DNA from: an uncultured Oscillospiraceae bacterium
Lineage (GTDB): Bacteria > Bacillota > Clostridia > Oscillospirales > Oscillospiraceae
NCBI GenBank assembly: GCA_947632175.1
Contig: CANROC010000019.1
Location: 1 to 58,007, forward strand
Direction of reading: 5' to 3'
Length of the DNA: 58,007 nucleotides
In this document: piece after piece, positions 1-58,007 of the stretch
Numbering within the stretch: the first letter of the stretch is position 1
How the letters are laid out: each line of letters begins with the position of its first letter
Notes under the pieces: model-generated
Databases searched by the model: none
The model's input: the letters and a program-made list of their open reading frames with translations, nothing else
Told to the model about the DNA's origin: nothing
Position numbers and translations under genes: made by a program

Positions 1-77
1 CCGTCGTGACAGATCCGATGATTGTAAAACCACAAGCAAGGTCAAATCAAAATCTACGTACAAGAAAATGTGCGTGT
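1..77. repeat. Terminal direct repeat (circular overlap), left copy
   Basis: Bases 1-77 are identical to 57931-58007, so the contig closes on itself. A repeat of exactly 77 bp is what a de Bruijn assembler leaves on a circular or terminally redundant molecule when its largest k-mer is 77, so I read it as an assembly overlap and not a biological terminal repeat. A small plus-strand gene runs through the join. Confidence 0.95.
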
Positions 78-109
78 GCCAAGCTTGCGGAAACACCTGG
101 GAGATATAG
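1..109 (+). CDS. Moron protein, zinc-ribbon membrane protein, C-terminal part
   Basis: This is the end of the plus-strand gene that starts at 57746 and crosses the circular junction. It encodes a Lys/Ser-rich stretch and then a second Cys pair (CVCQAC) and ends with TAG at 107-109. Joined over the overlap the protein is about 97 residues. It has an N-terminal CPKC knuckle, a basic linker, one Trp/Phe-rich membrane segment and this C-terminal CxxC, so the two CxxC pairs may form one zinc site. It stands alone against the direction of all surrounding late genes. A terminator hairpin follows immediately. Confidence 0.75.
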   Translation, partial: RRDRSDDCKTTSKVKSKSTYKKMCVCQACGNTWEI

Positions 110-111
110 CA

Positions 112-138
112 AAACGTGGGGGCTTTCGCCCTCACGTT
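112..138. terminator. Bidirectional intrinsic terminator between moron gene and terL
   Basis: A GC-rich hairpin (AACGTGGGGGC, loop TTTC, GCCCTCACGTT) is followed by a T run on the plus strand and preceded by an A run, so it can end the plus-strand moron transcript. It lies just past the terL stop codon and may partly end minus-strand transcription too. Confidence 0.75.
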
Positions 139-139
139 T

Positions 140-1396
140 TTATTGCCCTTTGCGCTTCCAAACGCGCTCCATAGCATATCTAACGCTGTCAATGCTGTGG
201 TTATCTTTATCCGGGTAGCCGCTCACGATCTCCCCGTCGTCCGTGCGCTCGTACTCGTAGTTTTGGAACTCGCGGGCGGTATGGGGACACCGTATTGGGT
301 CGATAACAATTTTTGCAAGAGATTGTAACCACTTGATACCGTACCTTACGCTGTCCGGGCCTTTGATGGCCTCCCGGCACATTGAGCCGTAACTACGGTA
401 GTCACCGACGCTTTTAGGCTCGGCGCTGTCTGCCGTGATAAGGTCTGTCCCGGTCACGTTCTTTTCGACAACAAGCCTATTCCACGTCTCGGCGTTGCTT
501 TCTTTGAACGCCCGGTATTCATCGTAGATGTACAGCACTTTGCGCGTGCTGTCGTAGTGCATCTTTGACCAATGATAGGGGTCTGGATACCAGCCCCAAT
601 CTATCCCCATGAAGATGTTGTCGAAACGGTTCTTTTCTTCGTCGGGGATCGCGCGGATTTCCAGATTGTCAAAAACCTCGCCGCCCGTCCCGACAGGGAC
701 ACCCAGGTATTCATGTATATAAGCTCGTAGATTTGTCGCTTTAAGCGCCTCTGCATCGTCAAAAAACTGTTGCCCCAGCCACTCGGCGGGAACGTCGGTA
801 TAACAGCTTTTGTGACGTAAAGCGGCTTTTCGCGGGGTCAAAACATACTGATTGGCCCAATTTTGACGGCTTATAGGCGGGTTAAACGACTTGAAAACTA
901 CGAATTTCGGCCCGCCGCGCATGACGGACTGTTGGACGCTTCGTATTTCTTCTTCGCCGGAAAATTCGTCTAATTCCTCAAACCAAAGGTATTTCAAGTA
1001 GCCACGGGCCACTTTTACAGATTTTAACTTTTTCGCCTTATCAAGCCCACGGAATAAGATAACCTGTCCCGTGGGCTTGTAAGTCAGTTTATAGGGGCTT
1101 ATCGTAGGCTTCCAAAGGTCACGCACGCCCAAAGCGTCTATACCCCATAGCACTTGCTCAAAAACCGATGTGCCTATTGTGTTTCCCGTTTTGCGGAACA
1201 CAATACCGTTGGCCTGTGGGTCTTGCATAATGCCGAGCGGGATTTCAACGCCTATGAAAGAGGATTTTGTAGAGCCACGTCCGCCGTAAAGGTCGTAGTA
1301 GGTATGATTACCGTCTTGAATGTCCCAATGCACACCGTAAAAGGACGGCGCGATTATCGCGGACAGGCGCGCGGGATCGTCATACGTCTGTGCCAT
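140..1396 (-). CDS. terL: Terminase large subunit
   Basis: This is the ATPase-nuclease motor that pumps DNA into the prohead through the portal. The N-terminal ATPase carries a Walker A-like GGRGSTKSS near residue 35 and a Walker B-like LWFEELDE about 100 residues later. The C-terminal nuclease half shows MGIDWGWYPD, with the first metal-binding Asp. A length near 420 residues fits the PBSX/SPP1-type family. The reading frame also has a GTG at 1408, but its spacing to GGGAGG is too short; I prefer ATG at 1396. The gene overlaps the 3' end of terS. On the circular genome the portal gene follows, separated by the plus-strand moron gene. Confidence 0.93.
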   Translation of the reverse strand: MAQTYDDPARLSAIIAPSFYGVHWDIQDGNHTYYDLYGGRGSTKSSFIGVEIPLGIMQDPQANGIVFRKTGNTIGTSVFEQVLWGIDALGVRDLWKPTISPYKLTYKPTGQVILFRGLDKAKKLKSVKVARGYLKYLWFEELDEFSGEEEIRSVQQSVMRGGPKFVVFKSFNPPISRQNWANQYVLTPRKAALRHKSCYTDVPAEWLGQQFFDDAEALKATNLRAYIHEYLGVPVGTGGEVFDNLEIRAIPDEEKNRFDNIFMGIDWGWYPDPYHWSKMHYDSTRKVLYIYDEYRAFKESNAETWNRLVVEKNVTGTDLITADSAEPKSVGDYRSYGSMCREAIKGPDSVRYGIKWLQSLAKIVIDPIRCPHTAREFQNYEYERTDDGEIVSGYPDKDNHSIDSVRYAMERVWKRKGQ

Positions 1397-1955
1397 TCGG
1401 CGCGTCACCGCCTCCCGCGACGGATTTGATAAGCTCGTCTATCTTTTGCGGGGATATGGCGTCTATGTTCTCGCCGCTGTCCTGTACAGGCACGCGCGGA
1501 ATGTCGCATATGATATTAACGTGCGCCGACGCTCCACCTTCGCTGGACTGTTGTTCAGCCCCCCAGCCCTTAAAATTCCACTTCAACGAAAATTGCGCCC
1601 CGTTAGAGCCGTCCCGGTCAAATAATCTTTCCTCGGTGTACTGCTCCACACGGGATTTCGCCTTTGTGATAATGTCCCGAAAAGCGGGGCGCCCTTGATA
1701 ATTCAAAAGAGATTGCCGGTTTGTAAAGCCCAGCGCAAGGGCTAACCCCGTAACTGTCGGCGGGTGACTGTCAATGATAATAGGCTGTCCGAATTTGTCA
1801 TAGACGTACTTACCTGTTTGTGGGTCAGTCAAAATGTGGCCCTCGCAAGCCTTGAAATACGCGTCGATGAGCTTTTCAACCTCGGCGGGATCCTGATATT
1901 TCGGTATTCCATGCCCTCGCGGGTACTTACCGCCCTTTTTCTTTTCCGCGGCCAT
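1380..1955 (-). CDS. terS: Terminase small subunit
   Basis: This 191-residue protein should recognise the packaging site and load the large subunit. It has a basic N-terminus (AAEKKKGGKYPRG), a helical DNA-binding-like region with a GLALALGFTNRQSLLNY helix-turn-helix-like segment, and the FSLKWNFKGW motif typical of small terminases of this group. The family call rests on that motif plus its position directly upstream of and overlapping terL. The start ATG has a GAGGTGAG ribosome site. Confidence 0.88.
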   Translation of the reverse strand: MAAEKKKGGKYPRGHGIPKYQDPAEVEKLIDAYFKACEGHILTDPQTGKYVYDKFGQPIIIDSHPPTVTGLALALGFTNRQSLLNYQGRPAFRDIITKAKSRVEQYTEERLFDRDGSNGAQFSLKWNFKGWGAEQQSSEGGASAHVNIICDIPRVPVQDSGENIDAISPQKIDELIKSVAGGGDAPNGTDV

Positions 1956-1985
1956 AAGCTCACCTCACTTTCTGCGGATAACCGT

Positions 1986-2756
1986 TTACTTCGCTTTGCG
2001 GAAAATGTACGTATAGCCGTACTTTTTCTGATTCTTCTTGAGCCACTTGTCCACGGCGTCGCTGTAATCTTTGCCCTTGAGCGTCGCAGACTTGACAGCG
2101 GCCATAAACGGCCCGGCTTTGAAATGTCCGCCCTTGTAAAAAATATAGTCGCCGTTTTTGCCGCTGGCGACAATACCTTTTTCCAAGCCGGACGCGGAAC
2201 TGAGTAGGTCGCTATCGGAGAACGCGCCGCCGCTCGGATGGTTATGGTAAACCATTTCACCTTTTTTACCCCAGATGCCGACGCTTGTAGCACCGCCCCG
2301 GACGTACTGCGTGACAAAGCCCTGTTCGTCAACAGTAATTCCAAACTCGGTTTTACTGAGCGCGTGCAGATCGCGGAACGCATCAAGTACGGCCTCCGGG
2401 GACTTGTGCATGATCGGCACGCGGACATTAAGCTTTGCGGGTAAGTCCTTTATGTCGTTTCCACCGCCTCTGGAACCGCCGCCCGCGTGTCCGAACTTGA
2501 ACGTTTTGTCCATGCCGGAACCGCCGCCGCGCCCTCCGTCATATGTGGGGCGCATGGTCTGTAAACCCTCTACCCATGCGGCGATACTTTTGCCGTGAAA
2601 CTCATACGCCAAAGCTTCGTCAAGAGACTTAAACTTTGTGATTTCGGACGTAGCAAAGTCCACCAGCGCAAGAGGTCTACGGGTAAGGGCGCCCGCGTCG
2701 CCAAACACCGCCGCGTTAACGTCCTTAAACCCGTATTTGAATTTCTCAAGCTCCAC
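1986..2756 (-). CDS. JAB/MPN-domain protein, putative effector
   Basis: The protein has about 256 residues from a GTG start at 2756, which is preceded by GGGAGG; the longer frame starts with TTG on top of that site. The C-terminal half carries GEMVYHNHPSGGAFSDSD, which matches the JAMM zinc metalloprotease signature (Glu, HxHP, then S-x-x-D) seen in RadC-like and polymorphic-toxin JAB domains. The middle has GGRGGGSGM followed by a glycine-rich stretch, close to the GGRGxxSG tag that starts two neighbouring proteins. It is the last of a run of putative effector genes before terS. The substrate is unknown; injection with the phage DNA or association with the capsid is inference. Confidence 0.6.
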   Translation of the reverse strand: MELEKFKYGFKDVNAAVFGDAGALTRRPLALVDFATSEITKFKSLDEALAYEFHGKSIAAWVEGLQTMRPTYDGGRGGGSGMDKTFKFGHAGGGSRGGGNDIKDLPAKLNVRVPIMHKSPEAVLDAFRDLHALSKTEFGITVDEQGFVTQYVRGGATSVGIWGKKGEMVYHNHPSGGAFSDSDLLSSASGLEKGIVASGKNGDYIFYKGGHFKAGPFMAAVKSATLKGKDYSDAVDKWLKKNQKKYGYTYIFRKAK

Positions 2757-2792
2757 AAAATAACCTCCCTTCCTCAAAACTTAAAAAGGGCA

Positions 2793-2835
2793 AAAAGAAT
2801 GTGACTTGCCAAAACATGACAAATCACATTCTTTT
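2793..2835. terminator. Long dyad, terminator-like or operator
   Basis: A 12-bp perfect inverted repeat (AAAAGAATGTGA ... TCACATTCTTTT) with an inner TTG...CAA match sits between the small basic gene at 2857 and the JAB gene. T runs flank it on both strands. It could be an intrinsic terminator or attenuator within the operon; a protein-binding dyad is the alternative. Confidence 0.5.
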
Positions 2836-2856
2836 CGCTCTTATTAAGGCTTCCCG

Positions 2857-3021
2857 TTAATCGTCGGGAATGTCGCGGCCCTTCCTCGCACCCTTCACGG
2901 GCCGATGGAAAGAGGGCGGCAAGTCTTTACTTGCGCCGGGGGGCGTGATTACCTTACCGCGCCCAGCCGACGCGCCTGCGGGCTTTTTGCCGCCGCCCTT
3001 CGGTGTAGCTTTGTTCGCCAT
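2857..3021 (-). CDS. Small basic Gly/Pro-rich protein
   Basis: The protein has 54 residues, starting MANKATPKGGGKKPAGASAG and ending RKGRDIPDD. It is strongly basic with no predicted globular core. A clear GGAGG site lies 9 nt before the ATG. It sits between the papain-like and JAB effector-like genes. No family was recognised; a DNA-binding, capsid-packaged or chaperone role would be guesswork. Confidence 0.65.
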   Translation of the reverse strand: MANKATPKGGGKKPAGASAGRGKVITPPGASKDLPPSFHRPVKGARKGRDIPDD

Positions 3022-3027
3022 GACTTT

Positions 3028-3597
3028 TTACCTCCGTTTCACGCATTTTTCAAGTAGCGCGGTGGGCTTGAGATTGTCCATCCGCACCAGCTTCGTATAC
3101 TTCTTAACGGCGCCGTCCAGATAGCTCTTAGCGTCTACGTACTTGCCGGATTGAGGGTCAACGAATACCGTGCCGCCGTTTTGTTGTTCTGCCACAAAAA
3201 CGTGGCCGCTCTTACCGCCCTTCCAAACTACCCGGACGATAGCGCGGGCGCCGTCGCCCCATTCGTGCATTTGGTCGGCCATTCGTTGGAGGGTATTATG
3301 CGACGGGAGATCCACAAGCTTTGCACCCTCCATAACGTTTAACCAACCTTCTTTATGGGTCATGTACGGCAAGGTATCTGATCCGTCAAATATACGGGGT
3401 AACGCCTCCACGTCATACCCGCGCCGTTGCATTTCGTAAGCGTAAACGCATCGTTGGCAGTTGTATCGCCACTCTATACCTTCCTTGTAGTGCGGATTTG
3501 TGGCGCTGAGGGCGGAATCAATCGTGGCCGCCTTGTGTCGTTTGCCTAAAAAAGCAAAAGCGCCTTTAAGACCACTGTTAGATCCTCGCCCTCCCAT
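3028..3597 (-). CDS. Papain-like cysteine protease/deamidase-fold protein, putative effector
   Basis: This 189-residue protein starts MGGRGSNSGLKG. It has NCQRCVYAYEMQRRGYDVEA (the candidate catalytic Cys is in the NCQRC segment), then SGHVFVAE with a candidate His, then VDPQSGKY with a candidate Asp. Cys-His-Asp in this order and spacing resembles the Tox-PL (papain-like) domains found in polymorphic toxins and phage MuF-linked proteins. The family call is from memory of those motifs. AAGGAG lies 7 nt before the ATG. The N-terminal MGGRGxxSG is shared with the ADP-ribosyltransferase-like protein upstream, which suggests a common targeting or packaging signal. Confidence 0.6.
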   Translation of the reverse strand: MGGRGSNSGLKGAFAFLGKRHKAATIDSALSATNPHYKEGIEWRYNCQRCVYAYEMQRRGYDVEALPRIFDGSDTLPYMTHKEGWLNVMEGAKLVDLPSHNTLQRMADQMHEWGDGARAIVRVVWKGGKSGHVFVAEQQNGGTVFVDPQSGKYVDAKSYLDGAVKKYTKLVRMDNLKPTALLEKCVKRR

Positions 3598-3609
3598 GTG
3601 TTACGCTCC

Positions 3610-3741
3610 TTACTTCTTGCCCTTCGTGGGCGTTTTCGGCTTCGCCGGGGCCTTGGGCTTCTTCGCCGGGGCCGGTTTGACGATCTCAAAGTCGCTCCCC
3701 TTGGAAGTGAACCGATCCAGTCTGTCTTTACTGATTGCCAT
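3610..3741 (-). CDS. Small Lys/Pro-rich protein
   Basis: The protein has 43 residues: a short acidic/basic N-terminus (MAISKDRLDRF) and a low-complexity PAPAKKPKAPAKPK tail like a histone-H1-type tail. AAGGAGG lies 8 nt before the ATG. The gene is too short for ordinary gene-length cut-offs but is well supported by its ribosome site and tight packing between the two MGGRG proteins. The tail suggests nucleic-acid or polyanion binding, which is inference. Confidence 0.65.
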   Translation of the reverse strand: MAISKDRLDRFTSKGSDFEIVKPAPAKKPKAPAKPKTPTKGKK

Positions 3742-3762
3742 AGCTTTTGCCTCCTTGTAAGA

Positions 3763-4371
3763 TTATTTTACGACACGTAAACGGACTGTGATTTGTCCAT
3801 GCGTGTCGGTGTGAGCGCCTAAAACCTTGAAAAGCGAACCTCTTTTTAACAAAAATTCGTTCTCCGTATGGTATTGGGAGATCGGCGCGACAAACGCCCC
3901 ACGGCCTTTTCCTTTCGGGACGGTTATTTCATACTTAATCTGGCCGGGAAATTCGCTCCCGGTCACGGCGGACGTAGACATAAAGCCCTTGTCCCGGACG
4001 ATAGCGCCCTTTAAATTTGCGTTTATCTCTGCCGCTGTGGTATAACCTCCCACTAAGTGGGCCGATGATCCGCGTATGACCGTCAACGTTTTATCCAATG
4101 TAAACTTCGCGATTGCCGCGTCAATCCTGTCAATCTTCTCTTTAAGCCCTGTGGGGGCGGTATCATACCCATTTTGCCGGAGTTGGTTATTGATGGACGA
4201 ATACGCCGAGCCGGTATAGTCGATTACGGCCTGTCGCTCGGCGCTGTTTATAAATCCTTGCCAATTTGGGAACATAGCGTCGGGCGAAAACTGATCGTTG
4301 ACGCCGAAAAAGGAATAGGCGTCTTGATAATGCGTGAACCTGACGCCACTACTTGTACCGCGTCCACCCAT
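3763..4371 (-). CDS. ADP-ribosyltransferase-fold protein, putative effector
   Basis: The protein has about 202 residues from the ATG at 4371, giving the N-terminus MGGRGTSSGVR; an in-frame ATG at 4446 inside the upstream gene is possible. It shows the order expected of R-S-E class mono-ADP-ribosyltransferases: an Arg in TVIRGSS, the STS motif in DKGFMSTSAV, and the ExE pair in TENEFLLKRG. The QPY-like segment GAFVAPISQYHTENEF also fits VIP2/ExoS-like toxins. A target is not predictable. The same phage encodes an ADP-ribosylglycohydrolase at 27955-29061. I am fairly sure of the fold, not of activity. Confidence 0.7.
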   Translation of the reverse strand: MGGRGTSSGVRFTHYQDAYSFFGVNDQFSPDAMFPNWQGFINSAERQAVIDYTGSAYSSINNQLRQNGYDTAPTGLKEKIDRIDAAIAKFTLDKTLTVIRGSSAHLVGGYTTAAEINANLKGAIVRDKGFMSTSAVTGSEFPGQIKYEITVPKGKGRGAFVAPISQYHTENEFLLKRGSLFKVLGAHTDTHGQITVRLRVVK

Positions 4372-4430
4372 AGTATAACACTCTCTTTCGGAAAAGTCAA
4401 ATAGTTTTAACCAGTCAAATTTTAAATCTT

Positions 4431-5048
4431 TTAGTCGTCCCGCCATTTAGCCGTAAAAGCTCGTACCGGGATGATGTTTCCCGTACAACTCGGCGGGATA
4501 TTACCGTACATGATTACGTGCGACGGCTTCAAACGCCGCATCATTTCCGTGTAGCCCGCGTCAAAAAGTCGGGCCGTCTCTTTGTTTGCCTGTGTACCCA
4601 CGCTCGAAACGGCTACCATGCCGCCAACCGGCTCACCGTCAAAGCACCATTCAAAGCTTTGTTCGTCGCTCCAACTTATCGTCGGTATGACCTTAATGCC
4701 GTTTTCCTGCCAATAAGCGCCTAACCAATGCTTGCGATAGTGGTTATAGATTTGAATGGCTTTCGGAAAGTCCGTGTATGTAGAAAAATCCGGCGTACAA
4801 ACGGCTTGAAACTTTTTCAACATTTCCAGATACGCGTCGGGGTTTTTCCATACTCGCATGAATTGATAATCGTCAATGAAAAAATGTATTCCGTGCTGTC
4901 CGGGATCCTCGCACCCACGCGCATAATTGAAACTAATCCAGTTATCCACGTTGTAGATAGCCTTATCCAACGCGGGAATATCAAACTGGCCGACGCCCGG
5001 AAACATTCGCTTATTCAGATTTTCAAAATTGCGCTGTTCTTTGTACAC
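4431..5048 (-). CDS. DUF4417 family protein
   Basis: The protein has about 205 residues from GTG at 5048, which has GGGAGG 7 nt upstream; a TTG at 5069 would fall in the terminator hairpin. Features such as GIHFFIDDYQFMRVW, PTISWSDEQSFEWCF and SVGTQ match DUF4417, a family frequent in Firmicute phages and of unknown function. It is the first gene after a structured leader with a terminator, so its expression may be controlled by attenuation. Confidence 0.7.
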   Translation of the reverse strand: MYKEQRNFENLNKRMFPGVGQFDIPALDKAIYNVDNWISFNYARGCEDPGQHGIHFFIDDYQFMRVWKNPDAYLEMLKKFQAVCTPDFSTYTDFPKAIQIYNHYRKHWLGAYWQENGIKVIPTISWSDEQSFEWCFDGEPVGGMVAVSSVGTQANKETARLFDAGYTEMMRRLKPSHVIMYGNIPPSCTGNIIPVRAFTAKWRDD

Positions 5049-5061
5049 GGCGATACCTCCC

Positions 5062-5175
5062 AAAAACAAGAGCGCGCCGGTGGGAAGTTACCGACACGCT
5101 CTTGCTATGGCCTCGCCCGTCTAAGTCCGGGCCGCACCCTGGCGTAAAGGCGGAGGCTTCCTTTACTGACGCCCG
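5062..5175 (-). ncRNA. Structured leader with intrinsic terminator upstream of the DUF4417 gene
   Basis: Reading on the minus strand, a hairpin with a GTAAAGG/CCTTTAC stem (5141-5173) is followed by a GCCCG/CGGGC hairpin (5115-5132). Then comes a terminator: CAAGAGCG/CGCTCTTG outer stem with an inner CGGT/ACCG (5067-5104) and a T5 run at 5062-5066. The GGGAGG ribosome site of the next gene starts right after the T run. The 213-nt gap 5049-5261 holds no gene. It may be a plain terminator preceded by stable stems, or an attenuator or riboswitch-like element; I recognise no known riboswitch. Confidence 0.6.
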
Positions 5176-5261
5176 AACCTTACACAAGACCACGCTATCA
5201 CTGTATCACACAAAAAAGGAACAAAAGAAACAAGTTTTGATTTTGGGCCGTTTTAAACCTC

Positions 5262-5756
5262 CTATACGGCCTCCGGCGCGTCGGCGTCCCCTTTGTCGGC
5301 CTGTGGCGCTGTGGGCCGTCCTGCGCCTTTCTGCGCCCTCTTGAACGCCTTTTCGCCCTCTGCCCTCCGTAGATACCTGTAACACCGCTGTTTCACGCTG
5401 TCCGCCGTATTGCCCCCGATAGCCTGTGCCACTTTGAACCATGAATAGCCCTCCACAAAACGGTAATGGTAGATCTGACGCGTCAAGCTGTCGGGAATGT
5501 CACTTATCCACCGCTCTAACCGGGCTTGCTCATGTATACACTGGATCTGGCGGGCCGCGATAATAGCTTGCAAGTCCACCAGCTCCAAGGCAAGCCGTTC
5601 TACGTTGCTTTCGTTGCTGTGTGGTGCGGCGGGCATACCCGTAAGGCGCTGTGTCGGCGCCGCCTGTGCTACGGCCTGTAAAGCCTCATATCGGCGCTGA
5701 TCCGCTTCAAGCTCCTTCGATAAGTAGTAAAGCTGAGATAATTCATCAAGTGTCAT
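5262..5756 (-). CDS. ArpU/RinA-like late transcription regulator (sigma-70-like region 4)
   Basis: The protein has 164 residues from ATG 5756, with AAGGAG 8 nt upstream. The C-terminal third (SDIPDSLTRQIYHYRFVEGYSWFKVAQAIG, then SVKQRCYRYLRRAEGEKAFK) is a region 4-like helix-turn-helix seen in phage regulators of the ArpU/RinA/DUF1492 type. It is the last gene of the replication operon and directly precedes the packaging and structural genes, the usual place for an activator of late transcription. Confidence 0.7.
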   Translation of the reverse strand: MTLDELSQLYYLSKELEADQRRYEALQAVAQAAPTQRLTGMPAAPHSNESNVERLALELVDLQAIIAARQIQCIHEQARLERWISDIPDSLTRQIYHYRFVEGYSWFKVAQAIGGNTADSVKQRCYRYLRRAEGEKAFKRAQKGAGRPTAPQADKGDADAPEAV

Positions 5757-5851
5757 AGTGTGTTCTCCTTTCGCCCTCAAAAGACTTGAATTTAAAACAC
5801 GCTTAACGCTTGCCGTTTATCGCTTTTTCGTATATCCGCTTATTGCTGTGC

Positions 5852-5898
5852 CGGTTAATAACGCGCAAGTTTTAGGGAAAAGCGCACGTTATTAACCG
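5852..5898. other. Long perfect-arm hairpin at the 3' end of the SNF2 helicase gene
   Basis: CGGTTAATAACGCGC and its near-perfect inverse (a TG bulge only) flank a 15-nt loop. One arm contains the stop codon of the SNF2-type gene. No T run follows on the minus strand, so this looks like an mRNA-stabilising or processing hairpin and not a terminator. The rest of the 5757-5891 gap holds nothing I recognise. Confidence 0.45.
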
Positions 5899-7271
5899 CT
5901 CTCCTTCGCTCGCTCGATACGGGCTTTAAGAGACTGTAAGAAAAGCTCTTGCCCCTTGTCCTTATCGTCAAGGCTCTGTATAACATCTTCGTCACGGCCA
6001 CCTTCCACGATTAACCGGGTAACTATGACCGGCTTTTCCTGCCCGTTTCGATGTAAACGCTTAATTGTCTGTTGATACTCCTCTAAATTCCAAGTCAAAC
6101 CAAACCATATGATGTGATGCCCGCCCTCCTGCAAGTTTAGGCCAAAGCCACAAGAGGCCGGATGGATAAGCAGAATATCAATTACGCCCTCATTCCAATC
6201 GTTTTTGTCCTGCGCGCTCGCATACACGCGCACGCGTAAACCGCTGTTTTTAAGCGCCGCCATAAGCCTGTCCCGGTCATGATTGTAGTAGTAGCATACC
6301 AGGGCGTGTTCCCCGTGTAACTGCTCCACTACTTCCATAAACGCTTCAATCTTGCAATCGTGAACCTCTACGACGTTATGATCTTCGTCATAGATGGCCC
6401 CGTTGCAAAGCTGTAACAGCTTGCCGGATAACGCGGCGGCTGATGTTGCCGTCACTATATCTTCTTCGACCTGTAACACGGCGTCGCGCTCCAAACGGAT
6501 ATAATCGCGGCGGGCTTTTTCGTCAAGCTTAACCGATACGTCATGCACGATTAAATCCGGGAGATCTAAATAGTCCTCGGCTTTCATGCTCACGCAAATG
6601 TCAGATAGGGCTTTATTTATATCTTCGTCGGCGCCGTCCTTCAAGTCATACTCAAAAATCGTCGTCCTGTTACGGCGTCCGGGGGTAAACCATATGTCAC
6701 GGTAGACCGATATTGTCCGCCCCAGCCGCGCGCCCTCGTCCAGTAGATACGCTTGCGCCCAAAGATCCATATAGCTTTTCGGGCGGGGCGTCCCGGTCAG
6801 CTCGATAAGCCGCTTGATTTTCGGGCATACCGTCCGCAAAGCCCTAAACCGCTTCGACTGATGATTTTTAAAACTACTGCTTTCGTCCAGTACCACGGTA
6901 TCAAACGGCCATTTAAAACCGTAGTAATTGACCAGCCAACAAGTATTGTCTCGGTTTATCACGTACACGTCGGCGGGAGTGTTAAGCGCCTCAATCCTCC
7001 GTGTAGCTGTCCCCAGCACGCCCACAACCCGGAGATCGGCCAGATGTGACCACTTCGCCGCCTCATGTTGCCAAGTGTCCTCGGCTACTTTTTTAGGGGC
7101 TATAACAAGCACCTTGTCTATGGCCCAGCGGTCATACTTCAATTCCTCAATAGCCGTCAGGGTGATAACCGTTTTCCCCAAGCCCATGTCCAGAAAACAA
7201 CCGATTTTAGGGATCTCGATTATCTTATTTTTCATGTACTCTTGATAGGGATAAGGGGTGTAATCTTTCAT
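5892..7271 (-). CDS. SNF2/DEAD-type helicase
   Basis: This 459-residue superfamily 2 ATPase starts at ATG 7271, overlapping the stop of the VRR-NUC gene (ATGA). Motifs in order: the Q-like TPYPYQEYM start, Walker A DMGLGKTVIT near residue 30, the VLDESSSFKN DEXX box, and ELTGTPRPKSYMDLWAQ (motif III). Later come IHPASCGFGLNLQEG (motif V) and YQQTIKRLHRNGQ (motif VI). It belongs to the phage DEAD/SNF2 helicases paired with a VRR-NUC nuclease in replication modules, acting on dsDNA or branched DNA in replication or recombination. Confidence 0.9.
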   Translation of the reverse strand: MKDYTPYPYQEYMKNKIIEIPKIGCFLDMGLGKTVITLTAIEELKYDRWAIDKVLVIAPKKVAEDTWQHEAAKWSHLADLRVVGVLGTATRRIEALNTPADVYVINRDNTCWLVNYYGFKWPFDTVVLDESSSFKNHQSKRFRALRTVCPKIKRLIELTGTPRPKSYMDLWAQAYLLDEGARLGRTISVYRDIWFTPGRRNRTTIFEYDLKDGADEDINKALSDICVSMKAEDYLDLPDLIVHDVSVKLDEKARRDYIRLERDAVLQVEEDIVTATSAAALSGKLLQLCNGAIYDEDHNVVEVHDCKIEAFMEVVEQLHGEHALVCYYYNHDRDRLMAALKNSGLRVRVYASAQDKNDWNEGVIDILLIHPASCGFGLNLQEGGHHIIWFGLTWNLEEYQQTIKRLHRNGQEKPVIVTRLIVEGGRDEDVIQSLDDKDKGQELFLQSLKARIERAKESG

Positions 7272-7630
7272 CGGTTTATCGCCTCTGCACATTCGGCCAC
7301 AACGGCCTTGATTTTCTCCACGGTGTCAATGGTGCTGTAAACTGTGAACCCCAGCGCCCGTAACTGGCCGTGTACATACTCTTGCCGCCGCGTCTCTGTT
7401 TTCCCTGGCCTCTTTGTCTCTACAAAGCGCACGACGCCGCCCGGTAAGAGTATCAGCCTGTCAGGTATGCCGGTAAAGCCCGGTGTCACCAGCTTCAAGC
7501 AAAAGCCCCCCAGGGCCTTTATCGGGTTTTTTAAGTGCCGCTCGATTTCTTTTTCCTGCACGTATTTCGATGCCGGGGATCTCTCGCGCGAAAACGTGTC
7601 AAAGTGTGCGCCCTGCTCGCGCCGCTCCAT
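7268..7630 (-). CDS. VRR-NUC domain nuclease
   Basis: This 120-residue protein has the core of the VRR-NUC (FAN1/KIAA1018-like) nuclease: E in EKEIERHL, GIPDRLILLPGG with the PD Asp, and the ExK of FVETKRPG. GGGAGG lies before the ATG. Stand-alone phage VRR-NUC proteins are thought to be structure-specific nucleases for branched DNA, and the translational overlap with the SNF2-type helicase suggests the two work together. Confidence 0.88.
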   Translation of the reverse strand: MERREQGAHFDTFSRERSPASKYVQEKEIERHLKNPIKALGGFCLKLVTPGFTGIPDRLILLPGGVVRFVETKRPGKTETRRQEYVHGQLRALGFTVYSTIDTVEKIKAVVAECAEAINR

Positions 7631-7682
7631 TCTTTTATCCTCCCCTCACAAACCATTAAACTTTTGCCCGTGTCTACAAACT

Positions 7683-7954
7683 TTCGCGCGCGCGTATAGA
7701 CCCGCGCAAATTAGGCGTATTAGGCGGGTAACGTGTACCCTGTACGCCTATTTATTTACTCCCTATACAAAAATTTGTAGAAGTGTAGACAAAACTGCGA
7801 AAAACCCAGTGTTTTCAATGCTTTCGCCCGTCAACACTTTTGTCAACAAAGCCGTAACACTTGAAAATCTGTTGACAAATTCGCGTCTACAATTTTTTAA
7901 TCTGTTTACGACTTTGTTGACGTTTTTGGGCCAAGTGTTGACAACTTTGTAGAC
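7683..7954. repeat. Iteron-rich 272-bp block, copy 1 (candidate origin or regulatory region)
   Basis: This non-coding block fills most of the 339-nt gap between the VapE and VRR-NUC genes. It carries at least eight TGTTGAC/TGTAGAC heptamers in both orientations (for example GTCAACACTTTTGTCAACA), a CG alternation at its left end and an imperfect TAGGCGTA...TACGCCTA dyad. It aligns without gaps to 34274-34545; I count about 38 mismatches in 272. The heptamers are the most conserved part. The many direct and inverted short sites suggest a replication initiator or regulator binding array. Open frames of 65-69 codons through it lack convincing start signals. Confidence 0.7.
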
Positions 7955-7969
7955 AAGCATTTTGGCCCT

Positions 7970-10414
7970 TCAAACACCCTCGACAGTTACTTCAAAGCCT
8001 CTTTGCATACCATACGGCCCTGCTCTAAATGGGCTTTTAACGCGCCGCAATTTAGGTATTTTCGCAAGAATGGCGTTTATTTCGCGGGCGTCTGTCTGCT
8101 TAATGTCTCTTTGATTACCGTTATAAAGCTCGCACCATATTTCGATAGCCGTAATTCTGTCCCGCGGCCCCGTCTTAACCTCTCCGTGTGTAGCCACCGC
8201 CCACCAATCCCGGCGTCTGTCGATGCTCCACTCTCGCCAATCGGTGGGAACTTCTCGTGCCACAAAGTCCATAACAAGCCCTTCCTTCGGACTGGCCTCC
8301 CGGTGCATTTCCTGCATTTCCTGGGCTTGCCTCTCGACCTCGCCGGTCAGATAGGTTTGTTCGCCAAGTTGCCAGTAGGCCCGCGCCTCCGCCCAGAGCT
8401 GATCTATCACGCTGTCGGTGAGATCGTCCCAAACGTTTTTCACGTTTGGGACAACTCCCACGTCTACCGGCCAAAAGCGCCGGTTGCCCGTGGTGTCCTG
8501 CAAGAAGTCCATCTGATTACACGTCCCGAAAAACGCGCAACACCGGGGAAGCTCCTTAACGTTACGCCCATACGCCGCCCGGTATCGGTCAGCTCGTAGG
8601 GATAAGAATTGCTTAATGCGGGCCACGTCTGTCCGTCTAAAGGCGTCCAGCTCGGCGACCTCCACAAGCCATACGCCTTGCAACAGCTCCGATGCCTCCT
8701 TACCTTCAAACGTGCGTATGCTGTCGTTGAACCATCCGCGCGACATCTTGTCTAACAGCGTAGATTTTCCCAAGCCCTGGCGCCCGCAAAGAATAAGCAT
8801 ATTGTCATACTTGCAACCGGGATCCATAGCGCGGGCGATAGCGGCGGTGAACGCTTTACGGCATACGGCGCGGTTGTATTGATTATCCTCGGCCCCCAGA
8901 TACTCCACAAACAGCGTATCGAGCCGCGGCGTGCCGTCCCATGACAAGCGGTTTATGTAGTCCTGCACGTCATTAAAAGCGTGCGTGCTGGCGTGTATGT
9001 CCAGCGCCGCGTCAATGTTTCCGCGCTTTGTAATGTTGTACCGTTTCTCCATGTACCAATACAGGCCGTTGCTGTCGGTGTCCGACCAAAGACGGCGCTT
9101 ATTGTCGGCCTCCCACGGCAAGACGCCCAAGACCTCGCCACGTCCGGCGAATTTGTTAAGCGCAAATTTACCCTTTAACAGCGGGTCATTCTCAAGGATT
9201 ATAAGCACGTTATCTATGGTGGGCTTTACGGCCCCCTGCGCCGTGACTGATAAGCTCCTTAACCATGCGTTAGGATCTTCCTCCGCGCTGGCGTCCGGCT
9301 GTTGCTCCGGCGTCTGCGCTTGAATACCGCTAAACTCGTTTTGTCCCGCCGTGTAGCGTTCTTCAACGATTTTGTGGGACACGGCCTCGTCTGATAGCGC
9401 GAACTCGCAAAACGCCTTATATGACGGTAGCCGGTTTATCGGGGTGTCCGGGGCGCTGTCGTCGTCCATCTGGCCGAATTTGTGTAAGCGTACCATGTCC
9501 GCAGCGTTAACAAGGCGCCCGCTACAAGGATCCGTTGCGTGGAAGCTGTAAAGGAATTTACCACCATCAAATACCACCGCGCCGCCTGTCGTACTGCCGT
9601 TGACGTAGGTGAAACGGTAAGGGTCATTATCAACCGGTGCGTAGATGCCCGGTAACAGCTCGTCCATAGCCCGGTAAACGTCGTAGGTGCGGTTAAAAGC
9701 TCCGATTATACCGGGTTTCTGCTCCGGGTCGCCCTGTTTCGCCGCCATACGTTGGTAGCTAAACGCCCCTGTAACCTGTGGCCGCTCGTTCCAGTCCTTC
9801 CAATCCGTGTAGCTCCCCAGCACGTCGTCCACGCGGCAAAGCGGCGCGTCCGCATACTTGAAGATATACTCACCGTCAGAGCAACACGACGGCCAGTACA
9901 TGAGGCGGCTGGCCTCGAAGGTCGTAGGGTCAGCCATGTCTATACCGATAGCGTCCGCGATCTTACGGCTTACGGCGTCGTATTCATCCACGGTCATTGT
10001 GCGGTCTGTCGGTACAATGATACGTAACCGTGGCGCGGCGGCGCGGTGCTTGCGCGTACTGTACACACAGTAGCCGTAGCCAAGGCCGTCCAACGTCTTT
10101 AAAACCTTTTCTGTACCGAATGGAGGGATGGTATCAAAGTCCAAGGTCACGATGCAACGGTCTATGATGTTCGTGGCCTTGCGGCGCGGAGCCTTTAAAC
10201 GCCCCCCGACGAAGCCGCCAATATCCTTTCGGCTGTCCTGTTCACCTTTTGGCAAATTAAGGTATTCCGAAATGGTTTCCATTCCTCGGACGGGTGTTGA
10301 CAGCTTATCGTAAAGAGCCGATACGGTCAGCTTTAAAGGGTTCCACACAACAGCTTTACGGCTGTTGCCGATCATCAAATTCAGCTCTTTATCGTAAAGT
10401 AAGTTGATGTTCAC
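7970..10414 (-). CDS. PrimPol-VapE primase/helicase
   Basis: The protein has about 814 residues from GTG 10414 (SD-like GGAGGAAGG); the longer frame to 10495 would start upstream of the promoter's transcription start. The N-terminal third looks like an archaeo-eukaryotic-type primase: VTLDFDTIPP (metal Asps), APRLRIIVPTDR and ASRLMYWPS. The C-terminal half is a VapE-type superfamily 3-like ATPase: CGRQGLGKST (Walker A), WLVEVAELDAF (Walker B) and FFGTCNQ...NRRFWPV (sensor). It is the likely replication primase-helicase. It has its own promoter and operators just upstream. Confidence 0.88.
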   Translation of the reverse strand: MNINLLYDKELNLMIGNSRKAVVWNPLKLTVSALYDKLSTPVRGMETISEYLNLPKGEQDSRKDIGGFVGGRLKAPRRKATNIIDRCIVTLDFDTIPPFGTEKVLKTLDGLGYGYCVYSTRKHRAAAPRLRIIVPTDRTMTVDEYDAVSRKIADAIGIDMADPTTFEASRLMYWPSCCSDGEYIFKYADAPLCRVDDVLGSYTDWKDWNERPQVTGAFSYQRMAAKQGDPEQKPGIIGAFNRTYDVYRAMDELLPGIYAPVDNDPYRFTYVNGSTTGGAVVFDGGKFLYSFHATDPCSGRLVNAADMVRLHKFGQMDDDSAPDTPINRLPSYKAFCEFALSDEAVSHKIVEERYTAGQNEFSGIQAQTPEQQPDASAEEDPNAWLRSLSVTAQGAVKPTIDNVLIILENDPLLKGKFALNKFAGRGEVLGVLPWEADNKRRLWSDTDSNGLYWYMEKRYNITKRGNIDAALDIHASTHAFNDVQDYINRLSWDGTPRLDTLFVEYLGAEDNQYNRAVCRKAFTAAIARAMDPGCKYDNMLILCGRQGLGKSTLLDKMSRGWFNDSIRTFEGKEASELLQGVWLVEVAELDAFRRTDVARIKQFLSLRADRYRAAYGRNVKELPRCCAFFGTCNQMDFLQDTTGNRRFWPVDVGVVPNVKNVWDDLTDSVIDQLWAEARAYWQLGEQTYLTGEVERQAQEMQEMHREASPKEGLVMDFVAREVPTDWREWSIDRRRDWWAVATHGEVKTGPRDRITAIEIWCELYNGNQRDIKQTDAREINAILAKIPKLRRVKSPFRAGPYGMQRGFEVTVEGV
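8426..8452. other. Perfect 11-bp hairpin inside the VapE coding region
   Basis: GTCCCAAACGT, loop TTTTC, then ACGTTTGGGAC is a perfect inverted repeat encoding VVPNVKNVW. A perfect stem of this size within a coding region is unusual and may be an RNA structure or a protein-binding site. Confidence 0.4.
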
Positions 10415-10456
10415 GGTGTTACCTTCCTCCCCCCCCCGCGTATAAGAACGGGGGTA

Positions 10457-10535
10457 GCCAGTCAAAAAGAATTGACTGGCTAAATTATAAGTCAAAAGCT
10501 TTAAGCTGTCAATAACATTGTCAAAACTTTTTGAC
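10457..10535. promoter_or_regulatory. Operator cluster for the VapE-gene promoter
   Basis: Three repressor-type dyads occur here: GCCAGTCAA-N6-TTGACTGGC (10457-10480, perfect arms), AGTCAAAAGCTTTAAGCT (10490-10507) and GTCAAAACTTTTTGAC (10520-10535). All match the GTCAAA-N4-TTTGAC pattern found at the other phage promoters, so the same repressor probably binds. Confidence 0.7.
10484..10512 (-). promoter_or_regulatory. Promoter for the PrimPol-VapE gene
   Basis: On the minus strand TTGACA (10507-10512) and TATAAT (10484-10489) are separated by exactly 17 bp, a perfect vegetative promoter. An operator dyad covers the spacer. It gives the primase and nuclease genes their own start inside the long replication operon. 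Confidence 0.85.
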
Positions 10536-10573
10536 CGTCACCAACAGCTTAAAGCCTTGTTGTGTGTAGTCCG

Positions 10574-10780
10574 TCACCTGAAAACCTTGCCCGTTTTCTT
10601 GTGCCTCAGTACGATATGACCCACCGGCTCAAAGCCGGATTCACGCATGATGTATTTCAGCACGGAAAGAAGAAATGTCGCTTTGCTTTCGATTTTTTCA
10701 TCCCTGGAAATGTTTTTGAGAGCGGCGTAGGCCGTAGGGTCAAGATAGCCCTCGTTATTCAGCTTTTCTTTGTCCGGCAT
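10574..10780 (-). CDS. Hypothetical protein
   Basis: This 68-residue acidic/basic mixed protein begins MPDKEKLNNEGYLDPTAYAAL. The pattern (small, with TAYAALKNI near the start) resembles small phage proteins from replication operons, but no family was recognised. It closely follows the 104-residue gene upstream and has a weak ribosome site, so translation may be coupled. Confidence 0.6.
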   Translation of the reverse strand: MPDKEKLNNEGYLDPTAYAALKNISRDEKIESKATFLLSVLKYIMRESGFEPVGHIVLRHKKTGKVFR

Positions 10781-10782
10781 CG

Positions 10783-11097
10783 TCAGTTAGCCCGCCTTTC
10801 CAGATCTTTTGCAAGGTCGTGACACCCCAGTATGCGAAACACCGCAGGGATAGAGACACCAGCCGCTAAAGCCTCCTGGACGGCCCTTAACAACGTCTCC
10901 GCCTCAACAAGACGGTGAAAATCGGCCTCCGGCAATACTATCGGGGCGGGCGGTACAAATTTGACCCGATCTATAACTGCGTCAAACTTAACATACGCGT
11001 CCGGGCAATCAGGAAAAAATTTAAGGCCAAGGCCCCCAAGGGCGGTTAACAGGGCGCTCCGGCTAACCGTGTCGTAGTAGATTGTGTCGTTGTCCAT
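10783..11097 (-). CDS. Hypothetical protein
   Basis: The protein has 104 residues with a hydrophobic N-terminal third and a helical C-terminal half (ETLLRAVQEALAAGVSIPAVFRIL). No family was recognised. It lies in the replication operon 3 nt after the small basic protein gene. Confidence 0.6.
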   Translation of the reverse strand: MDNDTIYYDTVSRSALLTALGGLGLKFFPDCPDAYVKFDAVIDRVKFVPPAPIVLPEADFHRLVEAETLLRAVQEALAAGVSIPAVFRILGCHDLAKDLERRAN

Positions 11098-11100
11098 CGG

Positions 11101-11316
11101 TTAACCTCCGATGCGGGAGTAGGTGAACTGGCCCTGCCTTTTGTTGTTTTTAGCGCGCCCGCAGAAGTCTATCGACATTCTGGCCCCCGTCTCGACGTTC
11201 AACGGGTAGGCGTTGACGTGTCTGCGCCATCGGCCCGCAGACATACGCCGGTTAATGCGAGTATACCCTTTCCGGGCCATCCTCGCTTTTGCGATACTTC
11301 TAAGCATTTTACGCAT
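11101..11316 (-). CDS. Small Arg-rich protein
   Basis: The protein has 71 residues and is highly basic in its N-terminal 40 residues (MRKMLRSIAKARMARKGYTR), with a polar tail. It is likely to bind nucleic acid; no family was recognised. Confidence 0.55.
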   Translation of the reverse strand: MRKMLRSIAKARMARKGYTRINRRMSAGRWRRHVNAYPLNVETGARMSIDFCGRAKNNKRQGQFTYSRIGG

Positions 11317-11336
11317 AGTGAAAACTCCTTTTCAAA

Positions 11337-11765
11337 TTATTGTGTCAGTGGCGCTGTGTAGCTTTCGCCGCCATCGACCTTTACCTCCAACGCGCCAACC
11401 GCCAGCCACGCCACGAATATTTTCGGGCCTTGCCTGGCAAACCAATCAACCATTTCCTCGTTGGTAGCCCAGCCCTCTTTGTACATTAGGGAGCTGTAAC
11501 GTAAGCCGCTTTCGTTCAAAAACGCGTGAACGATTTCATGTCGTAGGGTTTCCCGCTCATTCGCCTCGCGGCGTTCTGTCGAGCTGTTTTCCATTCCCGG
11601 CCACGTATTCATGTTGCAAACAACGATTTCATGGGTGATAGCGTCACAGTAGCCGTCAATAGATTCATCGGCAAAGGACGGATCGTCGTTATAATCCTTG
11701 AAGTGGATCACGTATGTAGTCCCCAGCACGTTCACAGCGCGGGTAGCACTTTCTGTTTTTGCCAA
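11337..11765 (-). CDS. Zincin-like metallopeptidase
   Basis: The protein has 142 residues. The core LRHEIVHAFLNESGL contains the HExxH zinc motif with a downstream E (EGWATNEEMVDWFARQ) as a candidate third ligand, as in phage zincin families. AGGCCCC plus a run of G lies before the ATG. The role in phage replication operons is unknown; cleavage of a host regulator is possible. Confidence 0.7.
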   Translation of the reverse strand: MAKTESATRAVNVLGTTYVIHFKDYNDDPSFADESIDGYCDAITHEIVVCNMNTWPGMENSSTERREANERETLRHEIVHAFLNESGLRYSSLMYKEGWATNEEMVDWFARQGPKIFVAWLAVGALEVKVDGGESYTAPLTQ

Positions 11766-11779
11766 GGGGGGGGGGCCTC

Positions 11780-12112
11780 CTATCTTCGGATTTTCATTCT
11801 GCCGTTTATTCCGGCAAACTCGGCGGCGGTGGGCCTCACCACATCACGACGGCAAGCAGGACAATAGTTTTCCCACTCCCACCCCGTCTGTGCGTTACGG
11901 ACGGATAACCAGCCCTTTTCACGCATGGCCTGAACTGCCGCTTTAAAGGTACACTCGGCATCCAGAGTGCGGCCGCACCTGTCACATTCAGGCGTAAATC
12001 TATCGTGCAAAGGATCTGGCACGCGTCGGAGGTATACGTTCTCAGAAACGGGGTCAAAAACCGGCTCAAAGATGCTTCTCTTATCAAAGCGAAACGTTTT
12101 GAAATGGATCAT
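11780..12112 (-). CDS. Hypothetical protein with zinc-ribbon-like Cys pairs
   Basis: The protein has 110 residues. CDRCGRTLDAEC and later YCPACRRD form two CxxC pairs about 50 residues apart, suggesting a zinc-binding fold. No family was recognised. It sits between the MazG-like and zincin genes. Confidence 0.6.
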   Translation of the reverse strand: MIHFKTFRFDKRSIFEPVFDPVSENVYLRRVPDPLHDRFTPECDRCGRTLDAECTFKAAVQAMREKGWLSVRNAQTGWEWENYCPACRRDVVRPTAAEFAGINGRMKIRR

Positions 12113-12133
12113 AACCGCACCGCCTTTCTCATG

Positions 12134-12442
12134 TCATACGCGCGGGGCTTCGCCCAGGCGCTCTAACCAACGGTCAGCTTTGCCGCGCATTAACGTCTCT
12201 ACGATAGCCCCGTTGACCGGGGCGTAATCGGATAATGCTCGTAAGCACACCTTTACGTCAGCGACTTCCTCAAGCAAACGCGATATTGCGTCCTCTTTTG
12301 TAATCGGCGTGGGATTCATACCACGCTCTATGCGGGACAGCTTTAACGCCGCTTGCGCCAGCTCCGCCGCTTCCTCGGCGAGCTGATCAAGGCAAGCCGG
12401 GGCGCCTATTCTATTGAGAACTTTTTTACTAAAGGTTTCCAT
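12134..12442 (-). CDS. MazG-like nucleotide pyrophosphohydrolase
   Basis: This 102-residue helical protein has the EEAAELAQAALKLSR motif and, further on, LLEEVADVKVCL. These provide the EExxE and ExxD metal ligands of MazG/dUTPase-like all-alpha NTP pyrophosphatases. It may clean up nucleotides or (p)ppGpp during phage growth; the substrate cannot be read from sequence. Confidence 0.75.
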   Translation of the reverse strand: METFSKKVLNRIGAPACLDQLAEEAAELAQAALKLSRIERGMNPTPITKEDAISRLLEEVADVKVCLRALSDYAPVNGAIVETLMRGKADRWLERLGEAPRV

Positions 12443-12452
12443 GTTGTACCTC

Positions 12453-12776
12453 TCAATTTATCCACTTGATCGTCGTATCTCCCGTGTAGCCCTTCACCCA
12501 TACAAACCATGCGTAGGCGACGGCGCTACTGCCATATGCTTCAAAATCGCCGTTTTTAGCGCATATCAGGCGTGAAGAACTGACATAAACCACTTTTGGT
12601 GGGTATTCCGCAAACAGCTTCTTTCGGGACTTACCCTCTAAAAAAGTCAGTTTGAGAAACATAGCGACTTTGTGTCCATCGTCGCAAATTTCAAGCGCGT
12701 GTCGGACAAAAGCTTCGGCCTTGGAGTACGGCGGATTTGTGACTATATCAAAACCGGGAAGGGGGGAGCCGTACAA
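12453..12776 (-). pseudogene. Adenine methyltransferase, C-terminal part (out of frame)
   Basis: The frame encodes GFDIVTNPPYSKAEAFVRHA, the NPPY catalytic motif of N6-adenine methyltransferases, and continues to a natural-looking C-terminus (YAWFVWVKGYTGDTTIKWIN). The N-terminal half with the cofactor site lies in another frame just upstream (12743-13051). Inserting one T in the short T run of GGACTTTATGAC would fuse the two halves smoothly. It is either a genuine frame mutation or an assembly or sequencing error. Confidence 0.7.
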
Positions 12777-13051
12777 GTCATAAAGTCCTGTACAACCCCG
12801 TAACCACGATCAATCACATCGGAGGAATAGACACTGTACCCGGCGTTTTTGAACACTTCGGATAAATGCCCCTCGCCGCAAGCACACTCCCAGATAAACG
12901 GGGAGAACTTTTCCACGCCCATTAAAAGAGACGCGGCTTTTGGCTCTGTCGCGTAGTAGTCGTTAACCTCGCGCGGCTCCTTTGCAAAATTTCGGGCGCC
13001 GATGGCGGAATATATCGACTTCGCGTTTCCTGTCCAATCCTTGCCTGTCAT
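12743..13051 (-). pseudogene. Adenine methyltransferase, N-terminal part (out of frame)
   Basis: It starts at ATG 13051 with GAGGGG upstream and overlaps the previous stop (ATGA). It encodes the NDYYATEPKAASLLM start and WECACGEGHLSEVFKNAGY, a Gly-rich SAM-binding loop, then SDVIDRGYGVVQDF, after which the frame runs into about 12 unrelated residues and stops. The remaining catalytic half is in the next frame. The two together would give a normal phage methyltransferase of about 200 residues. Confidence 0.7.
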
Positions 13052-13314
13052 AAAGTCCCCTCGTTTTCCTCCGTAAGCCAATCCAAAACGTCTTGCGTCG
13101 TATGCCAGTGTATAGACTCAGCGTTCAAAGGATTGCTCAGATATGTAAGGTTTAGAAGGGCGTTCGCCAGCGCGTCTAAATCCATGTTGGTTAGGATCTC
13201 GGCGTTATTCGGTACGACCTCCGGGCAACTTTGCTGACGGCGCTTTTTACAAGCCTGTCCCAGATAATTCAACGAACAACTCAGTGAACCGGGACACCGA
13301 TCACAAAGCTTCAT
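13048..13314 (-). CDS. Cys-rich hypothetical protein
   Basis: The protein has 88 residues. The N-terminus MKLCDRCPGSLSCSLNYLGQ plus ACKKRR gives four clustered cysteines, likely a zinc site, followed by a helical domain. Similar Cys-rich small proteins occur before phage methyltransferases. The stop overlaps the methyltransferase start, suggesting coupling. Confidence 0.6.
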   Translation of the reverse strand: MKLCDRCPGSLSCSLNYLGQACKKRRQQSCPEVVPNNAEILTNMDLDALANALLNLTYLSNPLNAESIHWHTTQDVLDWLTEENEGTL

Positions 13315-13355
13315 GGTCTACTCTCCTTTCCCGTGTGTAGTCCCTCGCCCTTAAA

Positions 13356-13772
13356 TCAGGGCTTCGTTTCAACCGTGATGGGGAACTCTGTGTGGAAGAA
13401 CATCTTGTAGTGATAGGGGTCTGTGTGCGTCCCGGTTATATCCTCCACCACGTACAAAGTGTACTCATTGAGATAAATATAATTTATCTTGTACGTGTCC
13501 GCGCCGGTCTTGAAGGTGACGACAAGCTCATCCGCCGTGTTGTTTTCGATGTTCATAAAGCCCTCGGCTTGAAGGATAATCATGTCAGTACGCGCGTTGT
13601 AGACGGTTATTCGGCGCTCGACGTTGAAATACTCCGCCTGTTTAGAGAGGTTGTAATTGACCTTCTCGGCCTCAGAACAACCCGCCAAAACAGCGCCAAA
13701 GGCCGTTGCCGCCACCGTCAGCGCCAGCACCAGCGCGACCACCATAAGGATTTTCTTAAAAAGTGTTTTCAT
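13356..13772 (-). CDS. Phage lipoprotein
   Basis: The protein has 138 residues. A basic N-terminus, a hydrophobic signal and the lipobox VLAGC (Cys 32) direct it to the outer face of the cytoplasmic membrane by the Lgt/Lsp route. The mature part (beta-rich, RITVYNARTDMIILQAEGF, YTLYVVEDITGTHTDPYHYK) is a conserved lipoprotein of Firmicute phages. Surface lipoproteins of temperate phages often block superinfection; that role here is inference. Its place inside a replication operon is odd for a lysogenic factor. Confidence 0.75.
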   Translation of the reverse strand: MKTLFKKILMVVALVLALTVAATAFGAVLAGCSEAEKVNYNLSKQAEYFNVERRITVYNARTDMIILQAEGFMNIENNTADELVVTFKTGADTYKINYIYLNEYTLYVVEDITGTHTDPYHYKMFFHTEFPITVETKP

Positions 13773-13864
13773 GGGTTATTTCTCCTTTGAAGTAAAATTA
13801 TTTGCGGTTTTATCGGCGGCTCCGTGTAACCCCCAACCGCTTAGTCAGTTACCGCCGCGCCCAC

Positions 13865-14248
13865 TCAAAAAGGGGAAACGTTGACGGGACGGTTTTCCGG
13901 GGGCGTCGCTTTTACCGCATGAGGGCCGCTTTTCGTTGCGATCTCGCCCGCCAGCGCCGCGTAACCGGCCAGATCAATATAGGTGTCGGGGTAGTCGCTG
14001 TCCTCACTGTAAACCCGCTTATCGCGCGCGGCGCGCACGATTTTCAGCAGGGCCATCATTACGGCCACGTCCTTTGCCGTGATTTGGTTTATAGCAAAAA
14101 CCTTGGTGATCTCCGGGTACACCTCCCGGAGATAGACGCCCCACATATAGCCGATTGCCTCAAAACTTTCATCGGGCGATCCGTACATGATCTGCCGGTT
14201 GCCGGTGATCAACTCCTCGGCTTGTTTCAAAATCTCCGCTCTGTCCAT
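13865..14248 (-). CDS. DUF6378 family protein
   Basis: The protein has 127 residues from ATG 14248 (AGGGGG upstream; the frame is open to 14377 but lacks a better start). The sequence EELITGNRQIMYGSPDESFEAIGYMW...DVAVMMALLKIVRAARDK...DTYIDLAGYAAL is typical of DUF6378, an all-helical family with MazG-like character often next to phage polymerases. Its function is unknown. Confidence 0.75.
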   Translation of the reverse strand: MDRAEILKQAEELITGNRQIMYGSPDESFEAIGYMWGVYLREVYPEITKVFAINQITAKDVAVMMALLKIVRAARDKRVYSEDSDYPDTYIDLAGYAALAGEIATKSGPHAVKATPPENRPVNVSPF

Positions 14249-14259
14249 CTTTAAGCCCC

Positions 14260-14397
14260 CTAAATTCGTGTACCGATAAACGTTAAAACGAAAAGGATTA
14301 CGCTCAATAACGCATAAATAGCTTTGCTCCGCGGCTCTTTTTCGCCGATGCAGACAAGCAACATCAAGACGGCGCAAAACCCGAAAAGTCCAGTCAT
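14260..14397 (-). CDS. Small two-helix membrane protein
   Basis: The protein has 45 residues: a first hydrophobic segment (LFGFCAVLMLLVCIG), a charged turn EKEPRSK and a second hydrophobic segment (YALLSVILFVLTFIG). GGGAGG lies 6 nt before the ATG. It lies between the polymerase and DUF6378 genes. Small membrane proteins here may be host-takeover or exclusion factors; there is no direct evidence. Confidence 0.6.
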   Translation of the reverse strand: MTGLFGFCAVLMLLVCIGEKEPRSKAIYALLSVILFVLTFIGTRI

Positions 14398-14409
14398 GTA
14401 AACCTCCCG

Positions 14410-16419
14410 TCAGTCTTTTTTAAAGAACGCGCCGACCCAGCCATCAGCTCCCAAAGGAAGCCCAGCGGCCCACGGTATCGGCTGTGTCATAGCGTCCCGC
14501 ACAGTCGCCAGCATGGTTTTTTCATCGGCAAAAGCCCCGGCGTCTATAACCACTTCATCGTGTACGTGGAATACGATGTGTAGCCCCATAGCCTCCACAC
14601 GCTCGATTGCCTCCGCGAGACAGTCACGCGCGATAGCCTGTACACAATTTTCGGTCAGCTTGCCGCCGTAGGTTTCGAGCCGCGCCCAGCGTTTGGAACT
14701 CTGATCCACGCCGTGGTAGGCGATAGACGGTCTATCCCATCGGTTTTGAACGACAGTAGGATTGATATAAAACAGCTTCCGGCCAGACGGTAGCAAAATC
14801 GTCATATACCGCGTGCCGGACATTACGTCTTGCTCACAGGCAAATTCAAGGCATTTGACCTTAACTCTGCCGCCGTACATGATAACTTGCAGGGCCGCGG
14901 CCTCCATAGCGCCCCAAAGCTCCCGGATATGGCTACTCGCGTCGCGCCAATGATTGACGATCTCCTGTACTTCTTCATCGGACATATCGTCAAGGGCGTG
15001 CGAAACGTCCATACGCCGCATAGCTCCGACGCCGCCTTGGTAGCCCAACGCCAGCTCTGCAACCTTGCCGCGCTGACGCAAGGCGTAATTCGGGTGTCCC
15101 TTTACAATGGTTTCAACGGGGACATGATAAATCATAGCCGCCGACGCTTCATAGATTTTGCCGGTTGTACGGAACACCTCAAGCCGCCATTCCTCTCCCG
15201 CCAGCCACGCAATAACGCGCGCCTCGATTGCCGAAAAGTCCGCGTCAATCATCACGTTCCCCGGTGTAGCCGTCAACGCCGTCCGTATGAGCTGTGACAG
15301 GGTATCTGATACGCTCCCGTAAAGCCATTGGAGTAAAGGCTTGTTACGCTCCTTCACGCACTCACGGGCAACGTCCAGGTGTTCAAGATATGTACGCGGG
15401 AGGTTTTGCACTTGCACAAGGCGCCCCGCCCATCTTCCTGTACGGTTAGCCCCATAGAACTGTAATAATCCACGTACTCGGCCATCCGCACAAACGCACG
15501 CTTTGATTGCGTCATATTTCTTTGTACTTGTCTTTCCCAGCTCTTGCCGGATCTCCAACATTCGTTGTACGTGATCCTCAAGCCCGCCGTTCGACAGCAA
15601 CGTTGACACGGTTTCTTTTCGGAGGTTATTGACCGCCACGGCTTCGTCGGTTTCTTCATCCAACCAGCCCAAAAGCTGTTTAACGCTGTTGGGATTTTGA
15701 AGTCCCGATATTTGCACCGCCTCGGCGGTCAGCTCGGTCTTTACTTGGTCGCCGATAGCCAACGCCCCATGCACAAAGTCCATGTCAACCGCTACGCCGC
15801 GGGCGTTAATCTCAAGATCCGTCTCCCACTGACGCTGTACAAAATCCGGGACAGGGAACGCCGCCAGCCTATCGTCGATCTCCATTTCAGTCACCACGTC
15901 TTGGCTGTTGTACTCTTTAAAGAGCGCCCATTTATCCGGGTCATGTTGCGGTAAGTTTCTCGTGCGCCCGCCGTTGGTCTTTGTGGGCGCACAGGGCGTA
16001 CAGAAATAGCGTATAAGCGCCTTGCCGGTATTGAGCTTACGTTTATCCTCCGGCAAGCCCAAAGCTTTACCAGCGGCGTCAAGGCTCGCAGGATAGCCAC
16101 AATACAGGCTGTGCAACATTGTATCGCGCCACTGGCCCGGTATCATGCGCCCATAGACCTTAGACAAGCAAGCCCACTCAAAAGCGGCATTGTAGGCGCT
16201 CTTGATGTATTCGTCGGAAAACAGGGCGTCAATCAACCACTGTGGGACGGTATCACCGCTTGCCAGATCCAGCACCGTCACAGGCCCCCGGTCAACGGAG
16301 TAGCCGAAAAGCAAGATCTCAAACGTAGGGCGGTCAATATATTTGAACGCTCCGACTTTCTTAATGTCCGCGTCGGAAAAGGTTTCAAGGTCGATACTCA
16401 ATCTGTGCAATACAGTCAC
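14410..16419 (-). CDS. DNA polymerase, family A
   Basis: This protein of about 669 residues replicates the phage genome. The N-terminus has a 3'-5' exonuclease-like motif (LSIDLETFSDADIKKVGAFKY). Polymerase motifs are VMIDADFSAIEARVIAWLAG (motif A), RQRGKVAELALGYQGG (motif B, O-helix) and IVFHVHDEVVID (motif C). The frame opens with GTG at 16419; TTG at 16410 has better spacing to the GGGGG site. It is unlike host Pol I in lacking the 5'-3' exonuclease domain, as usual for phage. Confidence 0.95.
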   Translation of the reverse strand: MTVLHRLSIDLETFSDADIKKVGAFKYIDRPTFEILLFGYSVDRGPVTVLDLASGDTVPQWLIDALFSDEYIKSAYNAAFEWACLSKVYGRMIPGQWRDTMLHSLYCGYPASLDAAGKALGLPEDKRKLNTGKALIRYFCTPCAPTKTNGGRTRNLPQHDPDKWALFKEYNSQDVVTEMEIDDRLAAFPVPDFVQRQWETDLEINARGVAVDMDFVHGALAIGDQVKTELTAEAVQISGLQNPNSVKQLLGWLDEETDEAVAVNNLRKETVSTLLSNGGLEDHVQRMLEIRQELGKTSTKKYDAIKACVCADGRVRGLLQFYGANRTGRWAGRLVQVQNLPRTYLEHLDVARECVKERNKPLLQWLYGSVSDTLSQLIRTALTATPGNVMIDADFSAIEARVIAWLAGEEWRLEVFRTTGKIYEASAAMIYHVPVETIVKGHPNYALRQRGKVAELALGYQGGVGAMRRMDVSHALDDMSDEEVQEIVNHWRDASSHIRELWGAMEAAALQVIMYGGRVKVKCLEFACEQDVMSGTRYMTILLPSGRKLFYINPTVVQNRWDRPSIAYHGVDQSSKRWARLETYGGKLTENCVQAIARDCLAEAIERVEAMGLHIVFHVHDEVVIDAGAFADEKTMLATVRDAMTQPIPWAAGLPLGADGWVGAFFKKD

Positions 16420-16438
16420 CCCCGTTACGGTGATATTC

Positions 16439-16476
16439 CACGGGGAGGGCTACCGTGGTAAAACGCCCTCCCCGTG
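16439..16476. other. 12-bp perfect hairpin between the DUF2815 and polymerase genes
   Basis: CACGGGGAGGGC, 14-nt loop, GCCCTCCCCGTG. No T run follows in the direction of transcription, so it is not a classic terminator. It may protect or process the mRNA between the single-strand-binding-type gene and the polymerase gene, adjusting their ratio. Confidence 0.5.
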
Positions 16477-16485
16477 TGTAGTTAC

Positions 16486-17097
16486 TCACCCCATGACCTC
16501 GCCGGTCAAAGGGTTCACCATCGGGGTTCCCGCCTGGGCAAACTGGGCGAACTCGTTCGCGGTGGGCTTCATAACCCCGCCCAAAGATTCGCCGTCGCGG
16601 GTTTTCATCACGCCGGAGAGACTGCACCCGATTCCCTTTTTGCCGGAATTGCAGTAGCCGAAAAACTCCACCGTGCAACGGGCATACGCGCCACTGTAAA
16701 TGTCCTGGGGCGCCAGCTCCACATTGGGGTTGGATATGTCGCAGACCCAGGGCTTTCCGTCCTGTTCGCGGCGGGAGGCCGTCATAACCCACATACCACG
16801 GCACTCCGGGCCGAAAGGCGATCCGTCCTGACGTACACCGTCGCCGTCGTGGATAGGAATTGCGGGGACGGGAGGCTTTACACCGTTCCACGTCTTGGGG
16901 ACAGCGGCGCTGATTGCGGCGCTGATGGAAGTCATAACGTCCTGATAGGTCGCGGTGTCGGTCTTGGGGATCAGCAGAGTAACGGAGTATTTCGGCTCCG
17001 CGTTGGGCTGACTGGGGTTAACGTAGGCTTTCGCCAGATGGACATAGGACAGACGGCACTCACCCGTCAAAGACTTATTGCTTTTTCCCTGATACAT
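16486..17097 (-). CDS. DUF2815 family protein (putative ssDNA-binding)
   Basis: The protein has 203 residues. The N-terminal CRLSYVHLAKAYVNPSQPNA...KYSVTLLIPKTD is diagnostic of DUF2815. These phage proteins have an OB-fold-like character and replace SSB in many Firmicute phages, always near DUF2800 and polymerase genes. The single-strand-binding role is inferred from the family. Confidence 0.85.
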   Translation of the reverse strand: MYQGKSNKSLTGECRLSYVHLAKAYVNPSQPNAEPKYSVTLLIPKTDTATYQDVMTSISAAISAAVPKTWNGVKPPVPAIPIHDGDGVRQDGSPFGPECRGMWVMTASRREQDGKPWVCDISNPNVELAPQDIYSGAYARCTVEFFGYCNSGKKGIGCSLSGVMKTRDGESLGGVMKPTANEFAQFAQAGTPMVNPLTGEVMG

Positions 17098-17124
17098 TTC
17101 GTTTTACCTCGTTTCTTAATTAGT

Positions 17125-17610
17125 TTAGTTGTAGTAACCGTTTGGGTCGTATTTCGCTTTTAGGTCGTTCCAAAGTTGGAGTAGCTTTTCAGCGCGTATA
17201 TAATCGGCCTTGGCGTATTTTACCAGCCTCATATAATGTTCGTTGCTTTGCCGTCTTGCGTTGGCTTCCTCGCGCCGCTTTTTAGCTGTCCACGCGCCGG
17301 TGAAAAACTGCGGTTCATATCGGAACGTCGGATCTTTGTAAAAGGTCTTATAGTCCTTAGACCGCTCCTCCCAAACGTCCTTCGTAGTCGTTAACAGCCA
17401 TTCCAGGCGCTTGTTGAGATCCTTCACGGCGTTTTCGTTTCTCCATGCGAACTGCCATACCGACTTAATGATTTTAGTGATTTGGGTAATCTTCAAGTCG
17501 ATAAAAGCGTCCGGAAATTTAAGCTCATAGTCACAATTCTCGTAGACGCGCAAATGAATTAAGCGTGTAGAAAATTCGATTTCGGCGTATTCATTCAGCA
17601 GACCGTCCAT
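17125..17610 (-). CDS. Hypothetical protein
   Basis: The protein has 161 residues from ATG 17610. The central part is rich in Lys, Trp and aromatic residues (WEERSKDYKTFYKDPTFRYE) with long helices. The start overlaps the end of the DUF2800 gene. No family was recognised; position suggests recombination or replication. Confidence 0.6.
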   Translation of the reverse strand: MDGLLNEYAEIEFSTRLIHLRVYENCDYELKFPDAFIDLKITQITKIIKSVWQFAWRNENAVKDLNKRLEWLLTTTKDVWEERSKDYKTFYKDPTFRYEPQFFTGAWTAKKRREEANARRQSNEHYMRLVKYAKADYIRAEKLLQLWNDLKAKYDPNGYYN

Positions 17611-18850
17611 CTTGCTCACCCGCAAACTCTCCCGGCCCCGGCGCTGTCGGCTGATAGGGCGGGCGCTTGTCGCTCTCCGCCGCCAGTGTAGGTTTACCGG
17701 GCGGCAAAGTTATCAAGTCGCCGACAAGCTCCCCGAATTGCGTTTTGCCCGTCAGCTTTTCAAGCTGGGCCAACGTTTTCGGCTTGTAGTCGTACAGCAA
17801 GGACTTGTCGTACCCGGCATCAAGGATCCGCTTCATAGCGGCGTCAGCGTCCGTAAAGGCTCGTTGACGCTTGCCCTCTACCACCTTCCAACCGGGGATA
17901 ACGTGTCCCGCGAGAATGGCGCTCCGGGCGTACTCCTGCAAGTCCTCATACCAATCGACAAGGCCAGCCGCTTTGATAAGTAAATCGGCGACTTCATCAT
18001 CATCAAGCACCGGGGGAACGTCGGCGCCGTATTCAGCGGCGAGCTGACGGGCGCCCCAGTCGCTTTCAGTCAAGCGCCCTTCGATTTGTGTAGCCGTATA
18101 CTCCGAAAACCCTGCATAGTATTCGGCCCTGCCGCGACACTGAGCGCGGCCCCGGCAAAACTTACACCATTCACCGGGTTCAAAAGAGCCTAACCCGTAA
18201 AAGGCCATTTGCGCTTGCGGTATGACGCTCGTTTCCGCCCAGGTCAACAGCTCGTCAACACTGATCCATTCCTCGGTGATTTCTTCGGTAATACGGGGCT
18301 GTACGATGGCCGTACAAACGCGCTTGATGGTGTCGCCAAACAAGGGGTAATACTTTTTGAGCATACCCAGAGCGTAAAGACGCATCTGCCCGTTATTGAC
18401 GGACGATACAAAGACGCCCTTGCCGTGCTTGTAGTCGAACACCCGGAGAACGTCGTCACCCACCATAGCGCAATCGCACGTCCCAAACCCTTCGGGTATG
18501 TAGTCAGCCAAATCTACCCGTTCTTCAAAGGCCACAATAGGCGCGGTAGTAAAGCCGTTCGCCGCTTCTTTCAGCGTGGCAAGATAGATCTCAGCGCACT
18601 TCACCATTTCGTCCTGCCACATAGGATCTTCCTTGAGCTTTTTAAGCTCGGAGTTGAACTTGCGCGTGGACATAACGGTGAAATACTTTCTGGCGTACAG
18701 CTCGCAAACGCTGTGGGCTAAACGCCCTTCCTCCGTGTATACGTTGCTCTCGGCGGGAAATTGTTCCTCAAAGCGCGGGGCGGCGGTACAGTGTGACCAG
18801 CGGTTATAGGCGGACACGGACACAACCGCGTGTTCCGTAGGTGTAGCCAT
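17591..18850 (-). CDS. DUF2800 (RecB-like nuclease) protein
   Basis: The protein has 419 residues. The N-terminal SVSAYNRWSHCTAAPRFEEQFP is the DUF2800 signature. GTCDCAMVGDDVLRVFDYKHGKG supplies the D and the DxK of a RecB/Cas4-type PD-(D/E)XK fold. A Cys cluster (EWCKFCRGRAQCRGRAEYY) matches the 4Fe-4S or zinc cap of Cas4-like nucleases. It is probably a 5'-3' exonuclease for recombination acting with the DUF2815 protein. Confidence 0.88.
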   Translation of the reverse strand: MATPTEHAVVSVSAYNRWSHCTAAPRFEEQFPAESNVYTEEGRLAHSVCELYARKYFTVMSTRKFNSELKKLKEDPMWQDEMVKCAEIYLATLKEAANGFTTAPIVAFEERVDLADYIPEGFGTCDCAMVGDDVLRVFDYKHGKGVFVSSVNNGQMRLYALGMLKKYYPLFGDTIKRVCTAIVQPRITEEITEEWISVDELLTWAETSVIPQAQMAFYGLGSFEPGEWCKFCRGRAQCRGRAEYYAGFSEYTATQIEGRLTESDWGARQLAAEYGADVPPVLDDDEVADLLIKAAGLVDWYEDLQEYARSAILAGHVIPGWKVVEGKRQRAFTDADAAMKRILDAGYDKSLLYDYKPKTLAQLEKLTGKTQFGELVGDLITLPPGKPTLAAESDKRPPYQPTAPGPGEFAGEQDGRSAE

Positions 18851-18865
18851 ATCCTCGCCCTCCTG

Positions 18866-19351
18866 TCAGACCTTTGCGCCCAGGAGGATAAGGTCAGCCA
18901 TGACCGCGTTATACTGGCCGGGATCAAGCTTCGTGATAGCCTGCACGTTGTACTTCGCCAGCACCTTGGTCAAATCCGCCGCGCGGCCCTCTTTCATCAG
19001 CTTCGCGCCCGCGGCTTTGATGTCCTCGAACGTGTACTGTTTCTCAGAAGGGGAGGTCGCACTCGGCGATGTCGTCACAGAGGGGTTCCCATTCACCGCC
19101 GTAGGGGTAGATACCGGCGTAGGGGTGGAGGGGAGAGTTGTCGTAGGGGTCGCCGACGTTTCCGGGGAAGTATTCGTCGGCGCTGTCGTAGGGACGACGG
19201 GGCTGATGGGAGCGGTGGGCGTCTCGGCGTTGACGGGTTCCGGGGTTGTGCCGTAGGCGCGGGTTTCCCGCATGGCGTCGGCTATGTGGTTAAGCTCGGC
19301 CAGAGCCGATGTCGCGTTCGGCCCCTCGATTTCGATGTGAATTTTTACCAT
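18866..19351 (-). CDS. Hypothetical protein with Pro/Thr-rich linker
   Basis: The protein has 161 residues in three parts: an N-terminal domain (KIHIEIEGPNATSALAELNH), a Thr/Pro/Ser linker of about 70 residues, and a C-terminal helical domain (YTFEDIKAAGAKLMKEGRAA). The same two ends with variable linkers occur in Firmicute phages at this position before DUF2800. The function is unknown; the C-terminal part resembles domains that bind ssDNA-binding proteins, which is only an inference. Confidence 0.65.
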   Translation of the reverse strand: MVKIHIEIEGPNATSALAELNHIADAMRETRAYGTTPEPVNAETPTAPISPVVPTTAPTNTSPETSATPTTTLPSTPTPVSTPTAVNGNPSVTTSPSATSPSEKQYTFEDIKAAGAKLMKEGRAADLTKVLAKYNVQAITKLDPGQYNAVMADLILLGAKV

Positions 19352-19404
19352 GATTTTTACCTCCGTTTTCGTTTTCTCGTTTCGCTTTTACCACATTCTG
19401 GCCC

Positions 19405-19587
19405 TTATACAAAGGGCGCGGGTGCGTGAATATGGCTTTGATCCTGTTGCCACTGGGAGAATTTCATACAGTTTGCCGGATCATCGTAAAACCGCTTTAC
19501 GGCGTCCAGAAACACGGCTGACAAGCTCCGTTTATCGTCCTCTCCCACTTTTGACAGGTCGAAACGTGATTTTTGCGGCGCGCCCAT
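19405..19587 (-). CDS. Hypothetical protein
   Basis: The protein has 60 residues, starting MGAPQKSRFDLSKVGEDDKR. The ATG overlaps the end of the Cro-like gene. The LSAVFLDAVKRFYDDPAN segment is helical. No family was recognised. Confidence 0.55.
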   Translation of the reverse strand: MGAPQKSRFDLSKVGEDDKRSLSAVFLDAVKRFYDDPANCMKFSQWQQDQSHIHAPAPFV

Positions 19588-19826
19588 TAGCTATGCACCG
19601 GCACGGAAAGACCGCTATTCCGCTGATGCTCCAAACGATCCAGGGCGTCAAGGATATTCCGTTTGGTTTTCTCGGTTCCGCGCTTACCGTTAAGCACCGT
19701 GGAGATATACGCGGCGGAATACCCGCTTTCCTTCGCCAACATCTGCCCCGTAATGCGCGCGACGTGCATACGGCCCACGGCTTCGGCAATCCAATCATTC
19801 GGCACGTTTTTCACCACCTTTCCCAA
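19587..19826 (-). CDS. Cro-like small HTH regulator
   Basis: The protein has 79 residues. ARITGQMLAKESGYSAAYISTVLNGKRGTEKT is a clear lambda-repressor/XRE helix-turn-helix; no dimerisation domain follows. It is the first gene of the minus-strand early operon, opposite the plus-strand repressor. This is the place and size expected for a Cro-type anti-repressor that competes for the shared GTCAAA-N4-TTTGAC operators. Confidence 0.8.
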   Translation of the reverse strand: MGKVVKNVPNDWIAEAVGRMHVARITGQMLAKESGYSAAYISTVLNGKRGTEKTKRNILDALDRLEHQRNSGLSVPVHS

Positions 19827-19828
19827 AA

Positions 19829-19870
19829 AGTTAAAAAGTTTTGCATTTTACAGTTGAAAGTCTTTAACTG
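19829..19870. promoter_or_regulatory. Operators over the repressor-side promoter
   Basis: AGTTAAAAAGTTTTGC (19829-19844) and CAGTTGAAAGTCTTTAACTG (19851-19870) match the dispersed operator pattern. The second covers the -35 of the plus-strand promoter, so the repressor or the Cro-like protein can shut off repressor synthesis. Confidence 0.65.
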
Positions 19871-19882
19871 ACGTGGTACAAT
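19854..19882 (+). promoter_or_regulatory. Plus-strand promoter for repressor and integrase
   Basis: TTGAAA (19854-19859), 17 bp, TACAAT (19877-19882). It points toward the repressor gene at 20066 and directly faces the early promoter at 19980-20008, so the two transcripts overlap. Confidence 0.7.
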
Positions 19883-19979
19883 AGGAAAAGCCAGTGACCA
19901 CTTCACCGTCTGATTGCTCCATCTTCCACAACTCGGCAATCGCGGCGCCTGTAAAAACCTTTGAACTGCTACATGGGCC

Positions 19980-20008
19980 ATTATAGTGCAAACTTTTTGA
20001 CTTGTCAA
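19980..20008 (-). promoter_or_regulatory. Early minus-strand promoter at the lysogeny switch
   Basis: On the minus strand TTGACA (20003-20008) and TATAAT (19980-19985) are separated by 17 bp. The spacer holds AGTCAAAAAGTTTGCAC, an operator. It drives the Cro-like gene and the replication operon. A further dyad AGTAAAAAATTTTTGACT lies at 20027-20044. Confidence 0.85.
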
Positions 20009-20065
20009 TAGTTTTTCACTGGTTTTAGTAAAAAATTTTTGACTGGCAGAGGAAGGAGATACGTA

Positions 20066-20485
20066 ATGACCTTTTTTGAACGCTATGAGAGCGTTTGCGC
20101 CGATTTTGAGATCCTGCCGGTATCGGAACAAGCCGCGCAGGTCATAGGCAAAACCCGTAGTGCTATCTCGGCGTGGAAAAAGACCGGCAAGACACCATTA
20201 GGGGACACCGTGGCGGAGATCGCTGACGCTTACGGCGTGTCTACGGATTATCTTTTGGGACGTACCGACGATAAGACCGACTTTGCCCGTAAAGGCGCCC
20301 TGGACGCGCAAAAAGCGCCCGCCGCAAAAACGGCGAGCGCAAAAGAACGGGAGGACAGGGCTACACGGGAATGTGAGGCGCTTTTGGAAAAGCTGGACAG
20401 TATCGACTTGGGGAAAGTGGAAGCTTATATACAAGCCCTGCTTACACAAGATAAATACGCCCAAAAGAAAAGGAAGCGTGCCTGA
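20066..20485 (+). CDS. CI-like XRE-family repressor
   Basis: The protein has 139 residues from ATG 20066 with GAAGGAGAT upstream. The N-terminal HTH (EQAAQVIGKTRSAISAWKKTGKTPLGDTVAEIADAYGVSTDYLLG) is the classical XRE repressor domain. It is followed by an Ala/Lys linker and a helical C-terminal part (REDRATRECEALLEKLDSIDL) for oligomerisation. There is no LexA-like peptidase domain, so induction does not follow the RecA autocleavage route directly. It is the likely keeper of lysogeny acting on all GTCAAA-N4-TTTGAC operators. Confidence 0.88.
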   Translation: MTFFERYESVCADFEILPVSEQAAQVIGKTRSAISAWKKTGKTPLGDTVAEIADAYGVSTDYLLGRTDDKTDFARKGALDAQKAPAAKTASAKEREDRATRECEALLEKLDSIDLGKVEAYIQALLTQDKYAQKKRKRA

Positions 20486-20557
20486 GATTCGCAGACAATG
20501 GGAGAATTAGAATCATTCGTACTGAAAACGGGTTTTTTATTTTGAGGCGAAAGAACA

Positions 20558-22168
20558 ATGGACGTACAGATTAACTACAATGATTTCGGAAGTCGAACGG
20601 CGAAAACGACTACACACGCGGTGATCTATGCGCGGTATTCCTCTCACAGTCAGGGCGAACAATCCATTGAAGGACAGCTCGCCGCCGCCAAAGCTTACGC
20701 GGAGGCCAGAGGGTACACGATTATCCGGGAATACGTTGACCGGGCCATGACTGGCCGGAACGACAACAGGGACGAATTTCAAAAAATGCTGTCCGACTGT
20801 GCAAAGAAGCAGTTTCAAGTAATCATCGTGTGGAAGGTTGACCGTTTCGGGCGTAACCGTGAGGAAATCACTTTCAATAAATACCGGGCCAAAAAACACG
20901 GCGTCCGCGTTGAATACGTGGCCGAAAATGTCCCGAACTCCCCGGAGGGCGTTATCCTCGAAAGTGTACTGGAAGGAATGGCCGAATATTACAGCTTGCA
21001 ACTGTCACAGAATATTCGCCGTGGCTATTTGGAGAACGCGAAAAAAGGAAAGTATGCAGGCGGGCAGATCCCGTATGGCTATAAGCTCGATGAAGATAAG
21101 TATTTTATCATCGACCCAAAAACCGGCCCCGTTGTTCAGTGGATATTCGAGAGCTACACGAACGGGGCGACAATGGTTGAAATAGCCGAAAAGCTTAACG
21201 GCGCCGGACTACGCACCTATCAGGGCAATCTATTCACGAAAAACGGTCTGCGTACCATTTTGAAAAACGAGAGGTACACCGGCGTATATCGCTTTAAGGA
21301 CGAAATTTGCATTGAGGGAGGCACGCCCGCGCTGGTGAGTAAAGATACCTTCCAAGCCGCTCAAAAGCGTCTACGGGGCAATCAGGCGGCTCCTGCGGCA
21401 AAATGGAGCAAGGCCGACTATATCCTCACCGACAAGCTGTTTTGTGCGACCTGCGGGGCGACGATGGTAGGGGAATCGGGCCGCAACCGCACCGGGGCGC
21501 AATACAGGTATTATCTATGCTCAAACCACAAAAAGGATAAGTCCTGCAATCGAAAAGCTATCCGCCAGGACTTGATTGAAAACTACGTCCTTCAATGTGC
21601 AAAGGCGCTGATCATGGACGATGAGGTTGTCCAGTTTATCACCAACAGCGTTTGGGACTATTACGTGGCCCAAGATATGCAACAGGCGAAGATCACGGCG
21701 CTCAAGGATCAAATCGCGGAGATTGAAAACGCCATAGCGAACATTCTAAAGGCCGTGGAAGCTGGTATGCCATACACGGACATGACGAAAAAACGTATGG
21801 AGGAATTAGAGGGGCGGAGGACAGCACTACACACGGCGATAAGTGAGATTGAGCTTAATACCCCGTTCCGACTGACAAAAGACCATATCAAATTTTTCCT
21901 TATGCAATTCCGTGAGCTTGACTATCAAGACCGGGCGGCACAAAGGAAGCTAATAGACGTTTTCGTAAACTCAATCTTTGTCGGCGACGATCAGATCCTT
22001 CTAAACTTTAATTACGGCGGGCCTCCCACACAAATCAAATTCTCCGACCTGGAATCCCTATCCCCCGTGTTCGGACACCGCGCGTTATGCTCCACCAAAA
22101 CGCGCGCATACGAACTTGTATTTTATGCAAACGTTTTCGCGCTTATACTGGAAATGCCGGAACGGTAA
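20558..22168 (+). CDS. int: Large serine recombinase (integrase)
   Basis: This 536-residue enzyme integrates and excises the prophage. The resolvase domain starts AVIYARYSSHSQGEQSIEGQ (catalytic Ser in the YARYSS segment) and has VIIVWKVDRFGRNREE. The recombinase domain is GGQIPYGYKLDEDKYFIIDP. The zinc ribbon is LFCATCGATMVGESG with Cys in YYLCSNHKKDKSCN, followed by a coiled coil (QQAKITALKDQIAEIENAIA). The gene follows the repressor on the same strand. An attP should lie next to it; I could not identify one in 20486-20557 or 22169-22234. Confidence 0.95.
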   Translation: MDVQINYNDFGSRTAKTTTHAVIYARYSSHSQGEQSIEGQLAAAKAYAEARGYTIIREYVDRAMTGRNDNRDEFQKMLSDCAKKQFQVIIVWKVDRFGRNREEITFNKYRAKKHGVRVEYVAENVPNSPEGVILESVLEGMAEYYSLQLSQNIRRGYLENAKKGKYAGGQIPYGYKLDEDKYFIIDPKTGPVVQWIFESYTNGATMVEIAEKLNGAGLRTYQGNLFTKNGLRTILKNERYTGVYRFKDEICIEGGTPALVSKDTFQAAQKRLRGNQAAPAAKWSKADYILTDKLFCATCGATMVGESGRNRTGAQYRYYLCSNHKKDKSCNRKAIRQDLIENYVLQCAKALIMDDEVVQFITNSVWDYYVAQDMQQAKITALKDQIAEIENAIANILKAVEAGMPYTDMTKKRMEELEGRRTALHTAISEIELNTPFRLTKDHIKFFLMQFRELDYQDRAAQRKLIDVFVNSIFVGDDQILLNFNYGGPPTQIKFSDLESLSPVFGHRALCSTKTRAYELVFYANVFALILEMPER

Positions 22169-22185
22169 AACCGTCCCGGCATTTT
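22152..22185 (+). terminator. Intrinsic terminator at the end of the integrase gene
   Basis: AATGCCGGAACGGT and ACCGTCCCGGCATT form a long stem with a 3-nt A-rich loop, followed by TTTTCGTTT. It overlaps the stop codon region of the integrase and separates the plus-strand module from the converging minus-strand genes. Confidence 0.85.
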
Positions 22186-22212
22186 CGTTTGTGTAGCTTT
22201 TCGGCGTCCATG

Positions 22213-22233
22213 CCGCGCCCACAAGGGGCGCGG
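22213..22233 (-). other. Hairpin downstream of variable repeat 2
   Basis: CCGCGCCC, loop CTTGT (minus-strand sense), GGGCGCGG: a perfect 8-bp stem 19 bp past the repeat end and 1 bp past the stop codon. No T run follows. It shares its loop sequence with the hairpin behind variable repeat 1 although the stems differ, and matches the position of the DNA hairpin needed for efficient retrohoming in the Bordetella phage BPP-1 element. Confidence 0.75.
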
Positions 22234-22234
22234 A

Positions 22235-23038
22235 TTAAGAGATCTTAGATATGATACAGCCGAAGGGCGCGAGGCCATTAGTGCCGCCGGCGTTGGTGCT
22301 ACCGGCGGTGCCGGAGGAGTAGACAGAGCAGAAATCAAAGCTGTTGCCCGAACGAGGAGAACCCGTCCAATACCAATGACTGTCGCCGCCCTTACGGTCA
22401 GCACGCACGCGGTGATGTACGTCTTTGTACCACTCCAACTGCTCGTACACGTTTTCATCACCGTAACATTCATCGGGCGGGAAGATCTCGGACGCGGAGG
22501 GGACAAACAGCTTATGCGTTTTTGCAAAGCGGCTTCCATCCCGCAGATATATGCGCGTCGTTTCCTTGATATGCTTTTGCAGAGCGTCCGGCAAAAGGTC
22601 ATAGACCTTATCCAGATAGGCGTCCAGCTCCGTAGCTGACGTGTTGATACCCAGACAATCCCGGCTTTCGAGGCGTACCACGCCGTCGCCCTGATCTGTT
22701 ACAACAAGCTCTACCTCCGTGCCGTCTTTGAGGGTGATTGCCAAGCTGTCCCCCACGCAGACGGTCAGCTCCCCGGTCTTGATTTTGGTGAGGGTGTCGT
22801 CAAGGTCAAGCGTCTCGGCATGGTGCGTCGTCAGCACGGTAGTCACCGGCTTTGTGGCTTCCTCCGGCTCTATCGCCGTTTGTCTCGTGTAGCCCTCCGG
22901 GACAGGCTTAAACTTGTCCCAGGTTCCGACCTCAAAGCTTTCTCCATCGTCCGAAGGGGTAATGAGATACTCGCCGTCTACGGCTACCGCCAGTACGGAA
23001 ACCCTTTTACCTGTGCTTTTGTTGATTACTTCAAACAT
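22235..23038 (-). CDS. Second DGR target protein (DUF6273-like C-terminal domain)
   Basis: The protein has 267 residues from ATG 23038, with AGGAGG 7 nt upstream. An N-terminal region (MFEVINKSTGKRVSVLAVAV) and a beta-rich middle (TVCVGDSLAITLKDGTEVEL) precede a C-terminal domain, LEWYKDVHHRVRADRKGGDSHWYWTGSP. This aligns with the end of the large tail protein (FEWYKDSSHRIKKRDGSAYY). The last 40 or so residues are variable repeat 2, ending GLAPFGCI plus five extra residues. No signal peptide is visible. It lies about 16 kb from the retroelement, beside the integrase and at the end of an accessory operon. It could be a second adhesin or a diversified binding protein; the partner is unknown. 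Confidence 0.85.
   Translation of the reverse strand: MFEVINKSTGKRVSVLAVAVDGEYLITPSDDGESFEVGTWDKFKPVPEGYTRQTAIEPEEATKPVTTVLTTHHAETLDLDDTLTKIKTGELTVCVGDSLAITLKDGTEVELVVTDQGDGVVRLESRDCLGINTSATELDAYLDKVYDLLPDALQKHIKETTRIYLRDGSRFAKTHKLFVPSASEIFPPDECYGDENVYEQLEWYKDVHHRVRADRKGGDSHWYWTGSPRSGNSFDFCSVYSSGTAGSTNAGGTNGLAPFGCIISKIS
22253..22362 (-). repeat. DGR variable repeat 2 (VR2)
   Basis: These 110 bp align without gaps to the template repeat 38562-38671. I count 19 mismatches, and every one lies at a T of the plus strand, that is an A of the template sense strand. Beyond 22362 the two sequences diverge at all base types, marking the upstream edge. The GC-rich end encoding GLAPFGCI is unchanged except for one fixed base (22259) that also differs in VR1. 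Confidence 0.93.
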
Positions 23039-23075
23039 TTTTAACCTCCTATTTTTTCCCGCGTAGCGCGGTGTT

Positions 23076-23780
23076 TTACTGTAAAGAACGGTTCTTTGGC
23101 TGACGGAGATAGGGCTTGTAAAGTTTGGGTATGCCGTCGAAATGGTAATACCGAAAATTATTCTCGCAGTATTCACGCTCTACATTTACAAGCGCCCACG
23201 CGGAATCCTCGCTACCACATTCCATGTATACCGGCTGTCCATCCATTCGGTAGAGATCTTCCACCGTTAACGGCCTATCTTCTCCTTTCGCCTCGCCGTT
23301 GTGTGTAGTTGGCTTCATAAAACAAAGCCAGTGGGTTTTCATGTTTTTACCGCTTCGATGCCCGAACAATGGCGGATATGGGGATAACGGTAAGATCTCC
23401 CGGAGCGGTATTTGTACCTCACTCCATTTGAAAACCAAGACCCCATCATCGTCCAATACCCGAAAACACTCTGAAAACCCTTTGCGGAGCATCTCTTTCC
23501 AGTCGCCTTTGAGACACCCATACTTCAAAGCTGTCCAGCCCGTATCTCCGGCCCGCTCTAAATGCGGTGGATCAAACACCACCAGCTTGTACGACCCGTC
23601 CTCAAAAGGAAGCGCCGTAAAATCGCAAACCGTATCAGGCTTGACTTCTATGTACCTGTTTGGGTAGTATTCGTGATATTCGACTTCCCGATTGTCGCAA
23701 AATTCTACGTCCGGGTTATCTTTATCAAACCAAAACATTTTGCTACCGCAAGCTACGTCAAGTACACGTTTTTGCGACAT
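23076..23780 (-). CDS. Class I SAM-dependent methyltransferase-like protein
   Basis: The protein has 234 residues. VLDVACGSKMFWFDK is a SAM-binding motif I; VVFDPPHLERAGDTGW carries a DPPH catalytic motif like the DPPY/NPPY of N6-adenine or amino methyltransferases; FRVLDDDGVLVFKWSE completes the Rossmann fold. It is probably a nucleic-acid methyltransferase protecting phage DNA. It is the next-to-last gene of the accessory operon. Confidence 0.8.
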   Translation of the reverse strand: MSQKRVLDVACGSKMFWFDKDNPDVEFCDNREVEYHEYYPNRYIEVKPDTVCDFTALPFEDGSYKLVVFDPPHLERAGDTGWTALKYGCLKGDWKEMLRKGFSECFRVLDDDGVLVFKWSEVQIPLREILPLSPYPPLFGHRSGKNMKTHWLCFMKPTTHNGEAKGEDRPLTVEDLYRMDGQPVYMECGSEDSAWALVNVEREYCENNFRYYHFDGIPKLYKPYLRQPKNRSLQ

Positions 23781-23784
23781 ATAC

Positions 23785-24219
23785 TCACCGCCCGTATTGC
23801 CAATCTTTCAAACACGCCGCAAGCGCCGGATCGTCCCAGACATTCCCGATTACCTCAATCTCGGCGTCGGCTATTTCATATAGGGCTACCCAGATCAGCC
23901 GCTTAAAATGGTTAATGATATACGTACCCGTTGCATTTGACCACTCGACGATACCGACGTACTCTACCGATCTGAATTTGAATTTTACGATGTCGCCCTC
24001 AAAAATCTTCTTTTCGTGTACGTCTGTCCGGCCTACGTATTGGCTCAAGGTGTCGGAGTAAACCGGGTATTTATCATCCTCGGTATAAATTATCGAAAAA
24101 TCACCGATGCCCTGGAATACGCCGCCCTCCTTCCATATGCTCGGCAAAGGCGCCCCGCCAAAGGTTACTTTCTGGCCTTTTCGCCGCATTTGACCCCTAA
24201 ATAAAAGTTCACGTCCCAT
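23785..24219 (-). CDS. YopX family protein
   Basis: The protein has 144 residues from ATG 24219 (a TTG at 24228 is possible). RELLFRGQ at the start and QYVGRTDVHEKKIFEGDIVKF are hallmarks of the YopX family, common in Firmicute phages and of unknown role. It overlaps the upstream 69-residue gene by a few bases. Confidence 0.85.
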   Translation of the reverse strand: MGRELLFRGQMRRKGQKVTFGGAPLPSIWKEGGVFQGIGDFSIIYTEDDKYPVYSDTLSQYVGRTDVHEKKIFEGDIVKFKFRSVEYVGIVEWSNATGTYIINHFKRLIWVALYEIADAEIEVIGNVWDDPALAACLKDWQYGR

Positions 24220-24418
24220 TTTCTTCAAACACCTTCTTCATCGTTTCGCTTATGTACGCGTGTAGCTTTTCTTCCGTCGTCTCGATGGGTTCAACCTCGG
24301 CGACCTCCCGCCTGATTATCACGGCCAACACCCCTATTGCGCTACCGATGTCGTTAATTGACGCGTTCTCAGCGCGTGCCTTTATCTTGTCGCCCTCACG
24401 CCATATTGTAATTTGCAT
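24209..24418 (-). CDS. Hypothetical protein
   Basis: The protein has 69 residues: MQITIWREGDKIKARAENAS, a beta start, and a long helix with IGVLAVIIRREVAEVEP. No family was recognised. It has an acidic C-terminus. Confidence 0.6.
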   Translation of the reverse strand: MQITIWREGDKIKARAENASINDIGSAIGVLAVIIRREVAEVEPIETTEEKLHAYISETMKKVFEENGT

Positions 24419-24430
24419 CGTACTGTCACC

Positions 24431-24868
24431 TCACAGCCTTGCGCCGCTCCCCGGTGCAAGATTGGGGAAAAGTTGGCAATCAATTATCGCCAAAGGCGTT
24501 TCTTTCGGGATTGGATCACTCGCATCGGGTATGCCACAAGTGCCTGTCACGGCGACTTTCGGTTCTTCCTTGAATAGTAAAACCGTCGATGTGTTAGTCT
24601 TATCTCTGATTACCAATGTCGCACCCAATGTACGCATAATGGCTTTCTCTTTGTCGGAGAGCGGATTGAGGTCTATGGCCTCCGGGTGTTTTATGATTTT
24701 TATAAGATCTTCTTCACTGTCACACGGCAACCACCCATTATTGTTGTCCCAATACTCCCTTACCCCGGCATGAATACGGTACACTCCAAACATACCTGGA
24801 TAACGCCATGCGCTATCTTCTTTCACTCCCAGCATTTCAGCCAGTCGAGATTCGTGTTGTCTATCCAT
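24431..24868 (-). CDS. Hypothetical protein
   Basis: The protein has 145 residues. It starts after AAGGAGG and a CTACACAAAC word. The first half (MFGVYRIHAGVREYWDNNNG) and the second (EKAIMRTLGATLVIRDKTN) look like a small mixed fold. No family was recognised. Confidence 0.6.
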   Translation of the reverse strand: MDRQHESRLAEMLGVKEDSAWRYPGMFGVYRIHAGVREYWDNNNGWLPCDSEEDLIKIIKHPEAIDLNPLSDKEKAIMRTLGATLVIRDKTNTSTVLLFKEEPKVAVTGTCGIPDASDPIPKETPLAIIDCQLFPNLAPGSGARL

Positions 24869-24899
24869 GCTATCCTCCTTAATTTGTTTGTGTAGCTTT

Positions 24900-25892
24900 T
24901 TAGTAATGCGCGCCTAATACGCCCTTTCCCTCCACGGGAACAAATGCTTTTCTACATAATTCCGGCTCGCCGCAACCGGGATAAAGCCCCGCCCGACAAA
25001 AGCAACGCTCCGAAAGGTCGTCTACGTCGAGCCGTCCACACAACTTACATTGATAAGCTCGAATCTTCGATGGCGCGTTTTGACACCCTTCTACGACGCC
25101 GTAAGCCGTTTTGATACCTATTCTGGGATCCTGCTTACGCTCTTTTCTTTTGCGCGCGAAAAAGGATATGTACGCATCAGGCCAGCCCTCCGGCTCCCGT
25201 ATTGGCTCAAGATCGTATACCAGCACCCACGGATTGCCAAAATCGTAACAGGGCTTATCTAAATGCGTCCACGTTTTTTGACCATCCGCCCACGGGTATC
25301 TTTCATATCTAACTATCTCGCCGTGTTTCCTTATTGGCTTCGGAAAAGAATAAAGAATATCCCACAGTCCGGCGTATGCCGCGGCGTTCGGACGGTTTAA
25401 AAGCTCGACGTGCCTTTCAAACCAAGCGGGATCCTGATAATCATATGGATCTTTCAACCCTTCCGCTCTTGCCTGTTCCTCGGTAATATCCTGTACCCTT
25501 TCTACGCGTGCGCCTGTCACTTTAAAGAATATACGCGCGGCCTCCTTCGGCATTTGCACGGACGGCCACCAGCGCGTGCCATAATTGATGCCGTCCGCTC
25601 GATAACCATAGGCATCGTGCGTCCCGTCTGTACCTATAACGCACCACGTTTCCCGAACATACAAAATATCTCCGGGACGATAGGGTAAATGCTCCCATGT
25701 AGTAACAACACCGTTAGACGCTATCACTATGCCACCTTGAGTGGTTATGGGCTTTTCTGAGGTCATAAGTCCTGCGGCGGTCATTATGGCGTATTTCGGT
25801 TGAGGCTTTATAATAATCCGTGTAGCCCTTTTTTCCGTCCTTACCGCCGCTCGTACAAAATCGTCGCTGGGGAATATAATAGGTTTTACCAT
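24900..25892 (-). CDS. ASCH-like domain phage protein
   Basis: The protein has 330 residues. The first 160 residues (KPIIFPSDDFVRAAVRTEKRATRIIIKPQP, HLPYRPGDILYVRETW) match the ASCH/PUA-like fold of phage proteins that read modified or structured RNA. The C-terminus has a Cys-rich zinc-binding segment (CKLCGRLDVDDLSERCFCRAG). Its biological role is unknown; RNA binding is family-based inference. Confidence 0.75.
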   Translation of the reverse strand: MVKPIIFPSDDFVRAAVRTEKRATRIIIKPQPKYAIMTAAGLMTSEKPITTQGGIVIASNGVVTTWEHLPYRPGDILYVRETWCVIGTDGTHDAYGYRADGINYGTRWWPSVQMPKEAARIFFKVTGARVERVQDITEEQARAEGLKDPYDYQDPAWFERHVELLNRPNAAAYAGLWDILYSFPKPIRKHGEIVRYERYPWADGQKTWTHLDKPCYDFGNPWVLVYDLEPIREPEGWPDAYISFFARKRKERKQDPRIGIKTAYGVVEGCQNAPSKIRAYQCKLCGRLDVDDLSERCFCRAGLYPGCGEPELCRKAFVPVEGKGVLGAHY

Positions 25893-26117
25893 TTATTTCT
25901 TCGCCTCCAAGTATTCGGCTTTCTTCTTCATGCACGGCGCCCTTTTAGGGAATTTGAGTTTGTCACTGATACTGCATTTTCGTCGGTGTCGGCATTTATT
26001 ACACGCCCCGGTTAAAATCGCCCAGTTGACAGCTCGCATCATAGCTGTTTTCTCTGGCGGGTAGGGCCTATCGAAAATAAGTACATTGATTTTGGTGTTT
26101 TTAGCTCCTTCGCTCAT
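25893..26117 (-). CDS. Cys-rich hypothetical protein
   Basis: The protein has 74 residues. CNKCRHRRKCSISDKLKFPK has a CxxC and another Cys, likely a small zinc knuckle. ACGGAGG is upstream of the ATG. The stop touches the start of the ASCH gene. No family was recognised. Confidence 0.6.
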   Translation of the reverse strand: MSEGAKNTKINVLIFDRPYPPEKTAMMRAVNWAILTGACNKCRHRRKCSISDKLKFPKRAPCMKKKAEYLEAKK

Positions 26118-26138
26118 TTCTTTACCTCCGTCCGCTCT

Positions 26139-26690
26139 TTACAGTAGGTCACGGTTTCCCGTATCACGCATTATCAGGATCCGCGCGAAACACTCCGCCG
26201 CGATAGGATCAGTAAAGACCCTTTCCGGGCGGACGCTCAAGGAGAACGTACTCCGCTGGTGGCATCTAACCACGTACTCCGTTGCGGTTACTCGACCCCG
26301 TCCTTTTGAATCCACTCGAAATTCGGTATAACAGCTCAATACGTCAGCGGGCATAACCTTGTGACTGGGAATATCCGTAACGATGTAAACGCGGGTTCCC
26401 GGCGTTATGTGCGGATAGAATGGGTTCTTTTCTTCCTCCTGCTCAAAGTCAAGACGTACAAGCGTGCCGCTCTTAATAGCGGGTAAAAGCTCCGCAGGAA
26501 GCGGCAAATAATATCCGTCCGACACCATCCCACCTTCGGGTGTAGCTCTCGGCTTCTCACTTCTAACGCTCAAGCCCGCGGCACTTCGACAGATCCAACG
26601 CGCCCACGGATAAGTCGTCTTTAACAATCGGAGGAACGCCCTTTCATCGTCCGTGAACGCCGGAAATACGTTTTTATCGGATTTACTCAC
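26139..26690 (-). CDS. Hypothetical protein, paralogue of the 27247-27762 product
   Basis: The protein has 183 residues. The N-terminal FPAFTDDERAFLRLLKTTYPWARWICRSAAG aligns with the N-terminus of the gene two positions upstream. The C-terminal half is different (RVYIVTDIPSHKVMPADVLS). It may be a fast-evolving pair sharing one domain. No known family was recognised. Confidence 0.6.
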   Translation of the reverse strand: MSKSDKNVFPAFTDDERAFLRLLKTTYPWARWICRSAAGLSVRSEKPRATPEGGMVSDGYYLPLPAELLPAIKSGTLVRLDFEQEEEKNPFYPHITPGTRVYIVTDIPSHKVMPADVLSCYTEFRVDSKGRGRVTATEYVVRCHQRSTFSLSVRPERVFTDPIAAECFARILIMRDTGNRDLL

Positions 26691-27229
26691 TTTGTATTGC
26701 CTCCCATGTAGTTTTCTTTGAATGTATCAAGGCTTTGCTTATAGGCCGTCATAAGGGCGTTAAACGCCTCGCACGTACCGCCCATATCCGGGTGTGCGAT
26801 CTTCGCCTGGGCTTTAAACTGGGCTTCAATTTCCGCCGTGTCGCGGGGGATATGGTCAAAGCCCATAGCCACAAAACAAGCCTCCAACGGCTTCCATTGT
26901 GGCAAAGCGGGAACACCTTCAAGCAACATATCAAGGCTGAATATCCCGCGCTCCACGGAACGGGCAAGCCCTTCAAGGGAATACACGATGTCACCGAATA
27001 GGTCACTGATAGCGGTTATCCCGCGCCCGGTGTCCGCTGATTTTTTCAAACTGTTATCGAAACGGTACACCCGCCCGTTATACTTCATCTGAACGAAACA
27101 GCTACGATTATCCCGGCTTGACGCGTAATCGTAGGTGTAATCGTCCTGGGGAACACCTAACCGGGCCATAACCCTGTCAAGCTTCCTCACGAAATCGTCC
27201 ATGTTCAAAGAATACTGCTTCTTTATCAT
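26687..27229 (-). CDS. J-domain (DnaJ-like) protein
   Basis: The protein has 180 residues from ATG 27229 with GGAGG 7 nt upstream. The C-terminal third (FKAQAKIAHPDMGGTCEAFNALMTAYKQ) is a J domain with the HPD tripeptide that stimulates host DnaK/Hsp70. The N-terminal part (helical, YDYASSRDNRSCFVQMKYNG) is of unknown fold. Phage J-proteins recruit host chaperones to replication or assembly complexes. Confidence 0.75.
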   Translation of the reverse strand: MIKKQYSLNMDDFVRKLDRVMARLGVPQDDYTYDYASSRDNRSCFVQMKYNGRVYRFDNSLKKSADTGRGITAISDLFGDIVYSLEGLARSVERGIFSLDMLLEGVPALPQWKPLEACFVAMGFDHIPRDTAEIEAQFKAQAKIAHPDMGGTCEAFNALMTAYKQSLDTFKENYMGGNTK

Positions 27230-27246
27230 ACATTGTCCTCCATCTT

Positions 27247-27762
27247 TCAAAGTAAAAGCTTGTGTCCCCGGTGTCTGACATACTCACGCCAACAATCCAG
27301 TCTCCTATCGGGAGGATCTGGACATTGGCTTTGAAACCTACACACGGACGGTAGCCATTCATCGGCGTCATTGAAATTGCATGAACACGGATCACCCACT
27401 AAATCAAGCAAGAGCGCCGCCACTTCATCGACGGTATAAAGCCTATCCGGGCGCTCCGGGGCGGGGCAATTCGCTAAAACTTTAGGCAAGAACGGAGGCC
27501 GGTAGTCCGGGCGGAGATCGTGGACACTCCACCGTCCACCAATCGTTATTGACGGGAAAAGCCTAAAAGGAAGCTTCACGGTATCGGGCCGCGCGGTGAA
27601 AAGCCCCAACTGATCCGCAACCGGCCAATCAGAATGAAGTGTCAGCCGGGTACGGTCACGGGCGATCCATAACACCTTCGGCCACACCCGACGTATCAAC
27701 CGCACAAGGGCATATTCATCATCGGACAGCCGGGGCGGGTAATCACTCTGTTTCACTCCCAT
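27247..27762 (-). CDS. Hypothetical protein, paralogue of the 26139-26690 product
   Basis: The protein has 171 residues. The start DYPPRLSDDEYALVRLIRRV with the following PKVLWIARDRTRLTLHSDWP matches the other paralogue over roughly 45 residues. The C-terminus is Cys-rich (DPCSCNF, VCRFQSQC). No family was recognised. Confidence 0.6.
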   Translation of the reverse strand: MGVKQSDYPPRLSDDEYALVRLIRRVWPKVLWIARDRTRLTLHSDWPVADQLGLFTARPDTVKLPFRLFPSITIGGRWSVHDLRPDYRPPFLPKVLANCPAPERPDRLYTVDEVAALLLDLVGDPCSCNFNDADEWLPSVCRFQSQCPDPPDRRLDCWREYVRHRGHKLLL

Positions 27763-27965
27763 AAATCCTTGCCTCCATTCATAGCTTGGTAGAGATCCAG
27801 GGAAATCACCGCGTAGATTTTCGTAAAATCCGCCGCGTCCGTGATAATGACCTCCCTGTTTCTCGTAACGTGTAGCGCCACTTCCTCCCGTCCGTTTGCG
27901 ACGCTTATGACCTTTTTATGGGTATCGTCGGAAAGTACCCGCTTTATCGCCAGCTCATTTATCAT
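27753..27965 (-). CDS. Hypothetical protein
   Basis: The protein has 70 residues from ATG 27965, overlapping the end of the ADP-ribosylglycohydrolase gene. It is a mixed beta/alpha protein (EVALHVTRNREVIITDAADF). No family was recognised. Confidence 0.55.
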   Translation of the reverse strand: MINELAIKRVLSDDTHKKVISVANGREEVALHVTRNREVIITDAADFTKIYAVISLDLYQAMNGGKDLWE

Positions 27966-29061
27966 TCGTCCACCCGCTCCCATCGGCTTTGTGCTTACGG
28001 CCCAGCGCCATATTACAAAGCCCATACGCGTAAAGACGGAGATATTTCACAAGCTCTACCCGGTCTTTCCATACGGTAGGAAGTCCAGCCGCGCCGTCGC
28101 CCATAGCGCCGACGATGTTTCCGCATATAGCCCCAGTGGTGTCGCTGTCTCCGCCGTGATTAACAGCCATAGCAATAGCGGTACGCTTATTGACACGGCT
28201 TCCAATCAAAGCGCAAAATACCGCGATTGCCAAAGCTTCCTCCGCAATCCAGCCCTCGCCGAGATCGCTGACGACCTCCGCCGCCCTCGCCCAATCAAAC
28301 TCCTGCATGGTTTTTATTTTCGGGAAACGCCTGTACAGATACAAGGCTTCTTCAAGCGCGTCGCCGACTTCGGAACGACTGTATACGCTCAGATATTTCT
28401 TCACCGCCTCTACCAACGGTACACCTTGCGCTACGTAGGCGATAATGTACGCCAGGGCGCCCGCCGCCTCTTTCCCCGTAGGGTGTCCATGCGTTATGCC
28501 AGCGGCCAAAATAGCCACGTCTCGCGCCCTCTCAGGCTCGTTGTAGAACAACAGGCCGATAGGGGCCACCCGCATAACGCCGCCGCTCCCTTTGCTCATA
28601 AGAACGGGTTTTCCCGTCTGCAAAGCCCCAAGACAGGTTCCACCGGGCGCGCGACGCGCGAATATCGCCGACTTGCCGCTGTTGTCCATGATAAACGGGT
28701 ACGGCTCCATCGGTTGCGGTTCCAGATAGCGTTCCCAACCTTCACGGCAACGGCCCTCTTGCGTGTATAACCACCGCTGATAAGCGATATTCAAACACTT
28801 CTCGATCTGAGAAAAGTCGCCGTTCGTCATAAGCAACGCGTTCGCTGTGAACAACATCATTTGCGTATCGTCGGAGATCTGCGCCGAGCGGTCTGCCTCC
28901 GTTAAGACAAGGCTTTGAATACCGTTCGGGCCATACTTGCGGCGTATCGCGTTGATACTGAAAAATTCCACCGGATAGCCCAGGGCATCCCCTATCGCTC
29001 CGCCCAGTAAACAGCCTTGGCAACGTCGGCCCAGGTCAACCGTTTGCATTTGCATCGACAT
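27955..29061 (-). CDS. ADP-ribosylglycohydrolase
   Basis: The protein has 368 residues of the DraG/ARH fold that removes ADP-ribose from proteins. GCLLGGAIGDALGYPVEF, ISDDTQMMLFTA (metal-binding DDT) and NHGGDSDTTGAICGNIVGA (second metal site) are all present, so the enzyme looks intact. In a phage it could reverse host or prophage ADP-ribosylation, including ADP-ribosylation-based toxins or defences, or complement the transferase-like protein at 3763-4371. Confidence 0.93.
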   Translation of the reverse strand: MSMQMQTVDLGRRCQGCLLGGAIGDALGYPVEFFSINAIRRKYGPNGIQSLVLTEADRSAQISDDTQMMLFTANALLMTNGDFSQIEKCLNIAYQRWLYTQEGRCREGWERYLEPQPMEPYPFIMDNSGKSAIFARRAPGGTCLGALQTGKPVLMSKGSGGVMRVAPIGLLFYNEPERARDVAILAAGITHGHPTGKEAAGALAYIIAYVAQGVPLVEAVKKYLSVYSRSEVGDALEEALYLYRRFPKIKTMQEFDWARAAEVVSDLGEGWIAEEALAIAVFCALIGSRVNKRTAIAMAVNHGGDSDTTGAICGNIVGAMGDGAAGLPTVWKDRVELVKYLRLYAYGLCNMALGRKHKADGSGWTNDK

Positions 29062-29066
29062 ACTTA

Positions 29067-29216
29067 TTACCTCCTTAGATTATCGCGTAGGCGCTCTATA
29101 AGCGCCCACAGCCCCGGTAAAACATAATCGGCGACTATACCGCCAACCGCAAGGACGCCGAAAAAGGGGCCAAGATAGACGCACATAAGGCCCGCGCCCT
29201 CAATAAACTGTCCCAT
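29067..29216 (-). CDS. Small membrane protein
   Basis: The protein has 49 residues with one hydrophobic stretch (LMCVYLGPFFGVLAVGG, continuing IVADYVLP) and a basic C-terminus RLRDNLRR. AAGGAGGGG lies before the ATG, and its own 3' end holds the AAGGAGG of the glycohydrolase gene. It is the first gene of the accessory operon driven by the promoter at 29270-29298. Confidence 0.65.
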   Translation of the reverse strand: MGQFIEGAGLMCVYLGPFFGVLAVGGIVADYVLPGLWALIERLRDNLRR

Positions 29217-29246
29217 TAGCTTCCCCTCCTTCATTTGCCGTTCAAT

Positions 29247-29262
29247 GTCAAAAAGATTTGAC
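29247..29262. promoter_or_regulatory. Operator for the 29.3-kb promoter
   Basis: GTCAAAAAGATTTGAC is a near-perfect copy of the phage operator (GTCAAA-N4-TTTGAC), just downstream of the -10 box of the neighbouring promoter. Confidence 0.7.
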
Positions 29263-29269
29263 TAACAAG

Positions 29270-29298
29270 ATTATAGTAAAATCTTTTTGACTTGTCAA
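29270..29298 (-). promoter_or_regulatory. Promoter of accessory operon 29216-22235
   Basis: TTGACA and TATAAT on the minus strand at exactly 17 bp, with an operator-like spacer (AGTCAAAAAGATTTTAC). It should drive the small membrane protein, glycohydrolase, J-domain, YopX, methyltransferase and second DGR target genes. Confidence 0.85.
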
Positions 29299-29308
29299 GT
29301 ATAAATAT

Positions 29309-29337
29309 GGCCGTCCAGTTAAAATTTTTGGACGGCC
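29309..29337. terminator. Hairpin between accessory operons
   Basis: GGCCGTCCA and TGGACGGCC flank an AT-rich loop, with a short T run on the plus side only. It insulates the operon ending at 29355 from the next promoter. Confidence 0.55.
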
Positions 29338-29354
29338 TTTTCCCTGTGTAGCCC

Positions 29355-29534
29355 TTACCTCGCCACCGTCTTAAAAGTGACTTCGTGTCCGGGGTTCTCT
29401 TGGATCAGCTTCTTTTTGAGATCGTCTACCATCATATTGTTGTCAAGTGCCGCTTGTACCACATCGACCAACTTTTTCCCGTCCAGATAGGCCCATACGG
29501 TCAGGCGCCCGCGACGTATAACTCTGTGTCCCAT
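29355..29534 (-). CDS. Hypothetical protein
   Basis: The protein has 59 residues: MGHRVIRRGRLTVWAYLDGK then a helical part and VTFKTVAR. AAGGAGG lies 7 nt before the ATG, so the start is well supported despite the small size. No family was recognised. Confidence 0.65.
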   Translation of the reverse strand: MGHRVIRRGRLTVWAYLDGKKLVDVVQAALDNNMMVDDLKKKLIQENPGHEVTFKTVAR

Positions 29535-29545
29535 TTTTGACCTCC

Positions 29546-29680
29546 TTAACTGTTTTTTATCTCTCTTAACCGTTCTTCGATATAGTCTGCTTGGCTCTGC
29601 GCCTGTGGATAGATCTGTACGATCTCCACAAGGATTTCGACAAGCTCAATCAGCGCGTCCATTTTTTCTTCCGGCGTCAC
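29546..29680 (-). CDS. Small helical protein
   Basis: The protein has 44 residues from GTG 29680 (GGAGG 9 nt upstream); ATG at 29662 would give 38 residues. It is almost entirely helical and acidic (ALIELVEILVEIVQIYPQ). No family was recognised. Confidence 0.5.
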   Translation of the reverse strand: MTPEEKMDALIELVEILVEIVQIYPQAQSQADYIEERLREIKNS

Positions 29681-29727
29681 AACCTCACACCTCCAATACT
29701 ACGCCTCGTTTCGTGTAGCCCCTGCCG

Positions 29728-30099
29728 TCAACTCGCCTCCGACGCGATCCGGCTCGCTTCCGATTCTGTGTACCCGGCGACAAGAGCGTTATGGTATCTC
29801 AAACACCAGGCGTTCGCTTCGGCCATCCTCGCGCGGTTAAAGGCTTGTAGCGCCTCATAGTCCTTTTGGTCATATAAATAGACCTTCCCCTCAAAGACGT
29901 AACGGCTGGACGCATACCACGTTTCAACCTTGACATTCTTGAGCCTGCGAGCCACTTTTTCAACGGCAAAAAATTCGTCCCAGCTATCGGTAGGTATCGC
30001 CGCCCGGTAAGAACCATCCGCCATCTTGACCCATTTAGGTGGATTCCAATGATTGCGTGCGACAGCGGCGTTAACCTTCTTCTCAAAGTCCTTGTTCAT
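29728..30099 (-). CDS. Hypothetical protein
   Basis: The protein has 123 residues. The N-terminal half (KVNAAVARNHWNPPKWVKMA, EKVARRLKNVKVETWYASSRY) is basic; the C-terminal third is helical (KDYEALQAFNRARMAEANAW). The stop and the next start are close. No family was recognised. Confidence 0.6.
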   Translation of the reverse strand: MNKDFEKKVNAAVARNHWNPPKWVKMADGSYRAAIPTDSWDEFFAVEKVARRLKNVKVETWYASSRYVFEGKVYLYDQKDYEALQAFNRARMAEANAWCLRYHNALVAGYTESEASRIASEAS

Positions 30100-30386
30100 A
30101 AAAAGCTCCTTTCTTCGTCCTCGACATACGCATACTGCTTTTTGGCCTGTTTGACAGCGTTTGCGTAACTAACTGCACGAAAACCCTGCTGAAACATTTT
30201 GCCCGGTGTGTTCCCGACGCGGAGGAAAATTGTTTTAAACGTCTCGCCGCGCACGCCGGACGGTTTCATACGGCCATCCGGGATAATAACTTTGACCGTC
30301 CGACGCGTCTTATCGTAAGTCCCCGGCACGGTCTTACAATCGGGGTAATGCTGTTTATACTGACTGTATTTCATCGTATACTCCAT
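30096..30386 (-). CDS. Hypothetical basic protein, first gene after hammerhead ribozyme 1
   Basis: The protein has 96 residues, starting MEYTMKYSQYKQHYPDCKTV (ATG 30386; ATG 30374 is also possible). It is rich in Lys/Tyr. GAAGGAAGGAG is its ribosome site and lies about 20 nt after the predicted ribozyme cleavage point, so after self-cleavage the mRNA would start with a 5'-OH end just ahead of it. Confidence 0.6.
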   Translation of the reverse strand: MEYTMKYSQYKQHYPDCKTVPGTYDKTRRTVKVIIPDGRMKPSGVRGETFKTIFLRVGNTPGKMFQQGFRAVSYANAVKQAKKQYAYVEDEERSFL

Positions 30387-30410
30387 GTGACGATCTCCTT
30401 CCTTCGGTTT

Positions 30411-30467
30411 CCCGTGACGCCGTTTCCGGCGTTTCGGCTTGTAACCGGCAAGCCATCATCAGACGGG
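30411..30467 (-). ncRNA. Hammerhead ribozyme 1 (type I)
   Basis: Read on the minus strand: stem I CCCGU, core CUGAUGA (30456-30462), stem II GGCUUG/CAAGCC with a CCGGUUA loop, GAAA, then stem III CGCCG/CGGCG with a GAAA loop. Last come GUC and stem I ACGGG. All invariant core positions of the hammerhead are present; an extra U lies between the core and stem II. Cleavage is predicted after the C at 30416. Stem I can extend to 7 bp (UUCCCGU/ACGGGAA). The stop codon of the upstream gene (UGA) is part of CUGAUGA. A second copy at 33702-33758 differs by compensatory changes, which supports the fold. Confidence 0.9.
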
Positions 30468-30644
30468 AAGATCAGCTATCCGCGCCACCTGTCCTGCAAA
30501 TTCTATCTCATAACCAAGTCTTACCGCGGTATTTACGGCCTCCTGCCACTCGCCCCGATTTTCAGTTTCAAATACCTGTGGAGAGGAAAGACACTTAGAC
30601 TGTTTTGGGAGCCAATATACCAGCTTGTAAACGGATATTAACAT
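30459..30644 (-). CDS. Hypothetical protein whose stop codon lies in a ribozyme core
   Basis: The protein has 61 residues from ATG 30644 (AAGGAGGGG upstream): MLISVYKLVYWLPKQSKCLS and so on to AGQVARIADLPV. The UGA stop sits inside the CUGAUGA of hammerhead ribozyme 1, so ribosomes terminating here would cover the ribozyme core. No family was recognised. Confidence 0.6.
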   Translation of the reverse strand: MLISVYKLVYWLPKQSKCLSSPQVFETENRGEWQEAVNTAVRLGYEIEFAGQVARIADLPV

Positions 30645-30658
30645 TGTTCGCCCCTCCT

Positions 30659-30940
30659 TCATATCTCCACTGTGAAGCAACTGTGGCAAATCTCACAAAG
30701 GCTGTAAATGATCCCCTCAAGCTCCATGCCCTCGTAGGTTTCGGGGGCGCTATACTGCTGAACCATCAGGGCCATATTTAAAAGCCGATTCGCGGTCATG
30801 TTTACGGGGTTTAACCCCTTCTTCGTCATGTTCAAAAACTTGTAGTATTCTTCGTTGGTCGCGCCGGTAAACCAATCATACTTGATGCAAAGACGCCGGA
30901 GATCCCCCATATCCATAACTCTGATTTCTTTAACCTTCAT
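30659..30940 (-). CDS. Hypothetical protein
   Basis: The protein has 93 residues, beginning MKVKEIRVMDMGDLRRLCIKYD. Small and helical with a Cys-rich end (ICHSCFTVEI). It is the first gene after the promoter at 30987-31015. No family was recognised. Confidence 0.6.
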   Translation of the reverse strand: MKVKEIRVMDMGDLRRLCIKYDWFTGATNEEYYKFLNMTKKGLNPVNMTANRLLNMALMVQQYSAPETYEGMELEGIIYSLCEICHSCFTVEI

Positions 30941-30962
30941 TTTGAAGCCCTCCTTATTTTTC

Positions 30963-31049
30963 AGTTAAATTTCTTTAACTGTCACCATTATAGTAAAAAG
31001 AATTTGACTTGTCAATAGCTTTTTTGAAAATAGTAAAAAATTTTTAACT
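30963..31049. promoter_or_regulatory. Operators around the 31.0-kb promoter
   Basis: AGTTAAATTTCTTTAACT (30963-30980) and AGTAAAAAATTTTTAACT (31032-31049) flank the promoter and match the dispersed operator pattern in a GTTAAA variant. Confidence 0.65.
30987..31015 (-). promoter_or_regulatory. Promoter of accessory operon 30940-29355
   Basis: TTGACA (31010-31015), exactly 17 bp, TATAAT (30987-30992) on the minus strand; the spacer AGTCAAATTCTTTTTAC holds an operator half. Confidence 0.85.
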
Positions 31050-31050
31050 G

Positions 31051-31079
31051 AAAAAGGGCGCACCGTCAACCGATGCGCC
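31051..31079 (-). terminator. Terminator of accessory operon 34116-31096
   Basis: GGCGCA/TGCGCC hairpin (31057-31079) followed on the minus strand by a T5 run (31051-31055). It lies just past the stop at 31096. Confidence 0.75.
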
Positions 31080-31095
31080 TACACACAAAAGGAAC

Positions 31096-31410
31096 TTAAA
31101 AACAAACCGTGGCTTTATGTGCGACCTCAAAATACTCGGTGTCCATTCCCAGATAAAACTTATCCCGCTCACCGTCCCAGAATTGTCCGGCCATGTCCTC
31201 TATGGTTTTTGCCCCGGTTTTGAGGTTGTCAAAGTCGGAAAACGGGGCGCTGGTCTTGATAGTTAACCGAAAAGGGCTACCCCTCTTAATCAGCTCATAA
31301 CGCCCATAATTTTTGGCAACAGGGTACGCTCCTATCAAATAGAAGTCGCCCCAATCTTCGAGCTGGACAGGGACGCCATCAGGCGTTTTAGCTTTCTCGG
31401 AAATCCTCAT
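31096..31410 (-). CDS. Hypothetical protein
   Basis: The protein has 104 residues. A beta-rich protein (GVPVQLEDWGDFYLIGAYPV, RLTIKTSAPF). It overlaps the upstream gene by 4 nt. No family was recognised. Confidence 0.6.
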   Translation of the reverse strand: MRISEKAKTPDGVPVQLEDWGDFYLIGAYPVAKNYGRYELIKRGSPFRLTIKTSAPFSDFDNLKTGAKTIEDMAGQFWDGERDKFYLGMDTEYFEVAHKATVCF

Positions 31411-31694
31411 ATATGCCGCGCCCCTTTCATGTACTCTTTGCCTGTCCAGCTATCAAAACCCGCAGGAAGTACCCGCCCATCAAAGGACGAATCCCAGTCT
31501 ATGACCGAAAAGCCGTAAGATTCAACCGTGACAAGATAATATTTACCGGCCTTGCAACGGCCAAAATCCTTTTTGCAGTAGATCACTTCGGAACCGTCGA
31601 TATAAAAGTAATCCTTCAATTCCTGATAGCTGTAATCCCGTCGCTTATCGGAAAACCTGTAAGCGTTACAACGCCAATTTTTGAAATAGCTCAT
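31407..31694 (-). CDS. Hypothetical protein
   Basis: The protein has 95 residues: MSYFKNWRCNAYRFSDKRRD, rich in aromatic residues (DYFYIDGSEVIYCKKDFGRC). No family was recognised. It is translationally close to its neighbours. Confidence 0.6.
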   Translation of the reverse strand: MSYFKNWRCNAYRFSDKRRDYSYQELKDYFYIDGSEVIYCKKDFGRCKAGKYYLVTVESYGFSVIDWDSSFDGRVLPAGFDSWTGKEYMKGARHI

Positions 31695-31696
31695 AT

Positions 31697-32119
31697 TTAT
31701 GCCTCCTCATTCTGTATAAGCTTCTTTGCTTCGGCAAGACATTCGTTGTAGCTCACAAACCAACCTGTAAGCTGTTCGTCGTTCTCTGGACGGACAGATA
31801 CCACCCTATCCCGTTTTTCTATGCGATAAAACAAGCCGTTATGAAGAACGCCGAGCAAATCTCGGTCATTGATGATAACCCGGCAACTCCCCATTTTAAT
31901 GTCCCATTGAGAAATGCCCGTAATATCGCTGACATATTGATAAGCTTGCTTTCTTGTACGGAACTGACGTATCTTTTTGAAATGTTTTCTACGGAACAAA
32001 GCATAAGAGTAAGCGTCGTGACCGTGTACGTCTTTACCGTCTAAACGATCCTGTATGTAGAAGTCTTTATACTCAGGACAACAGCACGGGGACGGTCTTG
32101 AAAATACAATCTGTTGCAT
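31697..32119 (-). CDS. Hypothetical protein with structured leader
   Basis: The protein has 140 residues from ATG 32119, which is preceded by GAAGGAGG; the longer frame to 32182 runs through a structured leader and has no ribosome site. It is basic and aromatic (RRKHFKKIRQFRTRKQAYQY). No family was recognised. Confidence 0.6.
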   Translation of the reverse strand: MQQIVFSRPSPCCCPEYKDFYIQDRLDGKDVHGHDAYSYALFRRKHFKKIRQFRTRKQAYQYVSDITGISQWDIKMGSCRVIINDRDLLGVLHNGLFYRIEKRDRVVSVRPENDEQLTGWFVSYNECLAEAKKLIQNEEA

Positions 32120-32268
32120 ATATCCTCCTTCGTGTAGCTTCTCAGCACCGGGGCTTTTCTGCTCCCATGAGCGCCCGCCCAAATAGGCGGCTGGACTTGC
32201 ACCAGCGGCGCGGGACGCGTCGGCCTTGCGGGTTTATTTCCGATAAGCGGCAAAAATTATAGGGTCTA
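32120..32268 (-). other. Structured intergenic leader
   Basis: This 149-nt gap has at least three stems in minus-strand reading: GCTGG-TGCAAGT-CCAGC, CCGCC-TATTTG-GGCGG and GCTC-ATGG-GAGC, and a GACGCGTC palindrome. The first looks like a tRNA T-arm or the core of a cobalamin element, but neither whole structure is present. It precedes the gene at 32119. Confidence 0.45.
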
Positions 32269-32478
32269 TTACTTACCCAGCAGATAGTTAAAAGTCGCTA
32301 TTGGATTAGCCTTTGTCTGATCATCGTCCAACAACTCCATGAAAGCCCGGAATCGACGCTTTAGCTCTTTCTTTATAAGAGTTTTCGTAGCTTTTGCGTC
32401 GTCCTGGTTTATCCTGCTCGCTTCCTCAGCATAAAGCTTTACAAGGTTCTCCGTGCTTCTATATCTATAATTCTCCAT
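32269..32478 (-). CDS. Small helical basic protein
   Basis: The protein has 69 residues from ATG 32478 (GGGGG 8 nt upstream) or 71 from 32484. Mostly helical, KATKTLIKKELKRRFRAF. No family was recognised. Confidence 0.55.
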   Translation of the reverse strand: MENYRYRSTENLVKLYAEEASRINQDDAKATKTLIKKELKRRFRAFMELLDDDQTKANPIATFNYLLGK

Positions 32479-32532
32479 GTTCATGGCCCCCTTTTTTATT
32501 CTGCCCTCGTAACCTCCGGGGCGGGTGAGTGT

Positions 32533-32832
32533 TCACATCTCAAAAGCTCTACCGGCGTCGCGCTCCGACATTCCTGCCCGAATACAACGGTTGTACCGAA
32601 TAGCTTGCCGTTCGGCCTTGATTTCCCTGATGCGCTTTAACGTCGGCCAGTCCACCAGACTACCCACATACTGGCCCTTCTCCAACAGCGCCTCGATTTC
32701 GTTGATCCTGGCCTCGATATTATCCTCCCAGGGCTTTTCGCCCGCGATCATGGCGTCCCGCTCCACCATAAGATGTTCGTACATGGACATGAGGTTAAAA
32801 GCCTCCGATTCGTTCACCCGATATTTCTTCAT
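32533..32832 (-). CDS. Hypothetical coiled-coil-like protein
   Basis: The protein has 99 residues from ATG 32832 with AAAGGAGGAT upstream. Charged helices: EARINEIEALLEKGQYVGSL and RIREIKAERQAIRYNRCIRA. It ends in a GMSERDAGRAFEM motif. No family was recognised. Confidence 0.6.
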   Translation of the reverse strand: MKKYRVNESEAFNLMSMYEHLMVERDAMIAGEKPWEDNIEARINEIEALLEKGQYVGSLVDWPTLKRIREIKAERQAIRYNRCIRAGMSERDAGRAFEM

Positions 32833-32857
32833 TTCAAAATCCTCCTTTTGTGTAACT

Positions 32858-33313
32858 TTAAATCCCAATTTCTTTTTTAAGAGCTTTAAGGTCATTCGCT
32901 ACTGTCTCTGCCTCTTTTTCCGTACCTTCGACCTCGACAACGGCTTCCTCAAGGAGCTTTGCGGTATAGTAGAGCGCGACGGTTTGAAGGAACTTCTTTC
33001 CGCAAAACTTAATGTCATTGATATAGCTTTGGGCGCTACTGTTGAAAGAACAAAATCCTTCGTCATAAACGTTAGTCAACGATTCGTTATAAATCGTATC
33101 GAAAACCTTTCTGGCATCAAGTAAGAACTTCCGCGCGTCCTGGCTACGTTCATCATACCAAGAATTTACGTAACCCCATTGGTCATTTGCACACCACTTA
33201 ATGTTCTTAAAAGCTTTTTTCTGCCGAGCGGTAAGCCCTGTTTTAAGGCTCTGTACGCCAAGGACGGTACATAACGTCGGCATAGCAAGGATTTCTCTGT
33301 AATTGGTGGTCAT
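32858..33313 (-). CDS. Hypothetical protein
   Basis: The protein has 151 residues. MTTNYREILAMPTLCTVLGV then a helical body with NIKWCANDQWGYVNSWYDE and an acidic coiled-coil tail (EAVVEVEGTEKEAETVANDL). AAAAAGGAGG lies before the ATG. No family was recognised. Confidence 0.6.
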   Translation of the reverse strand: MTTNYREILAMPTLCTVLGVQSLKTGLTARQKKAFKNIKWCANDQWGYVNSWYDERSQDARKFLLDARKVFDTIYNESLTNVYDEGFCSFNSSAQSYINDIKFCGKKFLQTVALYYTAKLLEEAVVEVEGTEKEAETVANDLKALKKEIGI

Positions 33314-33344
33314 TTTTATAGCCTCCTTTTTGTGTAGCTTTTCA

Positions 33345-33548
33345 TTACTGATTATCCGGGTTAAATTTATTGGCTAATGCGGTGTAAAAATCACGAGCCT
33401 GTAAAGCCTCATAGTCGTTGGGGTTCATCAGTATGCGCCGCTCAAACTGCAAAGCCATCAGCTCGACACACGCCCTAACTTTTTCAGCCTCGATTGTCGA
33501 AAGTGTGATCGTGCTTACCGTTTCAGCCGGTTTATTTTCACGTTTCAT
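33345..33548 (-). CDS. Hypothetical protein downstream of ribozyme 2
   Basis: The protein has 67 residues, an acidic N-terminus and helices (EAEKVRACVELMALQFERR). It carries NPNDYEALQARDFY, echoing DYEALQAF in the 29728-30099 product. It lies behind hammerhead 2 and its stem array, so its mRNA would start with that structure after cleavage. No family was recognised. Confidence 0.55.
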   Translation of the reverse strand: MKRENKPAETVSTITLSTIEAEKVRACVELMALQFERRILMNPNDYEALQARDFYTALANKFNPDNQ

Positions 33549-33604
33549 ACTTGCCGTCCTTTCTTCTACCTCGTAATTTCCGGGAGAGGCGCCCCCTCAA
33601 AGTA

Positions 33605-33695
33605 CCTGACAAGCAATTTCCCGGTGGACGTGTCTTTTACATGGGAATGAACCCAATACCGGGAACCATAAAACGGGTACGCTCATGTTGTCAGG
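33605..33695 (-). ncRNA. Nested hairpin domain 3' of hammerhead ribozyme 2
   Basis: Three stems nest on the minus strand: CCTGACAA/TTGTCAGG (33688-33695 with 33605-33612), TTCCCGGT/ACCGGGAA (33658-33665 with 33618-33625) and TGGG/CCCA (33642-33655). The two 8-bp stems are perfect. Together with the ribozyme they fill the 217-nt gap 33549-33765, which holds no gene. It would be the new 5' end of the downstream mRNA after ribozyme cleavage. Confidence 0.65.
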
Positions 33696-33701
33696 GGGTT
33701 T

Positions 33702-33758
33702 CCCGCGACGCCGTTTCCGGCGTTTCGGCTCGTGACCGGCGAGCCATCGTCAGGCGGG
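33702..33758 (-). ncRNA. Hammerhead ribozyme 2 (type I)
   Basis: Minus strand: stem I CCCGC, core CUGACGA (33747-33753; position 7 is C, the least conserved core base), stem II GGCUCG/CGAGCC with a CCGGUCA loop, GAAA, then stem III CGCCG/CGGCG with a GAAA loop. GUC and stem I GCGGG complete the fold. Cleavage is predicted after the C at 33707. Against copy 1, a U-A pair in stem II becomes C-G and U-A in stem I becomes C-G, which are compensatory pairs. Stem III is identical. Confidence 0.88.
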
Positions 33759-33765
33759 CTATTGT

Positions 33766-34116
33766 TTATGCCTGATATTCTGTTCCGTCAAAGTAAACCA
33801 CAATTTCGCCGGAACTGATAACCAAGACATCGTACATAACCACGTTGTTTTCGTACTTTTCTACGGGCCTGAACTTGCACTTAACTTCCAGCCGCATATA
33901 CACATCTTCGACCTTGACGCAAGTTTTCCAATCGTCCTGATCCTTGTTGGGGTAGACATAATGGAAGGTGTCTCCGTAAGGGGTGCGGCTTCCAGATGCA
34001 GGGGTCATACTGAGGAACTTGATACCCTTGTTGTACATTTCCAAGTCCGCGCGCCGTTCCTCGCTACTGTTGTGTTCCTTGATAGCCTGGAAGATTGCCT
34101 TTTCAAAGATTGTCAT
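33766..34116 (-). CDS. Hypothetical protein
   Basis: The protein has 116 residues from ATG 34116 with ACGGAGG upstream. Polar, with RMLEVKCKFRPV-like beta segments (YMRLEVKCKFRPVEKYENNV). First gene of the operon driven by the promoter at 34183-34211, and just upstream of ribozyme 2. No family was recognised. Confidence 0.6.
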   Translation of the reverse strand: MTIFEKAIFQAIKEHNSSEERRADLEMYNKGIKFLSMTPASGSRTPYGDTFHYVYPNKDQDDWKTCVKVEDVYMRLEVKCKFRPVEKYENNVVMYDVLVISSGEIVVYFDGTEYQA

Positions 34117-34159
34117 TTTCGTATACCTCCGTTTATCGCGTTTCGCCTCTCGGCGTGTG

Positions 34160-34245
34160 GTCAAATTCTTTTAACTGTCCCCATTATAGTTAAAACTTTT
34201 TAACTTGTCAAGTCCTTTTTTGAAAAAAGTCAAAAATTTTTTGCT
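34160..34245. promoter_or_regulatory. Operators around the 34.2-kb promoter
   Basis: GTCAAATTCTTTTAACT (34160-34176) and AGTCAAAAATTTTTTGCT (34228-34245) flank the promoter, and the promoter spacer is itself an operator-like dyad AGTTAAAACTTTTTAACT. Confidence 0.7.
34183..34211 (-). promoter_or_regulatory. Promoter of accessory operon 34116-31096
   Basis: TTGACA (34206-34211), exactly 17 bp, TATAAT (34183-34188) on the minus strand, overlapping a perfect-arm dyad. One of five near-identical promoters in this phage. Confidence 0.85.
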
Positions 34246-34273
34246 GGCCCGATTTCAACCCGTGTTACACTTC

Positions 34274-34545
34274 TTCGCGCGCGCGTATAGACCCGTGTAA
34301 ATTAGGCGCATCAGGCGGGTAACGTGCGCCCTATACGCCTGTTTTGTTGTCCCCTATACAAAAAATTGTAGAAGTGTAGACAAAAGCCCAAAAAGTCCCG
34401 TATTTTCAAGGGTTTTAGCCGTCAACACTTTTGTCAACAAAGCCGTAACACTTGAAAATCTGTTGACAAAGCTTTGTCTACAAATTTTTGAAGTGTTTAC
34501 GACTTTGTTGACGTTTTTGGGGAAAGTGTTGACAACTTTGTAGAC
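34274..34545. repeat. Iteron-rich 272-bp block, copy 2
   Basis: This gap-free paralogue of 7683-7954 lies between the lysis terminator and the promoter of the first accessory operon. It shares the conserved stretch of TGTTGAC/TGTAGAC heptamers. A second copy of an origin or control element on the other side of the genome is unusual; see the first copy for details. Confidence 0.7.
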
Positions 34546-34580
34546 GCCGAAAATGCTACACACAAAAGGGCATAAAAAAT

Positions 34581-34610
34581 GGGCCGCAAAGGAAAAATCC
34601 CTTGCGGCCC
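34581..34610 (-). terminator. Strong terminator after the lysis genes
   Basis: GGGCCGCAA/TTGCGGCCC stem followed on the minus strand by a T6 run (ATTTTTTATG). It closes the late operon just after the holin gene. Confidence 0.88.
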
Positions 34611-34627
34611 GATGTGGTATTCAATGA

Positions 34628-34969
34628 TTATTCGTCCTGGCTGGTCTGCTCGGCTCTCTCGGTCTGGCCGGATTCGGTCATATGTTTCAAATTCAAAACC
34701 GCCGCCTCGATCATCTTGTCAAGGCTGTCCATGTCCAGCGTAAAGCCTTTACTCTGCAAAAATTTCAAAACATACGCTTTCTTTTCCTCGCCGCGATTGT
34801 GGCCCTGGAAAAGCTGTTCGGCGGCGTCAACCGCGATATTGACCCAAAGCTGGATCTCGTCGAACTGGGCCGCTGTGAGCTTGGAGCGGATAAAGGGGAT
34901 AAGTACGCAGGATATGATCGCCGCGACAAGGGCGATTACTGCGCTTGCGATAGGGGTGAGATCAATCAT
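34628..34969 (-). CDS. LLH-type phage holin
   Basis: The protein has 113 residues: one N-terminal transmembrane segment (IASAVIALVAAIISCVLIPF), then an amphipathic helical domain with a polar acidic C-terminus. This is the architecture of the LLH (Phage_holin_6_1) family, which forms the pore that lets the endolysin reach the wall. Its place as the last late gene after the endolysin fits. Confidence 0.8.
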   Translation of the reverse strand: MIDLTPIASAVIALVAAIISCVLIPFIRSKLTAAQFDEIQLWVNIAVDAAEQLFQGHNRGEEKKAYVLKFLQSKGFTLDMDSLDKMIEAAVLNLKHMTESGQTERAEQTSQDE

Positions 34970-35014
34970 TTTTTATTTCTCCTTTACAAAAATATTTGAC
35001 CGGGTTTCCCCGTG

Positions 35015-36508
35015 TCATGCCCGTGTGAACGTCCCGGCGTCCACCCATCCGTAGACCGTGCCACTTCCCGCGGCGTGGATAAGGTGATAGGGGTGCTTCG
35101 AGCCGGGATTGATGGCGGTGATCTTCGCCGTGCCACCCCTACACGTCTTGGCGGCGGTGCTGTTGGAGCTGGAATAGTGGGTATTCCCGGTGAAGCTCAC
35201 CATATCGCCCACCTTCCAATCCTCAGTCTTGCCGGGGATCCTGATTTTCTGGCCGGTGACTATGTAATTGGGATTTTTGATACCGTTATACGCGGCCAAC
35301 GCCTGATACGTCGTGCCGTATTTCGCGGCTATCCCGGACAGTGTGTCCCCTGTCTTGACGATATACACAACCTCTGCGCCGGTATTCGTCTCAGGCTGGG
35401 GCGTTGCCGGTGTGGAGGGCGCGGAGGGTGTGGCCGCGCCACTGAGGGCCTTTGCCGCCGCCGCAAAGTCCGGGCAAATGAAACCTCGGATATACCGTCC
35501 GTTAACGACCATTTCACGCGTGCCGACCTTGCCGCCCGACATATTCCCCTCGGCGACGGTGAACTTGCCGTTACCGCTCTTGATAACGATGCCGATGTGA
35601 TCCCCGGCGCCGGTACAGTCGCCCTTACCGTTGTCCTGCCAGTCGTAGACCGGGGCCTCGCCGATCTTGGGTACGTGGGCGTCGTCCTCGACCCAGATGC
35701 CCTTTTTCTTGGCGACCTCAATGTATTTCTCCACGCCACATTCCGTGCCGGTAAATTCAGCCATGCCCACCGCGATATACGTGGCGCTCGTAGTTGTCGC
35801 ACAGTGAGGATCGTTGACCTGTACCTTGTAGCCCCGCGCAAGGGGCTTGTGATTGTTGTAGATACTCAGGATTTCAAGGTGCTTTGCGTCGCCCCGCGTA
35901 GAGCCTATCCATGCGCTTATCGTATCAACAACCTTTTGCCGAAGCTCCTGCTCTGTCATGGTGCTTTTCCCTCCTGTCGTTTTTTCTGCGGCTTTGACCG
36001 CGTACTTGTCATAGATGGCTTGTCCGAATTTGGCCCGTCTCTCTTTCGCAGAATCGGTCTGATCAGCCGGACACTCATACCGGGTCAATACGATGTCCGA
36101 TGCTTCTTTGACGCTGGTGGTCTTTTTCAGCACGGCCAGCACGTTTTTATAGCTCTCTGTCAGCTCCTTCAAGGCGAAATTGAGCTGGTTTTCCAGATTG
36201 CCTATACTGACCTTTGCGGCGCGCGCGGCGGCAAGTAGCTTGGCCTTACGCTCCGGGTGCGTCCACTGGGCTATGCCGTAGCCCGCTTTATCGGTGGTGA
36301 AGCTACGGTATGTTCCATCATCCACCGCGGCGGTATAGGACGCGTCGGTGTGGTGCAGGGCCTTTTCATAGCTGTTTTGAAGGTTTTGGGGGTTAAGATT
36401 GCTTTCGCAATCGAAATTCCCCAAAAGGCCGGCTACACCGTGGGGAGTGAGGCCCGCGGCTATGAAAAAGTTATAGGCTTTTTCTGCATTGGTTTTTCCT
36501 GTGAGCAT
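35015..36508 (-). CDS. Multidomain endolysin (lysozyme, amidase-like, LysM, SH3-like)
   Basis: The protein has 497 residues. An N-terminal phage tail lysozyme-like domain (Phage_lysozyme2; GLTPHGVAGLLGNFDCESNL and GYGIAQWTHPERK, residues 1-165) is followed by a cysteine amidase/NlpC-P60-like domain with DPHCATTTSATYIA (candidate Cys) and GAGDHIGIVIKSGNG (candidate His). Then come a LysM wall-binding motif (VYIVKTGDTLSGIAAKYGTT) and a C-terminal SH3-like domain (VGDMVSFTGNTHYSSSN). It is unusually complex for an endolysin. It lies between the holin and membrane proteins and cleaves peptidoglycan for release. Confidence 0.85.
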   Translation of the reverse strand: MLTGKTNAEKAYNFFIAAGLTPHGVAGLLGNFDCESNLNPQNLQNSYEKALHHTDASYTAAVDDGTYRSFTTDKAGYGIAQWTHPERKAKLLAAARAAKVSIGNLENQLNFALKELTESYKNVLAVLKKTTSVKEASDIVLTRYECPADQTDSAKERRAKFGQAIYDKYAVKAAEKTTGGKSTMTEQELRQKVVDTISAWIGSTRGDAKHLEILSIYNNHKPLARGYKVQVNDPHCATTTSATYIAVGMAEFTGTECGVEKYIEVAKKKGIWVEDDAHVPKIGEAPVYDWQDNGKGDCTGAGDHIGIVIKSGNGKFTVAEGNMSGGKVGTREMVVNGRYIRGFICPDFAAAAKALSGAATPSAPSTPATPQPETNTGAEVVYIVKTGDTLSGIAAKYGTTYQALAAYNGIKNPNYIVTGQKIRIPGKTEDWKVGDMVSFTGNTHYSSSNSTAAKTCRGGTAKITAINPGSKHPYHLIHAAGSGTVYGWVDAGTFTRA

Positions 36509-36526
36509 TTTGTACCGTCCTTTCGC

Positions 36527-36853
36527 TTATTCTTTCAATACCGTGTCCGCTACCCGGATTGCCGCGTCAATGCCGTAGGCCTGGGCGAGATCCTTAACGA
36601 ATTGCTGAGCGTATTTGGCGCGGTTTTCGTTTCGGGCTTTCCAAAAGTAGTGTTTCGTGTCGTAACCGTCCACAAGGACTGACGCCCCGGCGAGCATGGC
36701 GACGTTCGTTACATCGTAGCCGGTGAGCGTACCGACGATTACGACGGCGATAAGAACCGCGGACACAAGGTAGTGAAGTATGAGTGACATTTTGGAGAAC
36801 TCGGCTTTTTTCAGCCGTTCCCCAATCAAAGAAAAGAGTTTTCTTTTACGCAC
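36527..36853 (-). CDS. Membrane protein, holin-like or lysis-associated
   Basis: The protein has 108 residues from GTG 36853 (GGAGG upstream). Two hydrophobic segments (LILHYLVSAVLIAVVIVG, VAMLAGASVLVDG) follow a basic start and precede a helical polar C-terminus. It overlaps the upstream gene. It may be a second holin or spanin-like factor; not assigned to a family with certainty. Confidence 0.6.
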   Translation of the reverse strand: MRKRKLFSLIGERLKKAEFSKMSLILHYLVSAVLIAVVIVGTLTGYDVTNVAMLAGASVLVDGYDTKHYFWKARNENRAKYAQQFVKDLAQAYGIDAAIRVADTVLKE

Positions 36854-37320
36854 CGCGCGTATACCTCCTCGATAAGCTCAATACTCAGTCGGGCTTTGTC
36901 GTTTTCAAAATTTTCGTGTGTCTTACAGTAGCCGTTGTAGTTGTTTATGTCCTCAAAGATGTTATTGAAGTGTTCCTCTGAGTGCTGGACTTTTCGGCGC
37001 ACTTCATCCGCGAATTGCAAGATCCGGCGCCGCGCGTCCAGGGCAGAACTTTCGGCGCTTTTTTCGTCCTGGCGCTTGTTGTATTCCTCCAATGCGATAA
37101 GCCGTTCTTTAAGGTCTGAGATAGCGTCACCGATAAGGGCTTGAGCTACACCTTTCGCGGCTCGCTTGACGGGCGGCCCTATCTTCTTCCAAAGCCAGCT
37201 CCACGGATTGATTTTCAGGGGCGAGATCTGGATAAGCGTAAAAGCGATTATAAGAATAAGGCTACAATCGCCTAAGAGCTTTCCCAGCCCTATTGATGTG
37301 AGAAATTCAACGATTCGCAA
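36826..37320 (-). CDS. Membrane-anchored coiled-coil protein
   Basis: The protein has 164 residues (TTG start 37320, GGGGAGG upstream). One N-terminal transmembrane helix (DCSLILIIAFTLIQISPL) and then long charged helices (DAISDLKERLIALEEYNKRQ, DARRRILQFADEVRRKVQHS). Typical of phage membrane proteins beside holins; the role is uncertain. Confidence 0.6.
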   Translation of the reverse strand: MRIVEFLTSIGLGKLLGDCSLILIIAFTLIQISPLKINPWSWLWKKIGPPVKRAAKGVAQALIGDAISDLKERLIALEEYNKRQDEKSAESSALDARRRILQFADEVRRKVQHSEEHFNNIFEDINNYNGYCKTHENFENDKARLSIELIEEVYARCVKENSFL

Positions 37321-37338
37321 GGTTAAATCATACCTCCC

Positions 37339-38385
37339 CTATGGGTGTAATATGGGCTTCCCTTCCATAAGGCCGGACATATTGAGTATTGTGTTGTGGC
37401 TGTCGTATTTTTCGGCATAGCCCTTCCACGATGTGAAAGATTGCTGTCTGGAATCCTCGGTCATAAGTCCTTTTTCGGTCATAGCGATATGCTTTTTGAT
37501 GGCCCGCCGCCGTTGGGTTATGTTTTTGGGAGTGAGCCGCATAACGATTCTACCGTCCTCAGTGATAAAGACGCGCTTTTTCAGATATTCAAAGCTGTCT
37601 GTATCAAAGCGGGCAATATGCGTGACCTTTTCGTTTAACGTCAGACCTTGTTCAAGGGACATTCGTTTTATCGCGTTTTCGTATTCCCGCAAATCACTTA
37701 TTTTGTCGCTTATCGCGTAACTATCATCCATATAACGGGCGTAACCGTGGACGCGTAGCCTGTCCTTCATGTAGTGATCAATGCGATTGGGATAGAATAC
37801 CGCGCAGATCTGGGAGATTTCAGACCCCAGACCCAGCCCACAGTCGCCCGGAAAACAGGAAATGAAGTAGACAGTTATCTCAAAGAGCCTGTCGTCCTTG
37901 ATTATGTCACGTAGCATGGCGATCAAAAGCGCGTGATTGATACTGCCGAAATAATTGTGGTAGTCTACACACAAGATACCGCCAGCTCTGCCGTAACGGG
38001 CTACGTGGTATCGTAAATGTTCCCGGAGCCGTTTTAGGGCGTACTCCGTACCACGGCCCTCAATAGTCGCCGCGTTATCGGTGATAATGCGCGGAATGAT
38101 AAGCGGCTTTAGGCAATACGTGACAAGGCATTTTTGTACCACCCGCTCTGAAATGTGGACGGATAGTATTTGACGGGTCTTTCCGCGTTCACTTATGGTG
38201 AAGCTGTTAAAGCCTCTCGACTTATAGGCGCCCCGTAGAAGATCCCGATGGAGGCTTGCGATCCATTGTAAAAGATTAAGCTCGAACATCTGAGTTGACT
38301 GTTTCCACGTAACACCCTTGAGACATTCGCGGGCGCAAGCGGATAGATGCTCGAAGGAAAACACTTCCTCATACGAAAATTCCAT
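37339..38385 (-). CDS. Diversity-generating retroelement reverse transcriptase
   Basis: The protein has 348 residues from ATG 38385 (GGGGAG 5 nt upstream); TTG 38448 and ATGs 38421 and 38397 are alternatives. It copies template-repeat RNA into cDNA with error-prone insertion opposite adenine. Motifs: LCVDYHNYFGSINH (motif 3, metal Asp D141), GLGLGSEISQ (residues 183-192, the GxxxSQ motif 4 specific to DGR enzymes, replacing the QGxxxSP of group II introns), and RYMDDSYA (catalytic YMDD, 218-221). There is no maturase or endonuclease domain. It forms the cassette target gene - avd - template repeat - reverse transcriptase. Confidence 0.95.
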   Translation of the reverse strand: MEFSYEEVFSFEHLSACARECLKGVTWKQSTQMFELNLLQWIASLHRDLLRGAYKSRGFNSFTISERGKTRQILSVHISERVVQKCLVTYCLKPLIIPRIITDNAATIEGRGTEYALKRLREHLRYHVARYGRAGGILCVDYHNYFGSINHALLIAMLRDIIKDDRLFEITVYFISCFPGDCGLGLGSEISQICAVFYPNRIDHYMKDRLRVHGYARYMDDSYAISDKISDLREYENAIKRMSLEQGLTLNEKVTHIARFDTDSFEYLKKRVFITEDGRIVMRLTPKNITQRRRAIKKHIAMTEKGLMTEDSRQQSFTSWKGYAEKYDSHNTILNMSGLMEGKPILHP

Positions 38386-38561
38386 GAAACTCCCCATAAA
38401 AACCGCGCCAGCGTATGCCATATTGTCCCGGTGCAAGCGCCAGGACAAGCCGCGGCGTTAATTCGCCCGAAGGCTTGGTCACTTTCTCCTGTATCATAAC
38501 TTGGGGAAATGATTTACTGTATCACGTCATGCTTCACTTGCGCTACTGTCCTGACGATTAT

Positions 38562-38693
38562 GATACATCCGAAGGGCGCGAGGCCATTAGTGTTGTTGGC
38601 GTTGTTGTTATTGGCGTTGCCGTTGGAGTTGACATAGCAGAAATTATTGCTGTTGCCCGAATTAGGAGAACGCTCCCACCAGTTGTTGGCCGA
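38562..38693 (-). repeat. DGR template repeat (TR)
   Basis: A 132-bp non-coding repeat between avd and the reverse transcriptase gene. It aligns gap-free to both variable repeats. In the variable-repeat frame it reads mostly Asn codons (AAC/AAT), a template that gives the widest range of amino acids when adenines are mutated. All 17 mismatches with VR1 and all 19 with VR2 are at adenines of the sense strand. The end beside the RT gene (plus CAT, VRs have CAG) is the mutagenesis-initiation mark. Confidence 0.95.
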
Positions 38694-38730
38694 CTAAACG
38701 ATAATGCAGAAAGTAACCAATTTTTACCTG

Positions 38731-39189
38731 TTATGACTGTTGATTTGTACCTTTAAAACGGGCGCTATGGACTTTTCTATCGTTGTCCATAACGCCCTTG
38801 AGCATTTTTGCTATTTCCACGCACACAAGGCCGATTTCTTCCTCTTGAGCGTCGATTTTGTCCGCCTTTACCCCGTCTGCTTTACGGGTCAGCTCTAAGT
38901 AGATATAGGCGATTGTAGGTATGTCGTCTACACAGCTTTTCGCGGCGTTGAAAAGGCGCTCGCGCTCCTTATAGCGATCTTCCGGCGTAGATACGTGCAT
39001 GAAGATAGCGTTACCGGTTTTTGCGAAGTGTAAGGCTTGTAGGCCCAGCTTGATAAGCATATCCCCGTAATTCTGCCGGTATTTTCCCGGATGGTTTGAG
39101 ACGATTTCACCGATACGGATATTGAGCCGGTAAAGCTTCCACAAAAATTTTGTTTTAGCTTCCGATCTGAGCCAGGATGGTACGGACAT
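38731..39189 (-). CDS. avd: Avd-like accessory variability determinant
   Basis: The protein has 152 residues with AAGGAG 7 nt before ATG. Its length, basic helical N-terminus (WLRSEAKTKFLWKLYRLNIR) and four long helices match Avd, the four-helix-bundle (pentameric in Bordetella phage) protein that binds the reverse transcriptase and the template RNA. It sits between the target gene and the template repeat, as in classic cassettes. Confidence 0.85.
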   Translation of the reverse strand: MSVPSWLRSEAKTKFLWKLYRLNIRIGEIVSNHPGKYRQNYGDMLIKLGLQALHFAKTGNAIFMHVSTPEDRYKERERLFNAAKSCVDDIPTIAYIYLELTRKADGVKADKIDAQEEEIGLVCVEIAKMLKGVMDNDRKVHSARFKGTNQQS

Positions 39190-39206
39190 TATCTTGCTCC
39201 TTATCT

Positions 39207-39231
39207 ATCGGGCGGGACAAGCCCGCCCGAT
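39207..39231 (-). other. Hairpin downstream of variable repeat 1
   Basis: A perfect 10-bp stem (ATCGGGCGGG/CCCGCCCGAT) with loop CTTGT in minus-strand sense, 12 bp after the VR1 end and between the target gene and avd. No T run follows, so it is not a terminator. It matches the known downstream DNA hairpin required for retrohoming. The VR2 hairpin has the same loop but a different stem; the template repeat lacks any hairpin. Confidence 0.8.
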
Positions 39232-39240
39232 TGCGAGATT

Positions 39241-42200
39241 TTAGATACAGCCGAAGGGCGCGAGGCCACGAGTGCTGCCGGCGGTGTTGTTACTGGCGCC
39301 GCCGGTGGAGTTGACATAGCAGAAATAACTGCTGGTGCCCGAATAAGGAGAACGCTCCCACCAGTAGTAGGCCGAGCCGTCGCGCTTCTTGATGCGGTGC
39401 GAGCTGTCCTTGTACCACTCAAACTGCGTCTCAGCCGACACTTCATCCTGCACAGCGTAAGACCGTGTGCCGAAGATCTCTCCCTCACCGGCCAGCGCGA
39501 AGGTGTCAACCGTTTCCTGGGTGCCGGAGGACGAACCGCCGCCCGTGCCGGACACGTTCTTGAACTTCTTGAAGATGCCCCGTAACGTCTCAGGAAGGGC
39601 GAGCGGATAGACCTCATTACACCATGCGCGGCGCTTGCTCTGCTCCCAGCCGCCCGCGTTGGTGCTGGACGGATTCATATACCCGGCCTCTTTCAAGCTG
39701 TCCTCCTGGAGAATAACGAAGTGGCACTCCTGGCCGTTCTCGAACTGCTTGCCGCCCTTGTTTCCGATAACGAGAACAACGTCCTGCTCGACATGGGCCT
39801 CACCGACGCCGGTAGCTTCCATAGCGGACAGGCGGACGGTGCGCTTATCGCCCACATTCCAGCCGGAATCCTCCACGGAAAGGTCGCCCCTGTTCATAGC
39901 TTCCACCATAGCGGCGATCTGTTCATCCGTGCCGTCCGCCCATGTGACTATCTCGAAGGGCGGCTTTTCCTCCACGGTTACGGTGAACGTAGCCGACACC
40001 GTGACCCCTTCCTCGGTGTAGCTCACCTTAATGACCTGCGGCCCGGTATTTTCCAGCTTGGAGCCGTTGATCGGATCGTACTGGCAAAACTGTGTAACGT
40101 CCTTATCCTGCCCGTCATTGTAGTGCGCCGTGACCTTGATGCCGGACACGTCAAGCGTCTGCCCCTGCTTGTAGGTCGTGGTGGTCGGTTCCTCGTCGAT
40201 GGTGATTTTCTGGAGCTTGACTTCTTCCGCAACGTAGATCGGGAAGTTGGTACTCTTTATCGTACCGTTTTCACTGTACGTAACTACGACAAACTGTTCG
40301 CCCTCATCGTCAAGCTGTGTGCCGTTGACGGGGACGGTAGTAACGTTGCTTGTCACGTCCTTTGTCTTGCCGCTGTTGTACGACGCCAGGACTTTCATGC
40401 CGGACAGATCCAGCTTCTCACCGGGCTTGTACGCCTGTTTCGGCATTTCGGTAACGTCGATTTTCTCAAGCACGACCTGAGTGACGGTAATGGGTATAGT
40501 CTCGATCTTCTCCACCTTGCCGCGGGAGTAGGTGACAGAAACAAACCGCGTCGCGGCGACAAGCTCCGAACCGTCCTCCGGGGTGTACGTACAATCGGCG
40601 GTAACATCTTCCTCCGTGCCGTCGCTGAAATAGGCCATAATCTGAACGCCGGACAGATTGAGCTGATCGCCGGAGTAGTAGGCAAGCTTTGTGGGCTGTT
40701 TTACCACGGCGATACTCAAGAGCTGATAGACCGTGACCGGGATAACCGCGTAACGCGTGATACCATCTTCCTCATAAGAGATTGTGATTTCGTCCAGGTC
40801 GATGTCGGTAAGCTCTGTACCCTCCGCGGGGTCGGACTTGACCTTATCGGTAACGTCCTTACGCACGCCGTCGCTGTAAATAGCGGTGACTTGCATACCC
40901 GACAGATCCAACGTCTCACCGGCGACGTAGGTAGTCTTGGTGGGATTCTGGGACAGAATGATGCTCGCCAGCGTCACGTCCTCCGTCTCGGTGATGGTGT
41001 ACGTGATCTTCATGGTCTGAGCGGGCGTCTTGGTGAAGGTGGAAATGTTGTTGATAGACGCCAGATAGCCCAGGTACGCGTACTTCTCGGAATAGTCTAC
41101 TACGCCGTTGGAAAAACGCTTGTGAGAGGCGATGCCGACAAGATTTTCGCTGAATGTCGGATAGCCGTAGGTATTCGCAAAGAAGTACGAGCTGTCAGTA
41201 CGGTATTCGGTGTCCCTCTCGCCCACGTCAATGGTGTCGTCCCTCAGAATGACGCCATAGCGATATTTGCCGTCGCTCTGGACGCCGCTTCCGAAAATGT
41301 CGATAAACCCGCTGACGGGGTTATACCGCATGATGAAAGTCCCTTGAATACGGAACGGTACGTCAATCTCCGTGACGCGCTTTGTGTCGAAAAGATTGAC
41401 CTTGTAAATGGTGCTGTAATCCGCGCTCATGCAGTAGAGGTAACTACCGCGAATGGCCGAATAAAAAGCGTTGTAGAAGTAGTACGAGCTTCCGCTTAAA
41501 TCGGCGTTGGGGAGACTTCCGCCGCGCGCGGCAAGGTTCAAAATGTGCCTCCCGGACAGCGTGAAGGATCCCTCGACCATAGACCAATCTGCGGGGTCAA
41601 TGGTCATGGTATAGATCACCGCGTCGCCGCTGTTGTTGGTGACGTGGCAATAGCCGTGGTACTTACCGTCAGACATTTTCTGGAAGAAGAAGTTATTGGT
41701 GAACGCGTGGGTGCCTTGGCTGTCAATGACCGTTTCCGGCGTGAAGGACGCCAATTCCTCATACTTCGTGTACGGGGGCGCGCTGTTGCACTCAGAATTT
41801 ACGCCCGCGCCGGTAGTGATAACGTCCCACTTAATGACCCTGATGCTCGCACCGTCGTAGCCGACAGTGATAGGCCGGTGTCCGTCGAAGTCCACCACCT
41901 GGCTACACCCAAAGAGGCGGGTGGTCTTATCGTTTGCGTTGTTCCTGTCGTCCTCGGACGGGCTGTAACCCGCGCTCTGATAACCCTCACAGTAATAGAC
42001 TTGATGAAGGTTATTCAACCAACCGTTTCCGGCCAGTCGGTGCGTCAGGCAAACACAAGAGATATTGCCGTTTGCCTGAGAGGTCGAGAAGTCCCAGACG
42101 TGCTTATAGCCGCCCGTGACCTCCCCCGATTCAATGAGATTGTACGTTCCCATGCGGGCGTCGTCTTTTGCGTCAGTCGAATCGCCGCCGTAACCCACGG

Positions 42201-42450
42201 GGGCTGTCGGGGGTATGATAAGCTCCGCGTCCTCGTTGATGTTCTCCGGGAAAAGCAAGATGCCGCCCAGGAGTTGACGAACAATAGGGAAGCACAGCTC
42301 CGGGTGATCGGACGGGAAATTGTGATGTCCGCACAGATTATCGTTCAAGAGATAATCCAGCGCGTTTGTCAGCATATTCGTGTCCTCGATGCGTTCTACC
42401 GCGCCCGTGGCCGCGTCGGTCAATTCGATTAACGTATGACCCTTTAACAT
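39241..42450 (-). CDS. Large tail-tip protein, DGR target 1 (Ig-like repeats, DUF6273-like C-terminus)
   Basis: The protein has 1069 residues. A long beta-rich N-terminal part (about 1-490) resembles phage tail-tip or spike proteins. Four bacterial Ig-like (BIG_3) repeats follow at about 492-828, each with the pattern LDLSGMQVTAIYSDG...DVT. The C-terminal domain (829-1069, QFEWYKDSSHRIKKRDGSAYYWWERSP) is DUF6273-like with a C-type-lectin-like ending, and its last 44 residues are the variable repeat. It is the likely receptor-binding protein. It follows the baseplate genes and precedes avd. Confidence 0.88.
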   Translation of the reverse strand: MLKGHTLIELTDAATGAVERIEDTNMLTNALDYLLNDNLCGHHNFPSDHPELCFPIVRQLLGGILLFPENINEDAELIIPPTAPVGYGGDSTDAKDDARMGTYNLIESGEVTGGYKHVWDFSTSQANGNISCVCLTHRLAGNGWLNNLHQVYYCEGYQSAGYSPSEDDRNNANDKTTRLFGCSQVVDFDGHRPITVGYDGASIRVIKWDVITTGAGVNSECNSAPPYTKYEELASFTPETVIDSQGTHAFTNNFFFQKMSDGKYHGYCHVTNNSGDAVIYTMTIDPADWSMVEGSFTLSGRHILNLAARGGSLPNADLSGSSYYFYNAFYSAIRGSYLYCMSADYSTIYKVNLFDTKRVTEIDVPFRIQGTFIMRYNPVSGFIDIFGSGVQSDGKYRYGVILRDDTIDVGERDTEYRTDSSYFFANTYGYPTFSENLVGIASHKRFSNGVVDYSEKYAYLGYLASINNISTFTKTPAQTMKITYTITETEDVTLASIILSQNPTKTTYVAGETLDLSGMQVTAIYSDGVRKDVTDKVKSDPAEGTELTDIDLDEITISYEEDGITRYAVIPVTVYQLLSIAVVKQPTKLAYYSGDQLNLSGVQIMAYFSDGTEEDVTADCTYTPEDGSELVAATRFVSVTYSRGKVEKIETIPITVTQVVLEKIDVTEMPKQAYKPGEKLDLSGMKVLASYNSGKTKDVTSNVTTVPVNGTQLDDEGEQFVVVTYSENGTIKSTNFPIYVAEEVKLQKITIDEEPTTTTYKQGQTLDVSGIKVTAHYNDGQDKDVTQFCQYDPINGSKLENTGPQVIKVSYTEEGVTVSATFTVTVEEKPPFEIVTWADGTDEQIAAMVEAMNRGDLSVEDSGWNVGDKRTVRLSAMEATGVGEAHVEQDVVLVIGNKGGKQFENGQECHFVILQEDSLKEAGYMNPSSTNAGGWEQSKRRAWCNEVYPLALPETLRGIFKKFKNVSGTGGGSSSGTQETVDTFALAGEGEIFGTRSYAVQDEVSAETQFEWYKDSSHRIKKRDGSAYYWWERSPYSGTSSYFCYVNSTGGASNNTAGSTRGLAPFGCI
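39244..39375 (-). repeat. DGR variable repeat 1 (VR1)
   Basis: 132 bp aligned gap-free to the template repeat; I count 17 mismatches, all at T on the plus strand (A in the sense strand). The 44 encoded residues read SAYYWWERSPYSGTSS... where the template has Asn at most changed sites. The last codons GLAPFGCI are invariant, as in VR2. Confidence 0.95.
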
Positions 42451-42464
42451 GGCTTTGCTCCTTT

Positions 42465-43286
42465 CTATGAGTTTTTAACATCTATGGTAAATTCCGCCGT
42501 GACGGTGATCCCACTCTCTGTGTAACTGACAATGACCGATTGAATACCGGCTGTCGTGAGTATCTGCCCGTCCTCTATGCTGAATTTACAACCGTTTGTA
42601 ACTGACGCCAAAAGCCCGGTGTCGTAAGTAGCAACAACGGAAATGCCGGTGAGGTCGAACGCCTCCCCCAGAACGTATATTTGCTTGTTGGGCGGCGTCT
42701 TTACCGTCAAGCTCTGAAGTATCTTTTCTGTCGGCTCCCCGGCGCTGGTATTGAGGTAGTTTATACGGATCTCTGTTACATAGTTTTCCGGGGTCGCCAG
42801 CACAAAGCGAAAACGTATCATGCCGGTTATCGCAAAATCCGCCCACGCCGATGTGCTGATAGCCTCGATGTCCTCCCGCGTCTGGCCGCTGGTGTTTTCG
42901 GTGAGCTGTACCCACGTATCGCTTACGTAATTCCACCATGTCTTTCCGTCGTCTACGGACACGGCAAACAGTGTGTGGGCGTCGCTGTCGATAGCTACAC
43001 TTTCGATACCAATGATTGTGCGGTCAGACATATCCACGTTTTGGGAATAGACTACTTGAGGCGCCGGGGACGCCGTTACGGTAGCTTTCAACCTCGGCGT
43101 CCCTTCGTCCTTCCAGCAATACACGGTAGGGTTTACAAGCGTGATAAGAACCTCGCTGGACGGTATTTCGTCCGCCCCGTGTTCTTTAAAGAGGGCGGCG
43201 GTTAAGTCGCCCTCTACCTCGGTCAAGCTCCCCTCTGTGACGGTATAGAGCTTTCCTTCCTTGTCTCGAATAAGGTACTTCGTCAT
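42465..43286 (-). CDS. Tail-tip protein with BIG_3 Ig-like domain
   Basis: The protein has 273 residues. The C-terminal third (TPPNKQIYVLGEAFDLTGIS...VVATYDTGLLASVTNG) is one bacterial Ig-like domain of the type repeated in the neighbouring large target protein. The rest (SSEVLITLVNPTVYCWKDEG, TWVQLTENTSGQTREDIEAI) is a beta-rich phage tail fold. ATG overlaps the end of the upstream gene. Confidence 0.75.
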   Translation of the reverse strand: MTKYLIRDKEGKLYTVTEGSLTEVEGDLTAALFKEHGADEIPSSEVLITLVNPTVYCWKDEGTPRLKATVTASPAPQVVYSQNVDMSDRTIIGIESVAIDSDAHTLFAVSVDDGKTWWNYVSDTWVQLTENTSGQTREDIEAISTSAWADFAITGMIRFRFVLATPENYVTEIRINYLNTSAGEPTEKILQSLTVKTPPNKQIYVLGEAFDLTGISVVATYDTGLLASVTNGCKFSIEDGQILTTAGIQSVIVSYTESGITVTAEFTIDVKNS

Positions 43287-45262
43287 TCTACTATCACGCT
43301 TTCAACCTTTCTGTAACCCTCTGTGATAGCGGTTACACCGCAAAGCTCGCCCTCGTCGATTGCAAGAGGCTCGGATTGAGCTTCCCAGACGGTGTGCAAG
43401 GTAAATCGCTTCTCCACGTCCACATAGTCCCGGTTTACGGTCATTTCCAGCACGTCCGCAACGGTAATGAAATCGGCGGTCTTGATGTATGTCACGCCGT
43501 CGTCGCCTTCCTCGCTCCCCAGGTGGTCGTGAATAAGATTACGCGCGAATGTCGTATGGAGGCGGAGGGGCTTGACGCCCTCCTTTACGCCCTTGTCCTG
43601 ATCTGGCGGCGCCAGATGGTCGATATTGAGGACTTCGGTGGCCTTGACAATGTTAAGGGAATTACGGAACGAAACGACATATACATCATCAAACAGGTCT
43701 ATGATACCCAGGCCGGTCATGCCGTCCTCAGCGACAAGTCCCTGCCCGCTCAAAAGGGCGTGAACACATTCCGGCTCGATGGTCGCCGCACCGTTATACA
43801 TGGTCAGCGATACTGTCCACGTATAGCGCGTATTTGGCTCTACCTGGGGGATAAAATAGTGGAGGCCCAAAATATGCTTGCCCTGGACTAAATACGTTTC
43901 TACCGGCTCGTAGGCCAGTTCTATGCCGTTTAAAGCGTAGGTCACTGTGACGGTCATGGGGTCTTTCGGGTCTATGATCCCGCTCCCGTCGATGTACCTT
44001 GTGTCAAGCAATATTTCTGTCCATATGTCGATTTTCGGGGTTTTGGAGGCCGTAGCAAAAGCCAACTGGAAAATAGGCGTTTTCCTGCGCACACCGACGC
44101 TTAAAGCCTTGGCATTGGTATAACCATACGTCACTACCTCAGATCCGGCGTTGCCGGTCAGCATACCCGACATGAGCTTATCCATCTGCGTCTTGGTGTT
44201 CGCGGCGTGGGGATTGCCGCCTACACACTTTAGCGTCATGCCGCCGTTCACAGTCATTTCGATACTCGTTATGACTGACACCTTCCCGGCGACGGCCTGT
44301 CCGTCTGTGAAGTCTATAACGTCGCCCACCTCAAGGGCAGGATCGCAAGGAACCTTGGCGACAAACGGCGTGTAGGAAAAAATGGAAAGTTTGTCAACGA
44401 TGTTTTGGAGGGCTTGCTTTCTGACAGCTTCGGATTCGGAGGGTATGAGCGGGTTATCGCCCATTTCATAGAGTAGCCCGTCCGTCCGCCCGGAGGCCAT
44501 GACTGTTTCGACCTCATTAGAGGACATATTGAGCGCAGACAGCATGGAATACGCTGTTTCATAGTCCTGCGGCTCGTAGGAATAGCGCCAGTCCGCGGGA
44601 ATAGTCCGCACGGAATAAATGTCGTACTGCTTGATTTGAAGCTCTCCCGCGGGATTTATAACCGCTACACCGCACAAGACCGCGGCGGTATAAGCGACAA
44701 GATCCCGGTAAGTGTCGATAATGGCGTCTTTATAAACGCTCACTTCGCTTTTTCCATTCGGCAGGGCCTCCACTTCCTCCCTTGTCATACCTAACGTTAC
44801 GCCGCAATTCGTACAGGCCAAAAGTAGTACGTCATAAGGCGTGCCGGAGGTAAGCATACCGAATGGAACGTCAAATTTGCTCATGTTGTCATAAGCGTGT
44901 ATTGTTACGATGCCGAGATTACGCGTGGGCGGCTCTGTTATTGTGAATACACCGCATGGGACTATTTCGGAGCTGTTATCATCAAAAAACAGCTCATAAT
45001 TCAGCGTGATAGTGGCGTTGTAAAGTAAATACCTGTCAACGTCCAGATACAACGCTAAAGCTAACTCCGTTGAACACGCTGTCCCGATCTCGATATTTTC
45101 CCCGGTACAAATAGAGCGGGTGATAGCGGTTTGCCCTTGGCAAAGATCGTCTACGGTAAAGTTAAAAACCCTCCCGCTTTTTGCGACGATTGTGCCGCTC
45201 CACCCGTTCGACACGGAACCGCTCATTATTCGTCTTACATATGCTTCTGAGACTGGATACAT
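43283..45262 (-). CDS. Baseplate / tail-associated structural protein
   Basis: The protein has 659 residues. The N-terminal part (MYPVSEAYVRRIMSGSVSNG, FFDDNSSEIVPCGVFTITEP) is typical of siphovirus baseplate hub or tail-spike adaptor proteins downstream of the tape measure and distal tail genes. Its size and position fit a Tal-like tail-tip protein. I did not identify a catalytic domain. Confidence 0.7.
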   Translation of the reverse strand: MYPVSEAYVRRIMSGSVSNGWSGTIVAKSGRVFNFTVDDLCQGQTAITRSICTGENIEIGTACSTELALALYLDVDRYLLYNATITLNYELFFDDNSSEIVPCGVFTITEPPTRNLGIVTIHAYDNMSKFDVPFGMLTSGTPYDVLLLACTNCGVTLGMTREEVEALPNGKSEVSVYKDAIIDTYRDLVAYTAAVLCGVAVINPAGELQIKQYDIYSVRTIPADWRYSYEPQDYETAYSMLSALNMSSNEVETVMASGRTDGLLYEMGDNPLIPSESEAVRKQALQNIVDKLSIFSYTPFVAKVPCDPALEVGDVIDFTDGQAVAGKVSVITSIEMTVNGGMTLKCVGGNPHAANTKTQMDKLMSGMLTGNAGSEVVTYGYTNAKALSVGVRRKTPIFQLAFATASKTPKIDIWTEILLDTRYIDGSGIIDPKDPMTVTVTYALNGIELAYEPVETYLVQGKHILGLHYFIPQVEPNTRYTWTVSLTMYNGAATIEPECVHALLSGQGLVAEDGMTGLGIIDLFDDVYVVSFRNSLNIVKATEVLNIDHLAPPDQDKGVKEGVKPLRLHTTFARNLIHDHLGSEEGDDGVTYIKTADFITVADVLEMTVNRDYVDVEKRFTLHTVWEAQSEPLAIDEGELCGVTAITEGYRKVESVIVE

Positions 45263-45271
45263 AAGCCGCTC

Positions 45272-45661
45272 CTACATTTCGATTACATTGATTTTGTAAT
45301 TTTCGTACAGTCCACCTTCGCTTTGATGGACGCCCAGATTTTTCTGCGTGTAGCTATCCTTTCCGGCGTATGCCTGTATGACCTTTATGCCGTTATCAAA
45401 GTAGGTGAAAGTAAACTCTCTCCCTTGCATAAGATTGTGCATCAGGTCTTTTTCCGCGCCGGTGAGCCTTTCATACGTCAATTCGATTTTCCGTTGTGTA
45501 CGGCGAATCCACGTAATGTGCATTTTTCCGCTTTCAACACGGCCAGAATCCGGGCTAACGATGTTATCATTCTCGAACGATACGCCGCTCGCGGACGGGA
45601 CGTAAATAGGCGTCCCGTCCACGGCCCAGTAGCCGTTCGTGCAAAGTTTACATACACCCAT
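45272..45661 (-). CDS. Distal-tail-like (DUF6711) protein
   Basis: The protein has 129 residues. GVSFENDNIVSPDSGRVESG and the MHITWIRRTQRKIELTYERL segment match the DUF6711-type phage tail protein. It lies directly after the tape measure gene, as does the distal tail protein. Confidence 0.7.
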   Translation of the reverse strand: MGVCKLCTNGYWAVDGTPIYVPSASGVSFENDNIVSPDSGRVESGKMHITWIRRTQRKIELTYERLTGAEKDLMHNLMQGREFTFTYFDNGIKVIQAYAGKDSYTQKNLGVHQSEGGLYENYKINVIEM

Positions 45662-45665
45662 AGCT

Positions 45666-48600
45666 TTACACCCTCAACGGACTTTTGCCGGTGCGTGTGA
45701 TTGCCCGGTTGTTTTCGTCTACAACCGTCTGGAATACCTCACGCCCATTGATGATTACCTTTATGTCGCCGAGCTGACTGTTGCCCTGTGTACGCATAAA
45801 CTCCGAAAGACCTTGAAGCTCGCTCAAAATGCCCGCCAGATACGTTACAACGCCCTCAGAATCGTTTGTAGTGGTCTGGATGGTGTTAAGCCTCGTCTGA
45901 TAGGGTATAACGGCGCCTGTGCTGATCTGAGGCGGTGTATAGCCGCCTATGGTCGTCAGCATATCCGCTATGCTCTTAAAGGTTATGGCGACTTCCGACA
46001 GGCTGTTTATGACGTTTTTCAAGCCCGTCGTAACGGAGTTTGTCGCTATTTCGATTTCAGGCGTTTCCGGGGTCATTCTGTCGGTAACAGAGTTTGCCAG
46101 ATTAGCCGCGGCGACAAGCGCGCTTTTCTTGCCCTCGTCAAGACCTTTCGCAAGGCCCAGGTCAAGGTAATTACCGATTTCAGCCCAGACGCGGGACGGG
46201 GAGCTGATACCAAACAGGTTTTTAACCTTATCGGTTAAGCTGGTTACAAGCCCTTTGACCTTTGACACAAGCCCGCTCCACGCGTTGGATATGCCGTTTT
46301 TAAGGCCATTTACAAGGTTTGTACCAATACTTCCCCATTCCACGGATTTCAATGTGGTTTTCAGATTTTGCCATTTTTGCGAGACGGTGTTGTGGATGGA
46401 CGACCACGTATTAGTCGTAGTGGTTTTGATGTTATTCCACGCCGTTGAAGCGGTAGATTTAATGTTCGACCATGCGTCCGACAAGGACTTTTTCAGATTG
46501 GACGCAGTTTCTATCACCGATTCTTTGGCGCTCGAAAAGGCGTCTGTGACGCTCGTTTTCAGATTGTTCCAGGCTTGGCTCGCCGTCTCTTTGATGTTCG
46601 ACCATGCGTCCGAAAGAGACTGTTTCAGGCCGGACAGGACGTTGGAGAAAAATTCGGTGATTGATTTCCATGCCTCTGTGATACCGTTAAGCAATCCGGC
46701 TATCAAATCGCCGCCCAGATCCGCAAATACGGTAGACGGAGAATGTATGCCGAAAAAGTCTTTGACCGCGTTCACAACCGGGTCAACGATATGCTCTTTG
46801 ATCCACGTTGCGGCGGTACTCATAGCGTCGGCGATGCCTTGGAAAAATCCGGCAATCGCGTCGCCGCCCACAGACAAAAACGCGTCGGCAAGCTGTTCGG
46901 CGATCCCGCCGATTAAACCTAAAAGCGCCTCGACAGCTCCACCGACAAGGCTTATAATGCAAGAACCTAACGTTGCCAGAATTTGAAGCCAGTCGATGTT
47001 CATTATCATGTCGATGATGCCTTTGCCGAGGGAAGATGCCACGGAATACCAATCAATATCAGCCAAAAGGCTCATACACAGTTGAAGCAAAGCCAGAATT
47101 GCGTCGGATAATAGCCCGCCGATTTCGCCCCAGTCAATCGTAGTGAATAGCGTTGTTATGGCGTTTGCGAGCTTTGTTCCGATTTCGCCCCAATTTATGT
47201 TTTGGATGGTATTTCTCATGGCCGTAACGATACCGTTAAGACCCGTTATGATTGCGTCGGCCATTTTTGTCCAGTTTATGGTGTCAAACCAGCTCTGGAT
47301 AGATACGCCGATACCCGCGCCGAGGTTAGCCCAATTCGTGCGGTGGACAAAACCGTAAATCAGATCCACCAGGGCTTGCCATTTCGCCGCAAAGGACGCG
47401 CCTATGAGTTTCCAGTTTGCGTTATTTACAAACCCGTTCAAGCCGTCACCCAGCTTTGTACCCAACTTCTCAAAATCGAAGGTGGTCATAAACGTGTTGT
47501 AAATGTCCAGGATGGTATTCAGGCCGTCCGCTACGGTTTTACCGGCAAGGGTGAAGTCAAGGCCATCAACAAGGCCGTTAAGGATTTCAGCTACACGCCC
47601 GGCCCAGGTAACGCCCAAAGGTCGAAGCGTGTTATTGATCCAATCGTCAACGATCTTCATACCGGCGTTAAGGCCCTCGGCGATTGTCTCACCGACGCCC
47701 CGCCAGTTGCCGCTTGTCCACATGGACTTGAGCTTGTCGATCCAGTCAGTTACGCCGGATGGGAGGTCGATGGGGATTTCCTCATATTCGATTCCGGCGT
47801 CGGTGTCTCCGCCGCTTCCTTCATCCTTCTTGCTCTGCCGGGTCAATTCGTCGAAGCCGTATAACTCAGCGTTAAGCTCTTTCTGAGCGCCAGCCGCCTT
47901 TTCGGTGGACTTGGCGTAGTCCTCTTGTCCCTTTTTTGCTACGGTGACGGTCTTTTTGCCGCTCAACAGCGCAAAGAACATATTGAGGTACGTGATTGCC
48001 TGGGACAAAAGACTGATTAGCTTTGTAATTATCGGCTCAACCGCCTGTATCAAAGACCCGAAAGATACGGCGATATTCCCGCTTAACTGTGTAGAAGTAT
48101 TTTTGATTTCACTCATAGCCCGATTAAATTCGGAGGAAAACCGGGCGAGAGATTGTAACCCTTCCTGCACGTCCTTGAATATGGCGGAGATAAACATACG
48201 CTTTATGCGCGTGATCATCAGCCTTTTAAGGCCCGTCAACGATTTTACAAGGCCGTTGGAGGTAAGGGTCGTTTTGTTGGATTGTTTGGCAAAGGCTTTG
48301 AGGCTCGAAGTAGCTTTTTTGATGCCGGAGGCTATGCCATTAAAGGCCAGCCGTCCTAAACCCTTGATAAGATTTATACCGGCATTACCCGCGGCGTTCA
48401 TGGCGGCGCGAAGTCGGCTAAAGCCGCTACTCGCTTCGTCAGAATCTTCCGGCTTTTCCTGTAATTCTTCATCGACACCCGCCAGCGCCCCGCGGAGCTG
48501 TTCGGACTGGCCCGCCGCGTTTTCAGCCTCATTACCTACGTCTCCGATGCCACTGGACGCCCCGCCCGCCGCCTGGGAATTTTCGGGTTGCTCTGAGGCG

Positions 48601-49169
48601 GCTTTTGCCGCTAAAAGGCGCGCGTATTCATCTTCGAGCTGTTTAAGAATATTGAGCTGTGCCGCGTATTTCGCATTGATGCCGTCGAGCTGGATCTGCT
48701 CGATCTCCAAAACGTGTGCGGCCTGTTCATCGGTTGTGGCGCCCTTCAAAGCTTCATCAGTGGACGCCTTTACATCTTCAACCGCCTTATAGTAATCAGC
48801 AAGTTTCAGCTTTTGGGCGTCAATTTGCTTTTGAACCTTTGCAAGAGCCGCGTCGTAGTTGGTGGCCGATTTAGCTACACGGTCGGTAGACTGGGCGGCT
48901 TGATTTTGAGCCGCGGCCACTTGCTGGGCACCTTGCGCGGCCTGTGCGGAACGGGAGGACATATCATCGTACATTCCTTGCACGACGGCGCCGAGGTTAG
49001 ACAAAATCGGCGTAAGAGAGGCAAAGGATTGCTCCATCTGACTACCGATTTTATCTACTTTTCTTGTCAGCCCTTCAATAGCTGACATAAATTTGCTGGA
49101 ATCACGTTCAAAACCGTCATTGTCTAATTCGGTATCAATGACGATAGAACCGTCAGCGTCAGCCGCCAT
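45666..49169 (-). CDS. Tape measure protein
   Basis: The protein has 1167 residues and sets tail length. The N-terminus is coiled-coil and Ala/Gln-rich; the centre is hydrophobic. Two repeat arrays stand out: about 40-residue units with INWGEIGTKLANAI/IDWGEIGGLLSDAI near residues 640-800, and roughly 14-residue units with SDAWSNIKETASQAWNNLK near 900-1010. Tail length of siphophages scales with this protein; about 1167 residues predicts a tail of ordinary length (inference). Confidence 0.93.
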   Translation of the reverse strand: MAADADGSIVIDTELDNDGFERDSSKFMSAIEGLTRKVDKIGSQMEQSFASLTPILSNLGAVVQGMYDDMSSRSAQAAQGAQQVAAAQNQAAQSTDRVAKSATNYDAALAKVQKQIDAQKLKLADYYKAVEDVKASTDEALKGATTDEQAAHVLEIEQIQLDGINAKYAAQLNILKQLEDEYARLLAAKAASEQPENSQAAGGASSGIGDVGNEAENAAGQSEQLRGALAGVDEELQEKPEDSDEASSGFSRLRAAMNAAGNAGINLIKGLGRLAFNGIASGIKKATSSLKAFAKQSNKTTLTSNGLVKSLTGLKRLMITRIKRMFISAIFKDVQEGLQSLARFSSEFNRAMSEIKNTSTQLSGNIAVSFGSLIQAVEPIITKLISLLSQAITYLNMFFALLSGKKTVTVAKKGQEDYAKSTEKAAGAQKELNAELYGFDELTRQSKKDEGSGGDTDAGIEYEEIPIDLPSGVTDWIDKLKSMWTSGNWRGVGETIAEGLNAGMKIVDDWINNTLRPLGVTWAGRVAEILNGLVDGLDFTLAGKTVADGLNTILDIYNTFMTTFDFEKLGTKLGDGLNGFVNNANWKLIGASFAAKWQALVDLIYGFVHRTNWANLGAGIGVSIQSWFDTINWTKMADAIITGLNGIVTAMRNTIQNINWGEIGTKLANAITTLFTTIDWGEIGGLLSDAILALLQLCMSLLADIDWYSVASSLGKGIIDMIMNIDWLQILATLGSCIISLVGGAVEALLGLIGGIAEQLADAFLSVGGDAIAGFFQGIADAMSTAATWIKEHIVDPVVNAVKDFFGIHSPSTVFADLGGDLIAGLLNGITEAWKSITEFFSNVLSGLKQSLSDAWSNIKETASQAWNNLKTSVTDAFSSAKESVIETASNLKKSLSDAWSNIKSTASTAWNNIKTTTTNTWSSIHNTVSQKWQNLKTTLKSVEWGSIGTNLVNGLKNGISNAWSGLVSKVKGLVTSLTDKVKNLFGISSPSRVWAEIGNYLDLGLAKGLDEGKKSALVAAANLANSVTDRMTPETPEIEIATNSVTTGLKNVINSLSEVAITFKSIADMLTTIGGYTPPQISTGAVIPYQTRLNTIQTTTNDSEGVVTYLAGILSELQGLSEFMRTQGNSQLGDIKVIINGREVFQTVVDENNRAITRTGKSPLRV

Positions 49170-49755
49170 TCGCCTCTCCCCCTTCCTGTTGCTGGGCTAA
49201 AAGCTCTTGGTAGATGGCTTTCGCCTGATCCTCCGGCGTCTTACGCCGGTCTGTCCGTTCGATACTGCACAAGTCACGATTAGCGGCATAAAATTCGCTT
49301 TCGTGCTTGTCAAGTTTTTTATGCTTTGCCCGTTTTTGCCGGATAGCCAGCACACAGCCCCATAAGGTATCTGTGTCGATTGCCTGGAAATAGCCTAAAA
49401 ACGTCCACCAATGCAGGTAAGGGAGTGACCTTATCTCCATCCCGGCGACCTTATTGATGGCCGGGAAAATGAGCTGTTCGTCCTTCTCCCAGTCAAACGT
49501 TTTCGGCCCCGGACGATCTTCTGACACCCGACATTCCATAAATTCGATTGCCGCTTTGAGCGCGTCAGCGTAAATCTCGCGCGGCATAGCGGCAAAATCG
49601 ACATAGATGCGCTTCAAACAAATAAAGACCTTTTCGTTGTCGGAAAGGTCTTTATCGTTGTTGGCCGTAATGATTTTCAGAATACTCCGAAAATCGGTAC
49701 GTATAGCGTAGTCGTGTCCGTGGACGTTAAGCGTCTGCGGGAGCTGTCCCAACAT
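49159..49755 (-). CDS. Tail assembly chaperone, Gp15 family
   Basis: The protein has 198 residues from ATG 49755, with GGAGGG 8 nt upstream; the frame is open to 49848 but without a better start. LGQLPQTLNVHGHDYAIRTD is the Gp15 signature. It starts 28 nt inside the previous gene and runs into the tape measure gene, the position of the downstream half of a G/GT-type chaperone. I saw no clear -1 slippery site; its own start signals are adequate. Confidence 0.8.
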   Translation of the reverse strand: MLGQLPQTLNVHGHDYAIRTDFRSILKIITANNDKDLSDNEKVFICLKRIYVDFAAMPREIYADALKAAIEFMECRVSEDRPGPKTFDWEKDEQLIFPAINKVAGMEIRSLPYLHWWTFLGYFQAIDTDTLWGCVLAIRQKRAKHKKLDKHESEFYAANRDLCSIERTDRRKTPEDQAKAIYQELLAQQQEGGEANGG

Positions 49756-50263
49756 CGGCGTTTCCCTCCGATTTTTTCGGCTCCAAATCGTCAAGGTATT
49801 CCGCCATTCTCGCGCTCGATTTCTGCATTTCGGCGTTAGTGGCCTCAATAATGATGTTCCCTAACGCTTCAATCACATTCTCGCAAAAGAACCTTCCGCC
49901 CACGCTGGAAAACGGGTTACGCTTTGCAAAGATTTCATCCGCTTCATCCATGTCGAACACCGCATTGATACGGCGTTTAAGCTCGCTCTCCGCCTGTTTG
50001 ACGGCCCCCCAACCATCCTCAAAGCTGGGCGTGCCGTCGCTTTTGAGGTCAAGGGCTTTAAGCGGCGCTACAAGGCCCTCTAAGTCGCTGGTGAGCTGGT
50101 CGTACCTGTCCAAAATGGACAAGTCGGCGGGGCGCATATAAATCTTGCAGATCAGCTTCCCGAATTTGTTTTTGAGCGGAATTTCCCGCGTACCGTCGTC
50201 TACGACGCCGACAAGCGGGGCGTCTACCTTGGTTTTGGGCTTCATATTTGACTTGATAGACAT
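49727..50263 (-). CDS. Tail assembly chaperone-like protein (G-type)
   Basis: The protein has 178 residues. PLKNKFGKLICKIYMRPADL and later helical segments match the conserved first tail chaperone between the tail tube and tape measure genes. It overlaps the Gp15 gene. Confidence 0.7.
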   Translation of the reverse strand: MSIKSNMKPKTKVDAPLVGVVDDGTREIPLKNKFGKLICKIYMRPADLSILDRYDQLTSDLEGLVAPLKALDLKSDGTPSFEDGWGAVKQAESELKRRINAVFDMDEADEIFAKRNPFSSVGGRFFCENVIEALGNIIIEATNAEMQKSSARMAEYLDDLEPKKSEGNADVGTAPADA

Positions 50264-50286
50264 TTTTTACCTCCGTTTTAAAAAGT

Positions 50287-50313
50287 GGCGCGGGAGAAGA
50301 ATCCTCCCGCGCC
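50287..50313 (-). terminator. Terminator after the tail tube gene
   Basis: GGCGCGGGAG/CTCCCGCGCC 10-bp stem followed on the minus strand by ACTTTTT. It separates the abundant tail tube from the lower-expressed chaperones. Confidence 0.75.
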
Positions 50314-50334
50314 TGTTTGTTCGTGTGTAGCCGC

Positions 50335-50835
50335 TTATGCCGCGGCCCACTCGGTGATTGTGGGCTTGTTAGTTTTCATGTCGTACACGATCTTCTTCTT
50401 GACCATCGGCCCGAACGGGTTAATGGTGTAAGGAATCGCGTAGCCGGTGGTGTCGCCGCCCGTGGACTGCGGGACAAAGTACGCATCACGGACGTAGCAA
50501 TAGCCGGTCATGGTCTGCGCGGCGGCGTCAACCTCCGTGTAGAACGCCTCGGCGAACTTGCCCTTGATGTCGTCGTCACCGTACTTCTCCTGGATAGCGT
50601 TATCGAGCATCTTTTCATACATGACCCTATCGGGATCCATGTAGTAGGGGTCAACATCGACCTCCGGCTCATACCCGGAGTGAGTGACGGTAGCCTCGCC
50701 CAGAACGTTCTTAGACCGTTCAACGTCCGGGTTAAGCTCTTTGGTCAGCTCGTCGTTGTCCTTACCGATGGCCTCCCATTCCTCGCCGTCCCAGGAACCG
50801 AAAAACATACCGCGGTTACGTTCCTGCTTCGCCAT
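50335..50835 (-). CDS. Major tail (tube) protein
   Basis: The protein has 166 residues. MAKQERNRGMFFGSWDGEEW, DPYYMDPDRVMYEKMLDNAI and the C-terminal KPTITEWAAA match tail tube subunits of Firmicute siphophages. It is followed by a terminator, as for highly expressed structural genes. Confidence 0.8.
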   Translation of the reverse strand: MAKQERNRGMFFGSWDGEEWEAIGKDNDELTKELNPDVERSKNVLGEATVTHSGYEPEVDVDPYYMDPDRVMYEKMLDNAIQEKYGDDDIKGKFAEAFYTEVDAAAQTMTGYCYVRDAYFVPQSTGGDTTGYAIPYTINPFGPMVKKKIVYDMKTNKPTITEWAAA

Positions 50836-50839
50836 AATT

Positions 50840-51280
50840 TCACACCCTTCTATACTTTATTTTGAGTTGGATTTGATATTTCGCCGCGTCACTCCCGATT
50901 TCTGCGGGGTACGGGGTGAGCGTGGGGACAATGGATTTAATCGGCCCTTCGTTGATGGTGGGGAACTTCCGCTTTCTGTTTTGTTCCAGAATCCAGTCAA
51001 TGATCTCGGCATAAAAGCCGTGATTGGCAAGATTTTGTTGTACGTCGGGGCCATAGCTCTCTTTGCTTGCGAAAATGAAATTGACGGTTTGAATGTCCAG
51101 TGGAACTTCCTCGCCTAAAACATTCTCGCGGTACGCGATTTGTGACGGAACCGCGTAAATCGCGTATTCCGTGGGGTTTTCCGCAAGATAATCGACACGG
51201 AAACGGTGTTCGTCCGTAAGGGTCGGACAATCCATAAACCATTGTCGAAGCTGTTCTATGTCGTTAAACTCCTGCGACAT
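50840..51280 (-). CDS. Tail terminator/completion-like protein
   Basis: The protein has 146 residues. NPTEYAIYAVPSQIAYRENV is a common tail terminator-like phrase. It is placed between the neck proteins and the tube protein, as for the tail completion protein of siphophages. Confidence 0.65.
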   Translation of the reverse strand: MSQEFNDIEQLRQWFMDCPTLTDEHRFRVDYLAENPTEYAIYAVPSQIAYRENVLGEEVPLDIQTVNFIFASKESYGPDVQQNLANHGFYAEIIDWILEQNRKRKFPTINEGPIKSIVPTLTPYPAEIGSDAAKYQIQLKIKYRRV

Positions 51281-51722
51281 TCCGGGCCTCCTGTATGATG
51301 TCCTCTAAGTGATCGGCTTTCATGCGTTCAAACCAATAAGACCCTGCCAGGGGGTTAACGTCCGTGGCGTATTGCAATTCGCGCCCCGTAGGGTGCTTTT
51401 TCTGGCCGGGAGGACTAAAATACCTTGTCGGGATCCCGGTGTTGTCCTCAAAAACAGGGATATTCGGGCCATACACCTCGCCGTAATATTGGTAGTGCGC
51501 ATACGGGCCATCCCATTTGACCGTCCCGCTTCCGATTACCGTTGCGCCGTAGGCGTTTTTGGCAAGTGTGCCGGTTTCCCACGGGACATACGGTAAACAG
51601 TAGTCTATAACGGACTTGTCAATGACCTGTTGTACCTTTCCCCCTGTTTCGAGATTGAACTTTCGCAACATATCCGCCGCGCTTTTTGGCATGAATGTCT
51701 TTTTAACCTTGAAGCGTATCAT
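51264..51722 (-). CDS. Minor capsid / head-tail neck protein
   Basis: The protein has 152 residues from ATG 51722, overlapping the stop of the previous gene (ATGA). MPKSAADMLRKFNLETGGKV and YCLPYVPWETGTLAKNAYGA match HK97 gp10-like or minor capsid neck proteins. It links head and tail. Confidence 0.7.
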   Translation of the reverse strand: MIRFKVKKTFMPKSAADMLRKFNLETGGKVQQVIDKSVIDYCLPYVPWETGTLAKNAYGATVIGSGTVKWDGPYAHYQYYGEVYGPNIPVFEDNTGIPTRYFSPPGQKKHPTGRELQYATDVNPLAGSYWFERMKADHLEDIIQEARNVAGV

Positions 51723-52129
51723 TTCCCCACCACTTTCCAATGCGGGGCGTGTAGCGCCCTCCTATCGTCCGTGACACTGAGGACGGTGAACGCCTCATTT
51801 TGCTTGTGCAGATCGGCGGGAAGGGCCGTAGGTATCACGACTTCACCGCGCACGATTACGTCCCCGTTACCCAGGGTGAAAAGCCCCTCCACGTCCTCTG
51901 TCTTGGCATAAGTCAAAGGATCTACGTAGGTTTTTCCGCCAAAATCTGCGTCTGTGGGAATACGAATAGTGTACCTGTTGGCCGCTTGAAGTCCAGATGG
52001 GCCGACGTTGGATATAACGTCGCTATACCACGACACGTTTCTTATAACCGTGCCATGAAAAACGTCATTCCGGGTCACGCGATCCAGATGTGCATTAAAG
52101 ACGGTGATTGTCTCATTACACAGCTTCAT
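51719..52129 (-). CDS. Minor capsid / head-tail joining protein (DUF6751-like)
   Basis: The protein has 136 residues. KLCNETITVFNAHLDRVTRN at the start and YTIRIPTDADFGGKTYVDPL are hallmarks of a minor capsid or stopper protein. It overlaps its neighbour's stop by 4 nt. Confidence 0.7.
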   Translation of the reverse strand: MKLCNETITVFNAHLDRVTRNDVFHGTVIRNVSWYSDVISNVGPSGLQAANRYTIRIPTDADFGGKTYVDPLTYAKTEDVEGLFTLGNGDVIVRGEVVIPTALPADLHKQNEAFTVLSVTDDRRALHAPHWKVVGK

Positions 52130-52509
52130 ACGTCAACCCCTCTATACAACAGCGGGACGCCTCTATCGTCCTTTTCGCCCCAAAGCATGGAGCGGATTAT
52201 TTTGGTCATAGACGCCTCTGCGTCCTCGGCGCCCAGGGCCTTACCGAAAGATTCCGAATAGCCGTCCGTGTTGAACGACGTGACGGTGGGTTTATCAATT
52301 TGGGCCTCGGCCCCGGCGCCGCTGTCGATTTTGATAAGGGAGAGTATACAAAGCTTAACGGCGTCCGGCACGACGGCCATGTGCATTGTGACACGCGACG
52401 CGGTGAGCCGGTCAATCCGTTTGCGGGCCTTAAACTCATATAGCGTAAATTCCGCCTCAGATAGCTTTCCGCCCATGTCCTCATACTCTTGAAAAGTTAG
52501 GTACTGCAT
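52126..52509 (-). CDS. Head-tail connector (gp6-like)
   Basis: The protein has 127 residues. MQYLTFQEYEDMGGKLSEAE plus a small helical fold match the phage gp6-like connector that caps the portal. It lies after the capsid block. Confidence 0.7.
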   Translation of the reverse strand: MQYLTFQEYEDMGGKLSEAEFTLYEFKARKRIDRLTASRVTMHMAVVPDAVKLCILSLIKIDSGAGAEAQIDKPTVTSFNTDGYSESFGKALGAEDAEASMTKIIRSMLWGEKDDRGVPLLYRGVDV

Positions 52510-52522
52510 ACTCTCACCTCTA

Positions 52523-52909
52523 TCAAAGCTTATTGACTGTGACCTCGTATTCTGTGGAGGCCCCGCTTGCGTCCTTTACAGCCACAAGTACGGTGTTTTT
52601 TCCGGCGTCCCATGTGAGGGACGTGTTGTTTTCAACGGGCTTACCGTTCAAGGTCAGGGCTATTTCTGCGCCGCTGTCGGCGCTTGCCGCTCTTACCTTG
52701 TTGCGGTTGTTCGTCGTGTCCGCCGTGTAGCTTCTTTCGTCAGCCGAAAAAGCCGGGGTCAGCGTCAGCGCCCCGATGGAGAGACTTGATAAACTGGGAG
52801 TAACCGCCTCTGCGATAGTGGCCTGCGCGGACTTATTGACCACTTCGGCGGTGTCCGTACCCGTCCAATGCTTGCCCGATGTTCTCAGGCAGACGGACGG
52901 GAGGGACAC
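52523..52909 (-). CDS. Ig-like (cadherin-like beta sandwich) domain protein, possible capsid frameshift extension
   Basis: The protein has 128 residues as shown from GTG 52909, but no ribosome site precedes it. The frame is open well upstream into the 3' end of the major capsid gene, which is in the +1 relation reached by a -1 shift at GAGGGGGAATAA. The domain (LSSLSIGALTLTPAFSADER, LTLNGKPVENNTSLTWDAGK) is an Ig-like decoration fold. Such domains are often added to capsid proteins by programmed frameshifting; whether that happens here or it is a separate product is uncertain. Confidence 0.55.
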   Translation of the reverse strand: MSLPSVCLRTSGKHWTGTDTAEVVNKSAQATIAEAVTPSLSSLSIGALTLTPAFSADERSYTADTTNNRNKVRAASADSGAEIALTLNGKPVENNTSLTWDAGKNTVLVAVKDASGASTEYEVTVNKL

Positions 52910-52953
52910 GATAAAAGGGTTAGTAAGCGGCGTCCCGTCCCCTCCACCGGGGT

Positions 52954-53880
52954 TTATTCCCCCTCGGAGACGTTGAACTGGAGGCCGTCAGACTTGCGGT
53001 TAAGGATGAAAACGTCCTCGTCGCTTTCCTCAAAGTAGATGTACTTGCCCTCGGTGACGGCGCTGGGCGCGTCGAGCTGGGAAAACTCGTAGGACACGGG
53101 GGTGATGACCGCGGACGGATGGACAAGGAACATATTGATCTGCTTCGCGTCCTCCGCGACGGCCCATCCCTTGGTGAACGTGTACTTGGTTTTCATCAGG
53201 GAGGACGGGACGGAAACGATCTGCACCTCGTCCAGCCGGGACACGTTGCGGTTGATGGCGTTGCCGCTGTTGCCGGACACGTCGATATTCCGCTGGATCT
53301 TCTCGGCGTTAGCGAGCATCTTGCGGACGGGGGCGGTCACATAGAGGATCCTGCCGTTGGCCGGGACGCGGGCCTCGTCCATGGCCACCATCATGCTGTC
53401 AAAGACCTCAAGAATGTTGGCGCTGGTGAGGGCCGTGGTATCGGCGGTGTGGGGCTTGTATTCCTCGTCCTTCTCGTCGGCGGTAGTCCACAAGGTGAAA
53501 AGCTGGGAAATGGTGTAGGCGTCCATCTCCGGGAACTTCTGTGTCTCGTTGAACGTCTGCGTGATGTTGACGATGGAAGTGACCTCGTTGGTCTGATCAA
53601 TGTCCTTGGGATGAACCAGGGTAGACCACTTCCTGTGATGGGAAAGGGTCTTAGGCTCCCAGGAATTGTCGTAGTTGCGCGTTGCCATAGCGATAGTATC
53701 GCGGTCAGAATCAACGCGCCCGGTGGTGTCGATGCGGGGAATGTAGACGGTCTTGCCGTCCTCGCCCATGCGGTAGCGGCCATTGTTGGGGGTCGCGTAC
53801 AACGCGCCGAAATTCAGCACGTAGGGGAACGCCTGGGCCAGCGCCGTCGCATACTGAGCGGCATAGTTAATAGCGGGCAT
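52954..53880 (-). CDS. Major capsid protein
   Basis: The protein has 308 residues. MPAINYAAQYATALAQAFPY, WEPKTLSHHRKWSTLVHPKD and a C-terminal IYFEESDEDVFILNRKSDGL match a Clostridia-phage capsid family of the HK97 fold. It forms the head shell after the scaffold protein. Confidence 0.85.
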   Translation of the reverse strand: MPAINYAAQYATALAQAFPYVLNFGALYATPNNGRYRMGEDGKTVYIPRIDTTGRVDSDRDTIAMATRNYDNSWEPKTLSHHRKWSTLVHPKDIDQTNEVTSIVNITQTFNETQKFPEMDAYTISQLFTLWTTADEKDEEYKPHTADTTALTSANILEVFDSMMVAMDEARVPANGRILYVTAPVRKMLANAEKIQRNIDVSGNSGNAINRNVSRLDEVQIVSVPSSLMKTKYTFTKGWAVAEDAKQINMFLVHPSAVITPVSYEFSQLDAPSAVTEGKYIYFEESDEDVFILNRKSDGLQFNVSEGE

Positions 53881-53933
53881 AGTTTTTACTCCTTTTCAAA
53901 AATTTCGCCCTGCGTGTGTTATTACACGCCAGA

Positions 53934-54623
53934 TTACTCTTTCGGCGCCGGTCGGACGCCGTTAAAGTGGAACCCGAAAGGCGATTTGTCAGGCTCCGGC
54001 TTCGTAACGGGAAGTACGATCTTGGGAGGTTTTACGCCCTCTCCGGGCTGATTGCCCTTGGGAGGTTCGGGCGCGGGCGGCTGATCGGGCAGGATCGCAC
54101 CGGGGTCACTCTGCTTATAAGCGGTGACGTAATCGGTGAGGCCCAAAAGCGTCTCGCCGTCCATTTTCAGATCTTTTTCAACGGCTCCGCGGATGAAGTC
54201 GCGTTTTGCGGCGGCGCTGGAAAATTTGATTTTCTCGGCCTCCGTTCGGATGGCAAACTCGACGCGCTGTTTGGCCGTAGTCGCTTCCCAGGACTTACGG
54301 TCAGCCTCGTACTTGCTTGTCATACTCTCGATCTGTTTCTGGGCCTCCTTCAATTTGGAGGCGTCGGTCTGCGCGGCGTTGAGCTGATCCTGCAAGGTCT
54401 TAACGTCCGTGTCGCGGCCCGCAAGCTGTTTCTGCAAGGCGTCAATGGTAGCATTGAGGCCGTTGACAGTGGATTCATGCTTATCACGGGACACATACCC
54501 ACCTTCGGACAGATCCGCAAAGCGGACATGCTTTGTCTTGTCCGGCTGTCCGGCGTTGGCCTTGTCGATGGCCGCTTTGAACTGCGCGTAGGCTTCCGGG
54601 GACATAAGATCTTCAAGCTTCAT
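53934..54623 (-). CDS. Scaffold protein (GP20 family)
   Basis: The protein has 229 residues. Long charged helices and a coiled coil (IDALQKQLAGRDTDVKTLQDQLNA) plus KRDFIRGAVEKDLKMDGETL match the phage minor structural GP20/scaffold family that directs capsid assembly. Pro-rich C-terminus (DQPPAPEPPKGNQPGEG). Confidence 0.85.
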   Translation of the reverse strand: MKLEDLMSPEAYAQFKAAIDKANAGQPDKTKHVRFADLSEGGYVSRDKHESTVNGLNATIDALQKQLAGRDTDVKTLQDQLNAAQTDASKLKEAQKQIESMTSKYEADRKSWEATTAKQRVEFAIRTEAEKIKFSSAAAKRDFIRGAVEKDLKMDGETLLGLTDYVTAYKQSDPGAILPDQPPAPEPPKGNQPGEGVKPPKIVLPVTKPEPDKSPFGFHFNGVRPAPKE

Positions 54624-54732
54624 ACTTCTATCCTTTCTTCTCCGCGGCTGTGTGCCGGGAAAACGACAGTTTATCCCTCTTGTCGGGGAGGAAATTTTTT
54701 ATATCAAAGCTGTGTGCTGTGATACACGCATA

Positions 54733-54766
54733 AAAAACGCGTCCTGCGGTGTAATTTACCGTAGAA
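54733..54766 (-). terminator. Terminator or attenuator ahead of the scaffold and capsid genes
   Basis: GCGTTCTACGGT/ACCGCAGGACGC stem with mismatches, followed on the minus strand by GTTTTTTAT. The 267-nt gap 54624-54890 also has a CCCGTA/TACGGG hairpin at 54793-54820 or so. No gene is seen. A terminator inside the head operon would need antitermination or a later promoter. Confidence 0.55.
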
Positions 54767-54890
54767 CGCTTAATTTGCCCCTGTGAGGCCCCACGTTAGC
54801 CCGTATGAGCTTTTACGGGCTTTACCCGTGTGTGAGGACGTTTACAAAATGGAGCTGTTTAAGGGCCTGTTAAATCTTTTTGACGGGTCA

Positions 54891-56042
54891 TTATATTTTG
54901 ACTGGCTTAAAGCCCTCCACCGACAAGCGGGCGCTCCGGGGTTTGATGCCCGACGCCTGGGCCACGGCGTAGTATCTTTGAGTTAAGCTATTGATTGTGG
55001 CTTGACAATCCCGCCGTAGCTCCATGTCCTCGGCGTACCGGGCGGCGTTCGCCACGTCCTTTGCCCGCCTCACCTTTGTTTCGAGCTGTCGCATAAGTTG
55101 GCGGGCCTTGTACGTGGTGTAATGCTTTCCGTTGATTTCGCACCCGGCCCGGTTTTCCTCGGCCCATTTGTTAAGCTGGGTTTCGGAGTAGCGGCGTTTT
55201 GAATATTGCGTGGAAAAGCCCATAGCTATGTGCATACAATTCCACTCGCCGATAGGCCGGTCAAACCCTTCGTAATACCGTCCGTCCACGTCTCGAAAAT
55301 CTTCTCCGGCTTGCATCTTTTCAAATTCAGCCTTTAAGAACACTCGCCCTTGTACCGGCTCATGGTCGGGGGCAGAATGAGCGTGGGCGGACAGCTCCAC
55401 GGCGTCAAAGCCCAAAGCCTCCCCCATGGCAAGGGAGGCGTGTTGATTGATTTGATTTACGCCGTCTATGATATTCTGGCGTACCGCCGTGTCAAGGCGC
55501 CTGTGATAACCGCTGGGATAGAACACCTGTAAGCCGTTCGCCCCGATTTGCCGTATCACGTCCCGTGTAGCTGACTTGTAATCCGTCAGCCCCGTTGACG
55601 TTGCCATGATCGCGGTGTCAATAGCCCGCCTGTACGGTTCATCAACAAGCGTCGTATTTGACAGGTTAATAAGGCTTTTCGCTGTCTGTACGCTCACTTG
55701 CTGAGTAAAAAACGTGAGGCGGGTTTTGTCTATCGGCGTTAATGGGGTTTCTTGCAAAAAAGGCTTAAAACGCGGGTCGGTGTACCCTGCTGTTAGAGCC
55801 GTTTGATAGATCTCAAAAAGCTCCCGGACATTCAAAGCCGTAGCCTCTTGCAAAGCCGTGTTTATCTCGGCTATGCTCGCGCCCATTTCCGTCATAGCGA
55901 CAAGCTGATTGATACTTTTGGTGTTAAGCTCGCCGATTTTGAGGATTTGCGCGGCGATCTTCTTGATATACAAGCTGTTTATTTCGTCCAGCCGGTCAGT
56001 GATATGCTCTACGGCGGCTTCAAGCTCCTGTCCTGTCAGCAT
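54891..56042 (-). CDS. Minor capsid / MuF-type head protein
   Basis: The protein has 383 residues. The C-terminal region HSAPDHEPVQGRVFLKAEFE, EWNCMHIAMGFSTQYSKRRY and ENRAGCEINGKHYTTYKARQ matches Minor_capsid_2/MuF-type head morphogenesis proteins that sit at the portal vertex. The N-terminal half is helical and contacts the portal (inference). It overlaps the portal stop. No toxin domain is fused; the effector-like proteins at 1986-5048 are separate. Confidence 0.85.
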   Translation of the reverse strand: MLTGQELEAAVEHITDRLDEINSLYIKKIAAQILKIGELNTKSINQLVAMTEMGASIAEINTALQEATALNVRELFEIYQTALTAGYTDPRFKPFLQETPLTPIDKTRLTFFTQQVSVQTAKSLINLSNTTLVDEPYRRAIDTAIMATSTGLTDYKSATRDVIRQIGANGLQVFYPSGYHRRLDTAVRQNIIDGVNQINQHASLAMGEALGFDAVELSAHAHSAPDHEPVQGRVFLKAEFEKMQAGEDFRDVDGRYYEGFDRPIGEWNCMHIAMGFSTQYSKRRYSETQLNKWAEENRAGCEINGKHYTTYKARQLMRQLETKVRRAKDVANAARYAEDMELRRDCQATINSLTQRYYAVAQASGIKPRSARLSVEGFKPVKI

Positions 56043-57609
56043 TTATATCGCCTCCCGGCTTCGGAGGTTTAGGAGTTTTCTTTTTCTTCGGGTTATCTTT
56101 GTCCGTGTCCTCGGTGTCGTCGTCCGGGAGGGTCGGCAAGAGCTTATCCATGCCCTCCATTTTTTCGGAGGTCACAGCGGCGATAGCTTGCGCGGCCTGT
56201 TGCGCTGTTTCGCCAAAATACCACTGGCGGAACTCGGCTTTGCTGATGATGCCGCTATTAAGCAACGCTATACGCTCGTTCATCTGTTGCTCCGTATCAG
56301 TGAGTATGCTGTCGTCCCACTCAAAGGACACCTCATACTCACCTTCGGGCGCAAGGCCGTACAGCGTAGCGTACTTGTCCATAGCCCGGATAACGTCTCT
56401 GAGGCACGCTTCAAGAGCTTTTTGGTTATCAGCGACAGCGGCAAAAAACCTCTGCCGGTTGATTTTAAGCTCTGTCGCGGTTTTAGCTTCAAGGATTTGG
56501 TCAGATAGCGCCCCACGGCCCAGACAACAAAGATCCTCAATCCGCATAAGGAGCTGATTAAGGCCATTGACCAAAGAGCTGTCCCGGATTGCCGGGGAAA
56601 AGACTTCGTAAAGGTCACGCTCTCCTTTATCGGCGTCAACCGCCCGGAAAAGTCGCTGATTTAGCTTCGGCATTTCCAGCCCGCCGCCCTCGCCCTTTTT
56701 GGGCCGGAGGACAGTAGGATCTACGTCAATAGCAAGCTCGCTCGCCTCAAACTCCCACAACAAGCGGGAATACTGCATATCGGCCTCTTTTATCAGGTCT
56801 TTCGCCTTATGGAACACGGATTCGCCCATCGGACTTTCAGGGTCAACCGTATTAGAGGACGCAACTTTGAACCAGCCGAACATTTGACCGCCCGCGTTTT
56901 CAACGGTGGATTCCGGCTTTACCTCGGCCCACGCGGGAACATCGGACAAAGGAATTTCCGTGCCAAGGCTGTCACGCATATTAGACCTAAAAGCCCTCTG
57001 CGTGATCTGTACGTTACCGTCAGTCAAGACGTGCCGCTCTAACCGGGTGTACACCGTCTTACCGTCAAGGTAGGTATCGCGGAAAATCACATCGGACAGG
57101 TCGCCGTCGTCCCCAAAAGCTCCGGGGTACAGCGCCCAATCCATCGTCCAGTCCCAATAAATATGCTCGCCCTTCGGGTAAGGCTTGATAGTCATACCGC
57201 CTGCCGCGCACCCGGTTTCAAGCTTGCGGCGTAAGATAGCGATATTACGCTCAAATTCGTCTTTGAGGTATTGCGCCCGCGGGTTCATCTGTTCTTCGTC
57301 GCCAGCTACACCACCGGCGTCGGGTTCGCCGTTAACCGGGGTCGGCTTTTTGGCGGTAATATGCCACTTCATTTCAAGCACGATCTGGCGTGCCATTTCA
57401 GCGGCGATATGAGCGGGCAGATTAAGAGACTTTACCGTGTCTGACTTGAGCCAATCGGCTTTGTTGCAGTACATATTGTACCAAGTGTCAAGGGCTTGCA
57501 CCATTTCACTTGATAACGGCGTCTCTATCCGCTCCGCCGTTTCAACATCTTTAAACGGAAAAATCTTTCTCACCACCTGTTTTATGAGGTTCAATAAACG
57601 GGAAAACAC
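56020..57609 (-). CDS. Portal protein (SPP1 gp6-like)
   Basis: The protein has 529 residues from GTG 57609. The SSEMVQALDTWYNMYCNKAD and AAEMARQIVLEMKWHITAKK regions match the portal/minor capsid family of SPP1-type phages. Its C-terminus is Lys/Pro-rich and acidic (DTEDTDKDNPKKKKTPKPPK). Forms the dodecameric channel for DNA packaging. Confidence 0.9.
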   Translation of the reverse strand: MFSRLLNLIKQVVRKIFPFKDVETAERIETPLSSEMVQALDTWYNMYCNKADWLKSDTVKSLNLPAHIAAEMARQIVLEMKWHITAKKPTPVNGEPDAGGVAGDEEQMNPRAQYLKDEFERNIAILRRKLETGCAAGGMTIKPYPKGEHIYWDWTMDWALYPGAFGDDGDLSDVIFRDTYLDGKTVYTRLERHVLTDGNVQITQRAFRSNMRDSLGTEIPLSDVPAWAEVKPESTVENAGGQMFGWFKVASSNTVDPESPMGESVFHKAKDLIKEADMQYSRLLWEFEASELAIDVDPTVLRPKKGEGGGLEMPKLNQRLFRAVDADKGERDLYEVFSPAIRDSSLVNGLNQLLMRIEDLCCLGRGALSDQILEAKTATELKINRQRFFAAVADNQKALEACLRDVIRAMDKYATLYGLAPEGEYEVSFEWDDSILTDTEQQMNERIALLNSGIISKAEFRQWYFGETAQQAAQAIAAVTSEKMEGMDKLLPTLPDDDTEDTDKDNPKKKKTPKPPKPGGDINADRTGA

Positions 57610-57639
57610 CTTTTCACCGCCTTTTCTGGGAATATGAAA

Positions 57640-57661
57640 AGGGACGCCCTCTCAGGTGTCC
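57640..57661. terminator. Hairpin between portal and moron genes
   Basis: GGGACGCC/GGTGTCCC (one G-T pair) lies just upstream of the moron operator and promoter. It may insulate the two transcripts; there is no clear T run. Confidence 0.4.
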
Positions 57662-57663
57662 CA

Positions 57664-57681
57664 AGTCAAAAAGTTTTGATT
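57664..57681. promoter_or_regulatory. Operator for the moron promoter
   Basis: AGTCAAAAAGTTTTGATT matches the dispersed operator and overlaps the -35 box of the moron promoter, so the repressor probably controls this gene too. Confidence 0.6.
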
Positions 57682-57708
57682 GACAATTAGGGAAAAATGC
57701 GATACCAT
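57680..57708 (+). promoter_or_regulatory. Moron promoter
   Basis: TTGACA (57680-57685), 17 bp, TACCAT (57703-57708) on the plus strand, directed to the gene at 57746. The overlapping operator suggests repression or repressor-dependent timing. Confidence 0.7.
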
Positions 57709-57745
57709 TTTTATGGGATTTCACCCAAAAAAGGAGGTCGCTTTG

Positions 57746-58007
57746 ATGAATTGCCCTAAATGCGGTAGCGCGAATGTCAACGTACAGGTTTTTCAAGAAC
57801 AGCAAACGAAAATCAAATCAAAAAGCCGCCCACGAAAAAGCAACCGGCATTTTGGCTTCATTACCAAGATTTTCTATTGGTGCTTCGTGGGATGGTGGAT
57901 ATGGATTTTCAAGCTCCTGTTGCCAAAAGGCCGTCGTGACAGATCCGATGATTGTAAAACCACAAGCAAGGTCAAATCAAAATCTACGTACAAGAAAATG
58001 TGCGTGT
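57746..58007 (+). CDS. Moron protein, zinc-ribbon membrane protein, N-terminal part
   Basis: The gene starts at ATG 57746 with AAGGAGG 8 nt upstream and continues across the circular junction to 109. MNCPKCGSANVNVQ is a zinc knuckle, followed by a basic stretch (KSKSRPRKSNRHFG) and a hydrophobic Trp-rich segment (FYWCFVGWWIWIFKLLLP). Its own promoter, terminator and reverse orientation are those of a moron. Functions such as superinfection exclusion are inference. Confidence 0.75.
   Translation, partial: MNCPKCGSANVNVQVFQEQQTKIKSKSRPRKSNRHFGFITKIFYWCFVGWWIWIFKLLLPKGRRDRSDDCKTTSKVKSKSTYKKMCV
57931..58007. repeat. Terminal direct repeat (circular overlap), right copy
   Basis: This is an exact copy of the first 77 bases of the window. 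One copy should be removed to get the true circular genome of 57,930 bp. Confidence 0.95.

Follow-up and report, generated by a model that had tools for sequence, protein, structure and literature searches.

Phage diversity-generating retroelements (DGRs) are mostly interpreted as host-range switches, and the DGR of Bordetella phage BPP-1 has one target. According to the available sections of its description (PMC3240598), it comprises a template repeat (TR), avd, a reverse transcriptase (RT) and a variable repeat (VR) with an IMH and a GC-rich hairpin, i.e. the same parts as in the locus analyzed here, where avd is putative. Dual-target phage DGRs have already been published, and it is to this known, little-studied kind that our locus belongs. 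Roseburia phage Shimadzu is reported in the accessible text of PMC11792537 to have two diversified proteins, one a tail protein and the other of unknown function, and the Faecalibacterium phages Lelie and CP11 are described there as carrying, like the phage studied here, one DGR with a large and a small DUF6273 target, a pair that is given no clear function in that portion of the source. Four induced gut prophages also have, by description, a distal second VR near methyltransferases, in a study most of whose DGRs are from Bacteroidota phages (PMC12629997, available part). The approach of a large DGR survey is, as stated in the accessible part of PMC8144416, blind to remote targets, so that such targets are probably undercounted.

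The window, i.e. the whole stretch of 58,007 nucleotides that was analyzed, is contig C19 of a 3.54-Mb host genome in 82 contigs. Its ends are identical (1-77 and 57931-58007, 100% over 77 bp), making it a circle of 57,930 bp. It codes for a terminase, a portal, a major head protein, a tape measure, an endolysin, a DNA polymerase, helicases and a large serine recombinase; it is a tailed phage, and probably a temperate one. Judging from the sequence, it very probably carries a DGR in which one TR rewrites both a target in the tail module and a small, remote target.

All features of the cassette are found on the minus strand. Target 1 (39241..42450, 1069 aa) adjoins the tail genes. Its residues 1-490 match phrog_19291, and it contains four Big_3 Ig-like stretches and a C-terminal DUF6273 domain, with VR1 (39243..39375) at the 3' end of the gene. 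Between VR1 and the TR sits a small gene (38731..39189, 152 aa), the product of which was putatively assigned as avd-like by its position and its likeness to ORFs of relatives, i.e. 16-61% identity to nine ORFs at the same place, the one in Shimadzu being annotated as Avd. This protein is without a Pfam match, its best PDB matches are to coiled coils only, and no family placement was found for it. The TR (38561..38693), which is rich in Asn (AAC/AAT codons) when read in the frame of target 1, is located between the avd-like gene and the RT gene (37339..38448, 369 aa from a TTG, with a later start possible). The RT matches RVT_1 (E 1.1e-10) and phrog_1423 (E 4e-75), its best phage matches include RTs from phages with known DGRs, and it contains YMDD and GSEISQ, which we take to be DGR-type RT motifs. 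A sequence-only reading made earlier had described the cassette as contiguous from 39375 to 37339; target 1, the avd-like gene, the TR and the RT do lie together, but the target 1 gene reaches 42450.

Aligned to the TR without gaps, VR1 has 18 mismatches in 133 nt, all at the 39 adenines of the TR. VR2 (22249..22362, minus strand) is situated 16 kb from the cassette, at the 3' end of target 2 (22235..23038, minus strand, 267 aa), and all of its 20 mismatches in 114 nt likewise fall at adenines (36 in the TR), the search for non-adenine differences in this core giving none. The corresponding hypergeometric P values (8e-12 for VR1, 8e-13 for VR2) serve as description only, because the cores were chosen as the longest stretches without a non-A mismatch. 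As a control, the window was scanned along each of its direct-repeat diagonals, whichever strand the TR might be on (frames of 70 nt with no more than one non-A mismatch and seven or more A mismatches), and the two TR/VR pairs described here were all that emerged. The earlier view of a DGR with one template, two separate target genes and adenine-specific differences was borne out, as was its placement of target 1 in the tail module and of target 2 in the early or accessory region. The 17 (VR1) and 19 (VR2) mismatches that it had counted are indeed all at adenines, but one in each is a fixed marker base and not a product of mutagenesis; when this base and another one past the IMH are removed from the 18 and 20 mismatches given above, 16 mutagenized positions are left in VR1 and 18 in VR2. 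The two targets are alike also beyond the VR (39% over target 2 residues 139-264), which might suggest a plain duplication of the C-terminal domain followed by normal divergence; this has practically no probability, being refuted by the 20 out of 20 differences at TR adenines, unexpected under such divergence, and by the repetition of the pattern in 10 other DGRs. A phage DGR would instead have its TR transcript reverse transcribed by the RT together with the avd-like protein, with errors at adenines, and the one transcript would rewrite the DUF6273 C-terminus of a tail-module protein and the C-type-lectin domain of an early-region protein 16 kb off.

Homologs of target 2 were found once on contig C6 and twice on contig C3 of the same host genome, in phage Shimadzu, in 11 IMG/VR loci and in 8 GTDB loci, including the G369 contig. 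The 11 IMG/VR loci come from an alignment scan; searching that database with target 2 or the RT as single proteins gave no matches. An RT match was present in 12 cases, namely the window, C6 and 10 from a set of 16 records or genomes (L056, L057 and L059 are outside this set). The search of related phages for the same pair was successful, as in 11 of these 12, Shimadzu among them, a single TR matches both the VR of the cassette and that of the target-2 homolog. The two VRs are on separate contigs in G436, and one prophage-like locus is found in Lacrimispora defluvii. The sole exception is L062, a 244-kb phage with a distant target-2 homolog, in which the TR near the RT has no match to the homolog. 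Out of the 22 VRs in the 11 DGRs, 18 have a core without non-A mismatch and four have one such mismatch. The RT match was absent from the whole genomes of L064, L065, L067 and L070 and from the records L055 and L058, despite a target-2 homolog in each, and the TR was not found in the G369 genome; homologs without an RT or TR match could be due to either assembly gaps or orphan targets. The two C3 paralogs were considered as extra targets and rejected, since the stretches searched contain no TR match and neither gene has a GC-rich hairpin close to its end. The C3b paralog has a single 6-bp stem further downstream.

Both VRs of the window would be addressed alike, by a GC-rich IMH with C in place of the TR's A, followed by a GC-rich hairpin with the loop CTTGT. 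The marker base of IMH* is A in the TR (38568, minus strand) and C in VR1 (39250) and VR2 (22259), a silent difference (GGA/GGC, both Gly). The same A and C are found for 21 out of 21 VRs in the 11 DGRs whose ungapped alignment extends to this base, the 22nd (L054 VR1) being left out as its alignment breaks off before it, and for eight out of eight further VRs. This constancy identifies a fixed IMH/IMH* marker rather than mutagenesis. VR1 is followed by a hairpin with a 10-bp stem (39207..39231, minus strand) and VR2 by one with an 8-bp stem (22213..22233, minus strand), both GC-rich and with the loop CTTGT, while no GC-rich CTTGT hairpin was found downstream of the window TR. Folded as a single strand, shuffled sequences did as well as the original in 0 of 200 cases for VR1, 12 of 200 for VR2 and 16 of 200 for the TR; the VR1 hairpin thus stands out, and that of VR2, taken by itself, is unremarkable. 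All 22 VRs of the 11 DGRs are followed by a stem that is 6 bp or longer, with CTTGT as the loop of the best stem in 16; seven of the 11 TRs lack such a stem, and in the other four the best one has another loop. Of the eight further VRs, four are followed by a stem this long, and the loop CTTGT is absent from all eight. In BPP-1, as reported in the accessible part of Guo et al. 2011 (PMC3240598), IMH and hairpin suffice to send homing to another gene, and the stem sequence of the hairpin is free but its loop is constrained (4 nt, with GRNA as the phage consensus), so that the 5-nt CTTGT loop of the window is of another class. The VR1 and VR2 stems differ but share their loop, as expected if a single machine serves both, and with the same address at both VRs the distance from the cassette need not matter. 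When compared to the host genome, the window TR matched its own three sites and three on contig C6; as the latter all end before the IMH, cross-homing between the window DGR and C6 is unlikely. The fixed A/C marker, plus the hairpin where present, offers a simple means of finding remote targets. We found no description of a shared IMH marker, a CTTGT loop or small-target conservation in these phages, a weak negative drawn from mostly open literature.

VR2 could in principle be a leftover target in this phage, formerly diversified and now no longer rewritten, as the two C3 paralogs (G000:C3), without TR match or GC-rich hairpin near the gene end, and the four genomes having a homolog and no RT match would suggest. 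The IMH, the hairpin and the 114-nt core free of non-A mismatches are nevertheless intact, in a gene whose sequence outside the VR shares no more than 52-57% identity with the closest relatives, and this makes a leftover quite improbable.

Comparisons between relatives give a picture of how the remote VR diverges. VR2 of L065 and L066 differ at 17 positions, all of them among the 29 TR adenines (the TR being that found in the L066 genome), and the 92 other sites are identical; outside VR2, 28 of 719 sites differ. Compared to L067, L065 and L066 have 14 and 17 differences at A, respectively, and three non-A differences each. L060 and L061 have 22 differences in VR2, 17 of them at A; the remaining five also distinguish the two TRs, as though in each case VR2 were a fresh copy of the accompanying TR. 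In L055, L057 and L059 the gene is identical over 522 nt and divergent thereafter, L057 and L059 stopping inside VR2, and these breaks appear typical of assemblies at hypervariable sites. The anatomy, the A-specificity, the shared address, the pair in relatives and the A-specific divergence of their remote VRs can all be read from the sequences, and we infer that the DGR is active in this phage. RT distances correlate with those of target 2 and target 1 with VRs removed (r 0.91 and 0.90, respectively) and of the whole Avd (r 0.97; n = 11, permutation p 1e-4 each), which, with no control gene included, indicates co-inheritance with the RT rather than any particular tie. When the VR is left aside, nine out of 10 relatives resemble the window more in target 2 than in the C-terminal part of target 1, target 1 of L068 being a fragment in this comparison; in L052 the two are level at 52%.

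Within the host's family, RT matches with an E value of 1e-20 or below were present in 40 out of 400 genomes, its own among them. RT loci were scanned in 29 genomes (G283 and G015 among them), and the TR was found via a VR match in 27. In eight of these 27 a VR lies apart from the cassette or on a separate contig, a rough rate, as candidates were picked by target-2 similarity and others missed. The VR is on another contig, where a contig break could mask closeness, in G004, G063, G411 and G276, and approximately 29-39 kb off on the same contig in G237, G333, G381 and G261; in G004 and G063 it was the remote match itself that revealed the TR. The remote-VR cores in these eight have 11-23 A mismatches, and no (three genomes) or one (five genomes) non-A mismatch. 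Remote second targets had earlier been thought rare, which with the pair in 11 of 12 and a remote VR in eight of 27 is not the case in this group. The pair is not universal, as G298 has the TR and VR1 and no remote VR was found in it. G266 also has the TR and VR1; a single short, weak match on a second contig is to a TR other than this one, and similar weak matches were seen in G239 and G303. At the order level, 10 out of 394 genomes (own included) came out of a profile search with target-2-like matches of E 1e-20 or below, some of these being large targets.

Target 2 is apparently the last gene of an early operon, behind a DNA methyltransferase (23076..23780, minus strand; a type II or orphan MTase according to PADLOC) located 37 bp upstream on the same strand, and it is convergent with the large serine recombinase, i.e. 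the integrase (20558..22168, plus strand). The Pfam search gave its C-terminal DUF6273 alone, with no Ig repeat and no tail domain, PADLOC and NCBIfam gave no family match, and a crude hydropathy scan detected no strongly hydrophobic, signal-like segment. A structure model predicts a C-type-lectin fold for residues 89-267, so that the VRs are placed in C-type-lectin domains by this model for target 2 and by DUF6273 alone for target 1. Residues 1-45 are beta-rich, with short, weak Tudor/SH3 matches in Foldseek. Compared to PDB sequences, the target-2 profile had only weak matches, nearly all to fatty-acid or retinoic-acid binding proteins, and these were disregarded.

From its context and the absence of a signal-like hydrophobic segment, we infer target 2 to be non-structural. 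A second virion or receptor-binding protein, encoded by a displaced gene and leaving both targets to serve adsorption, seems rather unlikely. It would fit the DUF6273 domain shared with target 1, the tail-collar fiber and receptor-binding protein among the BFVD structural neighbors of target 2, and the treatment of published dual-target DGR products as adhesion proteins (PMC10743442, accessible part). Against this, Pfam recognizes only that one domain in target 2, the protein and its homologs are small (190-306 aa), and at the loci examined the homologs are neighbored by DNA methyltransferase, Erf/SSB, ParB or integrase genes rather than by the tail module. On the other side, the C6 target 2 follows an amidase gene at a distance of a few kb and is not part of a replication operon. 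Out of 26 genes that are target-2-like or end in a remote VR, 12 have a DNA methyltransferase nearby, a count from partly scanned neighborhoods and without a background rate. The tail target may tune adsorption while the small target acts as a variable binder inside the cell, counter-defense or exclusion of rivals being its likeliest use, a proposal that we rate at somewhat under even chances. DGR targets of one bacterium, several of them predicted to be cytoplasmic, are read as sensors of conflict systems in the available text of PMC10907252, and by analogy target 2 could be such an intracellular binder. A conserved module diversifying an outer binder (the tail) and, in step, a non-virion C-type-lectin binder, produced early along with DNA methyltransferases and antibody-like inside the host cell against defense proteins or rival phages, is possible but more tentative still. 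The frequent position of the remote target beside early methyltransferase-linked genes and the address kept across phages suggest that the mutator also feeds intracellular conflict.

Among described systems, the nd4/nd12 tentaclin DGRs share with the window one TR and two C-type-lectin targets; in contrast, both of their targets are inside the cassette, and the VR of their target 1 is near the gene start with the Ig domains behind it (PMC10743442, as far as its available sections describe them). Shimadzu (LR596903.1) has the same cassette of tail fiber, Avd, TR and RT, and its TR likewise matches a VR outside the cassette, in a small gene homologous to target 2: this VR2 ends orf43, 13.9 kb off, between methyltransferase and Erf genes. 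The IMH marker is also there, as are hairpins after both VRs. It differs in its hairpin loops (CTCGT and CTATGT, versus CTTGT in the window), in having target 2 away from the integrase, and in sequence, the RT being 43% and target 2 outside the VR about 35% identical to those of the window. With Shimadzu in Roseburia intestinalis and the locus in Lacrimispora defluvii, the question of what the second target does is testable in cultured hosts.

The host genome harbors further diversity-generating retroelements besides that of the window. A second prophage-like locus, on contig C6 (L007 8508-15107), carries its own dual-target DGR. Across 98 bp, the TR of this DGR and that of the window show 87% identity, although the two reverse transcriptases share 41%. 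The third, a distant DGR, was found on contig C7 (L049 8748-9277); all mismatches of its VR fall at A (17/17), and its hairpin loop reads TTTA.

Two paralogues of target 2, the small gene ending in VR2, are situated 35 kb apart on the 214-kb contig C3 of the same genome (L045 10225-10998 and L046 10145-10774). One neighbors an intein-containing DNA polymerase III alpha gene, the other a GmrSD_N gene. Because no TR match was seen for either paralogue in the C3 stretches examined, the target-2 family seems to exist also without a DGR. Near target 2 in relatives, genes for an ADP-ribosylglycohydrolase and a PAPS-reductase-like protein were identified (L053 8341-9396; L054 1947-2765), possibly with a role in counter-defence.

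Other repeats also occur in the window. AT-rich 54-nt repeats (10461-10514, 29247-29300, 30964-31017 and 34160-34213) contain TTGACT/AGTCAA-like dyads and are possibly operators. There is also a 272-nt direct repeat at 7683-7954 and 34274-34545, with 86% identity between the copies.

At the IMH marker, a fixed base that is A in the TR and C in the VRs, the TR-specific A gives TGA in the TRs of L044, L092, L093, L095, L096 and L097, where the VRs have TGC (VR2 alone being reached in the L093/L054 comparison); unchanged copying of this A would thus put a stop codon into the target frame.

Lastly, contig C1 of G261, a genome from the host's family with a remote VR, has TR-like sites at 83685-83768 and 89088-89166, about 29 and 34 kb from its TR. 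Only the former passed the A-specific scan. Since they lie in different small genes, this DGR may possibly have two remote targets.
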